Assembly: GCF_002220095.1 (NCBI RefSeq)
Contig: NZ_CP022372.1
Coordinates: forward strand, 3,134,501-3,198,500
Direction: 5' to 3'
DNA length: 64,000 bases
Source: Bosea sp. AS-1
GTDB lineage: Bacteria; Pseudomonadota; Alphaproteobacteria; Rhizobiales; Beijerinckiaceae
Below are positions 1-64,000 of the stretch, one piece after another. The notes under the pieces are model-generated. The model saw only the letters and a list, made by a program, of their open reading frames with translations, searched no databases and had not been told where the DNA came from. The stretch's first letter is position 1. Every line of letters starts with the position of its first letter. The position numbers were made by a program, and so were the translations under genes.

Positions 1-1301
1 CGCCGAGCCACCTCCCCGATCCGCTCGCGTTCGATCCGGCGGTCGAATACGGCGTCGGCGAGGGCGGCGTGACTCTGCGCCAACGTCATTTCAGCAGCCT
101 GCATCATGGCGGCATAGGTGCGGGCTGAGACATCCGCGCCATAGGCATCGGCCGGTAATCGGGTCTCCGCAGGAACGCCATAGAGCTTCTTCCTAATCCG
201 ATCGGTCGCGGCTATGCGGGCGCCCGGGGGCGGGCCCAGCAGGGGGGCGAGCCTCGCCGCAAGTGTCGATTTCCCCGAACCCGAATAGCCGCCGACCGCG
301 ACCAGGACGGGAGGTCTGGACCTGAGGAGGCGGCAACAAAGGTCGAGATAGCCTCTCGCCTCGGTCAATCGGTCGGACACGGACCTCCCACTGTCGACCG
401 CAACGACATGAGCCCGAACTGCGGCTCTCACCGCCATGAAGAACGGCAGCAAGCGGATTCCCCGCTCGTCGTCGACGGCGTCGAGATAGCGGTTGAAGAG
501 GAGGTTGGCGAGTACTTGAAGATTCCGGTGCCAGAGGTCCATGAGAACGAAGGCGAGATCATAGAGAACATCCACGGTCGCCAGGTCCTCATCGAACTCA
601 AGGCAATCGAAGAGCAACGGCTTGCCCTCGAACAGGCAGATGTTGCGCAGGTGCAGGTCGCCATGCCCGCGCCGGACCCTTCCCTCCCGGGCTCTCTGGT
701 TGAGCAAGTCGGTATAGCGCGTCAGCGCTTCCCGGCAGCCCGCGATAACGGCTTCGACTTCGCCGCGAGGAAGAATGTCTGCGCCAGCGAGCGCGCGCTC
801 GTTGACCGCGAGCACGCGCGCCATTCGCTCGGCTCCTTCGCCGTCCGTCGAGACGGAGGCAGTCCGATGAAGTCGTGCGATCACACCTGCGAGCTCGGTC
901 ATGTCGGTCGCGGCAAGACGCTGCCGTTCGGCCATCCGGTCGAAGAGCCAGTTGTCGTTGAAGCGTTCCATTTCCAGGACGGCATCGACTAATTCGCCTT
1001 GGCCGTTCAGAGCGAGCTCCCCATTTCGTTCGCGCGTAATGCGATGCACCGCGTGATAGAGATCCGGAGCCGTCCGACGGTTCAGCATCAGCTCCTGCTC
1101 GCACATCGCCAATCGCCGTTCCGGCGTCGACAGATCGACGTAAGCCAGCTTGACTGCGCGTTTCAGTTTGAGGGCGCGGGATCCGATCAGCAGGACAACG
1201 GAGATGTGGGTGGAGACCAATTCGATCCACTCGCTGCCGCCACCGAAAACGTCGCATGAACCGAGAAAGCAGATCGTTTCATTCTGGCTGGCCATCTGCA
1301 T
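1..1301 (-). CDS. Bifunctional aminoglycoside phosphotransferase-like / AAA ATP-binding protein (3' end beyond window)
   Basis: The minus-strand frame stays open from an ATG at 1301 to the window edge, giving 433 codons without a stop, so the C-terminus is missing. The N-terminal half is a phosphotransferase fold with the catalytic loop HGDLHLRN at about residues 213-220, followed by a FDCLEFD metal-binding stretch. The C-terminal half starts an AAA/zeta-toxin-like kinase domain with a Walker A GYSGSGKST at 338-346. This two-domain arrangement matches a known uncharacterised family (COG2187 plus COG0645). The substrate is unknown and antibiotic resistance should not be assumed. A CGGAGA ribosome site precedes the start. 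An anaerobox-like palindrome lies about 145 bases upstream. Confidence 0.85.
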   Translation of the reverse strand, partial: MQMASQNETICFLGSCDVFGGGSEWIELVSTHISVVLLIGSRALKLKRAVKLAYVDLSTPERRLAMCEQELMLNRRTAPDLYHAVHRITRERNGELALNGQGELVDAVLEMERFNDNWLFDRMAERQRLAATDMTELAGVIARLHRTASVSTDGEGAERMARVLAVNERALAGADILPRGEVEAVIAGCREALTRYTDLLNQRAREGRVRRGHGDLHLRNICLFEGKPLLFDCLEFDEDLATVDVLYDLAFVLMDLWHRNLQVLANLLFNRYLDAVDDERGIRLLPFFMAVRAAVRAHVVAVDSGRSVSDRLTEARGYLDLCCRLLRSRPPVLVAVGGYSGSGKSTLAARLAPLLGPPPGARIAATDRIRKKLYGVPAETRLPADAYGADVSARTYAAMMQAAEMTLAQSHAALADAVFDRRIERERIGEVAR

Positions 1302-1720
1302 GACGTGTCTCCGGTCGAAGCACCACATTCTTCCCGCCCGGAGAAATCACCTTGATGCTCGTCAAGCTCGGCGGCCTGGCGTTCCCGAAATTTGAGCAGC
1401 ACCAGCGCTTCACGATGGCTCGTCTCGGGAGCCGGATATCATCCTTGACGATAATCAAGGACTGCCGCCGGCGTTGCGATTATGAAGGCTCGTTTCCTCC
1501 GAAGAGTCATGCCGTGCCCGAAGCACATGCGACCGACTGGATTACTAAGGCCAGGCGTTCCTGGCGGGCTTGGCGCAAAACCCAGCCGCCCGAGATCGTC
1601 ACCGAACTCGATCAGAAGCCGGCCTTTGCGTTCCTGCTGCATCTGCGGGCCTTCATCAGCCTCATTCGCGAAATCATCTCCCGCTAAGCCTCTGCCGCAC
1701 GCGTTGCACGGTCCAAGGTT
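1302..1720. other. Intergenic stretch with no recognisable gene
   Basis: Short open frames exist on both strands but none has a recognisable domain or a convincing ribosome site. The one signal seen is the anaerobox-like palindrome at 1445-1458. It probably holds the promoter of the phosphotransferase/ATPase gene and the 3' flank of the metallo-hydrolase. Confidence 0.5.
1445..1458. promoter_or_regulatory. FNR/FixK-type anaerobox
   Basis: The sequence TTGACGATAATCAA matches the CRP/FNR-family consensus TTGAY-N4-RTCAA in both half sites. It sits upstream of the minus-strand phosphotransferase/ATPase gene. One of four such sites in the first 5.8 kb. Confidence 0.5.
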
Positions 1721-3328
1721 TCATTCGGGCGAGAGAGCCTTCCTCAGCCGCCTGACGATCTGCTTCCGCGCGCGTTCGTCCGCAGCCAGCGACATCTGCT
1801 CGTCGATATCGAGGATCAGGCTGGACAGTTCATTATGCCAGTCGAGCCGGCCGGCGCTTTCTGCTGCGCTGCGGACCGGACTGCTGACCTGACGAGGGGT
1901 TCCGCCCGGGAGCGCGAACATGCTGTCGAGCGAGGGCGCGATGACGAGCAGTGCGGGATCCAGCTTCCTCAACCTCTCGGCCAAGCCCTGCATGGCGTGT
2001 TCCTCGCCATGGGTCAGAAAAACAGACCCGGAGATCGGCCGCCTTTCAGCGATCCAGGCGGCTAGCTGAGGTCCATCGGCATGGCCGGAATAGACGTCGA
2101 GCGAGCGGATGCGGGCCTTCACCTGGACGTCCTCGCCCATCAGCCGCACATGGCGAGCGCCATCGAGCAGGATTCGACCGAGCGTCCCTTGCGCCTGGAA
2201 GCCGACGAAGAGGATCGTCGCAGCACCGCGCCACAACCATTCCTTCAGATGATGTCGAATGCGGCCCGCATCGCACATGCCGCTCGCCGCGATCACGATA
2301 TGAAAGCCGCGGATGCGGTCGATGGCTTTGCTCTGTTCGACGGATTCCGTGAACCGGACCTGGGGATCCCGCAAGGCCTCGAGTAAGGCTCCGCCATTCA
2401 TCATCTCACCCGCGTGCTTCTCGAAGACCGCGCTGGCCTTGGTCGCAAGTGGTGAATCGACGAAGATCGGCGCGCCCGGAATGCGCCCTGCCTTCATCAG
2501 CCGGATGAGATCGACAAGGAGCTCCTGGGTCCGTTCGACAGCAAAGGAGGGAATGAGAAGCGGCCCCTCAAGCTGTGCCGCAGCGGTTACCTCGGCTTGC
2601 AGCAACAGCAGGCGTTGGTCCAGCGTAACGTCTTCCCGATCGACGTCGCCATAGGTCGTCTCGCAGATAACGTAGTCGATCTTTTGTGGACCGGTCGGAT
2701 CAGCGTGGAACGGCTTAAGGCTGGAGCCGACATCTCCCGAAAAGAGTATCCGAAGGGGAATGCCGCTGGGTCTGTCGATCTCGACCTCAATGGAGGCCGA
2801 GCCGAGCAGATGACCGGCATCCCAGTATCGCGCACGTATCCCTTTGGCGATTGCCATCAGCTTGCCGAGCGGGACGGAACGAAACTGCGTAAGGGTCGTG
2901 ATGGCCTGCTCGATCCCGTAGATCGCCTCTACCACCGAACGGCCCCGCCGTGCGTTTCTCCGGTTGAGCTGCTCGACCTCCATCTCCTGGATGTGCCCGG
3001 AATCCGGCAGCATTACCGAGCAGAGATCGACGGTCGCCGCGGTTGCGAATATCGGCCCTTGGAATCCGTCCTTCGCGAGCTTTGGCAGCAACCCGCTGTG
3101 GTCGATATGGGCATGGGTCAGGAGCACGGCGTCGATTGAGGCGGGGTCGAAGGGAAAGGCCCGGTAGTTCAATTCCTTTTCCGATTTTGACCCTTGGAAC
3201 ATGCCGCAATCGATGAGGATGTGAGCCTCGTCCGTCCGAAGCGAAAAGCAGGAACCGGTGACCGCGTGGGCCGCTCCGTGAAAGCAGAGACGGATTCCGG
3301 TTAACTGCCGACATTCCACCTCTGTCAT
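1721..3328 (-). CDS. MBL-fold metallo-hydrolase of the beta-CASP RNase family
   Basis: A 535-residue protein starting at the ATG at 3328, which has a GGAGA ribosome site. A longer frame upstream of it lacks family similarity. The zinc motif HAHIDH lies at residues 72-77, after LIDCG. The later part shows the beta-CASP and RMMBL features, including an IPSFAVERTQE stretch, a SGMCDAGRI stretch and a late SGHADG. Family members process RNA or single-stranded nucleic acid with two zinc ions. The product is cytoplasmic (no signal peptide). It is divergent from the host-attachment gene and shares with it a region holding a near-consensus anaerobox. The exact substrate cannot be read from sequence. 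Confidence 0.88.
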   Translation of the reverse strand: MTEVECRQLTGIRLCFHGAAHAVTGSCFSLRTDEAHILIDCGMFQGSKSEKELNYRAFPFDPASIDAVLLTHAHIDHSGLLPKLAKDGFQGPIFATAATVDLCSVMLPDSGHIQEMEVEQLNRRNARRGRSVVEAIYGIEQAITTLTQFRSVPLGKLMAIAKGIRARYWDAGHLLGSASIEVEIDRPSGIPLRILFSGDVGSSLKPFHADPTGPQKIDYVICETTYGDVDREDVTLDQRLLLLQAEVTAAAQLEGPLLIPSFAVERTQELLVDLIRLMKAGRIPGAPIFVDSPLATKASAVFEKHAGEMMNGGALLEALRDPQVRFTESVEQSKAIDRIRGFHIVIAASGMCDAGRIRHHLKEWLWRGAATILFVGFQAQGTLGRILLDGARHVRLMGEDVQVKARIRSLDVYSGHADGPQLAAWIAERRPISGSVFLTHGEEHAMQGLAERLRKLDPALLVIAPSLDSMFALPGGTPRQVSSPVRSAAESAGRLDWHNELSSLILDIDEQMSLAADERARKQIVRRLRKALSPE

Positions 3329-3401
3329 TGTCGATCTCCGAAAAGAGCCGCAGCCCTTGGGCCGAATGAAGCCTTCGCAGCACAGTCCTTGGAAGCACGC
3401 C

Positions 3402-3415
3402 TTGAGAACGATCAA
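3402..3415. promoter_or_regulatory. Near-consensus FNR/FixK anaerobox
   Basis: TTGAGAACGATCAA has one mismatch to TTGAY-N4-RTCAA. It lies in the divergent region between the metallo-hydrolase (start 3328) and the host-attachment gene (start 3514), so it could serve either. Confidence 0.35.
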
Positions 3416-3513
3416 ATTCGCTGCTGATGCGTTCCTTTTGCGCTGGATCAAGGCGGGGGCGAGAACCGTCGCGATCCTCGTCAAAGACCAGACCCGACTT
3501 AGGGAGCGCAGTC

Positions 3514-3960
3514 ATGGACCTCCGGATTCCGCACGATGCCTGGGTGATCGTATGCGATGCCCGCAAGGCGATGTTTCTGAGAAACGAGGGCAGCCCAACG
3601 CAGCCCAAGCTCGAAGTCGACGAGGTGATGGAAGCCTCCGCGAACCCGCCGAGCGGTCGACAAGGAACGGACCGGCCAGGCCGCATTCAAAACGCGGTCG
3701 GCCCCACGAGCGCGACCGAGGAAACGGATTGGCACGAACTGGCCGAGACGAAATTTGCGCGCGACACGGCTGCCGCCCTCAAGCGTCCCAATCAATCCGG
3801 ACTACCCCAGGACATCGTGCTGGTGGCGCCGCCGCGTTTCCTCGCGGCGCTTCGCCAACACCTCGATGGGGAATCGCGCTCTCGCATCCTCGCGGAGGTC
3901 GACAAGGACCTGGCCAAGCACCCGATCCACGAAATTGAGCGGCTGCTGTCGAGCCCTTAG
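3514..3960 (+). CDS. Host attachment family protein
   Basis: A 148-residue soluble protein starting at ATG 3514, behind an AGGGAG ribosome site. It opens with a WVIVCDARKAMFLRN strand-turn typical of the family annotated as required for attachment to host cells, and ends with a conserved VDKDLAKHPIHEIERLL helix. The name comes from a plant-associated member; the biochemical role is unknown and the fold resembles eRF1-like ribosome-associated factors. It is followed closely by chaB and probably co-transcribed with it. The neighbours suggest a role in stress or low oxygen rather than attachment. Confidence 0.8.
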   Translation: MDLRIPHDAWVIVCDARKAMFLRNEGSPTQPKLEVDEVMEASANPPSGRQGTDRPGRIQNAVGPTSATEETDWHELAETKFARDTAAALKRPNQSGLPQDIVLVAPPRFLAALRQHLDGESRSRILAEVDKDLAKHPIHEIERLLSSP

Positions 3961-4052
3961 GGGTCGCCCCGTTTCGTGCGTCGTTCAGAGGCGAATGCAT
4001 GTTGCGCCCGCAAGCCGCGCTTCAGGCAGCCCGCAATTGGAGGAATTCACTC

Positions 4053-4289
4053 ATGCCCTATGCGAGCAATATGGACCTGCCGCCGTCGGTGCGCGGTCAT
4101 CTGCCCCAGCATGCGCAGGACATCTATCGAGCGGCCTTCAACCACGGCTTTGCTTCGCATGCCGCCGATGTCGATCGCGAGGAAATCGCCCACCGCATCG
4201 CTTGGGCAGCGGTCAAGCATTCCTATGTCAAGGATGGCGACCAATGGGTTCTGCGGGGAGACCATCGCGGCTCGGAGAAGCGGCCTTAA
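4053..4289 (+). CDS. chaB: ChaB family protein
   Basis: A 78-residue protein with the ChaB signature: an N-terminal LPPSVRGHLPQHAQDIYRAA helix, a central AHRIAWAAVKHSY helix and a C-terminal basic tail. ATG 4053 is chosen because GGAGGA sits 9 bases upstream. ChaB was named as a regulator of the ChaA cation antiporter, but no chaA is visible here, and the family's molecular role is poorly defined. It lies between the host-attachment gene and a decayed P-type ATPase, with its stop codon overlapping the next start (TAATG). Confidence 0.85.
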   Translation: MPYASNMDLPPSVRGHLPQHAQDIYRAAFNHGFASHAADVDREEIAHRIAWAAVKHSYVKDGDQWVLRGDHRGSEKRP

Positions 4290-4635
4290 TGACAGACCTG
4301 ATGCTGGGCGACTGCGCCAAACCCACGTCCTATCCCTATGCCTGGCGCATCCGCGAGCTGACGCTCGCCGTCTTGCCCGTTGGGGCCGTGAAGCTGGCCT
4401 ATGCCATGACGATCCTGGCTCTCGGCTGCCCCCCTGCCTCTGGATCGTGATTGCGCTCTACGGGACCAGCGCCTGCTTCGGCCTGGTCCTTGATGCGCTC
4501 AAGGTTGCGATGTTGAAGCGACTGCCGATCGATCAACGCACGTCCAGCTTGCCCGCGGCGAAATGCCCGAACCCGGAGATGAAGGCAGATGGCCGCCTGG
4601 GCTCGGCGCAACACTCGAGAACGATGGCTTCTTGA
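4289..4635 (+). pseudogene. Frameshifted, internally deleted remnant of a P-type cation ATPase C-terminus
   Basis: From ATG 4289 a hydrophobic frame reads YAWRIRELTLAVLPVGAVKL and stops at 4450. After a run of six C at 4429-4434 the hydrophobic protein continues in another frame (LWIVIALYGTSACFGLVLDALKV...). One added C, or two fewer, would rejoin the halves. Both pieces resemble the last membrane segments of plasma-membrane proton-efflux type P-ATPases, but a central block of the usual tail and all the catalytic domains are absent. I infer a decayed fragment. The exact right boundary is uncertain; the second frame stops at 4635. The family match is from memory and needs a search. Confidence 0.5.
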
Positions 4636-4645
4636 TCCCGATCAA
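4632..4645. promoter_or_regulatory. Perfect FNR/FixK anaerobox upstream of the nitroreductase
   Basis: TTGATCCCGATCAA is a perfect TTGAT-N4-ATCAA palindrome whose centre is about 57 bases upstream of the nitroreductase ATG. The spacing suits activation of that promoter. Confidence 0.6.
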
Positions 4646-4694
4646 GGTTTGCGGACCCAACTTGCTCGATTCTGCCGCGAGGGAGGCAAACGCC

Positions 4695-5264
4695 ATGGAA
4701 TTCTTCGAAGCTCTTTATGGCCGACGGGCGACCCGAGCATTTTCCCCTCAGCCGGTATCCGGGCCGGTCATCGAGCGGCTGATCGATGCGGCAATCCAAG
4801 CTCCAAGCGCGATCAATGAGCAGCCTTGGGACTTCGCGATCATCCAGGAGAGCGATCTGCTGGACCGGATTGCAGGAGCAGCGAAGGAGTTGGTGAGCAA
4901 CATTGCCGAACACGCTCCGCCTCGACCAATTCACGCCAACCTGCAAGATCCCAATTTCAACATCCTCTATCACGCGCCAGCTTTGATCGTTATCTCGGCG
5001 CGAACCGGAGAATGGGCGGTCGAAGACGGCACGCTCGCTGCGGAGAACCTCATGCTGGCCGCTCATGCACTCGGACTCGGCTCCTGCTGGATCGGCCTCG
5101 CGCAGCGCTGGCTCGAAACGGAGGACGGTAGGCGCGCCATCGAGATCCCGGCCGGGTTCATGCCGATCGCTCCGATCATCATAGGCTACCCGTCGGAGAA
5201 AGCCGCACCCGTTCCGAGAACACCCGCTCGCACTCGGTGGATTGGAAACAAGATTGAGCTTTGA
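4695..5264 (+). CDS. Nitroreductase family flavoprotein
   Basis: A 189-residue protein starting at ATG 4695 with GGGAGG 8 bases upstream. It has the family layout: an N-terminal LYGRRATRAFSPQPV with the FMN-phosphate-binding RR(A/S)xR motif, then APSAINEQPWDFAII, then a C-terminal glycine-rich LGLGSCWIGLAQ segment that closes over the flavin. Such enzymes use NAD(P)H to reduce nitro groups, quinones or other small acceptors; the substrate is unknown. The anaerobox just upstream suggests induction at low oxygen, as for nitroreductases of dormancy regulons. Confidence 0.88.
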   Translation: MEFFEALYGRRATRAFSPQPVSGPVIERLIDAAIQAPSAINEQPWDFAIIQESDLLDRIAGAAKELVSNIAEHAPPRPIHANLQDPNFNILYHAPALIVISARTGEWAVEDGTLAAENLMLAAHALGLGSCWIGLAQRWLETEDGRRAIEIPAGFMPIAPIIIGYPSEKAAPVPRTPARTRWIGNKIEL

Positions 5265-5302
5265 AAACTCCCAATGGAATTGAAACCGGTCCGCCCGCTG
5301 TT

Positions 5303-5707
5303 TCACTCCTGTATGCTTTTAAGATAATCGACGATTGCTTTGATCCTCGCGGATTCCGATGCGTCCGAATTGCCATTGGACAATTCGCGCCCCCAAACCG
5401 GCATCTCGTAATTGCCGTGAGCCCGAAGCGACTTCCTGCCGTCGATCACGTTCACAAGAAAACGTTCGGGAAACACACTGCCGTTTTTCCGAGCTAGCTG
5501 GCGCAGATCAGGAGGCTTGGTCCTCAAGGCGGGCGCCACGACGCCATCTCCAGCCCCCCCTCGGCCGTGACAGCTTGCGCATTTGCTGCCGAACTCAGCC
5601 TTGCCCCGATCCGTTTCGACCGCCATGGCGTCGAACGACGGGAGAAGCCCCAGAATGAAGGGAATGCAGAACGTCGCTGCCGCTATTCCGAACCTGAGCT
5701 GTGTCAT
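5303..5707 (-). CDS. Periplasmic c-type cytochrome
   Basis: A 134-residue protein with an N-terminal signal peptide (hydrophobic residues about 7-25, cleavage near AMA-VE). It has one heme-attachment motif CASCH at residues 43-47 followed by GRGGAGDG, and a probable axial methionine in NYEMPVWG. The size and motif order fit class I cytochromes c of the cytochrome c6/cbb3-associated type, which carry electrons in the periplasm. It is convergent with the nitroreductase gene. A perfect anaerobox lies about 100 bases upstream of the start. Confidence 0.88.
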   Translation of the reverse strand: MTQLRFGIAAATFCIPFILGLLPSFDAMAVETDRGKAEFGSKCASCHGRGGAGDGVVAPALRTKPPDLRQLARKNGSVFPERFLVNVIDGRKSLRAHGNYEMPVWGRELSNGNSDASESARIKAIVDYLKSIQE

Positions 5708-5807
5708 GATCGGTCCAACCTTGCGTGGGATGCCGCTCCCAGGGCGCGCAGCCGCCGAATATCGGCCGCTCCGAGTTCATGTAACGCATGGATTGCTCGG
5801 ATCCGTT

Positions 5808-5821
5808 TTGACGCTCGTCAA
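5808..5821. promoter_or_regulatory. Perfect FNR/FixK-type palindrome upstream of cytochrome c
   Basis: TTGACGCTCGTCAA is a perfect TTGAC-N4-GTCAA inverted repeat centred about 107 bases upstream of the cytochrome start codon, in the promoter region of the minus-strand gene. Confidence 0.55.
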
Positions 5822-6009
5822 TGAACTCGAAATTTCGACGTTGGCTACCGTCGGATGCATGCAGCGCTGCGGAACCGCGGTCTTGTCATGAACCGCAAGA
5901 AGATCAGGCGGCTGAGACGGAGGGAGGAAAATTCTGACCCGTTCGGTCAACTGGCGCCGGAAGCTACCAAACCCGCGCCGTCAGATCTGATAGTTTGCTA
6001 CCTAATGCT

Positions 6010-6051
6010 GCAAAAAACAACCCCGCCGGGCTTGTCATCGCCATGGCGGGG
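6010..6051 (-). terminator. Rho-independent terminator downstream of the PemK-like toxin gene
   Basis: On the minus strand the arms CCCCGCC and GGCGGGG (6045-6051 with 6021-6027) form a stem, followed by TTGTTTTTTG. It lies about 55 bases past the toxin stop codon. Confidence 0.65.
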
Positions 6052-6106
6052 CTGGCCCCTGACGGGGTCTTGAGACTCAACGGCCGAAGCCGCGAGCGAT
6101 CACCTT

Positions 6107-6544
6107 CTAAGTGGGCTTCGGCAGGGAATCTGTCAAGTGACCGAAACCCAAACCATGAAGCACGCAGGCCTGAATGCGGACGAAATCTTCCGGCTTCACC
6201 TTGGGCGATAGGAACTTGCGTTTCCCGGACTGATCCCGCTGCGTGCGGAAAAGATCCAGTCGTTTCAGTCCGACAGTAACTATCAAATCAGCCTTAACCC
6301 ACCATACCGCATACGGGAACGGATCGGGTAGAGGCGCATCCAGCTCAAGCTTACATTGATAGGCCACGGGGTATGGGCTTTCTGTGCCGCTAAAGCCAAC
6401 GACGGCGCATAGATTATCTCGCCGCGGAAGTCGCGGAGAAATTACCACGGCAGGTCGCTTCTTCACCATTTCGGGCTTTTCAAAGCCTTTTGAAAAATCG
6501 CAAAGGACAATGGTAGCAGGCGTTGGCAAATACTGAATCGGCAT
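6107..6544 (-). CDS. PemK/MazF-like toxin-family protein
   Basis: A 145-residue protein. The N-terminus contains the family hallmark of a beta strand followed by KKRPAVVISPR, and a later SPYPVAYQCKLELD strand, as in PemK/MazF endoribonucleases that cut mRNA. It is somewhat longer than the usual 110-120 residues. No small antitoxin gene overlaps it: the next upstream gene in the same direction is an XRE regulator 234 bases away. It may therefore be a solitary or divergent toxin, or pair with the XRE protein. A terminator follows. Activity cannot be judged from sequence. Confidence 0.7.
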   Translation of the reverse strand: MPIQYLPTPATIVLCDFSKGFEKPEMVKKRPAVVISPRLPRRDNLCAVVGFSGTESPYPVAYQCKLELDAPLPDPFPYAVWWVKADLIVTVGLKRLDLFRTQRDQSGKRKFLSPKVKPEDFVRIQACVLHGLGFGHLTDSLPKPT

Positions 6545-6778
6545 CGCAAACTCGGAACAACATCGAAGTCGTGCCTAGCACGGGTACCTAATCTCCTCAA
6601 ACGAACCAGCTTGGACCGACGGTGGTCATATGTGAGATCGAACTTGCCGACTGAATCCGGCTCATTCTTCGGATACCGTCACCTGGAGTTCAAAGTAACT
6701 GCGGCGTGATCTTAAGCCCAAGCACACCGCCCCTACTCCCGAAGTGCACGGTCGGCCAATCGGGAGGCTTGCGGGAGC

Positions 6779-7102
6779 CTAGCGCCTGAGGCCGAAATTA
6801 AGGATCGCCCCGCACGCCCCACCGATATCGACGAAGTGCACCCCCTCGTCCGCGAGCACTGACAGAACTGCGTCGCGAATCCGAGCTTGCGGACGCCGGA
6901 GGTCGCTCTCGAGTTCGGCGAGCGTCTGTCTTCTGATGTTGGCTCGTTCTGCCAGTTCAACTTGGCTCCAACCAAGGAGTCCCCGGGCTGCAACCACCAA
7001 ACGTCCAGTAACCATATCCCCGGAAACGATTCGAACATTTTGTTCGAAACCGGCATTGGGCTTTTGCGACCTCGAGGGCGCCTGATCGTCATCCGGCATC
7101 AC
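6779..7102 (-). CDS. XRE-family helix-turn-helix regulator
   Basis: A 107-residue protein with a central HTH: ARGLLGWSQVELAERANI followed by RRQTLAELESDLRRP, the Cro/C1 pattern. A short tail (GVHFVDIGGACGAILNF) resembles the C-terminus common in small alphaproteobacterial XRE proteins. It is divergent from the unknown gene at 7201. An 18-bp inverted repeat in the shared 98-base gap is a plausible operator. It may control the toxin gene on its own strand, the AAA+ protease cluster on the other, or both. Confidence 0.82.
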   Translation of the reverse strand: MMPDDDQAPSRSQKPNAGFEQNVRIVSGDMVTGRLVVAARGLLGWSQVELAERANIRRQTLAELESDLRRPQARIRDAVLSVLADEGVHFVDIGGACGAILNFGLRR

Positions 7103-7164
7103 GCAACCTCATCCGCAACCATTCTGAACCCCGCGCTGGATTTCGCGGATCTTTGAAGTCGGCG

Positions 7165-7182
7165 TCCGAAAGACATTTCGGA
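7165..7182. promoter_or_regulatory. 18-bp inverted repeat between the XRE gene and the unknown gene at 7201
   Basis: TCCGAAA and TTTCGGA are perfect arms separated by four bases. Placed in a 98-base divergent gap beside an XRE gene, this is a good operator candidate. The right arm also forms part of a motif similar to the putative transposon end at 16832-16842, so a transposon-end reading is possible. Confidence 0.4.
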
Positions 7183-7200
7183 TGACGGCGGAGCATTGCC

Positions 7201-7785
7201 ATGAGCCTTACGTTATCGAAAACACCTGATACCCCGGAGCCAATTAATGCGTTCGGATGGCAACATTGCCTGGACGATATCTTGGACGCACGCCTGATCG
7301 CTGACCGAAGGGTAGTCGACTTCCATCGAAACCATCCAAAGGATTCAATCCTATTCAGCGCCGGCGCTCCGCCCGGCTCGACCGCGCGAACCGTTCGGAC
7401 AACCCATCGGATTCTTACCGTCGTTGCAATCCCCGGGGGCATGGCGGAAGCGACGATCCTCCGCCGGAACCTCCACAACCGTCCAGACCTACACGATCTC
7501 CTCCTTCTATCAGAGCGATACCTTCGCCGCCGACCACACATCGACGGCGCCGTGCTTGTCGCCGAATGTGCCGGAACTCCTGTTTCCCCTCTAGCACGAG
7601 TTCTCCTATGGGAACATCTATCAGAGTTCGGAGGTAGCTCCGTCCTCGGCGACTGCACGGCGTGCATGCATGGGGCACCGGATCCCGTTCAGGCCATCCT
7701 GTCCCTTGCCGCGACGAAGACGATAGCCATCGACATCAGCCGCCCGATCACTGCACAGACGCTCGTGTACCTCCCGGTACGCTAA
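7201..7785 (+). CDS. Uncharacterised protein, 194 residues
   Basis: I do not recognise the family. ATG 7201 has GGCGGAG about 9 bases upstream. The protein is soluble with no signal peptide or membrane segment. It has a mid-region rich in leucine and arginine (LHDLLLLSERYLRRRPHIDGAV) and four cysteines, two of them in GDCTACMHG near residue 155. It precedes a small protein and the AAA+/M41 protease in the same direction, which suggests a joint role, possibly as cargo of the Tn7-like element. Base composition is a little lower in GC than the genes around it. Confidence 0.6.
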   Translation: MSLTLSKTPDTPEPINAFGWQHCLDDILDARLIADRRVVDFHRNHPKDSILFSAGAPPGSTARTVRTTHRILTVVAIPGGMAEATILRRNLHNRPDLHDLLLLSERYLRRRPHIDGAVLVAECAGTPVSPLARVLLWEHLSEFGGSSVLGDCTACMHGAPDPVQAILSLAATKTIAIDISRPITAQTLVYLPVR

Positions 7786-7891
7786 ACGCCGATCTTTGGC
7801 GGCTTGTCCTCGGCCGTAGCCACCAAGCCCTTCCCATTCCCCTTCTGAACTTCTCGCCGTCGGCCCTACCCGGGACCGCGCACGATGGAAT

Positions 7892-8242
7892 ATGTCCATG
7901 CACTACCCCTATTCAGACCTTCGTCCCGTGCCGGAACTCGGCCCCGATGTCGACCGACTGCGCCACCTCGTGGGCGACCTCAAGCACATTCAAGCCGGTA
8001 AGCATCCTGGGGAGGCCGAGTTGTCGAGGGCTCCCACGATTGAAAACTGGTGCATCGCTGAACGTCGCGTGATCGCCTTGGCCGGGGTCGTCACTGGACA
8101 CCCTACGATTCCGAACGGCCGATCGGTTTGCACGTCGGATCTGTGGATCATTGCTCCGTCGCTCGGATACGCCCGCACCCTCAATCGGCTCTATGCACTC
8201 GGAAGCCGGCACAGGCTTTCCGACCGGTGGGATTTCCGATGA
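7892..8242 (+). CDS. Small conserved-type hypothetical protein coupled to the AAA+ protease (possibly DUF6634)
   Basis: A 116-residue soluble protein. It has an N-terminal ELGPDVDRLRHLVGDL helix, a central WCIAERRVIALAGVVTGHP segment, and a C-terminal strand with SDLWIIAPSLGYARTLNRLYALG. I recall a similar short family being named DUF6634 but cannot verify it. Its stop codon overlaps the start of the protease gene (ATGA at 8239-8242), so the two are translationally coupled and probably act together. An ATG at 7898 is an equally possible start. Function unknown. Confidence 0.65.
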   Translation: MSMHYPYSDLRPVPELGPDVDRLRHLVGDLKHIQAGKHPGEAELSRAPTIENWCIAERRVIALAGVVTGHPTIPNGRSVCTSDLWIIAPSLGYARTLNRLYALGSRHRLSDRWDFR

Positions 8243-10242
8243 GCCCGCGTTCCGAAAACCGCGGCGCCGCAGGCTCGCGCGACGCCGGCATGATCTTGGC
8301 GAAAGCCTTGATCACCCGCGCTCTGCGGCGCGGGGGCGTCTATCACATACTGCTCCGTCAGCCGGGCATCGTCGGCTTCATCGTCCCTACGGACGATGCC
8401 GAGCTTTACGTCACGGCGGCGCAGAGCATGCTCAAGCGGCATCAGGCGCCCTTCTACTCGGCCGACTTCGACGTCCTGCACTGGACCGGCGAACCGCCAA
8501 AATCCGGGTTCAGATCTCATGACGAGGTCGTGAAGGCGCTATTGCCGAAGACGGAACGGCTCTTCGCGATCGCCTCCCAGCAGAGCGATATCCCGGACAT
8601 CTTCCGGATCATCGCCGATGCGATCATCGAGGTCGAGGCCGTTGACCTCCATGTCCTTCGAGGTGTCTTCCGGATCGTATTGGGCCGTGCGCCCGCAGAT
8701 CATGATCTCGCGCCGGCGATCGGGGCACCGCTGCATGCGCTCGGCGCAGCCATCAAGCGCGGCCGGTCTCCGGAAGCGGCTCTTCGAAGGCTACGGGGCC
8801 TGACCGCCGCCGCGGCTCCTTCCGCTCCGGAGAAGCCGCAGGTCGGGCCATCGCTCGCCGATCTGCATGGCTTCGGTGAGGCCGCGGAATGGGGGCATTC
8901 GCTTGCGGTCGACCTTGCCCATTACAAAGCGGGGAAAATTCCTTGGGCGGATGTCGACCGGGGTATCGTCCTCAGTGGCCCCCCAGGCGTGGGTAAAACC
9001 GTCCTTGCGCAAGCTCTGGCGCGAACCTGCAACGTTTCTCTGCACAGCCATTCCCTGGCGCGCTGGCAGGCGAAAGGCCACCTTGGAGACCTGTTGAAGG
9101 CAATGAGAAAGGCGTTCGACGACGCCAAGAAGGACGCGCCGTGCATTCTTCTGCTCGATGAACTCGATTCTTTCGGAGACCGGGACGGCTCGAACGGCTG
9201 GAACGAACAGTACATCAGGGAAGTCATAAACGGGCTTTTGGAATGCCTGGATGGTGTGGCGAGCAGGGAAGGCGTCGTTGTCGTTGGAACGACGAATTGG
9301 CCGGACAAGATTGATGGAGCAATTCTTCGGCCGGGACGGCTCGATCGGCATGTGCGCATTCCGTTGCCGGATGCGGCAGCGCGCGTCGGGATACTTCGAC
9401 ATCATCTCGGAGACGCCCTGCCCGATACCGCCCTCCCCGACATAGCCATACGGCTGGAAGGAGCGACTGGAGCCGCGATAGAACAGCTAGCTCGCGATGC
9501 GAGGAGAATTGCGCGCCGAGCACACAGACCGCTCCTCGTCGACGACCTCCTTGCGAGCCTGCCGGAACGAGTTCGCTTGTCGGACGATATGCACCGAAGA
9601 GTGTGCTTTCACGAAGCAGGACACGCGCTGGTCGGCTACCTGCTGAGAGAAGCGTCCGGTAGCCGGCCCACCGCAGCCCAGGCCCTGCGCGAAGTCGGCG
9701 CCGACGGCTCGGGCGGACATACCAGCTTCGACCACCTGCTCGGTTCAGAACGAACCAAGGAGCACTACCTCGCCCAGATCACGGTATTGCTCGCGGGCAT
9801 TGCCGCGGAACAGGTCGCGTTCGGCGAACACGGCGCCGGCGGTGGCGGAGAAGAACGATCGGATCTTCACGTTGCCACCATGCTGGCCGCCAGCATGGAG
9901 CTCTCATACGGACTGGGCCGGAGCCTCGCCTACCTCTCTGGCCGTCGAGATGAATCCCTCATGGCCTGGCTGCGGGGAGACGCACAGGTCCGCCGATGCG
10001 TCGAAGCCCATCTCGATGCGTGTCTCCAGCGCGCCCGAAGCATCTTGGAAGAACATCGTGCCGCCCTCGATACCATCGTTGACATGTTGGTCGACCGCGG
10101 TCGCGTTGTCTTCGGCGAGATCGCCGAGGCGGTCGAATCCCGCCTTGTCGAAGCGAAACGATCGAATTGTTCGATCGACGGTAACCCATCTTTAGCCTCG
10201 TCGCCGGAACGGACCCCGGCTGGATCGGAGTTTCCGAAATGA
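8239..10242 (+). CDS. FtsH-like AAA+ ATPase with M41 metalloprotease domain, no membrane anchor
   Basis: ATG 8239 overlaps the preceding stop, giving 667 residues. After a roughly 200-residue N-terminal region of unknown type comes an AAA+ module with Walker A GPPGVGKT (247-254), Walker B LLLDELD (D307/E308) and a second-region-of-homology RPGRLDRHVRI. The protease part has the zinc motif HEAGH (458-462) and a downstream acidic ligand, probably D542. FtsH normally has two N-terminal membrane helices; none is visible here, so this is a soluble relative. Members unfold and degrade proteins using ATP. The position upstream of the transposition genes suggests cargo; a defence or regulatory role is inference. 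Confidence 0.85.
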   Translation: MSPRSENRGAAGSRDAGMILAKALITRALRRGGVYHILLRQPGIVGFIVPTDDAELYVTAAQSMLKRHQAPFYSADFDVLHWTGEPPKSGFRSHDEVVKALLPKTERLFAIASQQSDIPDIFRIIADAIIEVEAVDLHVLRGVFRIVLGRAPADHDLAPAIGAPLHALGAAIKRGRSPEAALRRLRGLTAAAAPSAPEKPQVGPSLADLHGFGEAAEWGHSLAVDLAHYKAGKIPWADVDRGIVLSGPPGVGKTVLAQALARTCNVSLHSHSLARWQAKGHLGDLLKAMRKAFDDAKKDAPCILLLDELDSFGDRDGSNGWNEQYIREVINGLLECLDGVASREGVVVVGTTNWPDKIDGAILRPGRLDRHVRIPLPDAAARVGILRHHLGDALPDTALPDIAIRLEGATGAAIEQLARDARRIARRAHRPLLVDDLLASLPERVRLSDDMHRRVCFHEAGHALVGYLLREASGSRPTAAQALREVGADGSGGHTSFDHLLGSERTKEHYLAQITVLLAGIAAEQVAFGEHGAGGGGEERSDLHVATMLAASMELSYGLGRSLAYLSGRRDESLMAWLRGDAQVRRCVEAHLDACLQRARSILEEHRAALDTIVDMLVDRGRVVFGEIAEAVESRLVEAKRSNCSIDGNPSLASSPERTPAGSEFPK

Positions 10243-10568
10243 GATCTTGCGTGGCGATCATGGGTTTCGTAGAGCCCCCGTCCCTCGCGACCGGACCGGT
10301 CCGCGAAGGACTCAATCCTCGGGCGATCCCGAGGCTTCAACCCGGTCCATCCGCTTGGGATGGCCATAGCCAGAGGAGGCTCACGATGTTCGACCCATTC
10401 GCTTTCGCCTCCTCTCATGGCCGGCTCCGCCCCGTCACGGCGCTCCTCGTCATATCGGCCTGACGCCCGCGGACCTCGTCCGCATCGCCAGCCGATCCCG
10501 GAAAGGCTTTCGCCTTGCTGGGAAACATTTCCGGCGCATCGCATGCGCCGCACGAGGAGTCGCGCGCC
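10243..10568. other. Intergenic leader before the transposition operon
   Basis: It holds a stable hairpin (CCTCGGG with CCCGAGG, near 10317-10336) without a T-run, a tiny open frame at 10386-10463 and presumably the promoter of the tns operon. No clear transposon-end repeats were found here by eye. Confidence 0.45.
10386..10463 (+). CDS. Possible 25-residue leader peptide
   Basis: A short frame starts at ATG 10386 with an excellent AGGAGG ribosome site 7 bases upstream and encodes MFDPFAFASSHGRLRPVTALLVISA. There is no known homologue. The strong ribosome site ahead of a regulated operon makes a leader or fossil start plausible, but it could be chance. Confidence 0.25.
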   Translation: MFDPFAFASSHGRLRPVTALLVISA

Positions 10569-11408
10569 ATGACCAAGCCCAAGCACTCGAAGATCCACTA
10601 CCCGATCCCGCCGATCCAGAAATCGGCAGCCGAACCCCCTGATGCTGCGGCGGCTCCGCCCGCCGACGGCGCGAATGACAACGCCCCTTCGGCGGGAGCC
10701 GGTCCCAGCAAGAACCTCACGCCCGAGGAGCGTGCTGCCTTGGTTTGGTCCGCACCGTTGGCGTCCGTCGCCAGCCGTCGTCCGGCCAAGAAGTCCAGGG
10801 GCTCGTTCCGCGGATCGATCGTCAACCCTCGGACCAACCGCGAGATCGTGTTCGAGAGCACGCTCGAGCGCGACCTGGCCTACATCCTCCCCAACCTGCC
10901 GACGGTCGTCGGGGTGCGGGATCAGGTGGGGCCGGTCGAGTACGTCGACGAGGATGGCGTGGTCCACAACCACACCTTCGATTTCGTCGCCGATCACGAG
11001 GACGGAACCAGCACGGCCATCGCGGCTAAGCCGGCCCACCGCGTCGGTCCGAGCGGACTCGAGAAGACCCTGGAGCTGATCGGCGATCAGCAGCCCGGGT
11101 TCGCGGATCGGTTCGTGGTGCGTACCGGCGATCACATCACCCGGGATCGCGCCGCCAATGCCCGACTTCTGCATCGGGCGCTGCGCGGTCGGAATGTGGC
11201 CGACATCGCCGAAATCCTGGCGGTGACGACCACGCTGCGCGGATCGGCGACCATCACCGCCATCCTCGCGAACTCTCGCAACTTCGGTCGCGGCTTCATG
11301 GCCGTGGCCTGCCTGATTGCCGATGGCGTTCTCGAACATGTCAGCAAGGGGCCGATCTCGATCAACAGCCTCGTGCGCGTTCGCCGCACGACCGCAACCA
11401 ACCGCTGA
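10569..11408 (+). CDS. tnsA: TnsA-like transposon endonuclease
   Basis: A 279-residue protein from ATG 10569 (GAGGAG upstream). After a proline/alanine-rich N-terminus it has the TnsA nuclease core: ESTLERDLAYIL supplies the glutamate, NHTFDFVADHEDG the aspartate, and TAIAAKPA the lysine. A C-terminal region with ITRDRAANARLLHRA resembles the TnsA C-terminal winged domain that contacts TnsC. TnsA cuts the 5' ends of the element so that Tn7-type transposons move by cut-and-paste. The position two residues before the lysine, usually Q or E in this nuclease fold, is alanine here, which may affect catalysis. First gene of tnsA-tnsB-tnsC-tniQ. Confidence 0.8.
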   Translation: MTKPKHSKIHYPIPPIQKSAAEPPDAAAAPPADGANDNAPSAGAGPSKNLTPEERAALVWSAPLASVASRRPAKKSRGSFRGSIVNPRTNREIVFESTLERDLAYILPNLPTVVGVRDQVGPVEYVDEDGVVHNHTFDFVADHEDGTSTAIAAKPAHRVGPSGLEKTLELIGDQQPGFADRFVVRTGDHITRDRAANARLLHRALRGRNVADIAEILAVTTTLRGSATITAILANSRNFGRGFMAVACLIADGVLEHVSKGPISINSLVRVRRTTATNR

Positions 11409-11420
11409 AGGAGGATGACC

Positions 11421-13574
11421 ATGAAGCACGCCCTCAGTTCCCCCAACCTCGATCAGGACTCCGGCGCCGCTCGGCGCTGGAGGCTCGAAGCGCACGACAA
11501 GATCACCATCGATCGTGAGGTCGATTACGTGCCGGTCTCGGATGACGAATCCGGTCACGTCCTGCGCCGCGTCGACAACCCGAACCTGTGCGAATCCTTC
11601 ACCCACGAGGACTTCGAGTCCCTGCGCCGCGAGGGCCGCCTGAGCATCAGCCGGGGCTTCTACCTCGCGACGAAGGGCAAGCTGCGGTTGCCCGGGACAG
11701 GTACTCGCATCACCGATCTCAGCACCGACGATCAGATCAAGGTCCTCTGGCAGAAGTCGATCTGCGACCAGTTCCTGCGGATGGAGACCGAGCGCACGGC
11801 GTCTCGTTCCGACGCGTCGATGAAGGCAGCGATCAACAAGATCGTCGCCGAGCTCCTCGCCGCCCGCTTTTCCACGGGTCGTTGCGGAAGCGCGGACGTC
11901 ACCGTGAAGCGCCCGCCCAGCCCCAGGACTTTGCGCCGTTGGCTGCGTCGTTACGAGGCTTGCGGCTACAATGCCATGGCCCTTGTCGATGGCTACCACC
12001 GCTGTGGCGACCGCATCTCGGCGCGATTCGGCGGCGTCGAACGCCGCGCGATCCAGAAATTCGCGAAGCGCTATGCCAGCAGCCGCAAGCCTACGAAGGC
12101 GGGCTTGCTCCAGGATCTCCACGTCTTCCTCGGGAAGTTGAACGTGCGCCGTTCGAAGCGCGGCATGCGCCCGTTGACCATGCCCAGCCGCAAGGCCTTC
12201 GAGCACGTCATCAACCAGCTCGATCCCTGGTTCGTCGAAGCTGGCCGGACGTCCGTCGAGGCTGCCCGCAAGAAGTTCTACATCGTCCGGGGCGGCTTGG
12301 AAGTGACGCGCCCCTTCGAACGCCTCGAGTTGGATGGCAACAGGATTCCGCTTCAGGCGATCCTGGTGGATGCAGGCATCTGGGAAACCCTTACGCCGGA
12401 GCTGAAGGCCGCAATCGATCGGGGGCGGTATTGGCTCTCCGTCGCCATCGATGCGGCCACGCGTTGCTGTGTCGCGGCACTGCTCGTCGAGACCCTTTCG
12501 GCGGCCTCGGCCGTCGCTACCCTCGAGATGGCCGTCAACGACAAATCTGCCTACGCGGCGGCGGCTGGATGCCAGTCGCCCTGGGACATGCACGGAAACT
12601 TCGAGACGGCGGCCCAGGATTCCGGCTCGGAGTTCCTGTCCCACGAGTACAACGCGGCGGTCACCGATCTCGGAGCCGAAGTGTTCTTCCCGCCGGCGGG
12701 CATGCCTCAGATGCGTGGTCGCAACGAGAGGTTCTTTCGCACCCTGGCCAAGGGCCTCTTTTCGCGGATCGACGGCCAGACCTTCGAGAACGTCGTTGCA
12801 AAGGGCGACTACGACGCCGAGACCCGCGCGGTGCTGGATGTCGCGGAGATCGGCCGGATGATCGTGCGGTGGATCGTCGACGTCTATCACAACACGCCCC
12901 ACAGCGGTCTCGGCGGCCGGACGCCGCGCAATGAGTGGCTGCGTCTCTCCAAGTTGTATCCCGTCCTGCCGCCTCCGGATGCCGACGTTAACCGCCACAT
13001 CTTCGGAACCACGATCGAACGCCGGATCGGGAACGAGGGCCTGCGCGTGCTCGGCCTGCGGTATTGGAGCTTGGAGCTTCAGCGTCTGCGCCGTCAGGTC
13101 GGTCTGAAGCCGGTCCTGGTTCGGGTGAACCCCGCGGACCTCGGTCACGTCTCCGTTCGCAGCAAGGAAGGCTGGCTCACCGTTCCCTGCCAGCGCTCCG
13201 GCTTCGACGGCGTCTCCATGACGCGTTGGCTCGAGGCGGAACGCGTCTTGCGGCGTACCAATGCCGACATGGCGAAGGTGTCCGAGCCTATCGTCCATAA
13301 GGCGCTGAGCGACATCCAGGAGATGTCGGATGCCGCCACCAAGCGTGCGGGCATCGCGTCGCCGATCCTGACCTCGGAACAGTTCAGCACGCTCGAGAGC
13401 CGCTTCGAGGGTTTCGGCTTCGCGCGAGGCCCGGAGAATGGCCCGGCGATTCTCGACGACCTCGCCGAGGGCGCAGACGAGACCGAAACGGTCGACATCG
13501 AGATCCCGGGCGAGCCTGAGAATACCGTTTCGGAGGTTTCCTCCGACGAAGACGAATACGGCGTGGAGGACTGA
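11421..13574 (+). CDS. tnsB: TnsB/TniA-like DDE transposase
   Basis: ATG 11421 is preferred to the ATG two codons earlier because the AAGGAGG site is then 6 bases away; this gives 717 residues. N-terminal HTH regions are followed by an RNase H-fold catalytic core with D344 (VAIDAATR), D400 (AQDSGSEF) and E436 (GRNERFF), spaced D-35-E. A C-terminal Mu-type domain contains GLGGRTPRNEW and a beta-barrel segment. TnsB binds the element ends, cuts the 3' ends and joins them to target DNA. The acidic C-terminal tail is suited to contact TnsC. Gene spacing (3 bases to tnsC) shows tight coupling. Confidence 0.9.
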   Translation: MKHALSSPNLDQDSGAARRWRLEAHDKITIDREVDYVPVSDDESGHVLRRVDNPNLCESFTHEDFESLRREGRLSISRGFYLATKGKLRLPGTGTRITDLSTDDQIKVLWQKSICDQFLRMETERTASRSDASMKAAINKIVAELLAARFSTGRCGSADVTVKRPPSPRTLRRWLRRYEACGYNAMALVDGYHRCGDRISARFGGVERRAIQKFAKRYASSRKPTKAGLLQDLHVFLGKLNVRRSKRGMRPLTMPSRKAFEHVINQLDPWFVEAGRTSVEAARKKFYIVRGGLEVTRPFERLELDGNRIPLQAILVDAGIWETLTPELKAAIDRGRYWLSVAIDAATRCCVAALLVETLSAASAVATLEMAVNDKSAYAAAAGCQSPWDMHGNFETAAQDSGSEFLSHEYNAAVTDLGAEVFFPPAGMPQMRGRNERFFRTLAKGLFSRIDGQTFENVVAKGDYDAETRAVLDVAEIGRMIVRWIVDVYHNTPHSGLGGRTPRNEWLRLSKLYPVLPPPDADVNRHIFGTTIERRIGNEGLRVLGLRYWSLELQRLRRQVGLKPVLVRVNPADLGHVSVRSKEGWLTVPCQRSGFDGVSMTRWLEAERVLRRTNADMAKVSEPIVHKALSDIQEMSDAATKRAGIASPILTSEQFSTLESRFEGFGFARGPENGPAILDDLAEGADETETVDIEIPGEPENTVSEVSSDEDEYGVED

Positions 13575-13576
13575 GC

Positions 13577-14692
13577 ATGGAAGGCACCGAGACCAACACT
13601 ATCCCGCACGAGGATGCCGTAGCCCGCATGCGCCGCCTTCAGTCGGAGCGGCGCGCAAAGGGCGGGGACGTCATGAAGAATGTCCTCTCCGCCTATTTCA
13701 CCACGCCGCGCGACCGGCTGCTCGAGGCCGAGATCGACAACCTGGTCGACTCCTTTCTCCTCTCGCAGGAGGCCCTCGACGGCGACGCAACTCGCCGCGT
13801 TGGTCGGCTTCGCGAAGGTCGTGCGCTGACGGTGGTCGGCGGCCCGGGTACCGGCAAGTCGAGGACGCTGGACCGCCACTTCCTGAAGCGGGAGGAGTTC
13901 GCCGGCTACGGCGACCCGAACGGTAACGGCATGCTGATCTCGGTGACCGCCCCCTCACCCTGCACGCTTCGCCTCCTGGGCATGAGCGTGCTGGCGGCGC
14001 TCGGATACGAGACTAGCCGGGAGCTGAAGGAAAACGTCGTTTGGGACATGGTGCACTATCAGCTCGAACTGCGAGGAGTTCACTTCCTGCATATCGATGA
14101 GCTCCAGCACGTCCTTCAGTCGCGGAACCAGCTCGAAATCGCAAAGGTGCAGGACACCCTCAAGGGACTGATGCAGCACCGGCGGTGGCCGGTCTGGCTG
14201 ATCCTTTCGGGCCTTCCCGGTATCGCGACGATGCTGTCCGGTGACGAGCAGGTCTGGCGCCGCACCCGCCACGTCGTCTTCGAGGACCTTACGCTTGAAC
14301 GGGATGCCGGGCTCGTGCGTCGCCTGATCGCGGTCTACGGCGCGGAAAAAGCCGGTCTCGAGATCAGCAGTCTCGCTGCCGACGAATTCATCGCTCGCCT
14401 GCTGCATGCTTCGATCTTCAGGTTCGGGATCGCAATCGAGCTCATTCAGGATGCAGCCCGGCACGCTTTGCTGCTGGAATCCCCTGCCCTTACCCGAGAG
14501 CATTTCGCGGCCGCCTTCGCTGCGCGTACCGGCTGCGTTCCTGACCGCAACATCTTCACCGCAGCCCAGGACTGGCACCTGATCGATCCCCGGGAGGCAC
14601 TCCAGCGCAAGGATCCGGCTGACCTCGTCGTGCCGGACGAGAAGACAAATACCAAGAAGACGAAGGCCCCCCGCGATGTGAGGAACAAATGA
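13577..14692 (+). CDS. tnsC: TnsC/TniB-like AAA+ transposition regulator
   Basis: A 371-residue ATPase starting at ATG 13577 with GGAGG 7 bases upstream. Walker A is GGPGTGKS (88-95) and Walker B is HFLHIDELQH (D174/E175). In Tn7-like systems TnsC assembles on target DNA, links the target selector to TnsA/TnsB and enforces target immunity. The C-terminal basic stretch (KTNTKKTKAPRD) could bind DNA. The stop overlaps the tniQ start (ATGA). Confidence 0.88.
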   Translation: MEGTETNTIPHEDAVARMRRLQSERRAKGGDVMKNVLSAYFTTPRDRLLEAEIDNLVDSFLLSQEALDGDATRRVGRLREGRALTVVGGPGTGKSRTLDRHFLKREEFAGYGDPNGNGMLISVTAPSPCTLRLLGMSVLAALGYETSRELKENVVWDMVHYQLELRGVHFLHIDELQHVLQSRNQLEIAKVQDTLKGLMQHRRWPVWLILSGLPGIATMLSGDEQVWRRTRHVVFEDLTLERDAGLVRRLIAVYGAEKAGLEISSLAADEFIARLLHASIFRFGIAIELIQDAARHALLLESPALTREHFAAAFAARTGCVPDRNIFTAAQDWHLIDPREALQRKDPADLVVPDEKTNTKKTKAPRDVRNK

Positions 14693-16551
14693 CCCAGCTT
14701 CCTATCCAGATGACCGTCGCGCACGGCCGCGACGAAACGCCCGCGAGCCTTTGCTCCCGTAACGCACTGCTGGTCGGCCGCTCCGCCCGCGATTTCTGCA
14801 AGGACGCAGGCTTCACCTTTCAGGAGGTCGTGGACGGCAAGTCTCCGGCCCTCGCGGCACTCGCGAACCGCTGCCGCGCGAACCTCGACCGATTTGGGAA
14901 GACCGCGACCGTGAAGGTCAGTGAGCGTCGCTACACGATCGGCAACCAGATCCTGACCCGGGACACCCTGAGCCGGAAGACGCTGAGGGTTTGCCCGCAT
15001 TGCCTTGCGCAGGATATCGAGACCGGGCGGGGGCCGGAGAAGACCCGGCCTTATGGGCGGCTGCACTGGATGATCGATCCGATCCGCACCTGCCGCGAAC
15101 ACGGCCTCGGATTGGTGTCGGTCTCGGACGACAAGCACCCGCAGCGCGTGCATGACTTCGCCATGTTGTTGCTGCCGAGCCTGCCGGACCTCGATCGTCT
15201 GGTTCATGAGGCATCGCGGCGTTGTTGGTCCCCGCTGGAGAACCATCTCGCCGAGCGCCTCAGGGGCCCGGGATCTGGGGAAGCGCCCTGGTTGAGCGCC
15301 CTGCCCTTCTATGCGGCCGCCAAGTCCTGCGAGATGCTCGGGGCCGTCGCCGTTCGCGGCATCCGCTTCTCTGCCGACGCGTTCTCCGATGCTGACTGGC
15401 ATGAGGCTGGTGCGGCTGGGTACGAGATTGCCGCGGCGGGAGAGCCTGGCATCCGAACCCTGCTGATGCACCTCCAGGAAGCCGCGCCGTCGCGCCTCGG
15501 CGACTGGGGCCCTCGCTCCCTGTACGGGCGCCTCTACGAGTGGCTTGCCCATGAGGCCGAGGACGACGCCTACGATCCACTTCGGGAGATCATCCGGAGA
15601 CACTTCATCGAGACGCTGCCTGTCGGTCCCGGAGACGAGATCTTCGGCCAGGGCCTGACGGTCCGTCGACTCCATTCCGTGCGGTCGGCATCTCTCGAAA
15701 CCGGGGCCCATCCCAAGCGACTTCGCAAGCTGCTGCACGCTGCCGGGTTCGTCCGAACTGAAGCGCTTGCTCTCTCGGACGACCGCATCGTCTTCGATGC
15801 GAATGAGGCTCGAGAGTTTCTGGACCGCGTTGCCGGGGCGATGTCGCTCAATGACGCGCGCGAATATCTGAACGTCCCTCGCCCGCAGGAACAGCATCTT
15901 CTCCAGGCGGGATACCTCCAGCCTTTCGTCATGGGCGGTACCGAGATCCTGAAGGATCACGCTTTCGCGAAAAGTGACCTCGACGCCTTCCTCCGGCGCC
16001 TCGTGGCGGGTGCGACCCCGCTGGAACCGGGCCAGAGCGATTTCCACCCGATCCCCGCCGCTGCCCAAAGGGCGACCTGTTCGGCGGTGAAAGTCGTCGA
16101 ACTCATCCTCGACCGCAAGCTCACCCGGGTTCGCCTTCATCCCGATGTCCCTGGCTTCCTCTCGGTGATGGTCGATCCCGAAGAGGTGAAGGGCCTGCTC
16201 TACAAACAGAAAGCCGACTGCGTTTCACTCCGTGAGGTCGAGAAGCGGCTGGGCTCGTCGACGCGCGTCGTCTCGGCGCTGATCGAGCAGGGCCATCTTC
16301 CGGTGACCGCCGTGGTCAATCCGGTGACCCGTCTCAAGCAGCGGGTCGTTTCCGAGGAGGAGCTCGATCGCTTCACGAAGAGGTTCGTGACGCTCCATAC
16401 GCTCGCCAAGGAACAGGGCATTTACTTCCGAAAGTTGGCGGACCGGTTCAACGAGGATGAGATCACGCCCGCTTTCGACCCAACCTCGGTGCATGCGACA
16501 TTCTATGAAAGGCATGTTGTCGCCGACAGCGTTTCGCGAGTGAGCGGATAG
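14689..16551 (+). CDS. tniQ: Long TniQ/TnsD-like target selector
   Basis: A 620-residue protein, nearer TnsD in length than the 300-400 residues of simple TniQ. The N-terminal TniQ domain carries a zinc site C102-x2-C105 and C135-x2-H138. The C-terminal half contains two similar HTH-like units, one starting MSLNDAREYLNVPR and one VSLREVEKRLGSSTR, each ending in a (S/E)xLDxFxxRxV helix. They look like a duplicated MerR/excisionase-type winged helix. TnsD-type proteins bind a specific chromosomal site and recruit TnsC, so these units probably read the attachment site, whose identity is not evident. Last gene of the operon, followed by a terminator. Confidence 0.85.
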   Translation: MTQLPIQMTVAHGRDETPASLCSRNALLVGRSARDFCKDAGFTFQEVVDGKSPALAALANRCRANLDRFGKTATVKVSERRYTIGNQILTRDTLSRKTLRVCPHCLAQDIETGRGPEKTRPYGRLHWMIDPIRTCREHGLGLVSVSDDKHPQRVHDFAMLLLPSLPDLDRLVHEASRRCWSPLENHLAERLRGPGSGEAPWLSALPFYAAAKSCEMLGAVAVRGIRFSADAFSDADWHEAGAAGYEIAAAGEPGIRTLLMHLQEAAPSRLGDWGPRSLYGRLYEWLAHEAEDDAYDPLREIIRRHFIETLPVGPGDEIFGQGLTVRRLHSVRSASLETGAHPKRLRKLLHAAGFVRTEALALSDDRIVFDANEAREFLDRVAGAMSLNDAREYLNVPRPQEQHLLQAGYLQPFVMGGTEILKDHAFAKSDLDAFLRRLVAGATPLEPGQSDFHPIPAAAQRATCSAVKVVELILDRKLTRVRLHPDVPGFLSVMVDPEEVKGLLYKQKADCVSLREVEKRLGSSTRVVSALIEQGHLPVTAVVNPVTRLKQRVVSEEELDRFTKRFVTLHTLAKEQGIYFRKLADRFNEDEITPAFDPTSVHATFYERHVVADSVSRVSG

Positions 16552-16586
16552 TCGAGCGTCTCAAACCTCAACAATTCCAGCATCTT

Positions 16587-16618
16587 AAACCCTCGACTTC
16601 AGTCGGGGGTTTTTCTTT
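16587..16618 (+). terminator. Rho-independent terminator of the tnsABC-tniQ operon
   Basis: Arms AAACCCTCGACT and AGTCGGGGGTTT (one G-T pair) form a long stem with a tight loop, followed by TTTTTCTTTG. It begins 36 bases after the tniQ stop. Confidence 0.85.
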
Positions 16619-16699
16619 GCCCCCTGAAGTTTGCCTCAGGACGCGGCGCTCTTTCGGTAACAAGGCTGCGGCAGACTTCAGCTCGCAATCGGAGGCACC

Positions 16700-16842
16700 T
16701 GCGGCACATCTCAAAATAATATCTTGTTATTTCAATATCTTAGAAGATGGTCTGCGGCATCCTTTGGGTGCCGCTACATCTCAGGTGAAAATCGAGGCAT
16801 GGTGTTACCGAGATTGTAGGAAAATTTCCGCCATCTGAAATG
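16700..16842 (-). repeat. Three same-orientation repeats, candidate right end of the Tn7-like element
   Basis: Related motifs occur at 16700-16713 (TGCGGCACATCTCA), 16769-16783 (TGCCGCTACATCTCA) and 16827-16840 (TCCGCCATCTGAAA), 69 and 58 bases apart and all in one orientation. Tn7-type ends carry several TnsB sites arranged this way. The outermost copy is followed by GCGAC, then the base of a terminator stem. The terminal dinucleotide and target duplication were not identified, so this remains a candidate. Confidence 0.4.
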
Positions 16843-16876
16843 CGACGCCCGGCCTACCGGGCGTCGTTTCTTTTTT
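16843..16876 (+). terminator. Second strong rho-independent terminator
   Basis: Perfect 10-bp arms CGACGCCCGG and CCGGGCGTCG with a 4-base loop, followed by TTTCTTTTTT. It is 225 bases past the operon terminator, so it may end an unannotated small RNA or be a host terminator flanking the insertion. Confidence 0.75.
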
Positions 16877-17176
16877 ACTGCCAGGCTACAACGGCCGCGA
16901 CGCCCGCTTACTATGCTCATCTGTTCTTCGAATGAGCCGCATAGCACTCCGAGCGGCAGGGCTTCCTCCGCGTAGCCGACATGGGCCGCAGGCCGCCCAT
17001 CTGCCGGCTTTCGCCATCGAGCCGCTGAACTCAAGCTTCTAGGGACAGTAGGCCTCCGAATTGAGCTACTTAGATCGGATCGCGTGCCGACCAAACAAAA
17101 CTGTCAGGCGGCAGTCTTATTGGCCTTCGGCGGCACTCTCGAAAATTTCGGGACTTCGCCGTCAACATCGGTGTTT

Positions 17177-17761
17177 TCACATTCCGCAAGATGTCCTGAC
17201 CAGGAGTGAGAACGGGTCAATCTGAAACTCCTCCTCAAGAGAGGTTCCAAATAACCGTAACCATTTCTCCTGCAATTCAAAGGCTTTCGCTTCGTGCGCG
17301 GCATCGCACGCGAATTTTACGTGATGTACTTCCTGGAAATGGTGAACGATTTCATGAACAAGAATTGACAAATCGGCTGCCGTCGCCCCTGTCCATGTGT
17401 CTGGAAGATAGATAATATTCGCACGAGTATCGTAAATTGATACGATATTCGGCCGACCTTCCTGCTGTACTATTTCGGAGGCGTATTGTTTCAGCCGGGA
17501 CGCAGCGATTTGGCCAGCTGGCGTAAACGCAAGCTTCGGCAAGGAGGTGGGCACGGGCTGGTCCAGTTTCGCGCCAACCCAGATCGCGATCGCCTCCAGC
17601 AGCTGTCCTCCAGGTTCTATTTGCTTCTGGCCGATGACGATTTCGAAGCCTGAGCCGAGACGTATCCGTTCGATTGTCTCATCCCGAGCCTGGGCTTCAG
17701 AACTCCAGGATGCCAAGAGCGCCGTGGCAACCACGATCAAACGCCATCCGATGGTTCTCAT
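17177..17761 (-). CDS. Exported HExxH-motif protein (putative zinc-binding, DUF6647-like)
   Basis: A 194-residue protein with a signal peptide (RRL-type hydrophobic core at about residues 7-22, cleavage after SEAQA). It has a short conserved region SILVHEIVHHFQEVHH containing HEIVH, a gluzincin-style zinc motif, with an E-rich helix downstream (CDAAHEAKAFELQEKWL). The layout suggests a periplasmic metallopeptidase-like fold, but activity is unproven. I recall a family DUF6647 of this kind but cannot confirm it. Base composition is lower in GC than the catabolic regions. It has no operon partner. Confidence 0.65.
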   Translation of the reverse strand: MRTIGWRLIVVATALLASWSSEAQARDETIERIRLGSGFEIVIGQKQIEPGGQLLEAIAIWVGAKLDQPVPTSLPKLAFTPAGQIAASRLKQYASEIVQQEGRPNIVSIYDTRANIIYLPDTWTGATAADLSILVHEIVHHFQEVHHVKFACDAAHEAKAFELQEKWLRLFGTSLEEEFQIDPFSLLVRTSCGM

Positions 17762-18185
17762 GTCCGTTGTCCAATGCAGTTGCTGTCGGTCGTCTCCGGC
17801 TCGTCGTCCTGTCGGTGCGCCGCCCCTGATTCGTGACGCAATGCGCCTTGAACCTAATCACCAAGGATGCTTGTTCGGAGAGTATCGAAGCGCCGCTAGG
17901 GCGCTCGTTGCCCCCTCGCGTTCGCCCAAGCATGAATGGCCAAAGGGCGATCCTTCAGAACCCAACTGGGGCATGTTCGAAGCAAAGAACGCGATCGGTC
18001 TTGCGCCGACTGCTTATCGATCGCTTCATCCCTCCGCCTCCGCGTTGCAGCCCAGCCGCACTGAGCGCGACAGGCTCAGCCTGCCGCGACGCTAAGCCGG
18101 CTGCTATGCCGAAAGCGAAAGAATAGGACAAATCGCGCAAACATCGCGAAAGTGGCGAAGCGCTTAAGCCCGTGCGGCGCTCCGA
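17762..18185. other. Intergenic stretch with no supported gene
   Basis: Several overlapping short frames are open on both strands, but none has a recognisable motif or ribosome site. It separates the minus-strand HExxH protein from the 3' end of the AraC gene. Confidence 0.45.
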
Positions 18186-19283
18186 TCACCGGCCGTATCG
18201 TCCATGTCCTGCAACACGACGCAAAGCGTCACGCGGTGCCTCGCCGAATGCCACCTTGTAGTCGTGTGCGAAGCGGCTGGGATTGGTGAAGCCGAACCGA
18301 AGGGCAAGGTCGGTGACGGTGCCCGCGATGTCACCTGACCGGAGAGCGTTGCGCACCGCATCGAGGCGGGCGAGGCGGATCGCTGCCAGTGGCGTCGCCT
18401 CACGGAACCGCCGGAAGCCAAGTTGCAGGCTGCGCACGCTGCACCCCGCCGCCTCCGCGACCTCGTGCAGCGCGATGGGTTCTTCGACATGGGCGCGGAT
18501 ATAGGCCTCCGCCCGCCGTATGATCCTCGGGATAGCGGGACTGCTCGCGTGTGCCAGATGATCCGAATGGTTGTGAGGGACCGCGCGCAGAAGTGTGTAG
18601 AGCAGGAGGTCGATGAAGGAACGGCTGGCGAGCTCGCTGCCTGCAAAGGGTTTTGGGCTGCCAAGCTCCTCCACCATCAACCCCACAAGGCGCCTCAAGC
18701 TCTGCGCCGGCGCCGCGCTCCAGTCGAAGACCGGCTCAAAGGCGAGGTCTTTCGTTACAGGCCCGCCTAGCAACGCGGATAATCGCTGCTTTAGGCTCGT
18801 CGCCGGGATCCAAACCGCAAATCGCTCGTGGTTCCCGGTCGCGGATAGCGCCGTTCCAGGCTCTCCGCGGTACATCAGGCCTGCGCTGCGGCCGATTTCA
18901 TGCACAGTCCGAACGCCTAGCGTGCCGCCGAACTCCAGGGCACCTCTGCTCACGGCCGTGAGGCAGTAGTCGGGTATGCCGGCCCCGGTGACCGTGAGCG
19001 TCGCGGCGAGCCGATCCGCAATATAGGCGACGTCCAGCTCGCCGACCCCGCTCGCGCCCCGAACGGAGAACAATTTCTGGGTCCGGTCGCCTCCGGCCCC
19101 CTCCTGAATCCTGTAGCGCAACAACTTGAAATGAGGCTTGAGGAAATGCGGCTGCAGTCGCGGCCAATACACGCCGCCTTCCAGCTCCTGCAGGTCGCGG
19201 ATGTGTGCGAGGCGGAATCCTTCCGGTTCCTCGCCACACGCGAATAGCGATGCGGGATTGTTCGGATCGGTTCCGGCCTGCAT
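18186..19283 (-). CDS. AraC-family transcriptional regulator
   Basis: From ATG 19283 the protein is 365 residues; an in-frame TTG at 19376 would add 31 less convincing residues. The C-terminal 100 residues form two HTH units: EPIALHEVAEAAGCSVRSLQLGFRRF and GTVTDLALRFGFTNPSRFAHDYKVAFGEAP, the standard AraC/XylS pattern. The N-terminal part resembles the AraC_binding_2 type (cupin-like) sensor found in regulators of aromatic or alkane catabolism. No target operon is adjacent: upstream lies an IS3 element, which may have separated it from its partner genes. Confidence 0.88.
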   Translation of the reverse strand: MQAGTDPNNPASLFACGEEPEGFRLAHIRDLQELEGGVYWPRLQPHFLKPHFKLLRYRIQEGAGGDRTQKLFSVRGASGVGELDVAYIADRLAATLTVTGAGIPDYCLTAVSRGALEFGGTLGVRTVHEIGRSAGLMYRGEPGTALSATGNHERFAVWIPATSLKQRLSALLGGPVTKDLAFEPVFDWSAAPAQSLRRLVGLMVEELGSPKPFAGSELASRSFIDLLLYTLLRAVPHNHSDHLAHASSPAIPRIIRRAEAYIRAHVEEPIALHEVAEAAGCSVRSLQLGFRRFREATPLAAIRLARLDAVRNALRSGDIAGTVTDLALRFGFTNPSRFAHDYKVAFGEAPRDALRRVAGHGRYGR

Positions 19284-19516
19284 TGCCACCGACTCCGTTG
19301 GAGCGCGGATCGATTGCTGCTCACCGGTGGTCCCGATGCCAGCGAACCCAGGTATGACAAGTATATTGCAGAGCAATGCGAATTGCCATTGGCGAGACCC
19401 TCCTTAGCGAATGCTTGCGGCACCTGGGCCAAACCGATGAAAAGCGAGTGGTGCAGCCATCCATGTGCTATCGGGCATGGGCCGAATGGCCTGCTGCCGG
19501 TTTCGTGGACAGTCGG

Positions 19517-20377
19517 TTAAGCTAATCCCACCTTCTTTTCGAACTCGACCGGGCTGATGTAGCCGATGGTCGAGTGTCTGCGAACGGCGTTATAGAACCG
19601 CTCGATGTAATCGAACACGTCGGCACGAGCATCGTCGCGTGTTCGGTAGACCCTGCCTCTGATCCGCTCGGTTTTGAGCGAGGAGAAGAAGCTCTCCATC
19701 GCGGCATTGTCCCAGACATTGCCCGAGCGGCTCATCGAGCAGGTGACGCCGTTGTCGGCCATGAGCTTCTGGAACTGCTCGCTGGCATACTGGCTGCCCT
19801 GGTCCGAATGGTGCAGCAGGGCATCCGGCTTTCCCCGGCGCCAGATCGCCATCATCAGCGCATCGGTCACGAGTTGAGCGGTCATCTCGGCCTTCATCGA
19901 CCAGCCCACCACCCGGCGGGAGAAGAGGTCGATGACGGCCGCAACGTACAGCCAACCCTCCGCGGTCCATATGTAGGTGAAGTCCGCGATCCAGCGCTGG
20001 TTGGGCCGTTCGGCGTGGAACTCCCGGCCGAGCGTATTCGGGGCGATGGCCGATCGTTGGCCATCATCCTTGGGCAGGCTGCGCCGACGCGGCCTGGCGC
20101 GCAAAGCTTGTGCGCGCATCAGCCGTTCGATGCGATGCAGGCCGCAATCGATGCCTTCCGCCAGCACGTCCCGCCAGACGCGCCTGGCACCATAGGTGCG
20201 ATCCGAACCAAGGAAGCTTGCCCGGACCCTGGCGCCAATCTCCGCGTCGTCGCGCGCACGCCGGCTCGGCGATCGGTTGAGCCAGGCATGAAAGCCCGAG
20301 CGCGACACATCCAGCGCTTCGCAAAGCCACGCCACCGGCCAGATCCCCCGGTGCTTCGCAATGAACGTGAACCTCAT
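19517..20377 (-). CDS. IS3-family transposase OrfB (DDE catalytic part)
   Basis: A 286-residue frame with an HTH_21-like N-terminus (GARRVWRDVL) and an rve catalytic core: WIADFTYI, HHSDQGSQY and AAMESFF supply D, D and E with D-35-E spacing. It is normally made as a fusion with OrfA by a -1 ribosomal frameshift; its own ATG overlaps the end of orfA. The C-terminus has the usual YNAVRRHSTIGYISPVEFE motif. Confidence 0.93.
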   Translation of the reverse strand: MRFTFIAKHRGIWPVAWLCEALDVSRSGFHAWLNRSPSRRARDDAEIGARVRASFLGSDRTYGARRVWRDVLAEGIDCGLHRIERLMRAQALRARPRRRSLPKDDGQRSAIAPNTLGREFHAERPNQRWIADFTYIWTAEGWLYVAAVIDLFSRRVVGWSMKAEMTAQLVTDALMMAIWRRGKPDALLHHSDQGSQYASEQFQKLMADNGVTCSMSRSGNVWDNAAMESFFSSLKTERIRGRVYRTRDDARADVFDYIERFYNAVRRHSTIGYISPVEFEKKVGLA

Positions 20378-20664
20378 GTCACGTCCTTCGCGAAGTAGGC
20401 TGCGGCCTTTTTTAGAATATCGCGCTCCGCCTTGAGCTTGGCCACCTCCCGCCGCAGCCTCTCGATCTCAAGCTGCTCCGGCTTCATCTGACCGTGGCCG
20501 GGAAAGGCCTGCGCAGGATCGGCAGAAAAGAGCTTCACCCATTTGCGCAGCTGGTTCTCATGGACATCCAGGTCCCGAGACGCCTGCGCCACACTCACTC
20601 CGCGATCCTTGATCAGGCGGACCGCCTCGATCTTGAACTCACGCCCAAACTGTCTTCGCCGCAT
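20374..20664 (-). CDS. IS3-family OrfA (DNA-binding part of the transposase)
   Basis: A 96-residue protein with a homeodomain-like HTH (FKIEAVRLIKDRGVSVAQASRDL) and a leucine-zipper region (LEIERLRREVAKLKAERDILKK). The slippery heptamer A AAA AAG is read at 20413-20407, inside ILKKA, as in IS3 elements that shift -1 to make OrfAB. Confidence 0.92.
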   Translation of the reverse strand: MRRRQFGREFKIEAVRLIKDRGVSVAQASRDLDVHENQLRKWVKLFSADPAQAFPGHGQMKPEQLEIERLRREVAKLKAERDILKKAAAYFAKDVT

Positions 20665-20959
20665 ACGCCACCTCCGGTTTCATGAAACACCTAATCTCGG
20701 TGTCCACGAAACCGGCAGCAGGCCAGAAGCGCCAAAGCAGGTTGAAGGGTTACCGCCCGGGATAACGGCTTGCTCTTCCCCCAAGCTCAATATTTCCCAA
20801 CTCCAACGCTCAAGGTCCGCATGCGCCAGGAATAGTGTCGATCACGCGCGCGAAAGCGGGCATTGACGCGGGCAACTCGATCTCGATCTTTCAGCATTTC
20901 GAAAGCGCGCGGACATACCCTGATCGACCGCTAGCTTGGCGAAAGGCCGCCGCTTGACC

Positions 20960-23062
20960 ATGAAGCACATGACTCGATCATTTCCCGTGGACAGTGTTCT
21001 ATTGAACGCTGTCCTTGAGCATGTGGATCAGGGAATTCTGATGGTGGATGCCAATGGCTATGTGGCCGTCTGCAATCAGCGCGCGATTGATCTGCTCGGC
21101 CTGCCCCCCGACTTGATGCAATCCAATCCATCGTTCGAGGCGGTGAAGAGATGGCAGTTGGAGCAAGGTGAATTCGGCACAGTCACGGAGGCGCTCCTTC
21201 GCGCCATCAAGTACGAAGGCATAAATGTCGAAATTCTGGACTACGAGAGGCAGAGACCAGACGGAACGGTGCTGGAAGTTCGAACCAACCGCCTTCCCAA
21301 TGGCGGAATGGTGCGCACCTTTACCGACATCACGGTGCGAAAAGCAGCCGAGAATGCGATTCGAGTGAGCGAGGAGCGCTTGCGACTGGCTTTGCAAGCA
21401 AGCAGGATGGCTGCCTGGGAACTCAATCTCGAGACGCAGTGGGTCGATCGCTCCGAGAATTCCATGGTGCTGCTGGGGATTTCTTCGGGACCGGCAGCCG
21501 ATTTCATCGATCGGGTCCATTCCGACGACCGGGAACGGGTCACGGCCTTCTGGCACACCGTCATGTCGAAAGGGAGCGGCACTGCTGAAGTGCGCTATCT
21601 CTCCCCTGACGGATCGCAAACATGGCTTGCACTCCGGGCCGAGCGAAAGGACGAAAAGCGACTTATCGGATTGACCTTCGACGTCGCCGATCGGAAAGCA
21701 GCCGAGGAAGCGATCTGGCGAACCGCCAATCATGATCCGCTGACGGGCTTGGCGAACCGGGCGCTGTTCCAGGTCCGCCTAAGCGAGGCCCTGAAGAATG
21801 CAGAGGGCTCTGACGCCGGCGTGGGTCTGTTGCTGCTGGATCTCGATGACTTCAAAGATGTCAACGACACCCTCGGTCATGCGGTCGGCGATCTCCTTCT
21901 GCAGGAGGCAGCCCTTCGGCTCAGAAGCTTTGCCGGCGAAAGTGATACCGTGGCGCGCCTCGGAGGCGATGAGTTCGCCATCATCCTCAACCAGATTTCA
22001 GTGGGGAGCGACGCCGTTGCACGGGCCACGGAAATTGTAGAGGCTCTCAGCGCGCCTTTCCAGCATGAGGGACGAGCACTCTCAACAACGGTCAGCATCG
22101 GGCTAGCGACCTTCCCCGAGCATCATCGCGACCCCATCGAGTTGATGAAGGACGCCGACGTCGCGCTTTATCGCGCAAAGGAGCAAGGGCGTAGCCAGGC
22201 GGTAATGTATACCAGCGCGGCCCGCGAGACGATGGAACATCGCGTGACTATCGCTCGTGATGTGCGCGAAGGACTCGCGGCCCATCAATTCATTCCATAC
22301 TACCAGCCGAAAGTGTCACTGGTCACGGGCCGGATCGTCGGGTTCGAAGCGCTTGCGCGTTGGCAGCACCCAACCAAAGGGCTTCTCACTCCCGAATACT
22401 TCGGATCCATGTTTGCCGAGCAGGCCATCTCGATTGCGCTGGGTGAACAGATGATACGCCAAGTTGCTGCTGATGTTCGGTCATGGCTGGATGAAGGTCT
22501 CGAATGCGGTCGCGTCGCGATCAATTTATCTTCGGCGGATATCTCCGATCCGAGGCTCGCCGACAGGATCATTCGCATCCTGGAAGATGCACGCGTCTCT
22601 TCGGCGCATTTTGAAGTTGAAGTGACGGAAACGGCTTTCCTCGGACGTAGGACAGCGACGGCGTCCTACCTCCTGACCAAGCTGCATGAGGCGGGCATTT
22701 CCGTCGCTCTGGATGATTTCGGAACGGGTTTTGCCTCGCTCCTCCACCTCAAGCAGTTTCCCGTGGACCATATCAAGATCGACCAGAGTTTTGTGCGGAA
22801 TCTGATCAACGATGAAAGTGACGCTGCAATCGTCGCCGCAATCGTGAGCCTCGGTCATGCCATGGGGATGCACACGACTGCAGAAGGGGTTGAAAGCGCC
22901 GAACAGGCCGCGCGGCTGCGAGAAGCAGGGTGCGATTCTGCCCAAGGCTACTTCTATGCGAAACCTCTACCAGGGGAGAAGATTCCGAAAACAATTCGGA
23001 ACTGGTTCGCAGCAGGAAAGACAGAGATTCGTGAGCCGAAGCGAGAAACCAGGAAAGTGTGA
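20960..23062 (+). CDS. PAS-GGDEF-EAL cyclic-di-GMP signalling protein
   Basis: A 700-residue protein from ATG 20960; an earlier TTG is possible. Order: an N-terminal PAS domain (VLEHVDQGILMVDANGYVAV), a second PAS (ERLRLALQASRMAAWELNLE), a GGDEF domain with an intact RLGGDEFAII, then an EAL domain with FEALARWQHP, ending with conserved EAL helices (DDFGTGFASLLHLKQFP). It therefore may both make and degrade c-di-GMP. The RxxD inhibitory site before GGDEF reads GESD, so product inhibition is probably lost. No membrane segments are visible, so it senses a cytoplasmic signal. It stands alone, with the IS3 element 235 bases upstream. Confidence 0.92.
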   Translation: MKHMTRSFPVDSVLLNAVLEHVDQGILMVDANGYVAVCNQRAIDLLGLPPDLMQSNPSFEAVKRWQLEQGEFGTVTEALLRAIKYEGINVEILDYERQRPDGTVLEVRTNRLPNGGMVRTFTDITVRKAAENAIRVSEERLRLALQASRMAAWELNLETQWVDRSENSMVLLGISSGPAADFIDRVHSDDRERVTAFWHTVMSKGSGTAEVRYLSPDGSQTWLALRAERKDEKRLIGLTFDVADRKAAEEAIWRTANHDPLTGLANRALFQVRLSEALKNAEGSDAGVGLLLLDLDDFKDVNDTLGHAVGDLLLQEAALRLRSFAGESDTVARLGGDEFAIILNQISVGSDAVARATEIVEALSAPFQHEGRALSTTVSIGLATFPEHHRDPIELMKDADVALYRAKEQGRSQAVMYTSAARETMEHRVTIARDVREGLAAHQFIPYYQPKVSLVTGRIVGFEALARWQHPTKGLLTPEYFGSMFAEQAISIALGEQMIRQVAADVRSWLDEGLECGRVAINLSSADISDPRLADRIIRILEDARVSSAHFEVEVTETAFLGRRTATASYLLTKLHEAGISVALDDFGTGFASLLHLKQFPVDHIKIDQSFVRNLINDESDAAIVAAIVSLGHAMGMHTTAEGVESAEQAARLREAGCDSAQGYFYAKPLPGEKIPKTIRNWFAAGKTEIREPKRETRKV

Positions 23063-23266
23063 AAGATATTGCAGGTTTACTGCCGCCCTCCCGGCTCTCA
23101 CTCATCGATTAATCCGCAGGCTAAACTGGCGCCAGGAGCGGGCATTGACCTGTTGTCCCGAGCCGAACGTTAAGCTCATCGATAGCGGTTCGCATTATCG
23201 TTGCGCATAGGTTCATCCCTCAATATTCCGCGGCCGGGGCGGACAATCTGGCTTGAATGAACTGGC

Positions 23267-24703
23267 TTAATTCGCGCCGCGGCCGGCCGCAGTAAAAGTC
23301 GGTACGGCTGCCGGCTCACAGCTTGCAGCACTATGAGCCAGCAGCCTTGCTCTCAGATCGGCAAAAATCACGGAATAGGCGGGATCACCAACCCGGTTCT
23401 CCTCCTCCAGAGGGTCGCGTGCCAGGTCGGCCAGAAAGGGATCTTCTGCCTCTGGCGAAATCGGAGCGCCGTTTTGCCGAACCGTCATGTCGAGACGATA
23501 ACGCGCGGTCCGAATGCAGGAACGACGCGGCCAGCCGCTGCCGTCCGTCCAGCGTCCGACGACCTGGTTGGGCAAAGCGTAACTGTCCGGTGTGCCGTAA
23601 CCGATGGTGCTGAAGACCGCTTCCGGCGGAGGATCGCGGAAGAGGTCTCGTCCCTGGAAGCTCGGCGCCGGTTCGATGCCTGCGAGGCCGCAGAGTGTCC
23701 TGGCGAGATCGAGGGATTCACACAGATCCGCGCGCGCCTGCGGCTGCAGATGCCCAGGCCAGGTGATCAGGCGCGGGATGCGATGAACCTCGGGGAAGAA
23801 GGTGTGCTTCTGCAACCGCCCGCGCTCGGCCAGCGAGACGCCATGATCAGCCTCGAGCACGATGATCGTGCGCTCGGCAAGACCGCTCGCTTCCAGCGCA
23901 TCGAGAATCGCCCCGACTTGGTCGTCGAGCCATTTGACCAGACCGTAATAATCGGAGCGCACGCGGGCGAGATCGTCGGGAGATAGCGCGGCCGCCTGCA
24001 TGACATCGACAAAACTCTGCTCGAAGGCACTTTGCGGCAATCCTCCGTCGATGCTGCGGGGCCAATCGAGATCGCGGTAGAGCGTATCGTAGGGCGCTGG
24101 CGGCATGACCGGACTGTGCGGCTGGAGATAGCTGACACGGGCGAGAAAGGGCTGCCCGGCTGCCGCCTCGCCGCGCAACCAAGTTGCAGCCGCTCGCGTG
24201 AGCTTGTTGCCCGGGAACTCGACAGGCCCCGGAAAGCTACCGCCAATCGCCGCTTTCAAGGTCGGGGTGAGGATCTGTCTACCATCGTCCTCGACGCCAT
24301 CGAAGAAGCCGCCGAGGTCGGCTCCGACATGGTCATCGCTTTGCCAGGGCCGTAGCGCCACCGGCAGATGGGTCTTGCCGAAATTCAGGGTGCGATAGCC
24401 GTTGCGAGCGAAATGCTCGGGAAAGGTGATCAAATCGCGGTCGTAGGAGTAGTTCTTCCAGGAGCCTTCGTTGCCATAGACCCCGGTGACTTCGGGTGGG
24501 TTCGCAGTCATCTCGCTCGTGCGCGACGGCACGCAGATCGGCGAATTGCAGAAGCAGTTGTCGAAGCGCACGCCGGCCGACGCGATCCGGTCGATATGGG
24601 GCGTTGCGATCGCCGGATGCGGCGTGCCGTAGCAGGATAAGGCATCTGTCCTGAACTCGTCGCCCATGAGCCAGAGAATGTTCGGTCGCCCGGTCATCGC
24701 CAC
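23267..24703 (-). CDS. Type I sulfatase (arylsulfatase/choline-sulfatase superfamily)
   Basis: A 478-residue enzyme that hydrolyses sulfate esters. The active-site signature C57-V-P-S-R61 (ICVPSRTSEMT) is the Cys-type form that must be converted to formylglycine. A GDEFRTDALSCYG start and a later LEADHGVSLAERG supply metal ligands. No signal peptide, so it acts in the cytoplasm. It overlaps the next sulfatase gene by 10 bases, forming a two-gene minus-strand operon divergent from the SDR gene. The matching formylglycine-generating enzyme is encoded at 37808-38767. The substrate is unknown. Confidence 0.9.
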   Translation of the reverse strand: MAMTGRPNILWLMGDEFRTDALSCYGTPHPAIATPHIDRIASAGVRFDNCFCNSPICVPSRTSEMTANPPEVTGVYGNEGSWKNYSYDRDLITFPEHFARNGYRTLNFGKTHLPVALRPWQSDDHVGADLGGFFDGVEDDGRQILTPTLKAAIGGSFPGPVEFPGNKLTRAAATWLRGEAAAGQPFLARVSYLQPHSPVMPPAPYDTLYRDLDWPRSIDGGLPQSAFEQSFVDVMQAAALSPDDLARVRSDYYGLVKWLDDQVGAILDALEASGLAERTIIVLEADHGVSLAERGRLQKHTFFPEVHRIPRLITWPGHLQPQARADLCESLDLARTLCGLAGIEPAPSFQGRDLFRDPPPEAVFSTIGYGTPDSYALPNQVVGRWTDGSGWPRRSCIRTARYRLDMTVRQNGAPISPEAEDPFLADLARDPLEEENRVGDPAYSVIFADLRARLLAHSAASCEPAAVPTFTAAGRGAN

Positions 24704-26133
24704 CCTCCCCTGGCCGAGGCATTGGCCGCCAGCAACGCTCGCAATCGGGCGGCGATCGCGGGATGGCGCGCGCTCAGGTCGGTTGCCTCCACCGGGTCGA
24801 CCTCCGGCTCGACCAGGCGCCAGTTCTCGTCCGGCTCGGCGGTGAAGGCGGCGGCTTCCATGAGCTTTCGCGGCAGGAGCGGATCGAAGCCGGCGACGTA
24901 TTTGAAGCGGCCGTCATAGATGGCTCTCCAACTGCCGAGGCCAGCATGGACGACATCGCGATGCCGGCGCGCGGGCTCTGCGAGCTGATGCACAAGGCTG
25001 CGGCTGTCGATGCCTGGCAGGGGCTGCGCCCCGGCGAGCTCGACGAAGGTAGCGTGCAGATCAAGCAAGGTGGTGGGGCCATCGACGGTTGCGCCCTGCG
25101 CCACGCCCGGCCCGGCGATCACCAGCGGCACATGCAGCGACGCCTGATGTGGGATGAATTTCTCCCAGTAGCCGCAATCCCCCAGCATCTCGCCATGGTC
25201 TGAGGTGAAGACGACGACGGTATCCTGCGCCTGGCCGAGCGCCTCGATCCGCGCAAGCAGGCGACCGAAGATCGCATCGATATTCGCGATCATTGCTGCA
25301 TAATTGCGCCGGATCGCGCGATGCGCTTCCGGCGCCATGTCGTCAGCGGGCGCGACCGGCGCGGGCGGGTCGAGCCTTGCCGCGCCGCTCGCCATCGAGG
25401 CGGTCACGTCCATTGGCTCGTGCGGGCCGGTGAGGTTGACCTGAAGGAACCAGGGCTTGCCACTGCAGGCGCCCTCCTCGATCAAGGACAATGCGCAGGC
25501 GCCAATCCAGTTGTCGCAATAGGCCTCGTCCGGCAGAGCTGTAGGCGTGATGTTGCGGTAATTCGCGCCGGCACCGGGAAAATCAAGCGCATCCGGTCCG
25601 AGCGCGGGCGATGTACGGCCTGCGAAATCCGACCAATGCGTACCGGCCAGGCCGCTCTGTTTCAAATGGACGAAATATGGCTCGGGATGACCGTCGCGAT
25701 GCGCGAAGATCGCGGCATGCTTGCCGGCACTGTCGAGGCCGCCGGTGAAGCCCAAGCGCTTCAGGCGGGACGGCCCCTGGAGTGCATGCTGGCCATCCTC
25801 CCCCCAGTCAGGCTCACCCTTGAGCATGTCGAGCTTGCCGCAGGTCATGACGTGATAGCCGGCATCCCGAAGCTGCCGATAGACATTCGGCGCATCAGGT
25901 GAGGCGCTGTCGCCATTGTTGCGCACGCCGGCGCGGTCATATTCGTAGCCCGACGCCAGGCAGGCTCGCGAAGGCCCACAGATGGGCGAGGGACAGACTG
26001 CCCGGAGGAAGCGGACGCCGCGCGCCACCACCCGATCAAGTTCCGGCGTGGGAACCCGCCCGGCATTCCGGGGGCCGGCCCAGTCGCCGCGCAGCTGGTC
26101 CGGCATGAACAGCAGGATGTTAGGTCGGCGCAT
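24694..26133 (-). CDS. Type I sulfatase, second copy
   Basis: A 479-residue sulfatase whose signature is C52-G-P-S-R56 (ICGPSRACLASG). It begins RRPNILLFMPDQLRGDW and has the downstream FTSDHGEMLGDCGYWEK motif with the expected metal and substrate residues. No signal peptide, so it is cytoplasmic. It differs clearly from its neighbour, so the pair may act on different positions of one substrate. First gene of the sulfatase operon; its promoter region carries a TTTGATCAAA palindrome shared with the divergent SDR gene. Confidence 0.92.
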   Translation of the reverse strand: MRRPNILLFMPDQLRGDWAGPRNAGRVPTPELDRVVARGVRFLRAVCPSPICGPSRACLASGYEYDRAGVRNNGDSASPDAPNVYRQLRDAGYHVMTCGKLDMLKGEPDWGEDGQHALQGPSRLKRLGFTGGLDSAGKHAAIFAHRDGHPEPYFVHLKQSGLAGTHWSDFAGRTSPALGPDALDFPGAGANYRNITPTALPDEAYCDNWIGACALSLIEEGACSGKPWFLQVNLTGPHEPMDVTASMASGAARLDPPAPVAPADDMAPEAHRAIRRNYAAMIANIDAIFGRLLARIEALGQAQDTVVVFTSDHGEMLGDCGYWEKFIPHQASLHVPLVIAGPGVAQGATVDGPTTLLDLHATFVELAGAQPLPGIDSRSLVHQLAEPARRHRDVVHAGLGSWRAIYDGRFKYVAGFDPLLPRKLMEAAAFTAEPDENWRLVEPEVDPVEATDLSARHPAIAARLRALLAANASARGGWR

Positions 26134-26149
26134 CCAGCCTCTCCGCGTA

Positions 26150-26161
26150 ATTTGATCAAAT
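26150..26161. promoter_or_regulatory. GntR operator candidate in the sulfatase-SDR divergent promoter
   Basis: ATTTGATCAAAT is a perfect 12-bp palindrome, identical to the site at 28725-28736 ahead of the large operon. It lies 17 bases upstream of the sulfatase start. Confidence 0.65.
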
Positions 26162-26223
26162 AAGGCGATAACCTGGTCTTATCTCTTGACACAAAGCTGC
26201 GCAATATGGCGTCTCTTTCTAAT

Positions 26224-26235
26224 TGGTGATCAAAT
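26224..26235. promoter_or_regulatory. Partial second operator before the SDR gene
   Basis: TGGTGATCAAAT keeps the right half and core of ATTTGATCAAAT but differs at the first three bases. It is 12 bases ahead of the SDR start codon, where bound repressor would block initiation. Confidence 0.4.
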
Positions 26236-26247
26236 CAGGCGTTTGCC

Positions 26248-27081
26248 ATGTCGTCCCCGAAACAGATCGCAGCCCGCAACGCCGCCGCGATCGCCGAACG
26301 CTTTACGATGAAGGGGCGCCGCGCCCTCGTGACGGGCGGAAGCGTCAGCCTCGGCCGGGAGATCGCGATTGCCTTCGCCGATGCGGGTGCCGATGTCGCC
26401 ATCCATTTCTCACGCACGGCCGACACGGCCTTCGGCCTACCGCACGCATCCGAAACGACCGTGTCCGACATCCAGGAGCGCGGCGGACGCGGCCTCGCGA
26501 TCGAAGCGGATTTCTCCCGGCCGGGCGAGGCGCGGCGTTGCGTGCAGGCGGCCATTGCCGGGCTGGGTGGGATCGACGTGCTCGTCGTCTGCGCCTCCGT
26601 GCAGAAGCGCACCGCCTTCACCGCACTACCCACCGACGAGATCGAGTGGCAGCTCAGGATCAACTACCTGGCCACGATCGAACTCCTCCAGGAAGCCCTG
26701 CCGCCCATGAAAGCGCGCCGTTGGGGGCGCGTCGTGACGATCGGCTCGATCAACCAGACCAGGCCCGAGCCGGACCTTGCGGTCTATGCGTCGCTGAAGA
26801 GCGCCCAGCACAACCTTGCCATCAACCTGGCTGCCGACTACGCCGCCCACGGCGTGACCGTGAACAACCTGTCGCCGGGCCTGATCGTTACCGAGCGCAA
26901 TCGCTGGCGCCGGCAGGACGCCTGGCAATGGCAGCGCATTCAGCAGACTTCGGCACCGATGCAGAGGGCGGGCGACGTCAACGAGATCGCCGGAGCGGCC
27001 CTGCTTCTATGCTCCGAGGCGGGTAGCTTCATCACCGGAGCCGATCTGCAGGCGACCGGCGGCCGCCATCTCGGCTGGTAG
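26248..27081 (+). CDS. SDR-family NAD(P)-dependent dehydrogenase
   Basis: A 277-residue classical short-chain dehydrogenase. The cofactor loop is TGGSVSLG near residue 30, the catalytic serine lies in TIGSINQ, and Y-A-S-L-K supplies tyrosine and lysine. The C-terminal GSFITGADLQATGGRHLGW is typical. It probably oxidises a sugar or polyol hydroxyl; with the lactonase nearby, the product would be a lactone. It is divergent from the sulfatase operon and shares its operators. No longer N-terminal extension or membrane segment. Confidence 0.9.
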   Translation: MSSPKQIAARNAAAIAERFTMKGRRALVTGGSVSLGREIAIAFADAGADVAIHFSRTADTAFGLPHASETTVSDIQERGGRGLAIEADFSRPGEARRCVQAAIAGLGGIDVLVVCASVQKRTAFTALPTDEIEWQLRINYLATIELLQEALPPMKARRWGRVVTIGSINQTRPEPDLAVYASLKSAQHNLAINLAADYAAHGVTVNNLSPGLIVTERNRWRRQDAWQWQRIQQTSAPMQRAGDVNEIAGAALLLCSEAGSFITGADLQATGGRHLGW

Positions 27082-27106
27082 CTTCGGCTCTCATGCAGAT
27101 CTAGGG

Positions 27107-27985
27107 CTAGCCCACAAAAAGCGGCTCCGCCAAGCCTGCCACGCCGACATCGAGCGCCAGCAGCGCGCCGGCCAGCGGCTCTTCCGCCAGAGCTTCGGTG
27201 CTCAGTTTCTGACGGGCCGTCGTGACGTAGAGGGCCCGCAGGCCGGCTCCGCCGAAAGCGCAGGAGGTCGGCTGACTGACCGGCAGCTCGACCAAACGGT
27301 CAAGACGACCATCGGGGGCGAAACGCGCAAGGCAGCCACCTTGGTAGCGCGCGTTCCAGAGATAGCCCTCGGCGTCGACCGTCGCCCCATCCGGCCGTCC
27401 GGGCGCTGCCTCTGCAGCCGCGAAGAGACGCCATGGCCCGATCTCGCCCGTCACCGGGTCGTAGTCGGCCTGCTCGATCACGCCGCGCCGCGTATCGGTA
27501 AAGTAGAGGATGCGCCCGTCCGGCGCGAAAGCGATAGCGTTGGCGACGGTCACCTCCGACCTAACCTGTGTAACGGCGCCCTTCGCATCGATGCGATAGA
27601 GGCCGCCTGTGCTGCGCAAGCCGAAATCCCACATACTACCGCAGAATATCCGGCCGGCCGGATCGCATTTGGCGTCGTTCAGCCGATTCTCCGGCGGGCC
27701 TGTCTCGACCGAAGCCAGGAGCGTCAGCTTCGCCGTCTCCGGATCGAAGCCATAGAGCCCGTGCCTGACGGCGACTACGACACCACCGCCGCGCCGCGCT
27801 ACGACCGCGCCGATCAAGTCCGGCATCGGCCAGCTTCGGACTGCCCCAGTCGCCGGGTCGAGACGATGCAGGGCGGGCGCACGCAGATCCACCCAATAGA
27901 GTAGGCCGGCGTCGGCGACCCAGCAGGGCGACTCGCCCAATTCGTCGACCGTGGTGGCCGCAATGGCGATGGGCGCCGCGCTCAT
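27107..27985 (-). CDS. SMP-30/gluconolactonase family sugar lactonase
   Basis: A 292-residue six-bladed beta-propeller. The metal ligands of the family are visible: the glutamate in DELGESPCW, asparagines in RLNDAKCDPAGR and ANAIAFAPDG, and the aspartate in RPDGATVDAEG. These enzymes open aldonolactones with a divalent metal. Its start overlaps the end of the gntR gene (ATGA), so it is made from the regulator's own transcript. Together with the SDR it would make an aldonate-type acid from a sugar; sulfogluconolactonases belong to the same family. Confidence 0.9.
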   Translation of the reverse strand: MSAAPIAIAATTVDELGESPCWVADAGLLYWVDLRAPALHRLDPATGAVRSWPMPDLIGAVVARRGGGVVVAVRHGLYGFDPETAKLTLLASVETGPPENRLNDAKCDPAGRIFCGSMWDFGLRSTGGLYRIDAKGAVTQVRSEVTVANAIAFAPDGRILYFTDTRRGVIEQADYDPVTGEIGPWRLFAAAEAAPGRPDGATVDAEGYLWNARYQGGCLARFAPDGRLDRLVELPVSQPTSCAFGGAGLRALYVTTARQKLSTEALAEEPLAGALLALDVGVAGLAEPLFVG

Positions 27986-28644
27986 CGCTCCAGCTCCGCA
28001 GCGGAGGCCGGGTCTTCCGCGATCCGGGCCAGCAGATCGTGCTTGGCCTTTTCGATATGCGCGCCCATCAGCATGGCGGCCGAGGTAGCATCGCCGCGCT
28101 CGATCGCCCGCATCAGATGCCGGTGATCGTCAATCACGCCGTGGAAGCGCCCGTCATCATAACCGTAGCGCTGCCAGAGCGCGGCAACGAGCAGCCAATG
28201 CCGGTCGACCAGCGACATGGCGCCGGGATTGCCGGCTGCATCGTTGATGACGCCATGAAAGCGATGGTTGGCGGCCGGCACCGCGGTGAACCGCCCATTC
28301 CGGACGTGATCCTCGAGCTCTTCCTGAGCGGCCTGCAGTGCCGCGATATGGCTGGCGTCTCGCCGCTCGGAGGCGCGGCGCGCCAGCATCGTCTCGACGG
28401 CGCTGCGGATGTCGAACAGATCCTCGACGAAACCGAGATCGATCGGGCGCACGCGGGCCCCGCGGTTCGGCTCGATGATCACCAGCCCCTCGCCGCTCAG
28501 CTGGCGCAAGGTCTCGCGGATCGGCATGTGGCTGACGCCGTACCGGCTCGCCAGCTCGTCGATCCGCAGCCGGGAGCCGAAGGGAAGCGCACCTGAGACG
28601 ATGTCGTCACGCAAGAGCTGCTGGACGTCGGGAACTCTCGCCAT
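27982..28644 (-). CDS. GntR-family regulator (FCD/FadR-type)
   Basis: A 220-residue protein with an N-terminal winged HTH (ELASRYGVSHMPIRETLRQLSGEGLV) and an all-helical FCD ligand domain (DLFDIRSAVETMLARR to MGAHIEKAKHDLL) with histidines suited to bind a metal and an acid ligand. It is divergent from the large operon and upstream of the lactonase. Palindromes TTTGATCAAA/TTTGACCAAA next to its own promoter and to the sulfatase-SDR promoter are its probable operators. The ligand is likely a sugar acid or sulfo-acid intermediate. Confidence 0.9.
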   Translation of the reverse strand: MARVPDVQQLLRDDIVSGALPFGSRLRIDELASRYGVSHMPIRETLRQLSGEGLVIIEPNRGARVRPIDLGFVEDLFDIRSAVETMLARRASERRDASHIAALQAAQEELEDHVRNGRFTAVPAANHRFHGVINDAAGNPGAMSLVDRHWLLVAALWQRYGYDDGRFHGVIDDHRHLMRAIERGDATSAAMLMGAHIEKAKHDLLARIAEDPASAAELER

Positions 28645-28660
28645 AGCCTACCTGAACCCG

Positions 28661-28674
28661 GATTTGACCAAATC
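28661..28674. promoter_or_regulatory. GntR operator candidate near the gntR start
   Basis: GATTTGACCAAATC is an inverted repeat (GATTTG and CAAATC arms) 17 bases upstream of the gntR start codon, placed for autoregulation. Confidence 0.55.
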
Positions 28675-28724
28675 TCGCTCGCACAGGTGGATAATCTTGT
28701 CAATTTCGGACTTGCCAAGGAATG

Positions 28725-28736
28725 ATTTGATCAAAT
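28725..28736. promoter_or_regulatory. GntR operator candidate ahead of the large operon
   Basis: ATTTGATCAAAT is identical to the site at 26150-26161 and lies about 55 bases before the start of the SuyB-like gene. Confidence 0.65.
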
Positions 28737-28790
28737 AATCTGCTCCGCGCAGGTCGACCCGCTCGGTCCGCTGCCTTGTCGGAGGCTGAC

Positions 28791-29975
28791 GTGAGTGATG
28801 TCGCCGGATCCTTTCAGATGAGACCGTTCCAGGGCTATCTCCGCGCCGACGGGCGCGTCGGCGTGCGCAACCATATGCTGATCCTTGGAATCAACGGTCT
28901 CGCCTTGCGGTCAAGCGAGCGCATCGCACGCAACCTGCCAGGCTCGCTTCTGGTCGCGACCTCGGCCGGCCGCGGTCAGGTCGAGCCGGATCTCGGCCTG
29001 CATCTTGATCAACTCGTCGGCCTCGGCCGCAATCCCAATGTCGGGGCCGTCCTGGTCGTCGGCGTCGATCAGGCGACGTCAGACGACGTTGCCGCCCGGA
29101 TCGCGCTCTCCGGCAAACCGGTCGCCAGCGTAAGCTTCGCCGAGTGCGGCGAAGACGCGCTGGCCATCAGCGATCTCGGTCTGCGCCGTGCCACCGAACT
29201 CAGCCGCGCCGCCTCGCGGGCCCGCCGGACGCGGGTCGAGCCCACCGCGCTCGTGGTTGCGGTTGAATGCGGTCATTCCGATGCCACCTCCGGCCTCGCC
29301 AGCAATCCCATCGTCGGAGCGGCGGTGGATAGGCTCGTTGCCGCCGGCGCCTGCGTCATCGTCGGCGAAACCGTGGAATGGCTCGGCGCCGAGCACCTGC
29401 TCGCCCGCCGCGCGGCCGATGCCGATGTGGCGGCCCGCATCCATGCGGCCGTAGCAGGGCGCGAAGCGATCGCAATCGCGTCCGGGCGCAGCCTGACCGG
29501 GAACAACCCGGGCGAAGAGAACATCAAGGGCGGCCTGTCCACCATCGAGGAAAAATCGCTCGGTGCCATCGTCAAGTCCGGTACAGGCACGATCGCCGGC
29601 ATGCTCGGCGTAGCGGAGGCACCGCCCGGGCCCGGCCTGTACCTGATGGACGGCCCCTCCTTCTCACCGGATTCGATGACGGGGTTCGCGGCGGCCGGCG
29701 CCACAATCATGTTGTTCACGACCGGGCCGGGCAACAGCTTCGCCAGCGCGATCGCACCGACGCTCAAGATCTCGGCCCACCCCGAGACAGTGACACGCTT
29801 GCCAGCGCAGATCGATTTCGACGCAAGCCCGATCCTGGCCGGGGCGGAGACACTGGCTGAAGGAAGCGAACGCCTCGTCGAGGCCGTCCTCGACGTCGCG
29901 GACGGCACACTGACGCTCGGCGAGATCGTCGGCGAGGGGCTGGAAGTGCCCACTCGCATCCGAGGTTCGCTGTGA
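28791..29975 (+). CDS. UxaA-family lyase large subunit (SuyB-like or altronate dehydratase-like)
   Basis: GTG 28791 is chosen for the GGAGG 5-6 bases upstream, giving 394 residues; a TTG five codons earlier is the alternative. It covers only the C-terminal catalytic part of UxaA enzymes: DGRVGVRNHMLIL, NPNVGAVLVVG, NPGEENIKGGLSTIEEKSLG and FTTGPGNSFAS. The missing N-terminal SAF domain is encoded separately at 34543-34830. This two-subunit split is how (R)-sulfolactate sulfo-lyase SuyAB is built, which makes pyruvate and sulfite; split sugar-acid dehydratases exist as well. First gene of an eleven-gene operon; the following permease starts inside its stop. Confidence 0.8.
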   Translation: MSDVAGSFQMRPFQGYLRADGRVGVRNHMLILGINGLALRSSERIARNLPGSLLVATSAGRGQVEPDLGLHLDQLVGLGRNPNVGAVLVVGVDQATSDDVAARIALSGKPVASVSFAECGEDALAISDLGLRRATELSRAASRARRTRVEPTALVVAVECGHSDATSGLASNPIVGAAVDRLVAAGACVIVGETVEWLGAEHLLARRAADADVAARIHAAVAGREAIAIASGRSLTGNNPGEENIKGGLSTIEEKSLGAIVKSGTGTIAGMLGVAEAPPGPGLYLMDGPSFSPDSMTGFAAAGATIMLFTTGPGNSFASAIAPTLKISAHPETVTRLPAQIDFDASPILAGAETLAEGSERLVEAVLDVADGTLTLGEIVGEGLEVPTRIRGSL

Positions 29976-30766
29976 ACCGGGCCGCAGCGCCCCGGGTGTT
30001 CCTCCGCTGGCTCGGCGGGGCGTTGATCTATGTCCGCACCATGGCCCTCTTCCTGCTGGCCTGGTCCCTCGCGGCCGAGGCCGTGCCGAACAAGCTGTTG
30101 CTGCCCTCTCCGCTTGCCGTGGCGCAGGCGCTGCAGGAAAGCTGGCAGGATGGGGAGCTGACCGCCAATGCCGGCATCAGCCTACTACGGCTCACCATCA
30201 GCGTCGCCGCGGCGACGCTCCTCGCCATTCCACTTGGCCTCGCCATGGGCCGCAGTCGGGTGGCCGGCGATCTGCTGGAATGGACCGTGGAATTGTTGCG
30301 GCCGATCGCCGGCATCGCCTGGATTCCGCTGGCGCTGTTCATCTTCGGGATCGGGCAACGTCTGCCGATCTTCATCATGTTCTACACGGCGTTCTTCCCG
30401 CTCCTGCTCGGGACGGCCGCCGGCGCACAAACCGTCGACCGGCGCCTGATCGCCGCAGCTCGTACCATGGGGCTCTCGCAAGCGACGATCATACGGCAAG
30501 TCGTCGTGCCAGCCGCTCTGCCGTCCGTACTGGTCTCACTGCGGCTGGCGGTAGCGGCGTCCTGGACGGCCGTGGTCGCTGCGGAACTCGTGGGCGCACC
30601 GAGCGGGCTCGGCTACGCCATCGAATACTACCGCAGCATGCTTTCAACGCCCTCCGTGATGGCCTTCATCGCCGTCATCGGCTTTCTGGGCTTTCTGACC
30701 GATCGCGCCTTGCGCTGGCTTGCGGATGCGCTCGCCCCCTGGGCTCAGGCGGAGGGGGCCCGATGA
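29972..30766 (+). CDS. ABC transporter permease (SsuC/TauC type)
   Basis: A 264-residue inner-membrane protein with about six hydrophobic segments. It has the BPD_transp_1 loop near AARTMGLSQATIIRQVVVPAALP, the EAA motif that docks to the ATPase. The GTG start overlaps the upstream stop (GTGA). Similarity in style is to nitrate/sulfonate/taurine importers. A second, different permease follows immediately, so the channel is probably a heterodimer. Confidence 0.9.
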   Translation: MNRAAAPRVFLRWLGGALIYVRTMALFLLAWSLAAEAVPNKLLLPSPLAVAQALQESWQDGELTANAGISLLRLTISVAAATLLAIPLGLAMGRSRVAGDLLEWTVELLRPIAGIAWIPLALFIFGIGQRLPIFIMFYTAFFPLLLGTAAGAQTVDRRLIAAARTMGLSQATIIRQVVVPAALPSVLVSLRLAVAASWTAVVAAELVGAPSGLGYAIEYYRSMLSTPSVMAFIAVIGFLGFLTDRALRWLADALAPWAQAEGAR

Positions 30767-31511
30767 AGCGGATCGCCCTGAAGCTCGTCCTGCCGCTGCT
30801 GATCCTGCTCGTCTGGGAGTTGGCCGCGAGTGGATCGACCAGGGCACCGCGCCCGAGCACGGTGATCCAGACAGCGATCAAGATGATCGCGAGCGGCGAC
30901 CTACCGACAGGGCTGGCGACGAGCCTGCTGCGCGTCTTCCTCGGCTTCGCGACAGCCTCCTGCCTTGCAATTCCCTTGGGAATCGTCATGGGCAGCGTCG
31001 CCGCCGTCGAGCGCAATCTCGATCCCCTGGTCGAGAGCTTCCGCCCGATCGCGGCGATTGCGCTCCTGCCGCTGATCATCCTGTGGCTCGGAACCGGCAC
31101 GCAGGCGGCGGTCGCAATCGTCGCCTATGCCGCCTTCTTCCCGATCCTGATCAACACAATTGCAGGGGTGAAGCGCATCGAACCCAATCTGATGCGGGCC
31201 GCCTATACGATGGGCGTGACGACGCTGACGCGCATGCGGGTCGTGTTGCTGCCGGCTGCTCTGCCCGCCATCCTCGTCGGCATGCGCATCGGGCTCGGCG
31301 TCGCCTGGACGGCGATCATCGCCGCAGAACTCGCGGTCGGCGCTAAAGCCGGTGGCCAGGGCGGCATCGGCCAAATGATGTTCGTGTTCTACGCCTACAG
31401 CGTCGAGTTCAACGGCATCGTCGTCTGCATGGTTGCGGTGGGGTTGGTCGCCCTGCTGCTCGACCAGACGCTGCGTTTCGCACTCGCCCGCGCCGTGCCC
31501 TGGAGCAATCC

Positions 31512-31515
<4 letters not shown>
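30763..31515 (+). CDS. ABC transporter permease, second subunit
   Basis: A 250-residue permease from ATG 30763, which overlaps the end of the first (ATGA). Its EAA loop reads AAYTMGVTTLTRMRVVLLPAALP. The N-terminus has one anchor segment (LKLVLPLLILLVWELAASG) followed by a typical STVIQTAIKMI periplasmic stretch. Partner of the preceding permease, with the ATPase next. Confidence 0.9.
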
Positions 31516-32321
<806 letters not shown>

Positions 32322-32342
32322 ACAACAAGAGGGAGGAACGCC

Positions 32343-33581
32343 ATGAAGATCGGGAGTCCGACACCGACCCGCCGCCAGCTCATCAGCGGCGCTGCAAGCC
32401 TCGTCGCCGGCAGCGTTGCCATGCCGACGATCATTTGCGCCCAAAGCCGCAAGAGCGCCAAGCTCTCGGTCGGCCGACAGCCCTATGCGGCCGGCAACTC
32501 GCCGGTAACCCAGCGCATGATCGACAACAAGATGCTGGAAAAGGCCGCCGCCGAGCTCGGCTACGACGTCGCTATCGACTGGCGCGACTATCCGAGCGCG
32601 CTGCCGATGGTCGAAGCCTTCATCTCCGGCAATCTCGACATCGGCATGTGGGGCAATACGCCGATCGTGCGGCTGCTCGCGCAGGGGCAGCCGATCAACG
32701 TGCTTTCCGTCGGCGAAGGCCATATGCGCTTCGTGCTGCTGACGCGCAAAGGCTTGCCGATCAGGTCGATCGCAGACCTCAAGGGCAAGACAGTCGGCGC
32801 ACTCGTCGGCGGCGACCCCTACAACGCCCTGTCGCAGATGTTGCTCTGCGAGCTCGGCAATGCCGACCCGCGCGCCTTCGACATCCGTATCGTCAACACG
32901 CCGACGCAGGCGCAGGCTGCTTCTGTCCCGGATGGCATGGATGCCGCGGTTGCGATCTATCCGGCCTTCCTCAAGGCGCAAGCCGAGATCGGCGTCGTCG
33001 GCATCATGAACTCCTTCGGCTACAGCGAGGCCGGCTATGACGGCCCAGCCGGCAAGGGCGAAGGTCATCTCCTGCCGGGCGCGAAGAAGTCCAAGTTCTT
33101 CCCGGACGGCTATTACCTGCACCGCTCCTTCTGGATCAGCAGCGACCGCATCGTCGGCACTGACGCCGGGCTCGGCGAGGCATTTCTCGTCGCCAGCCAG
33201 CGCGCAGTCGCGGAACTGGTTAAAGAGAAGCCGGGCGACATCGCCAAGTCGGTCGAGAAATACTGGGGCCTGGATCCGGCACTCGGCGCCAGGGTCGTCG
33301 ACGACGAAGTGCTGTTCCAGCGCGGCTGGACCTGGCCGACCGAAGGCGACGCTGCCGCGATCACCCAGATCTCGCAATTCATGGTCGAGGGCAAACTGAT
33401 CCCGAAGCCGCTGGAATGGAACAAGGTCAAATCGGCCTTTGCGAAGGCCGGTCCGCTGCTCCGGAAGGCCTATGACGCGACCGGCAAGGTTCCCGCCGAG
33501 AGCGGCTTCACCGACCAGAAGGCCAAGGACCTGCGCGGCCTGCCGGCCTGGCAGGCCGACCAGTGGAAAGCGCCGGCGTGA
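32343..33581 (+). CDS. ABC transporter substrate-binding protein (NMT1/SsuA-like, Tat signal)
   Basis: A 412-residue periplasmic protein. The N-terminus TRRQLISGAASLVAGS is a twin-arginine signal with cleavage near ICA-QS. The mature part has the two-lobed NMT1/THI5 pattern: VEAFISGNLDIGMWGNTP followed by KGKTVGALVGGDPYNALSQM. Such proteins bind sulfonates, taurine, nitrate or small aromatics. Its position between the ATPase gene and the dehydrogenase gene suggests the substrate is the sulfo- or sulfate-bearing compound degraded by this operon. GGGAGG lies upstream. Confidence 0.88.
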   Translation: MKIGSPTPTRRQLISGAASLVAGSVAMPTIICAQSRKSAKLSVGRQPYAAGNSPVTQRMIDNKMLEKAAAELGYDVAIDWRDYPSALPMVEAFISGNLDIGMWGNTPIVRLLAQGQPINVLSVGEGHMRFVLLTRKGLPIRSIADLKGKTVGALVGGDPYNALSQMLLCELGNADPRAFDIRIVNTPTQAQAASVPDGMDAAVAIYPAFLKAQAEIGVVGIMNSFGYSEAGYDGPAGKGEGHLLPGAKKSKFFPDGYYLHRSFWISSDRIVGTDAGLGEAFLVASQRAVAELVKEKPGDIAKSVEKYWGLDPALGARVVDDEVLFQRGWTWPTEGDAAAITQISQFMVEGKLIPKPLEWNKVKSAFAKAGPLLRKAYDATGKVPAESGFTDQKAKDLRGLPAWQADQWKAPA

Positions 33582-33649
33582 GCGGCAGGCCACCGGGCGC
33601 CGGCATTCCGGCAGGCGCCCGTCCCGATCCGGAACGAAGGACAATCATC

Positions 33650-34546
33650 ATGACAACGGTCGGCTTCATCGGCCTCGGCACCATGGGGGCGCCGATGGCC
33701 CGTAATCTTCTCAAGGCGGGCCACGCGCTGACGGTCTACGACCTCAATGCGAGCGCATTGGCGAAGCTGGTCGAGGCCGGCGCCACGGCCGCCGCCTCGC
33801 CCGCCGCGGTGGCGAGCGCTTCCGAGGTCGTTGTTACGATGCTTCCCGATGCGCCCGACGTCGAAACGGCGGTGCTCGGCCCGGACGGCATCGCCCAGGG
33901 TCTAAAGCGCGGCAGCCTCTATATCGACATGAGCACGATCGATCCGCAGACGACGCAAAAGATCGGCGCCGCCCTGATGGAGATGGGCGTCGACATGCTC
34001 GACAGCCCGGTCGGCAAGACCGTCGAACACGCCGTCGCTGGCACCTCGACCCTGATGATCGGTGGTGATGCGGCCGTGCTGGAGCGCGCCCGGCCGGTGC
34101 TCTCGGCGATGGGACAGGACCTGATCTATTGCGGCGGCCTCGGCATGGGCCAGGCGATGAAGCTGACCAACAACCTGCTCGCCAGCGTGCTGATCACCGC
34201 AAGCTCGGAAGCGCTCGTCTGCGGAGCCAAGGCCGGCCTCAGCCTCGAGACGATGCTGAACGTGCTGAAGACGACCATGGCCTGGAACCAGCAGCTCGCC
34301 GTCGCCATGCACAACCGCGCGCTGAAGGGCGATTTCGAGCCCGGTTTCATGGTCAAGCTGGCGCATAAGGATTGCCGCCTGGCCTTGGCGATGAACAGCT
34401 CGCTCGGCATCGAGACCCCGGTCGGAGCCGCGACGCTCGCGGCGCTGCAGGAGGCTATCGAGGCCGGTCTCGCCAACAAGGATGTTGGCGCCGTGCTCAA
34501 GCTGCGCGAGGACCCCGCCGGCGTGCAGGTGAGGCTGCCGGCATGA
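33650..34546 (+). CDS. Beta-hydroxyacid dehydrogenase, YihU-like (sulfolactaldehyde reductase-like)
   Basis: ATG 33650 gives 298 residues. It has an N-terminal Rossmann motif FIGLGTMGAPMARNL, MSTIDP, and the catalytic lysine in GMGQAMKLTNNLL (K171). Where most family members read D-x-PVSGG, this one reads DSPVGKT (119-124). E. coli 3-sulfolactaldehyde reductase YihU has PVGRT there, with the arginine contacting the sulfonate as I recall. Lysine could play the same role. That makes a sulfonated or sulfated C3 aldehyde/acid a plausible substrate. 2-hydroxy-3-oxopropionate or 3-hydroxyisobutyrate are alternatives. Its stop overlaps the SuyA-like start. Confidence 0.8.
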   Translation: MTTVGFIGLGTMGAPMARNLLKAGHALTVYDLNASALAKLVEAGATAAASPAAVASASEVVVTMLPDAPDVETAVLGPDGIAQGLKRGSLYIDMSTIDPQTTQKIGAALMEMGVDMLDSPVGKTVEHAVAGTSTLMIGGDAAVLERARPVLSAMGQDLIYCGGLGMGQAMKLTNNLLASVLITASSEALVCGAKAGLSLETMLNVLKTTMAWNQQLAVAMHNRALKGDFEPGFMVKLAHKDCRLALAMNSSLGIETPVGAATLAALQEAIEAGLANKDVGAVLKLREDPAGVQVRLPA

Positions 34547-34830
34547 CGGAAACTTCCGCCATCGTCCTGCATCCGGCCGACGATGTCGCCGTGCTGGTTG
34601 GCGCGGTGGCGGCCGGCGACGACGTTGCGGTACGCGGCGCGCGAGAAGGGCTGCGGCTCGTCGCCGGAGCTACGCTCGCCAGCGGCCACAAGCTCGCGCT
34701 GCACTCTCTCGAAGCCGGCTGCGACGTCCGCAAATACGGCGAGGTCATCGGCAGGCTGACGGCACCGGTCGCGGCCGGCGACCATGTCCATGTCCATAAT
34801 CTCAAGAGCCTGCGCGGCCACATCGGTTGA
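34543..34830 (+). CDS. UxaA-family small subunit with SAF domain (SuyA-like)
   Basis: A 95-residue SAF-domain protein with the conserved string ASGHKLALHSLEAG, then VRKYGEVIGRLTAPVAAGDHVHVHNL, exactly the N-terminal domain of altronate dehydratases. ATG 34543 overlaps the preceding stop. It should pair with the large subunit at 28791-29975 although six genes lie between them, a separation not usual for suyAB. Its histidines help bind the catalytic iron. Confidence 0.85.
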   Translation: MTETSAIVLHPADDVAVLVGAVAAGDDVAVRGAREGLRLVAGATLASGHKLALHSLEAGCDVRKYGEVIGRLTAPVAAGDHVHVHNLKSLRGHIG

Positions 34831-34875
34831 GATCGGTCGGTCGCGCGCAAAGCCAACAACAGGAAGGGAGAGACA

Positions 34876-35850
34876 ATGCTCAGGACCATCCTTGCCGCGA
34901 CCTCGGGCCTCCTGCTCGCCGCGATCGCGACTGCCGCTTCAGCCCAGAGCTGGCCTGACCGGCAGATCCGCCTGATCATTCCCTTCCCGCCCGGCGGGCA
35001 GCAGGAGGTCGCCTCCCGCATCCTGGTCGAAAAGCTCTCGGCCGAGCTCGGCCAGCCGATCATCATCGACTCGCGCCCCGGCGCCGACGGTAATGTCGGC
35101 ACGGAAGCCGTCGCGAAGAGCGCGCCCGACGGCAATACCTGGCTCGGTTCAAGCGTGCCCTTCACGACGCAGGTCGCGCTGCATCCAAAGAGCCTGCGCT
35201 ACAGCCCGACCAAGGATTTCGCACCGGTCGCCGGTTTTGGCACCACCACCTTCATGTTCACCGTACCGGCGGAGCTGCCGGTCAAGGACCTCAAGGAGTT
35301 CATCGCCTATATCAAGGCGCAGAAGGGCAAAGCCTCCTATGCCGGCTCCGGCCGCGGCTCGGTTGTCCATCTAGCGACCGAGAAATTCAAGCAGAGCGCC
35401 GGGCTCGATATGGAGATGATCCCCTATGCCGGACAGCCGCCCGCGATCGCGGATCTGCTGGCGGCACGCGTCCAGTTCATGGCGCTGGGCTCGGTCTTCG
35501 CGGCCCCGCTGGTCAAGGCCGGCAAGCTGAAGGCGCTGGCGGTGATGGACACTAAACGCAATGCCGAGCTGCCCGACGTACCGACCATCGTCGAGGCCGG
35601 CTATCCCGATCTGGCGCTGAAGAGCTTCTTCGGCATCCACGTTCCGAAAGGGACGCCCGAGGCGGTGATCCAACGCATCAACGCCGCAGTCAACAAGGCG
35701 ATCACGATGCCCGATGTCGTCGAGCGCTTCGCCAAGAGCAACGTCGATCCGGCTGAGCCGAACACGCCGCAGCAATACGGCGCGCTGATCGAACAGCAGA
35801 TCGCGCTCTGGGCCGGCATCATCAAGGCCGCCGGCATCGAGACCGACTGA
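34876..35850 (+). CDS. tctC: Tripartite tricarboxylate transporter substrate-binding protein (TctC/Bug family)
   Basis: A 324-residue periplasmic binding protein with a Sec signal peptide (LLLAAIATAASA-QS) and the Bug-family landmarks WPDRQIRLIIPFPPGG, IIIDSRPGADGNVGTEAVAKS and DGNTWLG. It delivers a carboxylate to the TctAB membrane complex encoded next. GGAAGGGAG precedes the start. It gives the operon a second uptake system besides the ABC importer. Confidence 0.93.
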   Translation: MLRTILAATSGLLLAAIATAASAQSWPDRQIRLIIPFPPGGQQEVASRILVEKLSAELGQPIIIDSRPGADGNVGTEAVAKSAPDGNTWLGSSVPFTTQVALHPKSLRYSPTKDFAPVAGFGTTTFMFTVPAELPVKDLKEFIAYIKAQKGKASYAGSGRGSVVHLATEKFKQSAGLDMEMIPYAGQPPAIADLLAARVQFMALGSVFAAPLVKAGKLKALAVMDTKRNAELPDVPTIVEAGYPDLALKSFFGIHVPKGTPEAVIQRINAAVNKAITMPDVVERFAKSNVDPAEPNTPQQYGALIEQQIALWAGIIKAAGIETD

Positions 35851-35866
35851 CCGGGTGGAGAGCGTC

Positions 35867-36316
35867 ATGCAGGCCGATCTCAAGGATATTGCGGCAGGCT
35901 TGCTGCTGGTTGCTGCGGCGCTCTTCTTCGGCCTGATCGGCTTCGTGCAACTACCGCTGGGGACGAGCTTCCGCATGGGGCCGGGTTACTTCCCTGCGCT
36001 GCTGTCAGGGCTGCTGGCCGTGATGGGGCTCATCATCGCCGGACGCGCGATCGGCCGCAGCTCCGAGATCTCGACAATCAGGGTTCCGTGGCGCGGCGTC
36101 CTGCTCACGAGTGCCGCCACGGTCGCCTTCGCGCTGCTGGTGCCGGCTTATGGGCTGGTGCCAGCGCTCGTCACCGCGATCCTGCTCTCGGCATTTGCCA
36201 GCCGGCGCATGACCTGGCCGCTGGCGGTCGGCCTAGCCACCGGGCTGACGCTGTTTTCAGCGTTGCTGTTCCGCTACGGGCTCGGCGTGCCGGTGCCGCT
36301 GCTGGGAGCCTCATGA
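35867..36316 (+). CDS. tctB: Tripartite tricarboxylate transporter small membrane protein TctB
   Basis: A 149-residue protein with four predicted hydrophobic segments and the conserved RMGPGYFPALLSGLLAVMG motif of TctB. ATG 35867 has GGGTGGAG upstream. It overlaps tctA by 4 bases. Confidence 0.9.
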   Translation: MQADLKDIAAGLLLVAAALFFGLIGFVQLPLGTSFRMGPGYFPALLSGLLAVMGLIIAGRAIGRSSEISTIRVPWRGVLLTSAATVAFALLVPAYGLVPALVTAILLSAFASRRMTWPLAVGLATGLTLFSALLFRYGLGVPVPLLGAS

Positions 36317-37821
36317 TGGATCTCATCGACCATCTCGCGCTCGGCTTGCAGGTGGCGATTTCGCCGGGAAACCTGCTGTTCTGCTTCATCGGGGCGCTGC
36401 TCGGCACGCTCGTCGGCGTCCTGCCCGGCATCGGGCCGGCGGCGACAGTCGCGATGCTCCTGCCGATCACCTTCACGATGTCGCCCGAGACCTCGCTGAT
36501 CATGCTGGCAGGCATCTACTACGGCGCACAATATGGCGGTTCGACCACTGCGATTCTGATCAATCTGCCGGGGGAGGCCAGCTCGGCGGTGACCGCGATC
36601 GATGGCTACCAGATGGCTCGGCAGGGGCGCGCCGGAGCAGCATTGGGCATCGCCGCCATCGGCTCCTTCATCGCGGGCAGCTTCGCGACACTGGTGATCG
36701 CCTGGTTCGCCGAGCCGCTGACCGCGGTAGCGCTCAGATTCGGGCCGGCCGAATATTTCTCGCTGATCCTGCTCGGTCTCGTCGCCTCGACCGCACTGGC
36801 GCATGGCTCGGTACTCAAAGCGCTGGCCATGATCGTGTTCGGCATGCTGCTCGGCCTCGTTGGCACCGATGTGAATTCGGGCCAGCTGCGCTACACCTTC
36901 GGCGTCGGCGAGCTGGCCGACGGGCTCGGCATCGTCGCGATCGCGGTCGGCGTCTTCGGCATCGCCGAGATCTTCCGGAACCTCGAGGACGAGCAGGAGC
37001 GCGAGATCGGCGTGAAGGCGGTCTCGGGGTTGATGCCGTCGCGCACCGATTTCAGAGCCTCCGCAGCCCCGATCGCGCGCGGAACGCTGATCGGCACCGT
37101 GCTCGGCGTGCTGCCGGGCGGCGGCGCGCTGCTCGCCTCCTTCGCCTCCTATGCCGTCGAGAAGAAAGTCGCGAAGGATCCGTCCCGCTTCGGCAAGGGT
37201 GCGATCGAGGGCGTCGCGGGGCCCGAAAGCGCCAACAATGCCGGTGCCCAGACCTCCTTCATCCCAATGCTGACGCTCGGCCTGCCAGCCAATGCGGTGA
37301 TGGCCCTGATGGTCGGAGCGATGACCATCCAGGGTATCGCGCCGGGTCCGAGCGTCATCACCGACAAGCCGGAGCTGTTCTGGGGGCTGATCGCCTCGAT
37401 GTGGATCGGCAATCTGATGCTGGTGCTGCTTAACCTGCCGCTAATCGGCATCTGGGTTCGGCTGTTGAGCGTACCCTATTACATCCTGTTTCCCGGGATC
37501 ATCGCCTTCTCGGCGATCGGCGTCTATTCGGTCGCCTCGAACGTGTTCGACCTCTACACACTCGCCGCGTTCGGCCTCCTAGGCTATCTGTTGGTCAAGC
37601 TCGGCTTCGAGCTGACCCCGCTCCTGCTTGGTTTCGTGCTGGGTCCGATGATGGAAACCTATCTGCGCCGAGCGATGGTGCTGTCGCGCGGCGACCCGAG
37701 CTATCTGATCACGCAGCCGTTGAGCGCGGCCCTGCTGATCGCGACCGCCAGCGTTCTCTGCCTGTTGCTGCTACCCTCGGTCACACGCAAACGCAGCGAG
37801 GTCTTCGTTGAGGAAGACTAA
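36313..37821 (+). CDS. tctA: Tripartite tricarboxylate transporter large membrane protein TctA
   Basis: A 502-residue, about twelve-segment permease. It has the two glycine-rich TctA motifs, GTLVGVLPGIGPAATVAMLLP near residue 30 and GTVLGVLPGGGALLASFASY near 260, and YYGAQYGGSTTAILINLPGE. ATG 36313 overlaps the tctB stop. With TctB and TctC it imports an organic acid using a sodium or proton gradient. Confidence 0.94.
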   Translation: MMDLIDHLALGLQVAISPGNLLFCFIGALLGTLVGVLPGIGPAATVAMLLPITFTMSPETSLIMLAGIYYGAQYGGSTTAILINLPGEASSAVTAIDGYQMARQGRAGAALGIAAIGSFIAGSFATLVIAWFAEPLTAVALRFGPAEYFSLILLGLVASTALAHGSVLKALAMIVFGMLLGLVGTDVNSGQLRYTFGVGELADGLGIVAIAVGVFGIAEIFRNLEDEQEREIGVKAVSGLMPSRTDFRASAAPIARGTLIGTVLGVLPGGGALLASFASYAVEKKVAKDPSRFGKGAIEGVAGPESANNAGAQTSFIPMLTLGLPANAVMALMVGAMTIQGIAPGPSVITDKPELFWGLIASMWIGNLMLVLLNLPLIGIWVRLLSVPYYILFPGIIAFSAIGVYSVASNVFDLYTLAAFGLLGYLLVKLGFELTPLLLGFVLGPMMETYLRRAMVLSRGDPSYLITQPLSAALLIATASVLCLLLLPSVTRKRSEVFVEED

Positions 37822-38767
37822 TTCCGTTTCAAGCTGCGGCTGCGGTGGTTTGGCAAGCCGCGGCCCTGCGGAGGCCACGGAGTCGGCGCCGATCGCGGCA
37901 GGTTCCGGAGACGTCTCGACCATCCTCGACATCCCGGGCGGACGAGCCGAGATCGGAACCGATGCGCCGATCTTTGACAGCGACGGCGAAGGGCCGCGGC
38001 GTTTCGTGCCGCTCCCGCCTTTCCGCCTCGACGAGACGGCCGTCACCAATGAACGTTTCCAGCGCTTCGTCGCAGCCAGCGGCCATGTCTCTGAGGCAGA
38101 ACGCTATGGCTGGTCGTTCGTTTTCGCGGGCCATCTGCCCAAAGAAAGGAAAGGCAGTGCGCGCGTGACCGGCGCGGAATGGTGGCGCAAGGTCGAAGGT
38201 GCCTGCTGGCATGCTCCGGAAGGTCCGGGCTCGGACCTCGCCGCGCGGACGAACCACCCCGTCGTCCATGTCTCGCGCCGTGACGCCCTCGCCTTTGCTG
38301 CCTGGGCCGGTGGCCGGCTGCCTTCCGAAGTCGAATGGGAACATGCGGCGCGAGGCGGCCTGACCGGCGCGACGTTTCCCTGGGGCAATCGGGAGCCCGA
38401 CGACGTCGGCTTCCTGCCCTGCAACATCTGGCAAGGCCGCTTTCCACAGCAGGATACCGGCGCCGACGGTTATCGCGGAACAGCGCCGGCGCGGGATTTC
38501 GCGCCGAACGGCTACGGCCTGTACCAGATGTGCGGCAATGTCTGGGAATGGACTGCAGATGCGTTCCGGGTCCGCTCGCTCAAGCGGGCGGCACAGGCGC
38601 TGAACAGGGCTGCTACCCGCGAAGGGCGATATCTGCTCAAGGGCGGCTCGTTCCTCTGCCACAAATCTTATTGCTTCCGATATCGTATCGCCGCTCGCAT
38701 CGGCAACACACCAGACTCAAGCACGAGCCATACGGGGTTTCGCGTTGCCTACAACGTCGATTCGTAA
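37808..38767 (+). CDS. Formylglycine-generating enzyme (sulfatase-modifying factor)
   Basis: A 319-residue enzyme beginning at TTG 37808 inside the end of tctA. It has the FGE-sulfatase fold: GGRLPSEVEWEHAARGG, NVWEWTADAF, and the active cysteines C284 and C289 in FLCHKSYCFRYRIAAR, which bind copper and oxidise the sulfatase cysteine to formylglycine. Both sulfatases at 23267-26133 carry the required C-x-P-S-R. Last gene of the operon. The N-terminal CGCGG is unusual and may be read-through of a poorly defined start; an internal start is possible. Confidence 0.93.
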   Translation: MRKTNSVSSCGCGGLASRGPAEATESAPIAAGSGDVSTILDIPGGRAEIGTDAPIFDSDGEGPRRFVPLPPFRLDETAVTNERFQRFVAASGHVSEAERYGWSFVFAGHLPKERKGSARVTGAEWWRKVEGACWHAPEGPGSDLAARTNHPVVHVSRRDALAFAAWAGGRLPSEVEWEHAARGGLTGATFPWGNREPDDVGFLPCNIWQGRFPQQDTGADGYRGTAPARDFAPNGYGLYQMCGNVWEWTADAFRVRSLKRAAQALNRAATREGRYLLKGGSFLCHKSYCFRYRIAARIGNTPDSSTSHTGFRVAYNVDS

Positions 38768-38923
38768 GTCGGCAAACGGGCTGCGGTCTTTGAAACCTCG
38801 GATGCAACTGAAACCCAGCGAATTGATATCAGCCCTGACCTGACAGGTGGTAAGCGCCCCAAGCGGTTTCGGTCCGGCACCAGAGGCGAGCAGCGTCGGA
38901 CGCGATGAGCGGCGTTTGTCCCG

Positions 38924-39982
38924 CTACGGCGAATCCAGTGTCTCAACCGTGAGATGAGGGATCCGAGACGTCGATGCACGAACGATGAGTTCGGGCGGGA
39001 AAACAAGGCTCTCGGTCGCGGTTGTCTCTCCACTCCCCAAGAGGCAGGTTATCGCTGCTTCCGCCATCGCTGAAAGCGGCTGCCGCAGGCTGGTCATCGG
39101 AGGATTCATCAGCCGGGCCAGGAACAGGTCGTCGATCCCAACCATTGCGATGTCCTGCGGGATGGACAGGCCCCGCTCGCGCAGTCCGGCTGCCAGACCA
39201 ATCGCCAAAAGGTCGTTCATCGCGATCAATGCCGTCGGGCGCTGCGGCTGGCCCGCAAGGACGGAGGCGGCCTCGACTCCCAGCTCCGCGATCATGTCGT
39301 CGCCATACTGGTTCTGCGGCAGCGAGATCTCGTGCACGCGCGCCTCTTCGCTAAGACCGTGCCGTTCGACGGCAGTGCGGAAGCCCTTCAGGCGCGCGAC
39401 GCGGGCCGCCGTCTGCGCGGGGCCTGTCACATAGGTGATGCGGTGGTGGCCTTGGGCAACGAGATGATCGACCGCCAGCGTCGTGGCCATGAGGTTGTCG
39501 ACCGTGACGACGTGGATGCCTGGTTTCGCGGCAGCGGCATCGCCTTCGAAAGCGACGATGGCCAGCCCCCTGGAGACGAGTTCCGATAGATGCTCGGGGT
39601 TCAGCAACGATGAACCCGTAATGATGCCGCGAACGCCGAGCGCCATGAGGTCCTGCGCAAACTGCCGTTCCCGCTGCGGATCGCGAAAGGTGTTGCACAG
39701 GATGACCTGATAGCCGCGCCCCTGAGCGGCATGCTGTATCGCCATGGCGATCGCACCGAAGAAGGGATTTGCAACAGCCGGAACGAGTAGGCCGATCGTC
39801 GCCGTCTTGCCCGTCTTCAACTGGAGAGCGACCTGGCTCGGCTTGTAGTCGAGCTCTGCGATCGCTGCCTGGATGCGCTCGCGCGTCGCCGGGGCCATCT
39901 TATCGCGCCGGTCGTTCAGGAAGTTGGAAACGCTGGAGGCCGACACGCCGGCAGCGCGGGCCACATCGAGGATCGTCGCCAT
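38924..39982 (-). CDS. LacI-family transcriptional regulator
   Basis: A 352-residue repressor with an N-terminal LacI HTH (TILDVARAAGVSASSVSNFLN) and a hinge helix near KPSQVALQLKTGKT. The periplasmic-binding-protein-like sugar domain starts TIGLLVPAVANPFFGAI. It is divergent from the sugar ABC transporter operon and so probably controls it. An ATCAG-CC-CTGAT repeat lies right at its start. Confidence 0.94.
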   Translation of the reverse strand: MATILDVARAAGVSASSVSNFLNDRRDKMAPATRERIQAAIAELDYKPSQVALQLKTGKTATIGLLVPAVANPFFGAIAMAIQHAAQGRGYQVILCNTFRDPQRERQFAQDLMALGVRGIITGSSLLNPEHLSELVSRGLAIVAFEGDAAAAKPGIHVVTVDNLMATTLAVDHLVAQGHHRITYVTGPAQTAARVARLKGFRTAVERHGLSEEARVHEISLPQNQYGDDMIAELGVEAASVLAGQPQRPTALIAMNDLLAIGLAAGLRERGLSIPQDIAMVGIDDLFLARLMNPPMTSLRQPLSAMAEAAITCLLGSGETTATESLVFPPELIVRASTSRIPHLTVETLDSP

Positions 39983-39984
39983 AT

Positions 39985-39996
39985 ATCAGCCCTGAT
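39985..39996. promoter_or_regulatory. Possible LacI operator
   Basis: ATCAGCCCTGAT has symmetrical arms ATCAG and CTGAT around two bases, 3 bases upstream of the lacI-type gene start. Flanking ATATAT and GTATAT strings extend a weak symmetry. Confidence 0.3.
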
Positions 39997-40116
39997 TTCT
40001 GCAGGTATATCGTTGCACAAACCACCAAGCTATGAAAAGCTCGGTTCAGATGGGCACATTCCGCGCAGAAAGATGCCCCTCGGGAAACGCGAACAAGGCC
40101 TCCAAGGAGAGCGACA

Positions 40117-41406
40117 ATGGCGAAAAAGATATCGCGGCGCGAGATGCTGCACTTTGGGGCGTTGATCGCGGCGCCGGCCGTGCTGAAAATGACGGGAACG
40201 CCTGCCGCCGCTCAGGCCGGTCGCCTCAGGATTTCCTGGTGGGGCGGCGCCGATCGCGCCAAGCGGACGCAGGCCGCCATCGATGCCTTCAAAGGGCTGA
40301 ATGCCGGGCTCGACATCGTGCCCGAGAGCGTCGGCTGGGACGCGTACTGGACCAAGCTCGCGACGCAGGTCGCCGGAGGCAATCCGCCCGACATCATTCA
40401 GATGGACTATCGCTACCTGCCCGAATACGCGCGGCGCGGCGCGCTGCGGCCGCTCGACGACCTCGTCCCCTCGGTGATCGACCCCAGCGACTACGTTCCA
40501 TCGGTGATCGAGGCGGGCAAGATCGACGGCAAGCAGTATGGCATCCCCATGGGGATGAACAGCGACGTGCTGCTCTACGACAAGACCATGCTGGAGAAGC
40601 TCGGCCTGCCGGCACCGACACCGGAGATGAGCTGGGCCGAGTTCACGACGCTTGGCGAGAACGTCACCAAGAAAGCCAATAAGCGCGGCTATTTCGGCGC
40701 GGCCGATCCGAGCGTGATGGAGCCAGAGCTGGAATACTGGGTGCTGACGCGCGGTCGCACGCTCTATGACGCTTCCGGGAAGCTCGGCTTCACCCGCGAC
40801 GATGCTGAATCCTGGCTGGCGCTCTGCGCCGAGATGCGCGCCAAGGGTGCGATCGCGCCGCCGGAGCTCGCCGCCACCGACAAGATCACCATCGACAGCG
40901 ACCTGCTGACGACCGGCCATGCCGCGATCACCTTCACCAACAGCAACCAGATCGTCGGCTATCAGGCCGCGAACAAGGGCAAGATCGGGATGGCCTTCCA
41001 TCCGAAGGGCGACAAGCCCGGCGAGTATCTCAAGCCCTCGATGATGCTGTGCGTCTCGGCGACTGCCGCCGACCCCAAGATGGCCGCCGCTTTGATCGAC
41101 TTCATGGTGCTCAAACCCGGCGGCGCCAAGCTGCTCGGCGTCGAGCGCGGCGTGTCGCCCTCCGCGAAGATTCGCGATCTCCTGGCGGGTGATCTCGACG
41201 AGACTGGCCGCATTCAGGTCGAACATCTTTCTGCACTCTCAAAGCGTGGCCCCGCGCCGCTGCCGCCAGCGCCGCCGAAAGGCGCCGCCGAGGTCACGGC
41301 GCTGATCCGGCAGGCAGCCGAGAAAGCAGGCTTCAAGCAACTCACGCCCAAGCAGGCGGCCGATCAACTGGTCTCGGAAGCCGAGCGCGTCCTGTCCAAG
41401 GCCTGA
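40117..41406 (+). CDS. Sugar ABC transporter substrate-binding protein (Tat signal)
   Basis: A 429-residue extracellular solute-binding protein, family 1. The N-terminus KKISRREMLHFGALIAAPAV is a twin-arginine signal with cleavage near AAA-QAG. The mature part starts LRISWWGGADRAKRTQAAIDAF and has WDAYWTKLATQVAGGNPPDIIQ, both typical of sugar binders of the MalE/UgpB class. AAGGAGAG precedes the start. First gene of the operon divergent from the LacI gene. Confidence 0.92.
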   Translation: MAKKISRREMLHFGALIAAPAVLKMTGTPAAAQAGRLRISWWGGADRAKRTQAAIDAFKGLNAGLDIVPESVGWDAYWTKLATQVAGGNPPDIIQMDYRYLPEYARRGALRPLDDLVPSVIDPSDYVPSVIEAGKIDGKQYGIPMGMNSDVLLYDKTMLEKLGLPAPTPEMSWAEFTTLGENVTKKANKRGYFGAADPSVMEPELEYWVLTRGRTLYDASGKLGFTRDDAESWLALCAEMRAKGAIAPPELAATDKITIDSDLLTTGHAAITFTNSNQIVGYQAANKGKIGMAFHPKGDKPGEYLKPSMMLCVSATAADPKMAAALIDFMVLKPGGAKLLGVERGVSPSAKIRDLLAGDLDETGRIQVEHLSALSKRGPAPLPPAPPKGAAEVTALIRQAAEKAGFKQLTPKQAADQLVSEAERVLSKA

Positions 41407-41408
41407 TC

Positions 41409-42362
41409 ATGACCGCATTCCGCGAAAGCGCGGGTACCGCGCCGGGCATCCGCGCCCGACGCGGGCAATCCGGGCGCTGGCGGCAGGCCGTGCCGGGCTA
41501 TCTCTTCCTGGCTCCCTGGCTCGCCGGCTTCTTTCTCCTGACGCTCGGCCCGACCCTCGTCTCGCTCTACCTCTCCTTCACCGATTTCGACCTGCTGCGC
41601 TCGCCGCAATGGGTCGGGGCTGCGAATTACGAGCGCATCTTCACCTCCGATCCGAAATTCTGGAGCTCGGTCGCGGTCACGCTGACCTATGTCGTGCTGT
41701 CGGTTCCGCTGAAGCTTGGCTTCGCGCTCGCTGTGGCGATGTGGCTCAACCGCGGCATCGCCGGGCTCGGCATCTACCGGGCGATCTTCTATTTGCCCTC
41801 GCTGCTCGGTGGTAGCGTGGCAGTCGCGATCCTTTGGAAGCAGGTCTTCGGCTATGACGGGCTGATCAACCAGCTCCTGTGGCTCGCCTTCGGGGTCAAT
41901 GGCCCGAGCTGGATCTCGAACCCCGAGACCTCGCTCTACACGCTCGTCCTGCTCAGCGTCTGGCAGTTCGGTTCGCCAATGATCATCTTCCTGGCGGGCC
42001 TGCGTCAGATTCCGCGCGATCTTTACGAGGCCGCCAGCATCGACGGCGCCACGCCGCGTCAGCAACTGACCAAGATCACCCTGCCCTTGCTCGCTCCGGT
42101 GATCTTCTTCAACCTGGTTCTGCAGACGATCGAGGCCTTCAAAGCTTTCACGCCGGCCTTCATCATCAGTGGTGGCACCGGCGGCCCGGTCGATTCTGTG
42201 CTGTTCTACACGCTCTACCTTTATCAGCAGGGCTTCGCCTATTTCCGCATGGGTTATGCCTCGGCGCTGGCCTGGATTCTGCTGCTGACGATCGCCACCT
42301 TCACGGCGCTCGCGTTCCTGTCGCAACGCTATTGGGTCTATTATGAAGACGATCCGCGCTGA
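41409..42362 (+). CDS. Sugar ABC transporter permease (MalF type)
   Basis: A 317-residue, six-segment permease. The EAA loop is YEAASIDGATPRQQLTKITLPLLAP, close to the MalF/UgpA pattern. Its first hydrophobic segment follows PGYLFLAPWLAGFFLL. Its end overlaps the next permease by 20 bases. Confidence 0.93.
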   Translation: MTAFRESAGTAPGIRARRGQSGRWRQAVPGYLFLAPWLAGFFLLTLGPTLVSLYLSFTDFDLLRSPQWVGAANYERIFTSDPKFWSSVAVTLTYVVLSVPLKLGFALAVAMWLNRGIAGLGIYRAIFYLPSLLGGSVAVAILWKQVFGYDGLINQLLWLAFGVNGPSWISNPETSLYTLVLLSVWQFGSPMIIFLAGLRQIPRDLYEAASIDGATPRQQLTKITLPLLAPVIFFNLVLQTIEAFKAFTPAFIISGGTGGPVDSVLFYTLYLYQQGFAYFRMGYASALAWILLLTIATFTALAFLSQRYWVYYEDDPR

Positions 42363-43218
42363 GGGCTCCGTTGCGGCCGAAGAGACCGACCGCTCCTGGC
42401 GTGCGCTGCCGAAGCATCTCGCGCTGGCGCTCGCCTCGATCGCGATGCTCTATCCGCTGCTCTGGATGTTGAGCAGCTCGTTCAAGCCCGAAGAGGACAT
42501 CTTCAGCGATCTCTCGCTCTGGCCGCAGACGGTGACGCTCGGCAACTACGTCGAGGGCTGGTTCGGGCTCGGCATCCAGTTCGGGCGGTTCTTCCTGAAC
42601 TCGCTGATCGTCTCGGGGCTGGCCGTGGTCGGCAATCTCATGGCCTGCTCGCTCGCCGCCTTCGCCTTCGCGCGGCTGGAATTCCCGCTGAAGAAGCTCT
42701 GGTTCGCGGCGATGCTGGGCACGCTCATGCTGCCCTATCACGTCACGCTGATCCCGCAATATGTGCTGTTCCAGAAGCTCGGCTGGCTCAACACCTTCTG
42801 GCCGCTCGTCGTGCCGAAATTCCTCGCGGTCGACGCCTTCTTCATCTTTCTGATGGTGCAATTCTTCCGCGGCATCCCGCGCGAGCTCGACGAAGCCGCA
42901 GTGATCGACGGCTGCGGACCCTGGCGGATCTACTGGAGCATCATGCTGCCATTGTCGCGCCCGGTGCTGGCCGCTGCCGCGATCTTCTCCTTCATCTGGA
43001 CCTGGGACGACTTCTTCGGCCCCCTGCTCTATCTCACCGACGTCGCCAACTACACGGTGCCGCTGGCACTGCGCGGCTTCGTCGATGCGACCAGCCGTTC
43101 GGCCTGGGGCCCGCTCTTCGCCATGTCGATCCTGAGCCTCGTGCCGGTCTTCGCCGCCTTCCTGATGTTCCAGAAACACATCATCGACGGTATCGCGGCC
43201 TCGGGACTGAAGCGGTGA
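42343..43218 (+). CDS. Carbohydrate ABC transporter permease (MalG type)
   Basis: A 291-residue permease with the EAA loop LDEAAVIDGCGPWRIYWSIMLPLSRP and the MalG-like start MLYPLLWMLSSSFKPEEDIF. No ATP-binding gene follows in this operon, so the ATPase must come from elsewhere in the genome, as with shared MsmK/UgpC-type ATPases. Confidence 0.93.
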   Translation: MKTIRAEGSVAAEETDRSWRALPKHLALALASIAMLYPLLWMLSSSFKPEEDIFSDLSLWPQTVTLGNYVEGWFGLGIQFGRFFLNSLIVSGLAVVGNLMACSLAAFAFARLEFPLKKLWFAAMLGTLMLPYHVTLIPQYVLFQKLGWLNTFWPLVVPKFLAVDAFFIFLMVQFFRGIPRELDEAAVIDGCGPWRIYWSIMLPLSRPVLAAAAIFSFIWTWDDFFGPLLYLTDVANYTVPLALRGFVDATSRSAWGPLFAMSILSLVPVFAAFLMFQKHIIDGIAASGLKR

Positions 43219-43225
43219 GACCGCG

Positions 43226-44404
43226 ATGAAATCCGGCTCCTTCCCATCGACACTCGGCGCCGCCATCCGCCACGAATGGCTTCTCGATCCGAGCAAGCTC
43301 ACAGTCAATCACGGAGCCTATGGCGCGACAGCCAAGGTCGTCCTGACTGCCCAGGATGAATGGCGCCGTCGCATGGAGGCTCAACCCTCGCTGTTCATGC
43401 GCCAAACGCTGCCGCCGGCCCTACGTGCGGCCGCCGATGGCCTTGCTCGCTTCGTCGGGGCCGAGGGGCGCGATCTCGTCTTCGTCGACAATGCGACGAC
43501 CGGCTGTAACGCCGTGCTGCGCTCGCTCGATTTCGCCCCGGGCGACGAAATCCTGATCCTGAGCCATGCCTATGGTGCGGTACGGAATACGGTCCGCTAT
43601 CTCGCTGATCGACACAGGCTGAGGATCGTCGAGGCCAAAGTCGCATTTCCGCAGCCCGCTGCCGACCAGATCGTTGCGGCAGTTGCCAGCGCGCTGACGG
43701 GACGGACGCGCATCGCGGTGCTCGACCACATCACCTCGTCGAGCGCGATCGTCATGCCGATCGCCCGCCTCGTCGCTCTGTGCCGCGAGGCTGGCGTACC
43801 TGTGCTGGTCGATGGCGCGCATGGCCCGGCCCATGTCGATCTCGATCTGACGGCGCTCGATGCCGACTGGTATGTCGGCAACTGCCACAAATGGCTGATG
43901 GCCCCGAAGGGCTGCGCTTTTCTCTGGTCGCGGCGCGACCGCCAAACGGAAATCCATCCGTTGACGATCTCACACGGCTTTGGCCGCGGCTATATCGAGG
44001 AATTCGACTGGACGGGGACCCGTGATCCCAGCGCCTTCCTCGCCGTTGAGGCGGCTCTTGCCTTCCACGAGGCGCTCGGCGGAGCAGCCTTACGGGAGCG
44101 CAACAGAAAGCTCGCCGAACGAGGGGCCACCATCCTCGCCTCGACTCTGGGAACGGAGCTCGGTGCTGGAACCGAGCTTTCGGGTGCGATGCGGCTTGTC
44201 CGGCTTCCGATCACCGGTCCTGCGTCGCCAGACCGCGCTCTGGCAGCGAGACACCAGCTCGAAATCAGGGGATGCGACGCACCCGTATCGGCTTTGAATG
44301 GTGGACTCTGGCTGCGCCTGTCGGCTCAAGCGTATAACCAAGAAGCGGACTATGAGCAGCTAGCCCTGCTCCTCAAAGCCATATGTCACGAAGAACTGCG
44401 TTAA
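43226..44404 (+). CDS. PLP-dependent class V aminotransferase-fold enzyme (isopenicillin-N epimerase-like)
   Basis: A 392-residue fold-type I PLP enzyme. The pyridoxal lysine lies in NCHKWLMAPKG, with the ring-stacking aspartate in LVDGAHGPAHVDLDL and the phosphate-cup VDNATTGCNAVLRS. The opening VNHGAYGATAKVVL matches the isopenicillin-N-epimerase/EgtE-like branch, whose members epimerise, desulfurate or cleave C-S bonds. It is 8 bases after the permease gene, so it is part of the sugar operon. Substrate unknown. Confidence 0.88.
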   Translation: MKSGSFPSTLGAAIRHEWLLDPSKLTVNHGAYGATAKVVLTAQDEWRRRMEAQPSLFMRQTLPPALRAAADGLARFVGAEGRDLVFVDNATTGCNAVLRSLDFAPGDEILILSHAYGAVRNTVRYLADRHRLRIVEAKVAFPQPAADQIVAAVASALTGRTRIAVLDHITSSSAIVMPIARLVALCREAGVPVLVDGAHGPAHVDLDLTALDADWYVGNCHKWLMAPKGCAFLWSRRDRQTEIHPLTISHGFGRGYIEEFDWTGTRDPSAFLAVEAALAFHEALGGAALRERNRKLAERGATILASTLGTELGAGTELSGAMRLVRLPITGPASPDRALAARHQLEIRGCDAPVSALNGGLWLRLSAQAYNQEADYEQLALLLKAICHEELR

Positions 44405-44594
44405 TCGCATAGAGGCGCGGGAACCCCGATATTCATCGCGTCTTACTTCGTCTGTGATCCGCTCATCTTCGAACTGATTGCCCGCCAGACGCAAAGCTTC
44501 GACTGGCGGCATCCCCCGGTCACAGCGCGACTGGTGGCATCGGCAGTATTCGCACTCCAGCAGCGTGATTGGCGCAGAACCATCCGCGCATGTC

Positions 44595-46553
44595 TCAGCT
44601 CCCCTGCTGGACATCCGAAAGGACGCCTTCGAAATAGGCCGCCAGCGCCGCGTGAGCATCGAGCGGCAGCACGTGGGCGACGTATTGGTCTGGTCGCACG
44701 ATCACGAGGCAGCCGCGCTCGCGGTCGATGCCGCGCATGTCGAAGATATCCTGGCCTGCGTGAAGGTCGGGGCAGAATATCTTCTCGTAGTCGCGCAGGC
44801 CCAGGCGCCCCTTCCGAGGCAGAAGCAGTTCCGGCATCGTCTCCAGCTTGAGATCGCGATGTCCCTGCTGGACGATCGCGCGCAGGTCTATGACGGCATC
44901 GACATCATCCCCGGCCCGCCGGGATCGCCGGACCGGCGACGAGGGCGAAGTCGCCAGGAAATCACAGAGCCCACGCAACCGCGAGGACGGCGCCGCCGGA
45001 TCACTCCGATCCGCGAAAGCGAAGAGCCGCCAGCGGCCATCGGCCAGCGCAACATGACCGAGCTGGACCGGCTTGGCATCGGCCAGACGCACCACCGGTG
45101 CGGAATGGAAGCGGGCGCCGATCGGCAGCCCCCGGGCGAGATCGGCATGTGTCGGCTCGCCAGTGAGCAATGACGGAGCGTAGCGGGTTGCCGTCCCGGC
45201 AGTATAGCGCCCGTGCCTGACGAAATAGGCCTGGACTTCCTTCGGGTCGACACCTTCGCTGTCCGATGCCGATGACTTCAACGGCGCGCTGAGCATCTTG
45301 GCCCATTCGCGGTCGAAGTCGATCAGCTCGCGCGCGATCGCCTGTCTTTCGGACGAATAGCTGTGCAGCAGCTCCGGCCCGGAGCGCTTCTGAAGCACGG
45401 CGGCGAGTTTCCAGCCCAGGTTGAAGCTGTCCTGCATCGAGACGTTCATGCCCTGCCCCGCTTTCGGGCTGTGGGTATGGCAGGCATCGCCAGCGATGAA
45501 GACGCAAGGCAGGCGACCGCCCATCTCTTCGGCTGGTACATCGTCGAACTTGTCGCAAAGGCGCTGTCCGATCTCATAGACGGACCACCAGGCGACCTCA
45601 TGCACCTCGAATTTGTAGGGATGCAGGATGCGTTGCGCCGCAGCTATGAGGTGCTCGACCCCAAAATTGCGGTTCGCGACCCGCTCATTCTGGCTGAGCT
45701 TGTCGAGCTCGACATAGATCCGGATCAGATAGCCGCCTTCGCGCGGGATGATCAGGATCGAACCCTCGCCGGCCGATTGGATCAGCGCCTTCAACCGCAC
45801 ATCCGGGAAATCGGTCACGGCCAGCACGTCCATGACACCCCAGGCCTGGTTGGCGGAATCGCCGTGCAACGTCCGTCCGAGCGATTTGCGCACGGCGCTG
45901 CGGGCACCATCGCAGCCGACGACGTAGTGTGCCCGGACGACCTCGATCTCGCCCTCATGGCCGGGGTCGAGGCGCTCGAGTTGCACGGTTGCGCGGTGCG
46001 GCGACGTGCCCGGTTCGGCCGCGCGGCCGATACCGATCTGCAGATCGACCAGACGCCGCGAATAGCTCGGCTGCAGCCGTGTCGGCGCCTTGCGCATGAC
46101 GTCGAGGAAGAAGTCATGCACCCGCGCCTGGTTCAGGATCACATGGGGAAATTCGGAGAGCCCGTCCTCGACGTCCTGAATCCGGCCATGGCGGACGATG
46201 TTCTCCGGCCGCTCCGGGTCAGGCTTCCAGAACGAAACCTCGTTGACCCAGTAGCTCTCCTTGAGAACCCGCTCGGAAAACCCGAAGGCATGGAACATCT
46301 CGATCGTCCGGCATGCGATGCCGTCGGCCTGCCCGAGTTCCAGGGGCCCGCTCTTCTGGTCAATGATCCGCGTCTTGATATCGGGGAAGGCAGCGAGTTG
46401 CGCCGCCAGCGTCAGGCCGGCCGGGCCGCAGCCGACGATGAGGACATCGACCTCCGCCGGCAAGGTCTCGAAGGTCGGGAGCGTCTCGCTGCCCACCGGA
46501 CGTTCGGAAACGTTCGGATCGCCGGCCCGAAAGCCATTCAGATGAAACTGCAT
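44595..46553 (-). CDS. FAD-dependent aromatic monooxygenase (phenol 2-monooxygenase / MobA type)
   Basis: From ATG 46553 the protein is 652 residues; a GTG three codons earlier is possible. It has the FAD motif VDVLIVGCGPAGLTLAA, the DG motif VVGCDGARSAVRK, and the GD motif FIAGDACHTHSPKAGQGMN. The long C-terminus is the thioredoxin-like domain of the phenol hydroxylase / 3-hydroxybenzoate 4-monooxygenase branch. It inserts one oxygen next to a ring hydroxyl using NAD(P)H. Last gene of the minus-strand aromatic operon. Its place beside the Rieske system implies it acts on a hydroxybenzoate-like intermediate. Confidence 0.9.
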   Translation of the reverse strand: MQFHLNGFRAGDPNVSERPVGSETLPTFETLPAEVDVLIVGCGPAGLTLAAQLAAFPDIKTRIIDQKSGPLELGQADGIACRTIEMFHAFGFSERVLKESYWVNEVSFWKPDPERPENIVRHGRIQDVEDGLSEFPHVILNQARVHDFFLDVMRKAPTRLQPSYSRRLVDLQIGIGRAAEPGTSPHRATVQLERLDPGHEGEIEVVRAHYVVGCDGARSAVRKSLGRTLHGDSANQAWGVMDVLAVTDFPDVRLKALIQSAGEGSILIIPREGGYLIRIYVELDKLSQNERVANRNFGVEHLIAAAQRILHPYKFEVHEVAWWSVYEIGQRLCDKFDDVPAEEMGGRLPCVFIAGDACHTHSPKAGQGMNVSMQDSFNLGWKLAAVLQKRSGPELLHSYSSERQAIARELIDFDREWAKMLSAPLKSSASDSEGVDPKEVQAYFVRHGRYTAGTATRYAPSLLTGEPTHADLARGLPIGARFHSAPVVRLADAKPVQLGHVALADGRWRLFAFADRSDPAAPSSRLRGLCDFLATSPSSPVRRSRRAGDDVDAVIDLRAIVQQGHRDLKLETMPELLLPRKGRLGLRDYEKIFCPDLHAGQDIFDMRGIDRERGCLVIVRPDQYVAHVLPLDAHAALAAYFEGVLSDVQQGS

Positions 46554-46614
46554 GGAGGCCACCCTCGGTACTTGGGACGATTGATGCAGACAGAGCTATT
46601 ACCAGCGAGAGCGC

Positions 46615-47403
46615 TCAGCTGCGCCGGGTGCGAGCCTGCTCCAGCCACATCTCCCAGGGGCGATGAACCTGCGCTTCGATATTCGCAACGCAGGAGCGGC
46701 TTTCGCCCTCGGTAAGATAGGTTACCTCGCCGAGCTGCATCGCCTGCAACTGGTAGCGTGCATTGAGCTCGGCATAGACCGCGCGATAGACCGCCTGCTT
46801 GATCGAGCCGCCCACCACCGTCGAGCCGTGCCCTCGCATCAGCACGATGTCGTGGCCGTCGAAATGTTCGGCCAGGGAACGGCCGAGATGGCTGTTGCTG
46901 ATCAGGAGATCAGTCGCGTCGCCGCCGGCCTCTCGGATCTCGAAAACCGGTGCACCCTGCCCGACGAAGCCGGCCATGTGGAACATCGCCCGCAGCCGTA
47001 CCCCTTTTACGACGCTGAGCGGCACGATGGAATGCGAGTGGCTATGGACCACGGCCGTCACATCGGGCCGCCTGCGAAAGATCTCGGCATGGATGAAACG
47101 TTCGAGATAAACCCTGCGGCCAGCGGCATTCACGGCCTCGCCGTCGAGCGTAAATTCGACGATATCCTCGGCCGTGACTCCGCTCGGCGCCATATTGCGA
47201 GCGAGCAGGAAACGGTCTGGGAGCTTGTCGTGGCGCACGCTGATATGGCCGAAAGCGTCGACGACCCCCTGGTCGAAGAGGATGTGATTGGCCGCGACAA
47301 GTTCCTCGATCATCTCCCGCGACGGGGAAACGGAGGCCTCGGCCGTATCGGCGACCTCCACCGCAATTGGATGATGATGTTCGCCGTGATCTGACGCGCA
47401 CAT
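46615..47403 (-). CDS. Class II aldolase/adducin family protein (possible aromatic decarboxylase)
   Basis: ATG 47403 gives 262 residues; the open frame extends further upstream without similarity. It has the metal-binding histidines HSHSHSIVPLSVV, and the later MRGHGSTVVGG. Members are fuculose-phosphate aldolases, epimerases and 3,4-dihydroxyphthalate 2-decarboxylases. In a phthalate-like cluster the decarboxylase role is attractive, but the sequence alone does not decide. Followed by the FAD monooxygenase gene. Confidence 0.85.
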   Translation of the reverse strand: MCASDHGEHHHPIAVEVADTAEASVSPSREMIEELVAANHILFDQGVVDAFGHISVRHDKLPDRFLLARNMAPSGVTAEDIVEFTLDGEAVNAAGRRVYLERFIHAEIFRRRPDVTAVVHSHSHSIVPLSVVKGVRLRAMFHMAGFVGQGAPVFEIREAGGDATDLLISNSHLGRSLAEHFDGHDIVLMRGHGSTVVGGSIKQAVYRAVYAELNARYQLQAMQLGEVTYLTEGESRSCVANIEAQVHRPWEMWLEQARTRRS

Positions 47404-47437
47404 GGTTCGGTTCCTCCCAAAATCGTCGGTCGAGAGT

Positions 47438-47644
47438 CTAGCGGCGGCTGGCGGGCTCTTCCGGAGCCGGATTGTTGGCGCTGGAGGCCAGGATTGCGAT
47501 GGTGTCCTGCTCTGCCGCCGCGGCGCTCTTGTAGCGGGGGGCCGTGGTGACCAGCGGGCGCTCGGCATCGGCCGGAAAATAGATCTCGATCGCGAAACGC
47601 CCCGTGGCGCGGTCCTCGACAGGCTCAATGCGGATGAGTGGCAT
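47438..47644 (-). CDS. Small uncharacterised protein, 68 residues
   Basis: From ATG 47644 it reads MPLIRIEPVEDRATGRFAIE and continues with a strand-helix pattern (APRYKSAAAAEQDTIAILAS) faintly like the YegP/DUF1508 repeat. It lies between the Gfo/Idh/MocA dehydrogenase and the aldolase in the same direction, so it is probably part of the operon. Function unknown. A longer in-frame start at 47737 is less likely. Confidence 0.55.
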   Translation of the reverse strand: MPLIRIEPVEDRATGRFAIEIYFPADAERPLVTTAPRYKSAAAAEQDTIAILASSANNPAPEEPASRR

Positions 47645-47846
47645 AGCGGATTCTCCGGCGGCGCGGCTGTAGTGCGTCAGCTGGACTAGACCGTGCGCCG
47701 CATGGCCGGTCCAAGACAAAAAGGCTTCTCCTGCCAAGCATTTTCATGCCAGGCGGAACGATGTTGCCGGCTGCCGGGTCAATGCTGGTTCTGGGCGGGT
47801 CGAGCCGGCCGGGCGGTGAGGTCGTTTCCGGCTTTGCGACATCGAC

Positions 47847-49046
47847 TCAAGCCGTTGCCACCTGATGGTGAAGGTTGACCTCGCGTCCCGTGCGCGCGGA
47901 TTCGAGGATCGCGAGGCAAATTTCGAGGGTCGCCATGCCCCAGGCGCCGGAATGCAGCGGCGCGCGCCCTGTCCTTACGGCGGCATGGAGTTCGTCGATC
48001 ACCTCGGCGCGCGGCACGGTCGGCGCCGGCAGCGGCTCCAGCCAGCGCCGGTCGTCGGCATAGACCATGACGCCTTCCGTCAAGGGGCGAAGATCGGCCT
48101 GTTCGCAGCAGACCGTGATCGGGCCGAAATGGTTGTGGCCGGCCGCGACGGGCGGCTCGACGACGGCGCTCTTGGCTACGCCATAGGTACGAGTGTTCTT
48201 GAGGGCCGCCTCCTCTTCCGGCGTCGAGACCTGCGCCAATCCGCGGCGCGCGGCACCATAGTTGTCGGGATCGCGTCGCTGGCCCAGTTCACCGATCCAG
48301 CCGAGCTGCTCGTCGCTGTCGTAGCGGCCATAGCCGCTATAGGTCAGAGTCGCGCTGGCGCCGTCGGCAAAGGTGAGGAACGCCTGATAGGCGCCCTCCG
48401 TCGGGCGTTTGGGATCGAAGCGCCCGGTCGCAGCCCGTACGGCAGAGACCAGCCCGCCGCCCAGCAACCGGACGATATCGACCTGATGCGCTCCCTGGCT
48501 GAACACGACGCCGCCGCCCTGCGCAGTATCCAGTTCTTCCGGGCGACGTGGCCGGTAGAGGAAATCGGTATGGTTCGCCGCCGTGATCATCCGGGCTCGT
48601 CCGAAGCGGCCTGAACGGATCAGCTCCGCCGTCCTGAGATAAGACGCATCGAAGGAATGGCTGTGCCCGACCAGAAGATGGACGCCGCCGGCATCCGCCG
48701 CTTCGATCATCGCCTGGCAATCGGCGATGGTCAGCGCCATCGGTTTCTCGACGAGGACATGCTTGCCATGGGCCGCGGCAAGCCGGACATGGGCGACATG
48801 GAACTGATGAGGCGAGGCGATGTAGAGCGCCTCGACGCCCTCATCGGCACAGAGAGCCTCGACGCTGTCATAGCTGCGCGCCGGCGCGTCCGGCCGCGAG
48901 AAGTCGCTCTCGAATTGCCGGCGGGCTTCCTCGCGCGGATCGGCGGCGGCGACGAGTTGCACGAGCGGATGATGTGCCAGCGTCGGCAGCATCAGCATGA
49001 AGGCGCGGCCCAGTCCGACGACGCCCAGACGTAGCGGCTCATTCAT
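47847..49046 (-). CDS. Gfo/Idh/MocA-family oxidoreductase (possible cis-dihydrodiol dehydrogenase)
   Basis: A 399-residue NAD(P)-dependent enzyme with N-terminal Rossmann motif VVGLGRAFMLMLP and the conserved EKPMALTIADCQAMIEAA (catalytic lysine). The C-terminal dehydrogenase domain is present, including the HQVDIVRLLGGG helix. Phthalate cis-4,5-dihydrodiol dehydrogenases belong to this family, which fits the adjacent reductase and divergent Rieske oxygenase. 9 bases separate it from the reductase gene. Confidence 0.88.
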   Translation of the reverse strand: MNEPLRLGVVGLGRAFMLMLPTLAHHPLVQLVAAADPREEARRQFESDFSRPDAPARSYDSVEALCADEGVEALYIASPHQFHVAHVRLAAAHGKHVLVEKPMALTIADCQAMIEAADAGGVHLLVGHSHSFDASYLRTAELIRSGRFGRARMITAANHTDFLYRPRRPEELDTAQGGGVVFSQGAHQVDIVRLLGGGLVSAVRAATGRFDPKRPTEGAYQAFLTFADGASATLTYSGYGRYDSDEQLGWIGELGQRRDPDNYGAARRGLAQVSTPEEEAALKNTRTYGVAKSAVVEPPVAAGHNHFGPITVCCEQADLRPLTEGVMVYADDRRWLEPLPAPTVPRAEVIDELHAAVRTGRAPLHSGAWGMATLEICLAILESARTGREVNLHHQVATA

Positions 49047-49055
49047 CGCAGATAC

Positions 49056-50015
49056 CTAAAGATCGAGCACGAGTTCGGCGGATTTCGCGCGCGACACGCA
49101 GATCATGATGTTGCGCGCCCGTTCGTGCTCGGCCAGCGCAAGGTCGCGATGGTCTGGCTCGCCGGAGACGAGCCGCGTCCGGCAGGTCCCGCAAGTGCCA
49201 CTCTCGCAAGAGGACGGCAGGATCTTGCCGGCTCCCCGCAGCACTTCCAGGATCGATTTGTCGATCGGCACCTCGAAGCGCTCGCCGCTCTTCGCCAGCA
49301 CGACCGTGAAGGGCGTGTTGTCTTCAGGGCGAGCTTTAGCGGCGCCGAAGTCCTCGAAATGCACGGCGGCCGAGGACCAGTGCCCGGTCATGTCGCGCAC
49401 CGCCTCCATCAGGCCGCGCGGGCCGCAGCAGTAGAGATGGGCTCCCTTCGACTCTTCCAGCACCGGCCAGAGATCATAGGCCTTGTCCGGGTCGCCGCCG
49501 TCATGGTGGATCACCACCTTGCCGCGGAATTCCGGCGCCATGAACTCGTCCCGGAAGGCCATCATCTCCGGGCTGCGGGTGAAGTAGTAGAGCTTGAACG
49601 GCTTCGCCCGCGTCGCCATCAGATGCTTGATCATGGCCCGGATCGGCGTGATACCGATGCCGCCGGCGATGAGGATGTAGCTCGACGGGCCGGGCTTCAG
49701 CGCGAAGTCGTTACGCGGCGGCGTGATCGCGATCTCGTCACCGGTCTGCGTCTCGTCAATCAGGCTGACCGAGCCACCGCGGCCGCCGAGCTCCTTCTTG
49801 ACGGCGATGACATAGCGATCCGCCTCGTCGGGGTCGTTGCAAAGCGAATATTTCCGCATCTCGCCGTTGGGCACGGTGATACCGAGATGCGCGCCAGGCG
49901 TGAACGGCGCCAACGGCTCGCCGTTCAGGGGGCGCAGCTCGAACAGACAGATGTCCTGGGCGATCATCTGCTTGTCCGCGATCGTGACCCGGACGGTGGC
50001 TGCTTCCTCGGTCAT
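49056..50015 (-). CDS. PDR/VanB-family oxygenase reductase (FMN/NADH with C-terminal 2Fe-2S)
   Basis: A 319-residue reductase. It has an FMN-binding part with RKYSLCND, a NAD part with LIAGGIGITPIRAM and YCCGPRGLMEAV, and a plant-type ferredoxin domain at the C-terminus with the cluster cysteines in SSCESGTCGTCRTRL. This domain order is that of phthalate dioxygenase reductase. It passes electrons from NADH to the divergently encoded Rieske oxygenase. First gene of the minus-strand operon. Confidence 0.94.
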   Translation of the reverse strand: MTEEAATVRVTIADKQMIAQDICLFELRPLNGEPLAPFTPGAHLGITVPNGEMRKYSLCNDPDEADRYVIAVKKELGGRGGSVSLIDETQTGDEIAITPPRNDFALKPGPSSYILIAGGIGITPIRAMIKHLMATRAKPFKLYYFTRSPEMMAFRDEFMAPEFRGKVVIHHDGGDPDKAYDLWPVLEESKGAHLYCCGPRGLMEAVRDMTGHWSSAAVHFEDFGAAKARPEDNTPFTVVLAKSGERFEVPIDKSILEVLRGAGKILPSSCESGTCGTCRTRLVSGEPDHRDLALAEHERARNIMICVSRAKSAELVLDL

Positions 50016-50061
50016 GTGCGCCTCAACCCGCCTCTCTCGACAAGGGCTTGAAACCGGAATA

Positions 50062-50083
50062 ATCTAAGACTTAGATATCTAAG
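50062..50083. promoter_or_regulatory. Overlapping ATCTAAG palindromes, candidate MarR operator
   Basis: ATCTAAG-A-CTTAGAT and then CTTAGATATCTAAG share a half site, giving three copies of CTTAGAT/ATCTAAG in 22 bases. The spot is 48 bases before the Rieske gene and 47 bases before the reductase gene, in the divergent promoter. The MarR-type gene at 54915 is the likely binder. Confidence 0.6.
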
Positions 50084-50130
50084 TAATTGGCGATTGGCTA
50101 GCCCCAACCGCTCGACTGGAGGGATCGTCC

Positions 50131-51465
50131 ATGCTCACCCATGAGGAGAATGAACTGCTCTGCCGCGTCGAGGGCGACGCTCCGATGGGCCAGTTGATGC
50201 GGCGCCACTGGGTACCGGCGCTGCTTTCCGAGCAGCTTGTCGAGAGCGACGGCGCGCCTGTCCGCGTCCGGCTTTTCGGAGAGGACCTGGTCGCTTTTCG
50301 CGATACCGACGGTCGCATCGGCGTATTGGGCGAATACTGCCCGCACCGCAAAGCCTCGCTCTTCTTTGGCCGCAACGAGGAATGCGGCCTGCGCTGCCTC
50401 TATCATGGCTGGAAGTTCGACGTGGACGGCAAGGTGCTGGAGATGGTTTCAGAGCCGGCCGAGAGCGGCTTTGCCGAGAAGGTCCAGCACAAGGCCTATC
50501 CGACGCAGGAGGCCGGCGGCTTCATCTGGGTCTATATGGGGCCGAAGGAGTTGATGCCGGAGTTCGAAGCCCCGCCCTGGGCGCCGACGCCGGAGGCCAA
50601 GGTCTCGATCGTGAAGATCGACCTGCCCTGCAACTGGGCGCAGATCATGGAGGGGCAGATCGATTCCGCCCACTCCTCCAGCCTGCATTCATCAGACATG
50701 AAGCCGGCCCGCGTGACGACGGCGGGCGCCAATGCGACGCACTGGACGCGCCCCTCGACCGACAAGAACCCGCGCATCCAGGTCCAGCTGACGAATTACG
50801 GCTTCCGTTATGCCGCGATCCGCCGGCCCATCGTCAACGCCCAGACGCATGACTATGTCCGGCTGACGGTCTTCGTCGCGCCCTTCGCGGCACTGATCCC
50901 GCCAAACGCCTCCTATAACGTCGCGACCGTGATCGTGCCCAAGGACGACGTCTCGAGCTATTTTCATTTCATCGCCTGGGGCAATGACGACTGCATCGAC
51001 CAGGAAAGCTGGCGCAAGTTCTGCGTGGCGCAGGTCGGCATCGATCTCGACAAGACCTACAAGCCCATGCTGCGCAATAAGGCGAACAACTACCTGCAGG
51101 ACCGCAAGGCGATGAAGCTCGGGGATTTCACCGGTGTGCCGGGCATCCCCAATCAGGACATCATGATGTGGGAATCGATGGGGCCGATCGCCGATCGCAC
51201 GAGCGAACGCCTCGGCGCCAGCGACATCGCCATCGTGCAGTTTCGCCGCGTGATGATCGATGCCGCGCGCAAGCACGCCGCCGGCAGCGAGCCGATCGGC
51301 CTGATCGAGCCGCATATCCCCCAGGCGAAGCTTCGCTCCTATCAGGGCATCGTGCCCAAGAGCGAGGACTGGCGCCGGCTCGGCGCTTCGAGCGAGGAGG
51401 TCGCGGTCCTCGACGGGATGGAGCAGGACGAGACCGAGGCCGAGATGGCTGCGGCCCGCGGGTAA
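50131..51465 (+). CDS. Rieske aromatic ring-hydroxylating oxygenase, alpha subunit (phthalate 4,5-dioxygenase-like)
   Basis: A 444-residue oxygenase. The Rieske cluster ligands are in YCPHRKASLFFGRN and RCLYHGWKFDVDG (C-x-H ... C-x2-H). The catalytic iron site is in IMEGQIDSAHSSSLHSS. This GQIDSAHSSxLHSS form is characteristic of phthalate dioxygenase-type, alpha-only enzymes. It adds oxygen to an aromatic carboxylate using electrons from the divergent reductase. Starts at ATG 50131 after GGAGG. Followed by the aldehyde dehydrogenase. Confidence 0.93.
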   Translation: MLTHEENELLCRVEGDAPMGQLMRRHWVPALLSEQLVESDGAPVRVRLFGEDLVAFRDTDGRIGVLGEYCPHRKASLFFGRNEECGLRCLYHGWKFDVDGKVLEMVSEPAESGFAEKVQHKAYPTQEAGGFIWVYMGPKELMPEFEAPPWAPTPEAKVSIVKIDLPCNWAQIMEGQIDSAHSSSLHSSDMKPARVTTAGANATHWTRPSTDKNPRIQVQLTNYGFRYAAIRRPIVNAQTHDYVRLTVFVAPFAALIPPNASYNVATVIVPKDDVSSYFHFIAWGNDDCIDQESWRKFCVAQVGIDLDKTYKPMLRNKANNYLQDRKAMKLGDFTGVPGIPNQDIMMWESMGPIADRTSERLGASDIAIVQFRRVMIDAARKHAAGSEPIGLIEPHIPQAKLRSYQGIVPKSEDWRRLGASSEEVAVLDGMEQDETEAEMAAARG

Positions 51466-51591
51466 CTGCTGCGACTTCGCAGTTGCGAAGAAGCTTTTCG
51501 GCATCTCCGCCAAAGCGCGAAAGTCTTTGAACGCACACGGTGCGTGCGCGAGTGTTCGCGGCACCCGCGCACATCTGCCGTGAGATCAGCC

Positions 51592-53055
51592 ATGCTCGAC
51601 AAGCCTGCCCCGACCGGCCGCAGCCTCTATATCGGCGGAAGCTGGCGTCATCCGCTGTCGGGGCGCTATGTCGCGACGCTCAATCCCGGCACCAATGCAG
51701 CGATCTGCGATGTCGCCGAGGCATCCACCGCCGATGTCGATGCCGCCGTCGTGGCGGCGCGGAAGGGTTTCAAGGCCTGGCGCGAGGTTGCTCCCCTCGA
51801 ACGCGGTCGCATTCTGAAGGCCATCGCCGCTGTCGTGCGCGAGAATGCCCGCGAACTCGCCACCCTCGACGCCGCCAATTGCGGCAATCCGGTGCGCGAG
51901 ATGATCGGGGACGCCGCCATCGCAGCCGCTCAGCTCGACTTCTTCGGCGGCCTCGTCACCGAGATGAAGGGCGATACCATTCCAATGGGCCCCGACGCGC
52001 TCAATCTGACCGTGCGCCAGCCTTTGGGCGTCGTCGCCCGCATCCTCGCCTTCAACCATCCCTTCATGTTCTGCGCCGGCAAGATGGCCGCGCCGCTGGC
52101 GGCGGGAAACGCCGTCATCATCAAGCCGCCCGAGCAGGCGCCGCTATCGTCACTCAGGCTTGCCGAACTGGTCGGTCACCTGCTGCCGGATGGGGTCTTC
52201 AGCGTCGTGCCGGGGGGCCGGGAGGCCGGAGCCGCCCTCGCCTCCCATCCTGGCGTCGACAAGGTCGCCATCATCGGCAGCGTGCAGGCCGGCCGCGCCG
52301 TGATGAAGGCCGCGAGTGACACGATCAAGCCGGTGCTGCTCGAACTCGGCGGGAAGAACGCGCTGATCGCCTTCGCCGACGCCGATCCGGAACGGGTCGC
52401 CGCCGCGGTCGTCGCCGGCATGAACTTCACCTGGTGCGGCCAGTCCTGCGGCTCGACCAGCCGGGCCTTCATCCATCGCGACATCTACGAGGCGGTTCTC
52501 TCCCGCCTGCCGGAAAAGCTCTCCGGCTACGTGCCCGGCATCCCAACCGACGAGAACACGACCATGGGCGCGATCGTCAGCCGGACACAGCACACCCGCA
52601 TCCTCGACTTCATCGCCTCGGCCAACGCCGAAGGGGCGAGGCTGGTCTGCGGTGGCGGCGTTCCAGACGACCCCAAACTCACCAGCGGCTTCTACGTCGA
52701 ACCGACGATCTTCGCCGATGTGACGCCGCAGATGCGGATCGCACGCGAGGAGATTTTCGGTCCGGTGCTCTCGGTGATGCCCTGGAGCGACGAGGCGCAG
52801 ATGCTGGAGACGGTCAACGCCGTCGAATACGGGCTGACCTGCTCGATCTGGACCAACGACCTTGCCAAGGCGCATCGCACTGCGCTGGCCGCTGAAGCCG
52901 GCTTCGTCTGGATCAACGAGGTCGCCAAGCACTTCCTCGGCACGCCGTTCGGCGGCTGGAAGCAGTCAGGGATAGGCCGCGAGGAATGCCTCGGCGAGCT
53001 CATCGCCTTCACTCAGGAAAAGAACATCCACGTCAGCCTGAAGCTGCCCGGCTGA
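51592..53055 (+). CDS. NAD(P)-dependent aldehyde dehydrogenase
   Basis: ATG 51592 gives 487 residues. Landmarks: NHPFMFCAGKMAAPLAAGNAV, the glutamate in LELGGKNALIAF, the catalytic cysteine in WCGQSCGSTSRAF and a late GGWKQSGIGRE. It oxidises an aldehyde to an acid; with the following ThDP enzyme it would process the aldehyde made by decarboxylating an aryl 2-oxo acid. It follows the Rieske gene by about 125 bases. Confidence 0.93.
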   Translation: MLDKPAPTGRSLYIGGSWRHPLSGRYVATLNPGTNAAICDVAEASTADVDAAVVAARKGFKAWREVAPLERGRILKAIAAVVRENARELATLDAANCGNPVREMIGDAAIAAAQLDFFGGLVTEMKGDTIPMGPDALNLTVRQPLGVVARILAFNHPFMFCAGKMAAPLAAGNAVIIKPPEQAPLSSLRLAELVGHLLPDGVFSVVPGGREAGAALASHPGVDKVAIIGSVQAGRAVMKAASDTIKPVLLELGGKNALIAFADADPERVAAAVVAGMNFTWCGQSCGSTSRAFIHRDIYEAVLSRLPEKLSGYVPGIPTDENTTMGAIVSRTQHTRILDFIASANAEGARLVCGGGVPDDPKLTSGFYVEPTIFADVTPQMRIAREEIFGPVLSVMPWSDEAQMLETVNAVEYGLTCSIWTNDLAKAHRTALAAEAGFVWINEVAKHFLGTPFGGWKQSGIGREECLGELIAFTQEKNIHVSLKLPG

Positions 53056-53130
53056 AGCCTCAGGCGCGCGAAAGCTGTCGCGCATCGCTCGCCGCCTGCC
53101 GACTCTACAAGATCATTCGGGGAAAACGCC

Positions 53131-54918
53131 ATGAACGACATGACGCTGTCCGGAATCGACGTGCCCGTCGCGTCGAGCGACAACGGCATCTGGGGAAGCG
53201 ATGTGGTCGCGCAGATGCTGCGAGCCCTCGATATTCCCTATCTGGCGCTGAATCCCGGCTCCAGCTTCCGGGGCCTGCATGACAGCCTCGTCAACCATCT
53301 CGGTAACCAGCAGCCACAGATGTTGCTGTGCCTGCATGAGGAACATGCCGTCGCCGTCGCCCATGGCTACGCCAAGGTCACGGGCAAGCCGATGGGCGTC
53401 GTCCTGCACAGCAATGTCGGCCTGATGCATGGCGTGATGGCGGTCTACAACGCCTGGTGCGACCGCGTGCCGATGCTGATCCTCGGGGCGACCGGTCCGG
53501 TCGACGCCGCCGAGCGCCGCCCCTGGATCGATTGGCTGCATACGGCGAAGGACCAGGGCGCCCTGATCCGCCCTTATGTGAAATGGGACGACCAGCCCGC
53601 CTCCGTGGCAGCCGCGATCGACTCACTGATCCGTGCGACGAACCTGGCGCGCAGCGCTCCCCAGGCCCCGACCTATGTCTGCCTCGACGTCTCGATGCAG
53701 GAAAAGCGGCTCGACGAGATGCCACCCCTGCCCGATCCGAAGCGCTTCGCGGCCGCCTCGCCCAGCGTGCCGGCGGCCGCGGAGGTCGGCGAGGCCGCAA
53801 ACCTGCTGCGGCAGGCCAAGGCGCCGCTCATCCTGTTTGGCCGCATGTCCCGCTCCGAGCGCGACTGGGCCCGCCGCGTCGCCCTGGCCGAGCAACTCGG
53901 CGCCTCCGTCCTGACCGACATCAAGACGGCGGCCGTCTTCCCGACGGATCACCGCCTGCATGCGGCCAAGCCGTCCTTCTTTCTCGACGCGCAGGCGGTC
54001 GATGCCATCCGCGCGGCCGATCTGATCCTGGCCTTCGACTGGATCGATCTCGGCGGCTCCTTGCGCCAGGCCGGCGCTTCGCCATCCACTCGGGTGATCA
54101 GTATCTCGCTCGACCATCATCTCCACAATGGCTGGAGCATGGACCATCAGTCGCTCGCCCCGGCCGATCTGCATCTGGCCGCCGATCCGGATGCCGCGAT
54201 GCACCTGATCGCTGACGCGTTAGGCGTCGACCCGGGCATGGAGCCAGCCGTCCAGCCGGCCCTGCCGGCTCTCGCCTGCGACGGTGAGCAGCCGCTCGAC
54301 GTGGTTTCGCTCGCAGCCGCAATGGGCGAGGCTCTACAGGATGAGGTCGTCACCCTCGTTCGCCTGCCACTTGGCTGGGCAACCGAGTCTTGGCATTTTC
54401 GGCACCCGCTCGACTATCTCGGCATCGACGGCGGAGCCGGCATCGGCTCGGGCCCCGGCATGTTGATCGGCGCCGCGCTCGCGCTCAAGGGCTCGGGCAG
54501 GCTGCCCGTAGCGGTCCTTGGCGACGGCGACACCATGATGGCAGCCTCTGCCTTCTGGACAGCCGCGCATTACAAGCTGCCCTTTGTCGCGATCGTCTCG
54601 AACAACCGCTCCTTCTTCAACGACGAGATCCATCAGGAACGCGTCGCCAGGCAGCGCCAGCGGCCGGTCGAAAACAAATGGATCGGCCAGCGTATCGACG
54701 AGCCCGATATCGACATCGCCGCCATCGCCCGCGCCCAAGGCCTCGTCGGCATCGGCCCGATCCGCACGGTGAACGATCTGCGCCAAGCGGTGGGCGAGGC
54801 TGTGAAGGCCGCCAAAGCCGGCAGCTCCGTTCTGATCGATGCCCGCGTCGCTCCCGGATACAATCCGGCGATGACGGCGGGCCTGACTCGCCACGCGGGC
54901 GAAACGCCGAAAGACTAG
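53131..54918 (+). CDS. Thiamine diphosphate-dependent enzyme (acetolactate synthase / benzoylformate decarboxylase family)
   Basis: A 595-residue ThDP enzyme. The N-terminal domain has the cofactor glutamate in CLHEEHAVAVAHGYAKVTG, the middle domain is of the usual type, and the C-terminal motif is GDGDTMMAASAFWTAAH...SNNRSFFNDE (GDG to NN). The substrate pocket cannot be read. Context with an aldehyde dehydrogenase suggests a 2-oxoacid decarboxylase such as benzoylformate decarboxylase. 75 bases after the aldehyde dehydrogenase. Its end overlaps the converging MarR gene by 4 bases. Confidence 0.9.
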   Translation: MNDMTLSGIDVPVASSDNGIWGSDVVAQMLRALDIPYLALNPGSSFRGLHDSLVNHLGNQQPQMLLCLHEEHAVAVAHGYAKVTGKPMGVVLHSNVGLMHGVMAVYNAWCDRVPMLILGATGPVDAAERRPWIDWLHTAKDQGALIRPYVKWDDQPASVAAAIDSLIRATNLARSAPQAPTYVCLDVSMQEKRLDEMPPLPDPKRFAAASPSVPAAAEVGEAANLLRQAKAPLILFGRMSRSERDWARRVALAEQLGASVLTDIKTAAVFPTDHRLHAAKPSFFLDAQAVDAIRAADLILAFDWIDLGGSLRQAGASPSTRVISISLDHHLHNGWSMDHQSLAPADLHLAADPDAAMHLIADALGVDPGMEPAVQPALPALACDGEQPLDVVSLAAAMGEALQDEVVTLVRLPLGWATESWHFRHPLDYLGIDGGAGIGSGPGMLIGAALALKGSGRLPVAVLGDGDTMMAASAFWTAAHYKLPFVAIVSNNRSFFNDEIHQERVARQRQRPVENKWIGQRIDEPDIDIAAIARAQGLVGIGPIRTVNDLRQAVGEAVKAAKAGSSVLIDARVAPGYNPAMTAGLTRHAGETPKD

Positions 54919-55451
54919 AGTTCCGCGGTGGTTTCGGACGGTCCCGCAGCCCCCTCCACCCCCGGCACTTCAGCGAGATTGCGCTGCACCGCTGCCAGGT
55001 AACCGAGGAACCGGGCGAGATCGTCCGGCGAGAAGCCGGAGGTCGCCTGCTGGACTACCTCCTGCGCCATCGGCAGCAACTCGGCTTCAAGCGCACGACC
55101 CTTGGGCGTCAGCAGCACATGCAGCTTTCGCCTGTCCTGCGGATCGCGTTCGCGGCTGATGAAGCCAGCTTTTTCCATCGCGGCCAGCGCGGTCAGCGTC
55201 GTCGGCTCCATCGTGCCGATGCGGCGGGAGAGTTCGCGCTGCGTCAGCCCGTCCTCCTGCCAGAGCGCGCGCAGGAAATACCACATGCCGGTGGTGACGC
55301 CGTGCAGCTCGATCTTGCTTTGCAGGTAGCGTTGCGTGGCGCGGTTCGCCATTCGCAGCTGATAACCGACGCTCCTGTCGAACGGCAGTTCTCGCGGCGC
55401 TCCGGGGATCCCGCTTTTCTCCTTCGCCCTGGTCGCCACGGTCGCACGCAT
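54915..55451 (-). CDS. MarR-family transcriptional regulator
   Basis: A 178-residue protein with a winged HTH: GLTQRELSRRIGTMEPTTLTALAAMEKAGFISRERDPQDRRKLHVLLT, where DxRxxxxxLT is the wing. It is convergent with the ThDP enzyme gene and divergent from the ABC importer genes. Candidate operators are the ATCTAAG cluster at 50062-50083 and CAAGATAATCTTG at 55552-55564. The ligand is probably an aromatic acid. Confidence 0.92.
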   Translation of the reverse strand: MRATVATRAKEKSGIPGAPRELPFDRSVGYQLRMANRATQRYLQSKIELHGVTTGMWYFLRALWQEDGLTQRELSRRIGTMEPTTLTALAAMEKAGFISRERDPQDRRKLHVLLTPKGRALEAELLPMAQEVVQQATSGFSPDDLARFLGYLAAVQRNLAEVPGVEGAAGPSETTAEL

Positions 55452-55551
55452 CTCCGGCTGTCATTTTGGGGGAGTATAGGCCGCAACCGGACATTCGGTA
55501 GAGCGCGTTGGAGCGCCCGGGCGCCCATCCCGAAAAGTTTGACTGGCCAAG

Positions 55552-55564
55552 CAAGATAATCTTG
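55552..55564. promoter_or_regulatory. MarR operator candidate near its own promoter
   Basis: CAAGATAATCTTG has perfect arms CAAGAT and ATCTTG around one base, about 100 bases upstream of the marR start and 176 bases upstream of the ABC ATPase gene. It shares the AGAT-ATCT core with the sites at 50062-50083. Confidence 0.4.
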
Positions 55565-55739
55565 GACCTTGCCCCGGCCGTATCACTAACGTGGTGGTCG
55601 CGTCGGCTGCGAAGCGAAACCAAGACGGCTGCGCGAGGGAAGAAGACATGCCGCCGACCTCGTCGGTCCTCGACCGTACCCGACGCCTGCGCGCCGCAAG
55701 CCAGCCGGCGGCGAAGGCCGTCCGGCGAAAGGCGAGGCG

Positions 55740-56624
55740 ATGAGCAATGGCCAGCCAAGGGATGAGTGCACCATGCCCGCTACGGCGACCAAGCTGCGTC
55801 TAGCCGAGACCATGAGGGAGACCGATCTGGTCATCGACGGCGTGACGATGCGCTTCCAGACGCGCGAGGGTGTCGTCACCGCCGTCGATGACATGTCGTT
55901 CTCGATCGAGCGCGGCGAGTTCGTCTCGATCATCGGGCCATCCGGATGCGGCAAGTCGACCGTCTTCAACATTCTTGGCGGACTGGTACGTGGCTATGAA
56001 GGCAAGGTCAGCGTCGGTGGCGACCTGATCTCGGGCCCGCATCCCTCGATCGGCATGGTCTTCCAGGAAGAATCGACGTTTCCCTGGCGCACGGTGCTGG
56101 ACAACGTCGCCTTCCCACTCGAGGTCAAGGGCGTGCGCAAGGCCGAGCGTTACGAAACCGCGCGGCGCTTCATCGACATGGTGGGCCTCAACGGCTTCGA
56201 GCAGCGCTACCCGGCGGAGCTGTCGGGGGGCATGCGCCAGCGCGTCGCCATCGCGCGCACACTGGTGTTCGAGCCCAAGATTCTGCTGATGGACGAGCCC
56301 TTTGCCGCGCTCGACGAGCAGACCCGCCTGCTGCTCGGCGACAAGGTCCTGAAGATTCAGGAAGAGCTGAAGCAGACCACCCTGCTGATCACGCACAACA
56401 TCACCGAGGCGGTTCAGCTCTCGGACCGGGTCATCATCATGACCTTCCGCCCAGGCAAGGTGAAGCGCGTCGTCGATATCCGCCTGCCGCGGCCGCGCAC
56501 GGACGACATCGTCGGCAGCGAGGCCTTCGGCCGCCATGTCGCCGAGATATGGAACGACCTGCGCGAGGAGGCGTCGCGCGGCATGGCCGAATCCGAGGCT
56601 GGCGCCCGCCGCGGGGGGCGCTGA
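55740..56624 (+). CDS. ABC transporter ATP-binding protein (nitrate/sulfonate/taurine subfamily)
   Basis: A 294-residue ATPase: Walker A GPSGCGKST, Q-loop MVFQEESTFPWRTV, signature LSGGMRQRVAIARTL, Walker B ILLMDEPFAALDEQ, switch LLITHNITEAVQLSDR. The FPWR after the Q-loop places it with SsuB/TauB-like ATPases, which also serve aromatic-acid uptake. A permease follows 3 bases on; a second permease and the binding protein are encoded past the LysR and decarboxylase genes. Confidence 0.93.
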   Translation: MSNGQPRDECTMPATATKLRLAETMRETDLVIDGVTMRFQTREGVVTAVDDMSFSIERGEFVSIIGPSGCGKSTVFNILGGLVRGYEGKVSVGGDLISGPHPSIGMVFQEESTFPWRTVLDNVAFPLEVKGVRKAERYETARRFIDMVGLNGFEQRYPAELSGGMRQRVAIARTLVFEPKILLMDEPFAALDEQTRLLLGDKVLKIQEELKQTTLLITHNITEAVQLSDRVIIMTFRPGKVKRVVDIRLPRPRTDDIVGSEAFGRHVAEIWNDLREEASRGMAESEAGARRGGR

Positions 56625-56627
56625 GCC

Positions 56628-57383
56628 ATGCGGCTCTCCAGAATCCTGCCTCCGGCGGTCGGTTTCGCGACGGTCGTCCTCGCGCTGGTCATCGTCGAGA
56701 TCCTGCTGAGGCTCAATATCCTCAACCCATTCGTGATTCCGCTGCCCTCGACCGTGTTCGGAAGCTTCGGACGGCTTTTCGCCGAGGAGCAGTTGCTGGA
56801 GCGATTGATGATGACCGGCGGCGAGGCACTGGCCGCCAGCGTTCTCGTCGCGGTCGTCGGTGTCGCGCTCGGCGTGCTGCTCTACAAGGTCCGGGTTCTC
56901 GCACTCGCCACCGAGCCTTGGGTCGCAGGGGTGGCGGCCGCCCCCGTGGTGCTGGCCTATCCGCTCTTCCTCGTCATCTTCGGGCGCAGCACCGCCACCG
57001 TCGTCGCGATGGGTTTTGTCGCCGGCCTCGCCCCGGTCATCCTCAAAACGCTGGAAGGGCTGAAAGGCGTCAGGAAGAGCCTGATCAATGTCGGGCTGAG
57101 CTATAATCTCACGCCCGCACAGCAGTTCTGGAAGATCGAGTTCCCTGCCGCCATCCCGACGATCTTCGTCGGCGTTCGCCTCGGGCTGGTCTTCGCGCTG
57201 ATCAACCTGATCGGCGTCGAGTTCCTGATCAATTTCGGCGGACTAGGCCAGCTCATCAACGATCTCGCCGAGCGCTACGATCTTGCCGGCGTCTTCGCGA
57301 CGATCGTCTTCGTCATCCTCGTCAGCGTCGTCATTTTTGCGACGCTCGAGCGCATGGAGCGCTGGTTCCGGCCGGGACGCTGA
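56628..57383 (+). CDS. ABC transporter permease
   Basis: A 251-residue permease with five to six membrane segments and the EAA-like loop around NVGLSYNLTPAQQFWKIEFPAAIPTIFVG. Immediately follows its ATPase gene. It probably works with the second permease at 60672. Confidence 0.9.
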   Translation: MRLSRILPPAVGFATVVLALVIVEILLRLNILNPFVIPLPSTVFGSFGRLFAEEQLLERLMMTGGEALAASVLVAVVGVALGVLLYKVRVLALATEPWVAGVAAAPVVLAYPLFLVIFGRSTATVVAMGFVAGLAPVILKTLEGLKGVRKSLINVGLSYNLTPAQQFWKIEFPAAIPTIFVGVRLGLVFALINLIGVEFLINFGGLGQLINDLAERYDLAGVFATIVFVILVSVVIFATLERMERWFRPGR

Positions 57384-57517
57384 TCGCAAATCAAACCGTT
57401 TGGCAACGCCGCTCCGGATGGATCATGTCCGGACCGCCTGCCGTTCGCGCCGCGCCTTGTCCCGTCGATTGAAGCGCCGCATGATGAGCTTCAAGAAGAA
57501 ACGCTCGGGAGGCCGCG

Positions 57518-58447
57518 ATCAATCTCCGCCAGCTCCGCTATTTCGTCGGGATCGCCGAAGTCGGGAACATCACCAAGGCCGCCGAGCAACTCAATGTCGC
57601 GCAACCCGCCCTGGGTCTGCAGATCCGGCAGCTCGAGCAGGATCTGCAGACCGAGCTTCTGCTGCGCCATTCGCGCGGCGTCGTCCTGACGCAGGCCGGC
57701 GAGCTCCTGCTGGAACGCGCGCGGCGCATCCTGAAAGAGGTCGAGGACGCCAAGCGCGACGTTCGGGCGCTGGCCGGAAACGACCAGGAAATGCTGACCA
57801 TGGGCCTGACGCCCAGCATCATGCTCCAGATCGGCCCCGACCTGCTGATCGACGCGAAGAACGGCATGCCCACGGTCTCGCTCAGTCTCGTCGAGGAGCT
57901 GAGCCACGTCCTCGTCGCCGCGATGGAGCGCGGCGAGCTCGACGCCGCTTTCGCCTATGGCGTCGACGAGCCACGCCCCGGTATCGAACGGACGGCGCTA
58001 TTCGAGGAGGAGCTGGTCCTGATCAGGCCGGTCGGCGACGAGCCTCTGCCGGAGACTGTGACGCTGGCAGAAGCATTGAGCCACGATCTCGTGCAGGCCG
58101 GCGAGCGCGACTCGGTGCAACGTTTGCTCAAGGCTGCCGCCGAGAAATTCTCGTTGCCGCTGCAGATCCTCTACGAGGCGCAATCGGTTCCGGCCATGCG
58201 CGCGCTCGTCGTGCGCGGTGCCGCGGCGAGCATCATGCCCTATGGGACCGCCATCGAGGAACTGCGCACCGGCAAGCTCGCGATGCAGCGCATCTCGGAC
58301 ATGCCGCCAAAGCGAACGCTTTATCTGATCCGGCCCAGCAGCGCGCCGGCCTTGCGCGAGCAGCCGGCGGTCGACCGCTTTCTCGCCTCGCTCGTCGAGC
58401 ACCTGCTCGAATCGCTCGGCACGCTCGCCCGCCGTGTCGGCTCCTGA
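57518..58447 (+). CDS. LysR-family regulator with a non-canonical ATC start
   Basis: The full protein is 309 residues, but no ATG, GTG or TTG exists in frame before 57791, which is well past the HTH; the frame is closed by a stop at 57485. The LysR N-terminus NLRQLRYFVGIAEVGNITKA starts right after an ATC at 57518, which has GGGAGG 5 bases upstream. So the gene uses ATC, or an ATG has been mutated or misread. The HTH (ITKAAEQLNVAQPALGLQIRQLE) and the effector domain are intact. It lies between the permease and the 4,5-dihydroxyphthalate decarboxylase-like gene and likely controls them. Confidence 0.85.
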   Translation: MNLRQLRYFVGIAEVGNITKAAEQLNVAQPALGLQIRQLEQDLQTELLLRHSRGVVLTQAGELLLERARRILKEVEDAKRDVRALAGNDQEMLTMGLTPSIMLQIGPDLLIDAKNGMPTVSLSLVEELSHVLVAAMERGELDAAFAYGVDEPRPGIERTALFEEELVLIRPVGDEPLPETVTLAEALSHDLVQAGERDSVQRLLKAAAEKFSLPLQILYEAQSVPAMRALVVRGAAASIMPYGTAIEELRTGKLAMQRISDMPPKRTLYLIRPSSAPALREQPAVDRFLASLVEHLLESLGTLARRVGS

Positions 58448-58570
58448 ACAGCCTTCCCATACGGTCCGCGTCTTGTTCTCATTTCGCGGAAGTCTTTGTG
58501 CCCCCGGCCGTCGCGGCGCACTCTGCCGCAAAACCATGGCGCGCCCGCTCGCGCCGGCCGGGAGGAATGC

Positions 58571-59563
58571 GTGTCCAATCTACGCCTGTCCATCGCCATC
58601 GGCGACTATGATCGCAACCGCCCGCTGATCGACGGAGCAGTCCAGATCGACGGTGTCGACCCCGTTTTCATGAAGCTGGTGCCGGAAGAGATCTTCTTCC
58701 GGGCGTTCCGCCATGCCGAGTTCGACGTCTGCGAGGCCTCGCTATCGAGCTTCACCCTCAAGACGGCACGCGGAGACAACCCTTATGTCGGCGTTCCGGC
58801 TTTCCTCTCGCGGGCCTTCCGTCATACCGGCATCTTCATCAGGACCGATCGCGGCATCGACCGACCCGAGGACCTCCGGGGCAAGCGCATCGGATGCCCG
58901 GAATACCAGCTCACGGCCTGTGTCTGGATCCGCGCGATCCTCGAGGGTGATCATGGCGTGAAGCCCTCCGAGGTGACCTGGGTTCGCGGCGGGCTGGAGC
59001 AGCCCGGTCGCGCCGAGAAGATCAGCGTGGAGCTTCCCCCCGACATCGAGGTGGTGCAGGCGCCGGCGGATCGCTCCCTCAACGAAATGCTGATGAGCGG
59101 CGAGATCGACGCCTATATCGGCCCGCGTTCGCCGCCGGCCTTCGACGCCGGTCATCCCAAGATCGCGCGCCTCTTCCCGGACCCGACCACCGCAGCCTCG
59201 GACTATTACCGGCGCACCCGCATCTTCCCGATCATGCACGTGCTCGGTGTCCGTCGTAGCATCGCTGAGGCCCAGCCCTGGTTGCCGGCCGCGCTGCTCA
59301 AGGCGTTCGAGCAGTCGAAGGCCGTCGCTCTCGCCAAATTGTCCGATACATCCGCCACCAAGATTACCCTGCCCTTCGTCGAAGAGCAGTTGCAGGCAGC
59401 CCGCAATCTGATGGGGCAGGATTTCTGGTCTTACGGAGTCGGCCCCAACCGCCATACGCTGGAGGCATTTCTCGAAGCCCACCACCGTCAGGGGCTGTCC
59501 TCGCGCCGGCTTGCCGTCGAGGATCTCTTTCACCCCAGCACGCTGGAAGCGTTCAAGATCTGA
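58571..59563 (+). CDS. 4,5-dihydroxyphthalate decarboxylase-like protein
   Basis: GTG 58571 (GGGAGGA upstream) gives 330 residues, the length of Pht5/OphC-type decarboxylases. The sequence has the periplasmic-binding-protein-like fold of the family: AIGDYDRNRPLIDG, FRAFRHAEFDVCEASLSSF, and a C-terminal FLEAHHRQGLSSRR. The enzyme removes one carboxyl from 4,5-dihydroxyphthalate to give protocatechuate. Relatives decarboxylate other dihydroxy aromatic acids. Supports a phthalate-like substrate for the Rieske system at 50131. It lacks a signal peptide, so it is not simply the binding protein for the ABC system. Confidence 0.85.
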   Translation: MSNLRLSIAIGDYDRNRPLIDGAVQIDGVDPVFMKLVPEEIFFRAFRHAEFDVCEASLSSFTLKTARGDNPYVGVPAFLSRAFRHTGIFIRTDRGIDRPEDLRGKRIGCPEYQLTACVWIRAILEGDHGVKPSEVTWVRGGLEQPGRAEKISVELPPDIEVVQAPADRSLNEMLMSGEIDAYIGPRSPPAFDAGHPKIARLFPDPTTAASDYYRRTRIFPIMHVLGVRRSIAEAQPWLPAALLKAFEQSKAVALAKLSDTSATKITLPFVEEQLQAARNLMGQDFWSYGVGPNRHTLEAFLEAHHRQGLSSRRLAVEDLFHPSTLEAFKI

Positions 59564-59663
59564 AACGGAGGAAACGATCTCCGCATTTTTCACTTCGCCG
59601 CAGAAGCGAAGGCCAGGCGACAGAGGCTGGGCGCATCGTACCGGCCGATACGGGAGGAACAGG

Positions 59664-60629
59664 ATGACGAAATTCAGGACAATCGCGTGGACGCTCGCGG
59701 CGCTCGGCCTCGCGCTGTCGGCGGCGCAGGGAGCGGCCGCCCAGGACAAGCTCAAGCTCGCGATCGGCCAGCGCGGCAACTGGGATACCTCGATTTCGGA
59801 GGTCGGCACGCGGCTCGGCATCTTCAAGAAGCACAATCTCGAGCTTGAGATGCTCTACACGCAAGGAGGCGGTGAAACCCAGCAGGCCGTGCTCTCCAAC
59901 AGCGTCGACATCGGCGTCGCCGGCGGCATCATGGGCGCACTTTCCGCTTTCTCGAAGGGTGCTCCGATCCGCATCATCGGAGCAGAGACCACAGGCGCCA
60001 AGGATCTTTACTGGTACGTCAAGAGCGACTCTCCGGTGAAGACGCTGAAGGACATCGAAGGCCGCACGGTTTCCTATTCGACCAACGGCTCGTCGACCCA
60101 TGGCGTGGTCAACGCGTTCATCAAGGAGAACAACCTGAAGGTGAAAGCGACGGCGACCGGCGGCCCGGCGCCGACGTTGACCCAGGTAATGTCCGGCCAG
60201 ATCGATGTCGGCTGGGCGGCGCCGCCCTTCGGCCTGCCGCAGCTCGACAAGGGCGAGATTCGCGTCGTCGCGACCGGCAACGATTCCTCGACCTTCAGGA
60301 ACCAGACGGTCCGCCTGCTGATCGTCAACACCAGCACCCTGCAGAACAAGAAGGCGCTGATCGACCGCTACATGGCCGCCTATCGCGAGACCGTCGACGC
60401 CATGTATTCCAGCGACGGGGCGATCAAGGCCTATGCTGATTTCGTCGGCATTCCGGAGGCCATCGCCAAGCGCACGCGGGACGACTTCTTCCCGAAGGAA
60501 GCACTCGACCCCGACAAGATCGTCGGCCTGGACGAAATCGTTCCCGACGCGGTGACGCTGAAATATACGGCCCAGCCGCTGACCAAGGAACAGCTCGGCG
60601 AATTGATCCAGATCCCGCCGCGCAAATAA
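59664..60629 (+). CDS. ABC transporter substrate-binding protein (NMT1/TauA type)
   Basis: A 321-residue periplasmic protein with a Sec signal peptide (LAALGLALSAAQGAAA-QDK) and NMT1/THI5 pattern: GNWDTSISEVGTRLGIFKKHNLELEML and LSNSVDIGVAGGIMGALSAF. Likely binds an aromatic carboxylate for the split ABC importer. Followed by the second permease. Confidence 0.9.
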   Translation: MTKFRTIAWTLAALGLALSAAQGAAAQDKLKLAIGQRGNWDTSISEVGTRLGIFKKHNLELEMLYTQGGGETQQAVLSNSVDIGVAGGIMGALSAFSKGAPIRIIGAETTGAKDLYWYVKSDSPVKTLKDIEGRTVSYSTNGSSTHGVVNAFIKENNLKVKATATGGPAPTLTQVMSGQIDVGWAAPPFGLPQLDKGEIRVVATGNDSSTFRNQTVRLLIVNTSTLQNKKALIDRYMAAYRETVDAMYSSDGAIKAYADFVGIPEAIAKRTRDDFFPKEALDPDKIVGLDEIVPDAVTLKYTAQPLTKEQLGELIQIPPRK

Positions 60630-60671
60630 GCTTGCGTTGCAACCGCCTCGTCGATCGGGAGGGATGGAGCG

Positions 60672-61487
60672 ATGACGACAGCCACCGTTGAGCCTGCGGC
60701 CATCCGCTCGGCGAGAATGGATCAGGCGCAAGCCGTGCGGCTGACGCGGATCGCGATCGTCGTCGCGATCCTGGCGACCTGGGAGATCACGGCGCGCTCG
60801 GGGCTGCTCTATCGCGACGTCGTGCCGTCGCTGCTCCTCATCATGCGTGCGCTCGCCCACCTCCTGGTCGAGCCGACGTTCTACGCCAATCTCGGCGTCA
60901 CCGCCGGCGAGGTCGCGCTCGCCATCCTGATCGGGGGCGGCGCCGGGGTCGCCGTTGGCATCCTGCTCGGCAGCAGCCCCTTCCTGCAGCGCGCCTATGA
61001 GCCGCTACTGCACTATCTCGGTCCCACGCCAAAGATCATCTTCTTTCCGTTGCTGATCATGTGGTTCGGCGTCGGGCCGGGCTCCAAGGTTGCGATGGGA
61101 GCGCTATCTTCGTTCTTTCCGGTCGCGATCAGCGTCGCCGCCGCGATGCGCGAGATCAATACCGTGCTGATCCGGGTCGGCCTGAGTTTCCGGCTCAATG
61201 TCAGCCAGATGATCCTGAAGATCTACCTGCCAGCGATGCGCGCGCCCATCGTTAACGGCCTGCGTATCGGGCTCGGCGTCGCCATCATCGGCACGCTTCT
61301 GGCCGAGACGAAGCTCGCCAATCAGGGGTTGGGCTACGCGGTGATCCAGACTTATGCGACCTTCGACATGCCGCGCATGTACGCGTTGCTGATCGTGGTC
61401 TTCCTGCTCGCCGTCGGCATCAACGCTGTGCTCGGACGCTACACCGAGCTGCGCGCCGCCGCTGCGCGATCCCCAGATGCCCGCTGA
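60672..61487 (+). CDS. ABC transporter permease, second subunit
   Basis: A 271-residue permease with the docking loop around RVGLSFRLNVSQMILKIYLPAMRAP. It begins with a cytoplasmic tail rich in alanine, then a first membrane segment ITRSGLLYRDVVPSLLLI. It pairs with the permease at 56628 and uses the same ATPase. Overlaps the DMT gene by 11 bases. Confidence 0.9.
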   Translation: MTTATVEPAAIRSARMDQAQAVRLTRIAIVVAILATWEITARSGLLYRDVVPSLLLIMRALAHLLVEPTFYANLGVTAGEVALAILIGGGAGVAVGILLGSSPFLQRAYEPLLHYLGPTPKIIFFPLLIMWFGVGPGSKVAMGALSSFFPVAISVAAAMREINTVLIRVGLSFRLNVSQMILKIYLPAMRAPIVNGLRIGLGVAIIGTLLAETKLANQGLGYAVIQTYATFDMPRMYALLIVVFLLAVGINAVLGRYTELRAAAARSPDAR

Positions 61488-62424
61488 GGCCAGCAGCCGG
61501 GCTGCGACGGTCACCGAGCGCGAGGCCAGTATCCCGCACGCGACCTATTGGCTGGCGACGCTTCCGCCGTTGTTCTGGTCCGGCAATTTCCTGATCGCCA
61601 GATTGATGCGCGACACGATTCCGCCGGTGCAGATGTCATTCTGGCGGTGGACCCTCGCCTTTCTCATCCTGCTCCCGTTCTGCTGGCAAACCATCGCCGG
61701 CTGCTGGCCGCGCATTCGCGGCAATCTGCCCTTCCTCGCTCTGCTGGGCGCAGTCGGCGTGACAGCATTCAACTGCTTCGTCTACGTGGCGCTGCATCAT
61801 ACCCCTGTCGCGAATGCGGCGCTCATCAACTCTCTACTGCCTGTCGTCACCTTCCTGCTGGCCTATGTCGTTCTGAAGGAAAGACTGACGCCGCAGCAAC
61901 TCGCTGGAATTGTCCTCTCGCTCTGCGGGGCGGTTTTGGTCATCTGCAGAGGAAATCCGGCGAATCTTCAGACTTTCACGCCGAACAAGGGCGACATGCT
62001 GGTCTTTGCCGGCATGAGCTGCTGGGCGCTCTACACCGTGCTGATCCGCCGGCGGCCGCCCAGCCTGCCGCCGATGGCCTTTCTCGGCGTCACCATGTTC
62101 TTCGGCGTCCTGTTCCATCTGCCGGCAGTCGCCTGGGAACATATTGCGGTCGGCGGCTTCCGGCCGACGCTGGCGTCGGCCGGCGCGCTCCTCTACCTCG
62201 CAGTCTTCCCGTCGATCCTGGCCTACATCTTCTGGAACCGTTCGGTCGCCACGCTCGGCCCCAGCAAGACCGGCATGTTCATGCATCTTCTGCCACCGAG
62301 CAGCGCATTGCTCGGCTTCATCGTGCTCGGCGAAACGATCGCCTGGTTCCACCTCGCAGGCTTCGCCATCATCATCGGCGGCATTTGGCTTGTCACTTCC
62401 GCGCCGCGCCCGGCTCGATCGTAG
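61477..62424 (+). CDS. EamA/DMT-superfamily transporter
   Basis: A 315-residue, ten-segment membrane protein with two repeated EamA units. The first has FWSGNFLIARLMRDTIPPVQMSFWRW and the second MLVFAGMSCWALYTVLIRRRP and FWNRSVATLGPSKTGMFMHLLP. Such carriers usually export metabolites. Translationally coupled to the upstream permease; could export an excess intermediate. Confidence 0.92.
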   Translation: MPAEASSRAATVTEREASIPHATYWLATLPPLFWSGNFLIARLMRDTIPPVQMSFWRWTLAFLILLPFCWQTIAGCWPRIRGNLPFLALLGAVGVTAFNCFVYVALHHTPVANAALINSLLPVVTFLLAYVVLKERLTPQQLAGIVLSLCGAVLVICRGNPANLQTFTPNKGDMLVFAGMSCWALYTVLIRRRPPSLPPMAFLGVTMFFGVLFHLPAVAWEHIAVGGFRPTLASAGALLYLAVFPSILAYIFWNRSVATLGPSKTGMFMHLLPPSSALLGFIVLGETIAWFHLAGFAIIIGGIWLVTSAPRPARS

Positions 62425-62514
62425 GTCGATACCGAGATCGCACCTGCATCGTCGATGCTTAGGTGTGAAGTGGGGACGTCAATCCGCACCCGAGACGCAG
62501 GAAACCAGCAGTCA

Positions 62515-63228
62515 TCAATCCGGGAGGGGGCCGAGATGCTCCAGCGACGGGCTCCGCGACGCCCTTCCCGCCGTTGCGCGATTCAGCGACGGTTCGATGT
62601 CGTATCGCTTTGCCATCTTCAGAATGTGGTTCGAGAGCGCACCAAGCGCCGCCGGCAGATTGTCGTCCTCCAACCTGGCGATGATCTCGAAATGCTCCGC
62701 ATTCGCTTCGCTGCGAATCGAGGCGGTGGATCTATGCGAGCGCAGCGCCGCGACCTTTCCAGAAACAAGCCGATAGGCATTGATCAGGTAGCTGTTGCCG
62801 CTGTTCTCGATCGGCGCGCCGTGAAACGCCGTATCCGCCTGGGCACTGCGAAGATCATCGCCGGCGAGGATCGCTTCGTGCATCTCGCCTGCAGCCGCCT
62901 TCAGGGCGGCGAGCGTCGCGTTGCGCCCGCGCTTCATGGCGAGCTGGAGAGCCTCCGTCTCGATCATCCGCCGAAACTCGCAGAGATTTTCGATGTCTTC
63001 TCTGGTCGGCAGGAAGACGAAGCTGCCACGCTGCGGCTTGATATCGATCAGCCCCTGCTGCTCCAGGGCGGTCAACGCCTCGTGGACCGGGCTACGGCTC
63101 ACGCCGAGCTTCGTGGCGAGCTTGTCTTCGGAGAGAGCATCTCCAAGTTCAACCTCGCCATCGACGATCGCCCGACGCAGTCGCTCGGTCACGCGCAAGG
63201 TCAACGCTCCTCGCTGTCTTGCACCCAC
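62515..63228 (-). CDS. GntR-family regulator (FadR/FCD type)
   Basis: GTG 63228 with AAGGAG upstream gives 237 residues, the usual FCD length; the open frame extends to 63363 but overlaps the next gene. Winged HTH: DKLATKLGVSRSPVHEALTALEQQGLI. FCD domain: LCEFRRMIETEALQLAMKRG and later ADTAFHGAPIENSG. It probably controls the TIM-barrel gene upstream on the same strand or genes beyond the window. Confidence 0.9.
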   Translation of the reverse strand: MGARQRGALTLRVTERLRRAIVDGEVELGDALSEDKLATKLGVSRSPVHEALTALEQQGLIDIKPQRGSFVFLPTREDIENLCEFRRMIETEALQLAMKRGRNATLAALKAAAGEMHEAILAGDDLRSAQADTAFHGAPIENSGNSYLINAYRLVSGKVAALRSHRSTASIRSEANAEHFEIIARLEDDNLPAALGALSNHILKMAKRYDIEPSLNRATAGRASRSPSLEHLGPLPD

Positions 63229-63304
63229 CTCGCCACGTCTCCTTCCTGTCGCTGAGAGCCGAGGCTCCCGATTGGCTCCGCCGATGGCCACTAAGTGCCC
63301 AAGC

Positions 63305-64000
63305 CTAAAGTGAATCGAGGAAATTGCGCGTTCCGGCGATGCCCCTGCGCGCCTTTTCCACAAAGCTCAACGATGCATCGCCGCGATGGGGGGTCTCGAC
63401 GCTGATCGCGATATCGGACGGGAGTTCCGCCATCAAATCCCGCAGCCATAACTCCCCTTCCCCAGGGATCATGCGCGCGCCCCTCGCCTCCGCTATGCAG
63501 GACGCATCGTCAACCGGCTGAATCGCCGGGGCGTCGCAGAGCTGCAGATAGAGCACCTGGTCCCTGAGCGCCCCAGCCGCTGCGGGGCCACCGCCGGAGC
63601 GCGACAGATGCAGCGCGTCGAGCAGGATGCCGACATTGCCGCGCCCGGACGCCGTCGCAAGCCGCCCCGCATTCTCGATCGTCGCCGCGGAGCGCCAGCG
63701 CATGAACTCGATCGCGATGGCGATGCCGTGCTTGTCAGCGATGTCGGCAATCCGCCCGAGATTTTCGGAAGCCCGGGACAGCTCCGGGTCCTCGGATGTG
63801 ATCTGCATCAGCGGCATGCCGAACTCCGCTGCCGTCTCGATGACGGGCAACCAAGGCTCCATCACGGTCTCGGGCAGGAGGGTAAAGACCTCCCCGTCGA
63901 GAAAGGAGATTCCGAGATCGGCCGCCGTCGTACGGATCTCGCGGATCAGCGCCTTGTCGCCGACGATCGGATGCGCGAGCTCCAGCCCATGGGGCGCAAT
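63305..64000 (-). CDS. Sugar phosphate isomerase/epimerase family TIM-barrel protein (5' end beyond window)
   Basis: The frame is open to the window edge: 231 codons are visible and the N-terminus is missing. It has the AP-endonuclease-2 type TIM-barrel pattern: AIEFMRWRSAATIENA, NVGILLDALHLSRSGG, VLYLQLCDAPA and SVETPHRG, with conserved E, D/H, E metal ligands. Such proteins isomerise or epimerise sugars, inositols and keto acids, or act as 3-dehydroshikimate dehydratase. 76 bases separate it from the GntR gene downstream. Confidence 0.85.
   Translation of the reverse strand: MAPHGLELAHPIVGDKALIREIRTTAADLGISFLDGEVFTLLPETVMEPWLPVIETAAEFGMPLMQITSEDPELSRASENLGRIADIADKHGIAIAIEFMRWRSAATIENAGRLATASGRGNVGILLDALHLSRSGGGPAAAGALRDQVLYLQLCDAPAIQPVDDASCIAEARGARMIPGEGELWLRDLMAELPSDIAISVETPHRGDASLSFVEKARRGIAGTRNFLDSL

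What the first reader, a model, noticed from the sequence alone, without database searches (positions are those of the whole stretch)
23267..38767. Sulfated/sulfonated compound degradation locus under one GntR regulator
Two Cys-type sulfatases, their formylglycine-generating enzyme, an SDR, an SMP-30 lactonase, a split UxaA/SuyAB-like lyase, a YihU-like dehydrogenase, a sulfonate-type ABC importer and TctABC lie together. Sulfatases handle C-O-S esters while SuyAB and YihU relatives handle C-S sulfonates, so the combination may define a route in which both bonds are cleaved, or a route for a sulfated sugar through an oxidised, lactone-forming path. No sulfoquinovosidase, KDSG aldolase or EDD-type dehydratase is present, so it is not a known sulfoglycolytic pathway.
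Basis: partly seen in the sequence, partly recalled or inferred. Interest (0 to 1): 0.8.

Follow-up and report, generated by a model that had tools for sequence, protein, structure and literature searches.

The report
Sulfated-sugar oxidation locus, one GntR regulon
A soil bacterium related to Bosea carries a self-contained gene set that probably takes up a sulfate-bearing sugar, oxidises it to a sugar acid, removes the sulfate and breaks the acid with a poorly known enzyme related to, but distinct from, the enzyme that splits sulfolactate.

Summary
Confirmed: every gene named is at the stated coordinates. The set is closed: the genome's only two PF00884 sulfatases, the only one of its three FGE-like proteins in which I found the CxxxxC pair and all three genomic copies of ATTTGAYCAAAT lie here. 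The copies sit in the sulfatase/SDR and GntR/lyase divergent promoters and recur in relatives, so 'one GntR regulator' is supported. Cleavage of both C-O-S and C-S bonds is not. A SuyAB-SlcC-ComC module lies elsewhere in the genome. The window's lyase is in its own clade (100/99) beside SuyB; sulfatases lie near in 20 of 40 loci versus 0 of 26 for SuyB, SlcC and ComC in 0 of 40. Like SuyB it lacks three of four iron cysteines of UxaA/GarD dehydratases. Its YihU-like partner has an invariant PVGKT loop (19 of 19). Best reading: oxidative (dehydrogenase, lactonase, lyase) breakdown of an O-sulfated sugar or sugar acid. Substrate, order of desulfation and aldolase are unknown; cassettes without local sulfatases (Mesorhizobium, Microvirga) weaken the claim that sulfate is essential.

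The parts
23267..24703 (-). sulfatase B (P0002), type I, SPICVPSR; no signal peptide seen by eye
   Evidence: PF00884 135 bits; motif; 66% relative in Amaricoccus
24694..26133 (-). sulfatase A (P0001), type I, SPICGPSR; overlaps sulfatase B; below the choline-sulfatase cut-off (150 vs 433 bits); no signal peptide seen by eye
   Evidence: PF00884 126 bits; matches at E<=1e-60 in 2 of 397 genomes of the order, one of them the window's own
26150..26161 (.). operator-like ATTTGATCAAAT in the sulfatase A / SDR divergent promoter
   Evidence: exact match, one of only 3 sites in the genome, same place in L003, L004 and before the SDR in L005-L008
26248..27081 (+). SDR, probable aldose 1-dehydrogenase
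   Evidence: PF13561/PF00106; best PDB 4imr, deposited as an oxoacyl-ACP reductase
27107..27985 (-). SMP-30 lactonase
   Evidence: PF08450 284 bits; PDB 7plb SMP-30 and regucalcins
27982..28644 (-). GntR regulator, FCD class
   Evidence: PF07729, PF00392
28662..28673 (.). operator-like ATTTGACCAAAT in the GntR / lyase divergent promoter
28725..28736 (.). operator-like ATTTGATCAAAT in the GntR / lyase divergent promoter
28776..29975 (+). large (catalytic) subunit of the UxaA/GarD/SuyB-type lyase (start codon uncertain)
   Evidence: PF20629, PF04295; tree; cysteines
29972..30766 (+). NitT/TauT-type ABC permease 1
   Evidence: PF00528; NCBIfam SaoP/TauC/SsuC below cut-off
30763..31515 (+). NitT/TauT-type ABC permease 2
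   Evidence: PF00528 within the 30280-31515 frame
31512..32321 (+). ABC ATPase, SaoA/NtrCD/TauB-like, below their cut-offs
   Evidence: PF00005
32343..33581 (+). ABC substrate-binding protein, NMT1/SsuA-like, 412 aa, Tat-like N-terminus (by eye)
   Evidence: PF09084; SsuA family 75 vs cut-off 163.5; best PDB SsuA 2x26, weak
33650..34546 (+). beta-hydroxyacid dehydrogenase, YihU-like, PVGKT loop
   Evidence: best PDB 6sm7; NCBIfam sulfolactaldehyde 3-reductase 271 vs cut-off 348; loop
34543..34830 (+). SAF-domain small subunit of the lyase (UxaA N-domain / SuyA-like)
   Evidence: PF08666
34876..35850 (+). TctC
   Evidence: PF03401
35855..36316 (+). TctB (start uncertain)
   Evidence: PF07331
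36313..37821 (+). TctA
   Evidence: PF01970
37808..38767 (+). formylglycine-generating enzyme (start uncertain), LCHKSYC pair
   Evidence: PF03781 242 bits; motif

Best explanation
A single GntR (FCD) regulon for oxidative, non-phosphorylative breakdown of an O-sulfated sugar and/or its sugar acid. The sulfonate-type ABC importer and TctABC bring the anionic compound in (inferred). The FGE activates two type I sulfatases, cytoplasmic by the look of their N-termini, that remove the sulfate ester(s) (families and motifs shown, activity inferred). The SDR oxidises C1 and the SMP-30 enzyme opens the lactone (families shown, substrate inferred). The heteromeric lyase (large subunit + SAF) then beta-eliminates the aldonate to a 2-keto-3-deoxy acid (inferred from the superfamily). 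An aldolase not in the locus (RraA-like in three relatives) yields pyruvate plus an aldehyde (inferred). The YihU-like enzyme, with PVGKT in place of the usual loop PVSGG, converts a small anion-bearing aldehyde, which I think may still be sulfated (glyceraldehyde-3-sulfate type; inferred). The order of desulfation is not shown.
For: Closed gene set and unique operator-like sites. In Mesorhizobium the same site lies before the SDR and in the GntR/lyase promoter, tying the SDR/sulfatase promoter to the lyase promoter. In the lyase's clade, sulfatases lie within about 10 kb in 20 of 40 loci (39 distinct: L005 and L076 are the same contig) against 0 of 26 SuyB loci; all 20 sulfatase-bearing loci also have TctA, against 3 of the 20 without. 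SMP-30 18 of 40, SDR 13, AKR 9, HIBADH 19, ABC binding protein 16, FGE 5. RraA-like aldolase near the lyase in L021, L024, L027. AKR of the L-galactose-dehydrogenase kind in L012. PVGKT in 19 of 19 cassette dehydrogenases aligned, 18 distinct loci. Other sulfatase loci of the clade carry MR_MLE acid-dehydratase-type proteins and, in five, a nickel-pincer isomerase: sugar-acid chemistry.
Against: The same SDR/SMP-30/lyase/ABC/HIBADH cassette exists without local sulfatase, FGE or TctABC in Mesorhizobium and Microvirga (L005-L011), though the five such genomes tested hold 4-8 sulfatase matches elsewhere. Only 5 of the 20 sulfatase loci show an FGE within range at the threshold used. No aldolase in the locus. 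Tree-aware tests are not significant: sulfatase with TctA 5 pairs to 0, 2 undecided, p 0.0625; ABC with HIBADH p 0.25; SMP-30 with sugar dehydrogenase p 1. No activity was tested, and no substrate can be read from the sulfatase sequences.
Confidence: 0.55

Rival explanations
1. The sulfatases act first and everything after is an ordinary unsulfated oxidative sugar pathway; the sulfatases with FGE and TctABC are an add-on to a general sugar cassette.
For: Cassette without local sulfatases in Mesorhizobium/Microvirga; most sulfatases of the other loci are only about 23-31% identical to the window's while the lyase is kept; sulfatase presence changes 7 times on the lyase tree.
Against: The HIBADH loop PVGKT, the weakly SsuA-like binding protein and the SuyB-neighbouring lyase all resemble proteins that handle sulfonates; none of this would be needed for an unsulfated sugar.
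Confidence: 0.27
2. One reading: a C-S (sulfonate) route with SuyAB-like sulfo-lyase and YihU-like enzyme, sulfatases cutting C-O-S as well.
For: Heteromeric lyase beside SuyB in the tree with the same loss of three iron cysteines; closest PDB relatives of the dehydrogenase and binding protein are YihU and SsuA.
Against: A SuyAB-SlcC-ComC module is elsewhere in the genome; SlcC (at 50% identity or more) 0 of 40 and ComC (45% or more) 0 of 40 beside the window clade, against 18 and 23 of 26 for SuyB (one window-clade locus, L081, has a 36% SlcC-like match). TauE and SorA are 0 of 40 but also only 2 and 1 of 26, so they discriminate little. Residues fixed in SuyB (K164, Q244, S294 in window numbering) are E, N, P here.
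Confidence: 0.1
3. Uronate/aldarate route: uronate dehydrogenase, lactonase, GarD-like dehydratase and tartronate-semialdehyde reductase acting on sulfated uronates.
For: Same order of reactions; TctABC could carry dicarboxylates; MR_MLE proteins in sister loci score, all below cut-off, to talarate/galactarate, arabinonate and gluconate/galactonate dehydratases; sulfatase B aligns with iduronate-2-sulfatase among many others.
Against: The HIBADH lacks PVSGG, the loop seen in the other family members printed; the SDR is of the PF00106/PF13561 kind, whereas uronate dehydrogenases are extended SDRs (recalled); three of four dehydratase cysteines missing; in Amaricoccus an L-galactose-dehydrogenase-like AKR stands in for the SDR.
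Confidence: 0.08

Closest known systems
Non-phosphorylative oxidative sugar pathways with a UxaA/GarD-type dehydratase (D-arabinose in Herbaspirillum huttiense, PMC6336799, passages and section 8 read)
   Same: aldose dehydrogenase, lactonase, acid lyase of the UxaA superfamily; the paper assigns by gene context a heteromeric (split) L-fuconate dehydratase in Paraburkholderia mimosarum
   Different: adds two sulfatases, FGE, sulfonate-type ABC and TctABC; the lyase lacks three of the four cysteines that the paper says are conserved in these superfamily enzymes except sulfolactate sulfo-lyase
SuyAB 3-sulfolactate sulfo-lyase
   Same: heteromeric (SAF + large subunit), neighbouring clade, same cysteine loss
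   Different: own clade (100/99); no SlcC or ComC nearby at the thresholds used; residues fixed in SuyB not kept; genome has a separate SuyAB
Sulfo-Entner-Doudoroff pathway (composition recalled)
   Same: dehydrogenase, lactonase, lyase and an enzyme resembling a sulfolactaldehyde enzyme
   Different: no sulfoquinovosidase, IlvD/EDD dehydratase, KDSG aldolase or aldehyde dehydrogenase in the locus; sulfatases and FGE point to O-sulfate
YihU sulfolactaldehyde reductase (6sm7)
   Same: best PDB match over the full length, PVG(R/K)T loop, LAHKD
   Different: Lys for Arg in the loop; below the NCBIfam cut-off (271 vs 348 bits)
Sulfatase/TctABC/UxaA loci with a nickel-pincer isomerase (L023, L025, L026 in Rhodobacterales-type organisms, L085, L086 in the window's order; found here, no name known to me)
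   Same: same lyase clade, sulfatases, TctABC, sometimes FGE
   Different: no SDR, SMP-30 or ABC cassette; MR_MLE proteins, nickel-pincer isomerase, LarC in four of five, and in several a putative glycosidase

Membership tests
type I sulfatase | PF00884 over cut-off | tested here: met
   135 and 126 bits vs 25
type I sulfatase | Cys-type CxPSR motif | tested here: met
type I sulfatase | hydrolysis of a sulfate ester | not testable with these tools
FGE | PF03781 and the catalytic cysteine pair (pattern recalled from human FGE) | tested here: met
   242 bits, LCHKSYC
SuyAB | SAF subunit plus GD_AH subunit | tested here: met
SuyAB | large subunit inside the SuyB clade | tested here: not met
   separate clades, 100/99 and 100/100; SuyB identified by gene context, not by assay
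SuyAB | SlcC/ComC nearby | tested here: not met
   0 of 40 for each at the thresholds used
SuyAB | loss of the iron cysteines | tested here: met
   L-R-V-C in the window, L/I-R-I-C in SuyB
UxaA/GarD dehydratase | Pfam GD_AH domains | tested here: met
   249 and 72 bits
UxaA/GarD dehydratase | four conserved iron cysteines (PMC6336799) | tested here: not met
   one of four kept; the spacing of the four columns in L115 (36, 75, 110, 178) equals that of Cys134, 173, 208, 276 in the paper
sulfolactaldehyde reductase YihU | NCBIfam NF012005 cut-off 348 bits | tested here: not met
   270.8 bits
sulfolactaldehyde reductase YihU | PVGRT loop with Arg123 (role in sulfonate binding recalled) | tested here: inconclusive
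   PVGKT, 19 of 19 cassette proteins; control L095 has PVSGG
sulfo-ED pathway | EDD dehydratase, KDSG aldolase, sulfoquinovosidase | tested here: not met
   none among the locus genes; the genome's single GH31 scores lower to PRK10426 than to MalA, all below cut-off; EDD and KDSG aldolase not sought in the rest of the genome
non-phosphorylative oxidative pathway | aldose DH, lactonase, acid lyase, then aldolase or hydrolase | tested here: inconclusive
   first three families in the locus; aldolase absent, RraA-like in L021/L024/L027, 8 RraA-like genes elsewhere in the genome

The most novel reading that the evidence does not exclude
The lyase clade is a further activity of the UxaA/GarD/SuyB superfamily: having lost the iron site of the dehydratases, it eliminates a better leaving group than hydroxide, namely sulfate, from a 3-O-sulfated aldonate (a sulfate-releasing lyase), so that desulfation and 2-keto-3-deoxy acid formation are one step. 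The hydrolytic sulfatases beside it would deal with sulfate at other positions, and cassettes without sulfatases would need none.
Probability: 0.13. Interest if true: 0.85.

Novelty: new variant of a known kind. Interest (0 to 1): 0.58.

Why it matters
Intracellular routes for sulfated monosaccharides after polymer breakdown are little described, as far as I know. This locus is small and has its own regulator with three operator-like sites found nowhere else in the genome, so it gives a clean reporter for finding the natural inducer. It also points to a lyase clade with sulfatases nearby in 20 of 40 loci whose reaction is unknown and whose missing cysteines make a definite, testable prediction.

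Tried and rejected
SuyAB identity: rejected by clade, context and residues. My own first idea, a plain sugar-acid dehydratase, was weakened by the loss of three iron cysteines. But the same loss in a Haloterrigena UxaA (ATTC, L031), which lies with an arabinofuranosidase and a DHDPS-family aldolase and no annotated sulfatase or sulfonate gene, shows that the loss alone does not prove sulfur chemistry. Choline sulfatase: both sulfatases far below the cut-off. Known sulfoglycolysis: not found in the locus. A link with the LacI/sugar-ABC genes from 38924: no LacI match in L003/L004 and no site with up to two mismatches there, so treated as a separate neighbour. With two mismatches one search lists 9 matches in the window against a shuffle mean of 2.5 (1 of 100 shuffles reached 9); two weaker ones lie inside the sulfatase B gene (23932, 24424) and were not used. 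The joining of the window and SuyB clades is only 90/80, or 91/70 with two long rows left out, and depends on rooting at the dehydratases; grouping the window clade with L031_10022 and L034 instead gives p-AU 0.025. Raw identity does not single out SuyB: the closest plasmid-borne matches to the window's lyase are haloarchaeal (42%), with a context-named SuyB at 37-39% and the E. albertii protein at 37%. Literature: ten searches gave no paper describing such a locus in the library held; only listings were seen, except passages and section 8 of PMC6336799 and two passages of PMC11659671.

Rows dropped or redundant: G032 (3.6 kb contig) was not fetched; L005 and L076 are the same contig; several loci are cut by contig ends (for example L010, L018-L021, L024, L027, L078, L080), so their misses mean little; a sulfatase fragment at the edge of L084 fell under the length limit. 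The 26 SuyB-type loci are 24 picks from the 36-40% matches plus two plasmid loci; one search scored at most four candidates a genome. One search used identity floors (SlcC 50, ComC 45, SDR 45, HIBADH, ABC and AKR 40, SMP-30 and FGE 35%). One search tested 7 genomes, of which the five without local sulfatases are those of L005, L007, L008, L009, L011.


Full report
What is there. The window lies in a 5.84 Mb genome. The nearest named loci are Bosea sp. Root483D1 and Rhizobiales bacterium 2SD, so I call the host Bosea-like, by inference. Between 23267 and 38767 are, in order: sulfatase B and sulfatase A (-, overlapping), SDR (+), SMP-30 lactonase and GntR (-, overlapping), and then a run of eleven + strand genes, mostly overlapping or closely spaced: lyase large subunit, two NitT/TauT-type permeases, ATPase, SsuA-like binding protein, YihU-like dehydrogenase, SAF subunit, TctC, TctB, TctA and FGE. 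The SAF half of the split lyase is at 34543-34830, with five genes between it and its partner.

More than chance. PF00884 finds two places in the genome, both here. PF03781 finds three; only the window's protein shows the FGE pair LCHKSYC (L040 lacks it, and my pattern found no such motif in L041). The intergenic stretches between GntR and lyase and between sulfatase A and SDR share the palindrome ATTTGATCAAAT (26150, 28725) and the variant ATTTGACCAAAT (28662). Exact ATTTGAYCAAAT has three sites in the whole genome, these three; the reversed control pattern has none. Of 16 relatives scanned, 10 have at least one site with at most one mismatch; L003-L008 have all three, including the one before the SDR; L012, L013, L015, L019, L020 and L024 have none. 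So the sulfatases, SDR, lactonase and the eleven-gene run very probably form one GntR regulon, and by this exact motif the regulon is nothing but this locus. Binding itself is not shown.

Where else it occurs. A lyase search of the named species genomes, which reaches close relatives only, gave 25 loci. L003 and L004 carry the entire set at 77-95% identity. Mesorhizobium (L005-L008, L011) and Microvirga (L009, L010) carry SMP-30, GntR, lyase, ABC, dehydrogenase, SAF and SDR, but no sulfatase, FGE or TctABC match nearby. Amaricoccus L012 has both sulfatases, TctC/TctA and an AKR of the L-galactose dehydrogenase kind, no SDR match. In the host's order the lyase clade (identity 41% or more) is in 14 of 397 genomes, and sulfatase A relatives at E<=1e-60 in 2 of 397, one being the window's genome: a rare, patchy locus.

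What the lyase is not. G000 has three PF20629 proteins: one with all four cysteines (L094), one in a SuyB-SlcC-ComC setting (L075: 84%, 64% and 59% identical to the Methylobacterium plasmid locus L033, which also has TauE/SafE, a molybdopterin oxidoreductase taken as SorA, and a putative sulfate exporter), and the window's. SuyB is named here by gene context. In a tree of 73 proteins the window's clade (40 rows, 100/99) and SuyB (26 rows, 100/100) are separate and lie together (90/80) apart from the dehydratases (91/70 without two long rows). Within about 10 kb, sulfatases occur in 20 of 40 against 0 of 26 (Fisher p 4e-6), SlcC in 0 of 40 against 18 of 26, ComC in 0 of 40 against 23 of 26. These p-values ignore relatedness. 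On the tree the sulfatase trait changes 7 times, and in 7 independent pairs TctA goes with it in 5, against in 0, undecided in 2 (p 0.0625).

What the lyase may be. PMC6336799 (section 8 read) states that four cysteines are conserved in UxaA/GarD superfamily enzymes except sulfolactate sulfo-lyase, and takes them as an iron site. On my alignment the Paracoccus PD1222 protein L115 (the D-idonate dehydratase of the paper, by inference from its neighbours), the altronate-type proteins (L116, L094), GarD (L117) and the E. albertii protein (L034) have all four; SuyB and the window clade keep only the last. The spacing of the four columns in L115 equals that in the paper. Otherwise the window clade keeps dehydratase-like residues (N244, P294, P298, T315) where SuyB differs, and has fixed residues of its own (E164, R229, Q345). 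So it is neither a standard dehydratase nor SuyB. A haloarchaeal protein in a sugar setting has also lost the three cysteines (L031), a warning against over-reading.

The other enzymes. The dehydrogenase matches YihU best (222 bits, next 197). All 19 cassette proteins aligned (18 distinct) have PVGKT where YihU has PVGRT and the other two family members printed, and the control L095, have PVSGG. That YihU's Arg123 holds the sulfonate is recalled, not looked up. The binding protein's best solved relatives are SsuA, weakly. RraA-like aldolases lie near the lyase in L021, L024 and L027; the window's genome has eight RraA-like genes, none in the locus.

Mechanism and limits. Taken together I favour uptake of an O-sulfated sugar or sugar acid, oxidation to the aldonate, elimination to a 2-keto-3-deoxy acid, cleavage by an aldolase encoded elsewhere, and handling of an anionic C3 aldehyde by the YihU-like enzyme, with sulfate removed by the two FGE-activated sulfatases. 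Shown: families, motifs, operator-like sites, synteny, clade. Inferred: every substrate, the order of desulfation, which importer carries what. The cassettes without local sulfatases mean that sulfate may be optional. The bold alternative, that the lyase expels sulfate itself, is not excluded.

Novelty. No paper describing such a locus turned up in ten full-text searches of the held library, which lacks most subscription journals.

Noticed in passing
L025:15343-16746 and relatives in L014, L015, L016, L026, L079, L082, L085: A protein family of about 460 aa (two members tested, no Pfam match; L025 no NCBIfam match) in sulfatase/lyase loci; confident model (pLDDT 94) resembles TIM-barrel glycosidase-type folds (PgaB, GH42, beta-amylase; TM about 0.5), so perhaps a new glycosidase for sulfated glycosides.
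   Followed up: partly
L023:5814-7133, 11110-13726; also L025, L026, L085: Nickel-pincer isomerase group 22 with LarC, LarE and LarB in sulfatase/TctABC/lyase loci: a possible link between the nickel-pincer cofactor and sulfated sugar acids.
   Followed up: partly
L075 (same genome, C3:3752501-3772000): SuyAB-SlcC-ComC-type sulfolactate module elsewhere in the window's genome.
   Followed up: yes
11415-16551, with 8128-10242 before it: Mu-transposase-C, TniB and TniQ proteins after an FtsH-like AAA/M41 protease; an IS3 transposase lies at 19517-20377. The sulfatase locus may sit near a mobile region.
   Followed up: no
38924-42362: LacI regulator, SBP_bac_8-type binding protein and sugar-type ABC permease right after the FGE; no LacI match in the two closest relatives and no shared operator.
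   Followed up: partly
44595-54918: Flavin hydroxylase, Gfo/Idh oxidoreductase, Rieske protein with LigXa-type C-terminus, aldehyde dehydrogenase and TPP enzyme: looks like an aromatic degradation cluster.
   Followed up: no
L031:10022-12644: Haloterrigena plasmid locus with two UxaA-type large subunits around one SAF subunit; on my alignment one has lost three iron cysteines, the other the fourth.
   Followed up: no
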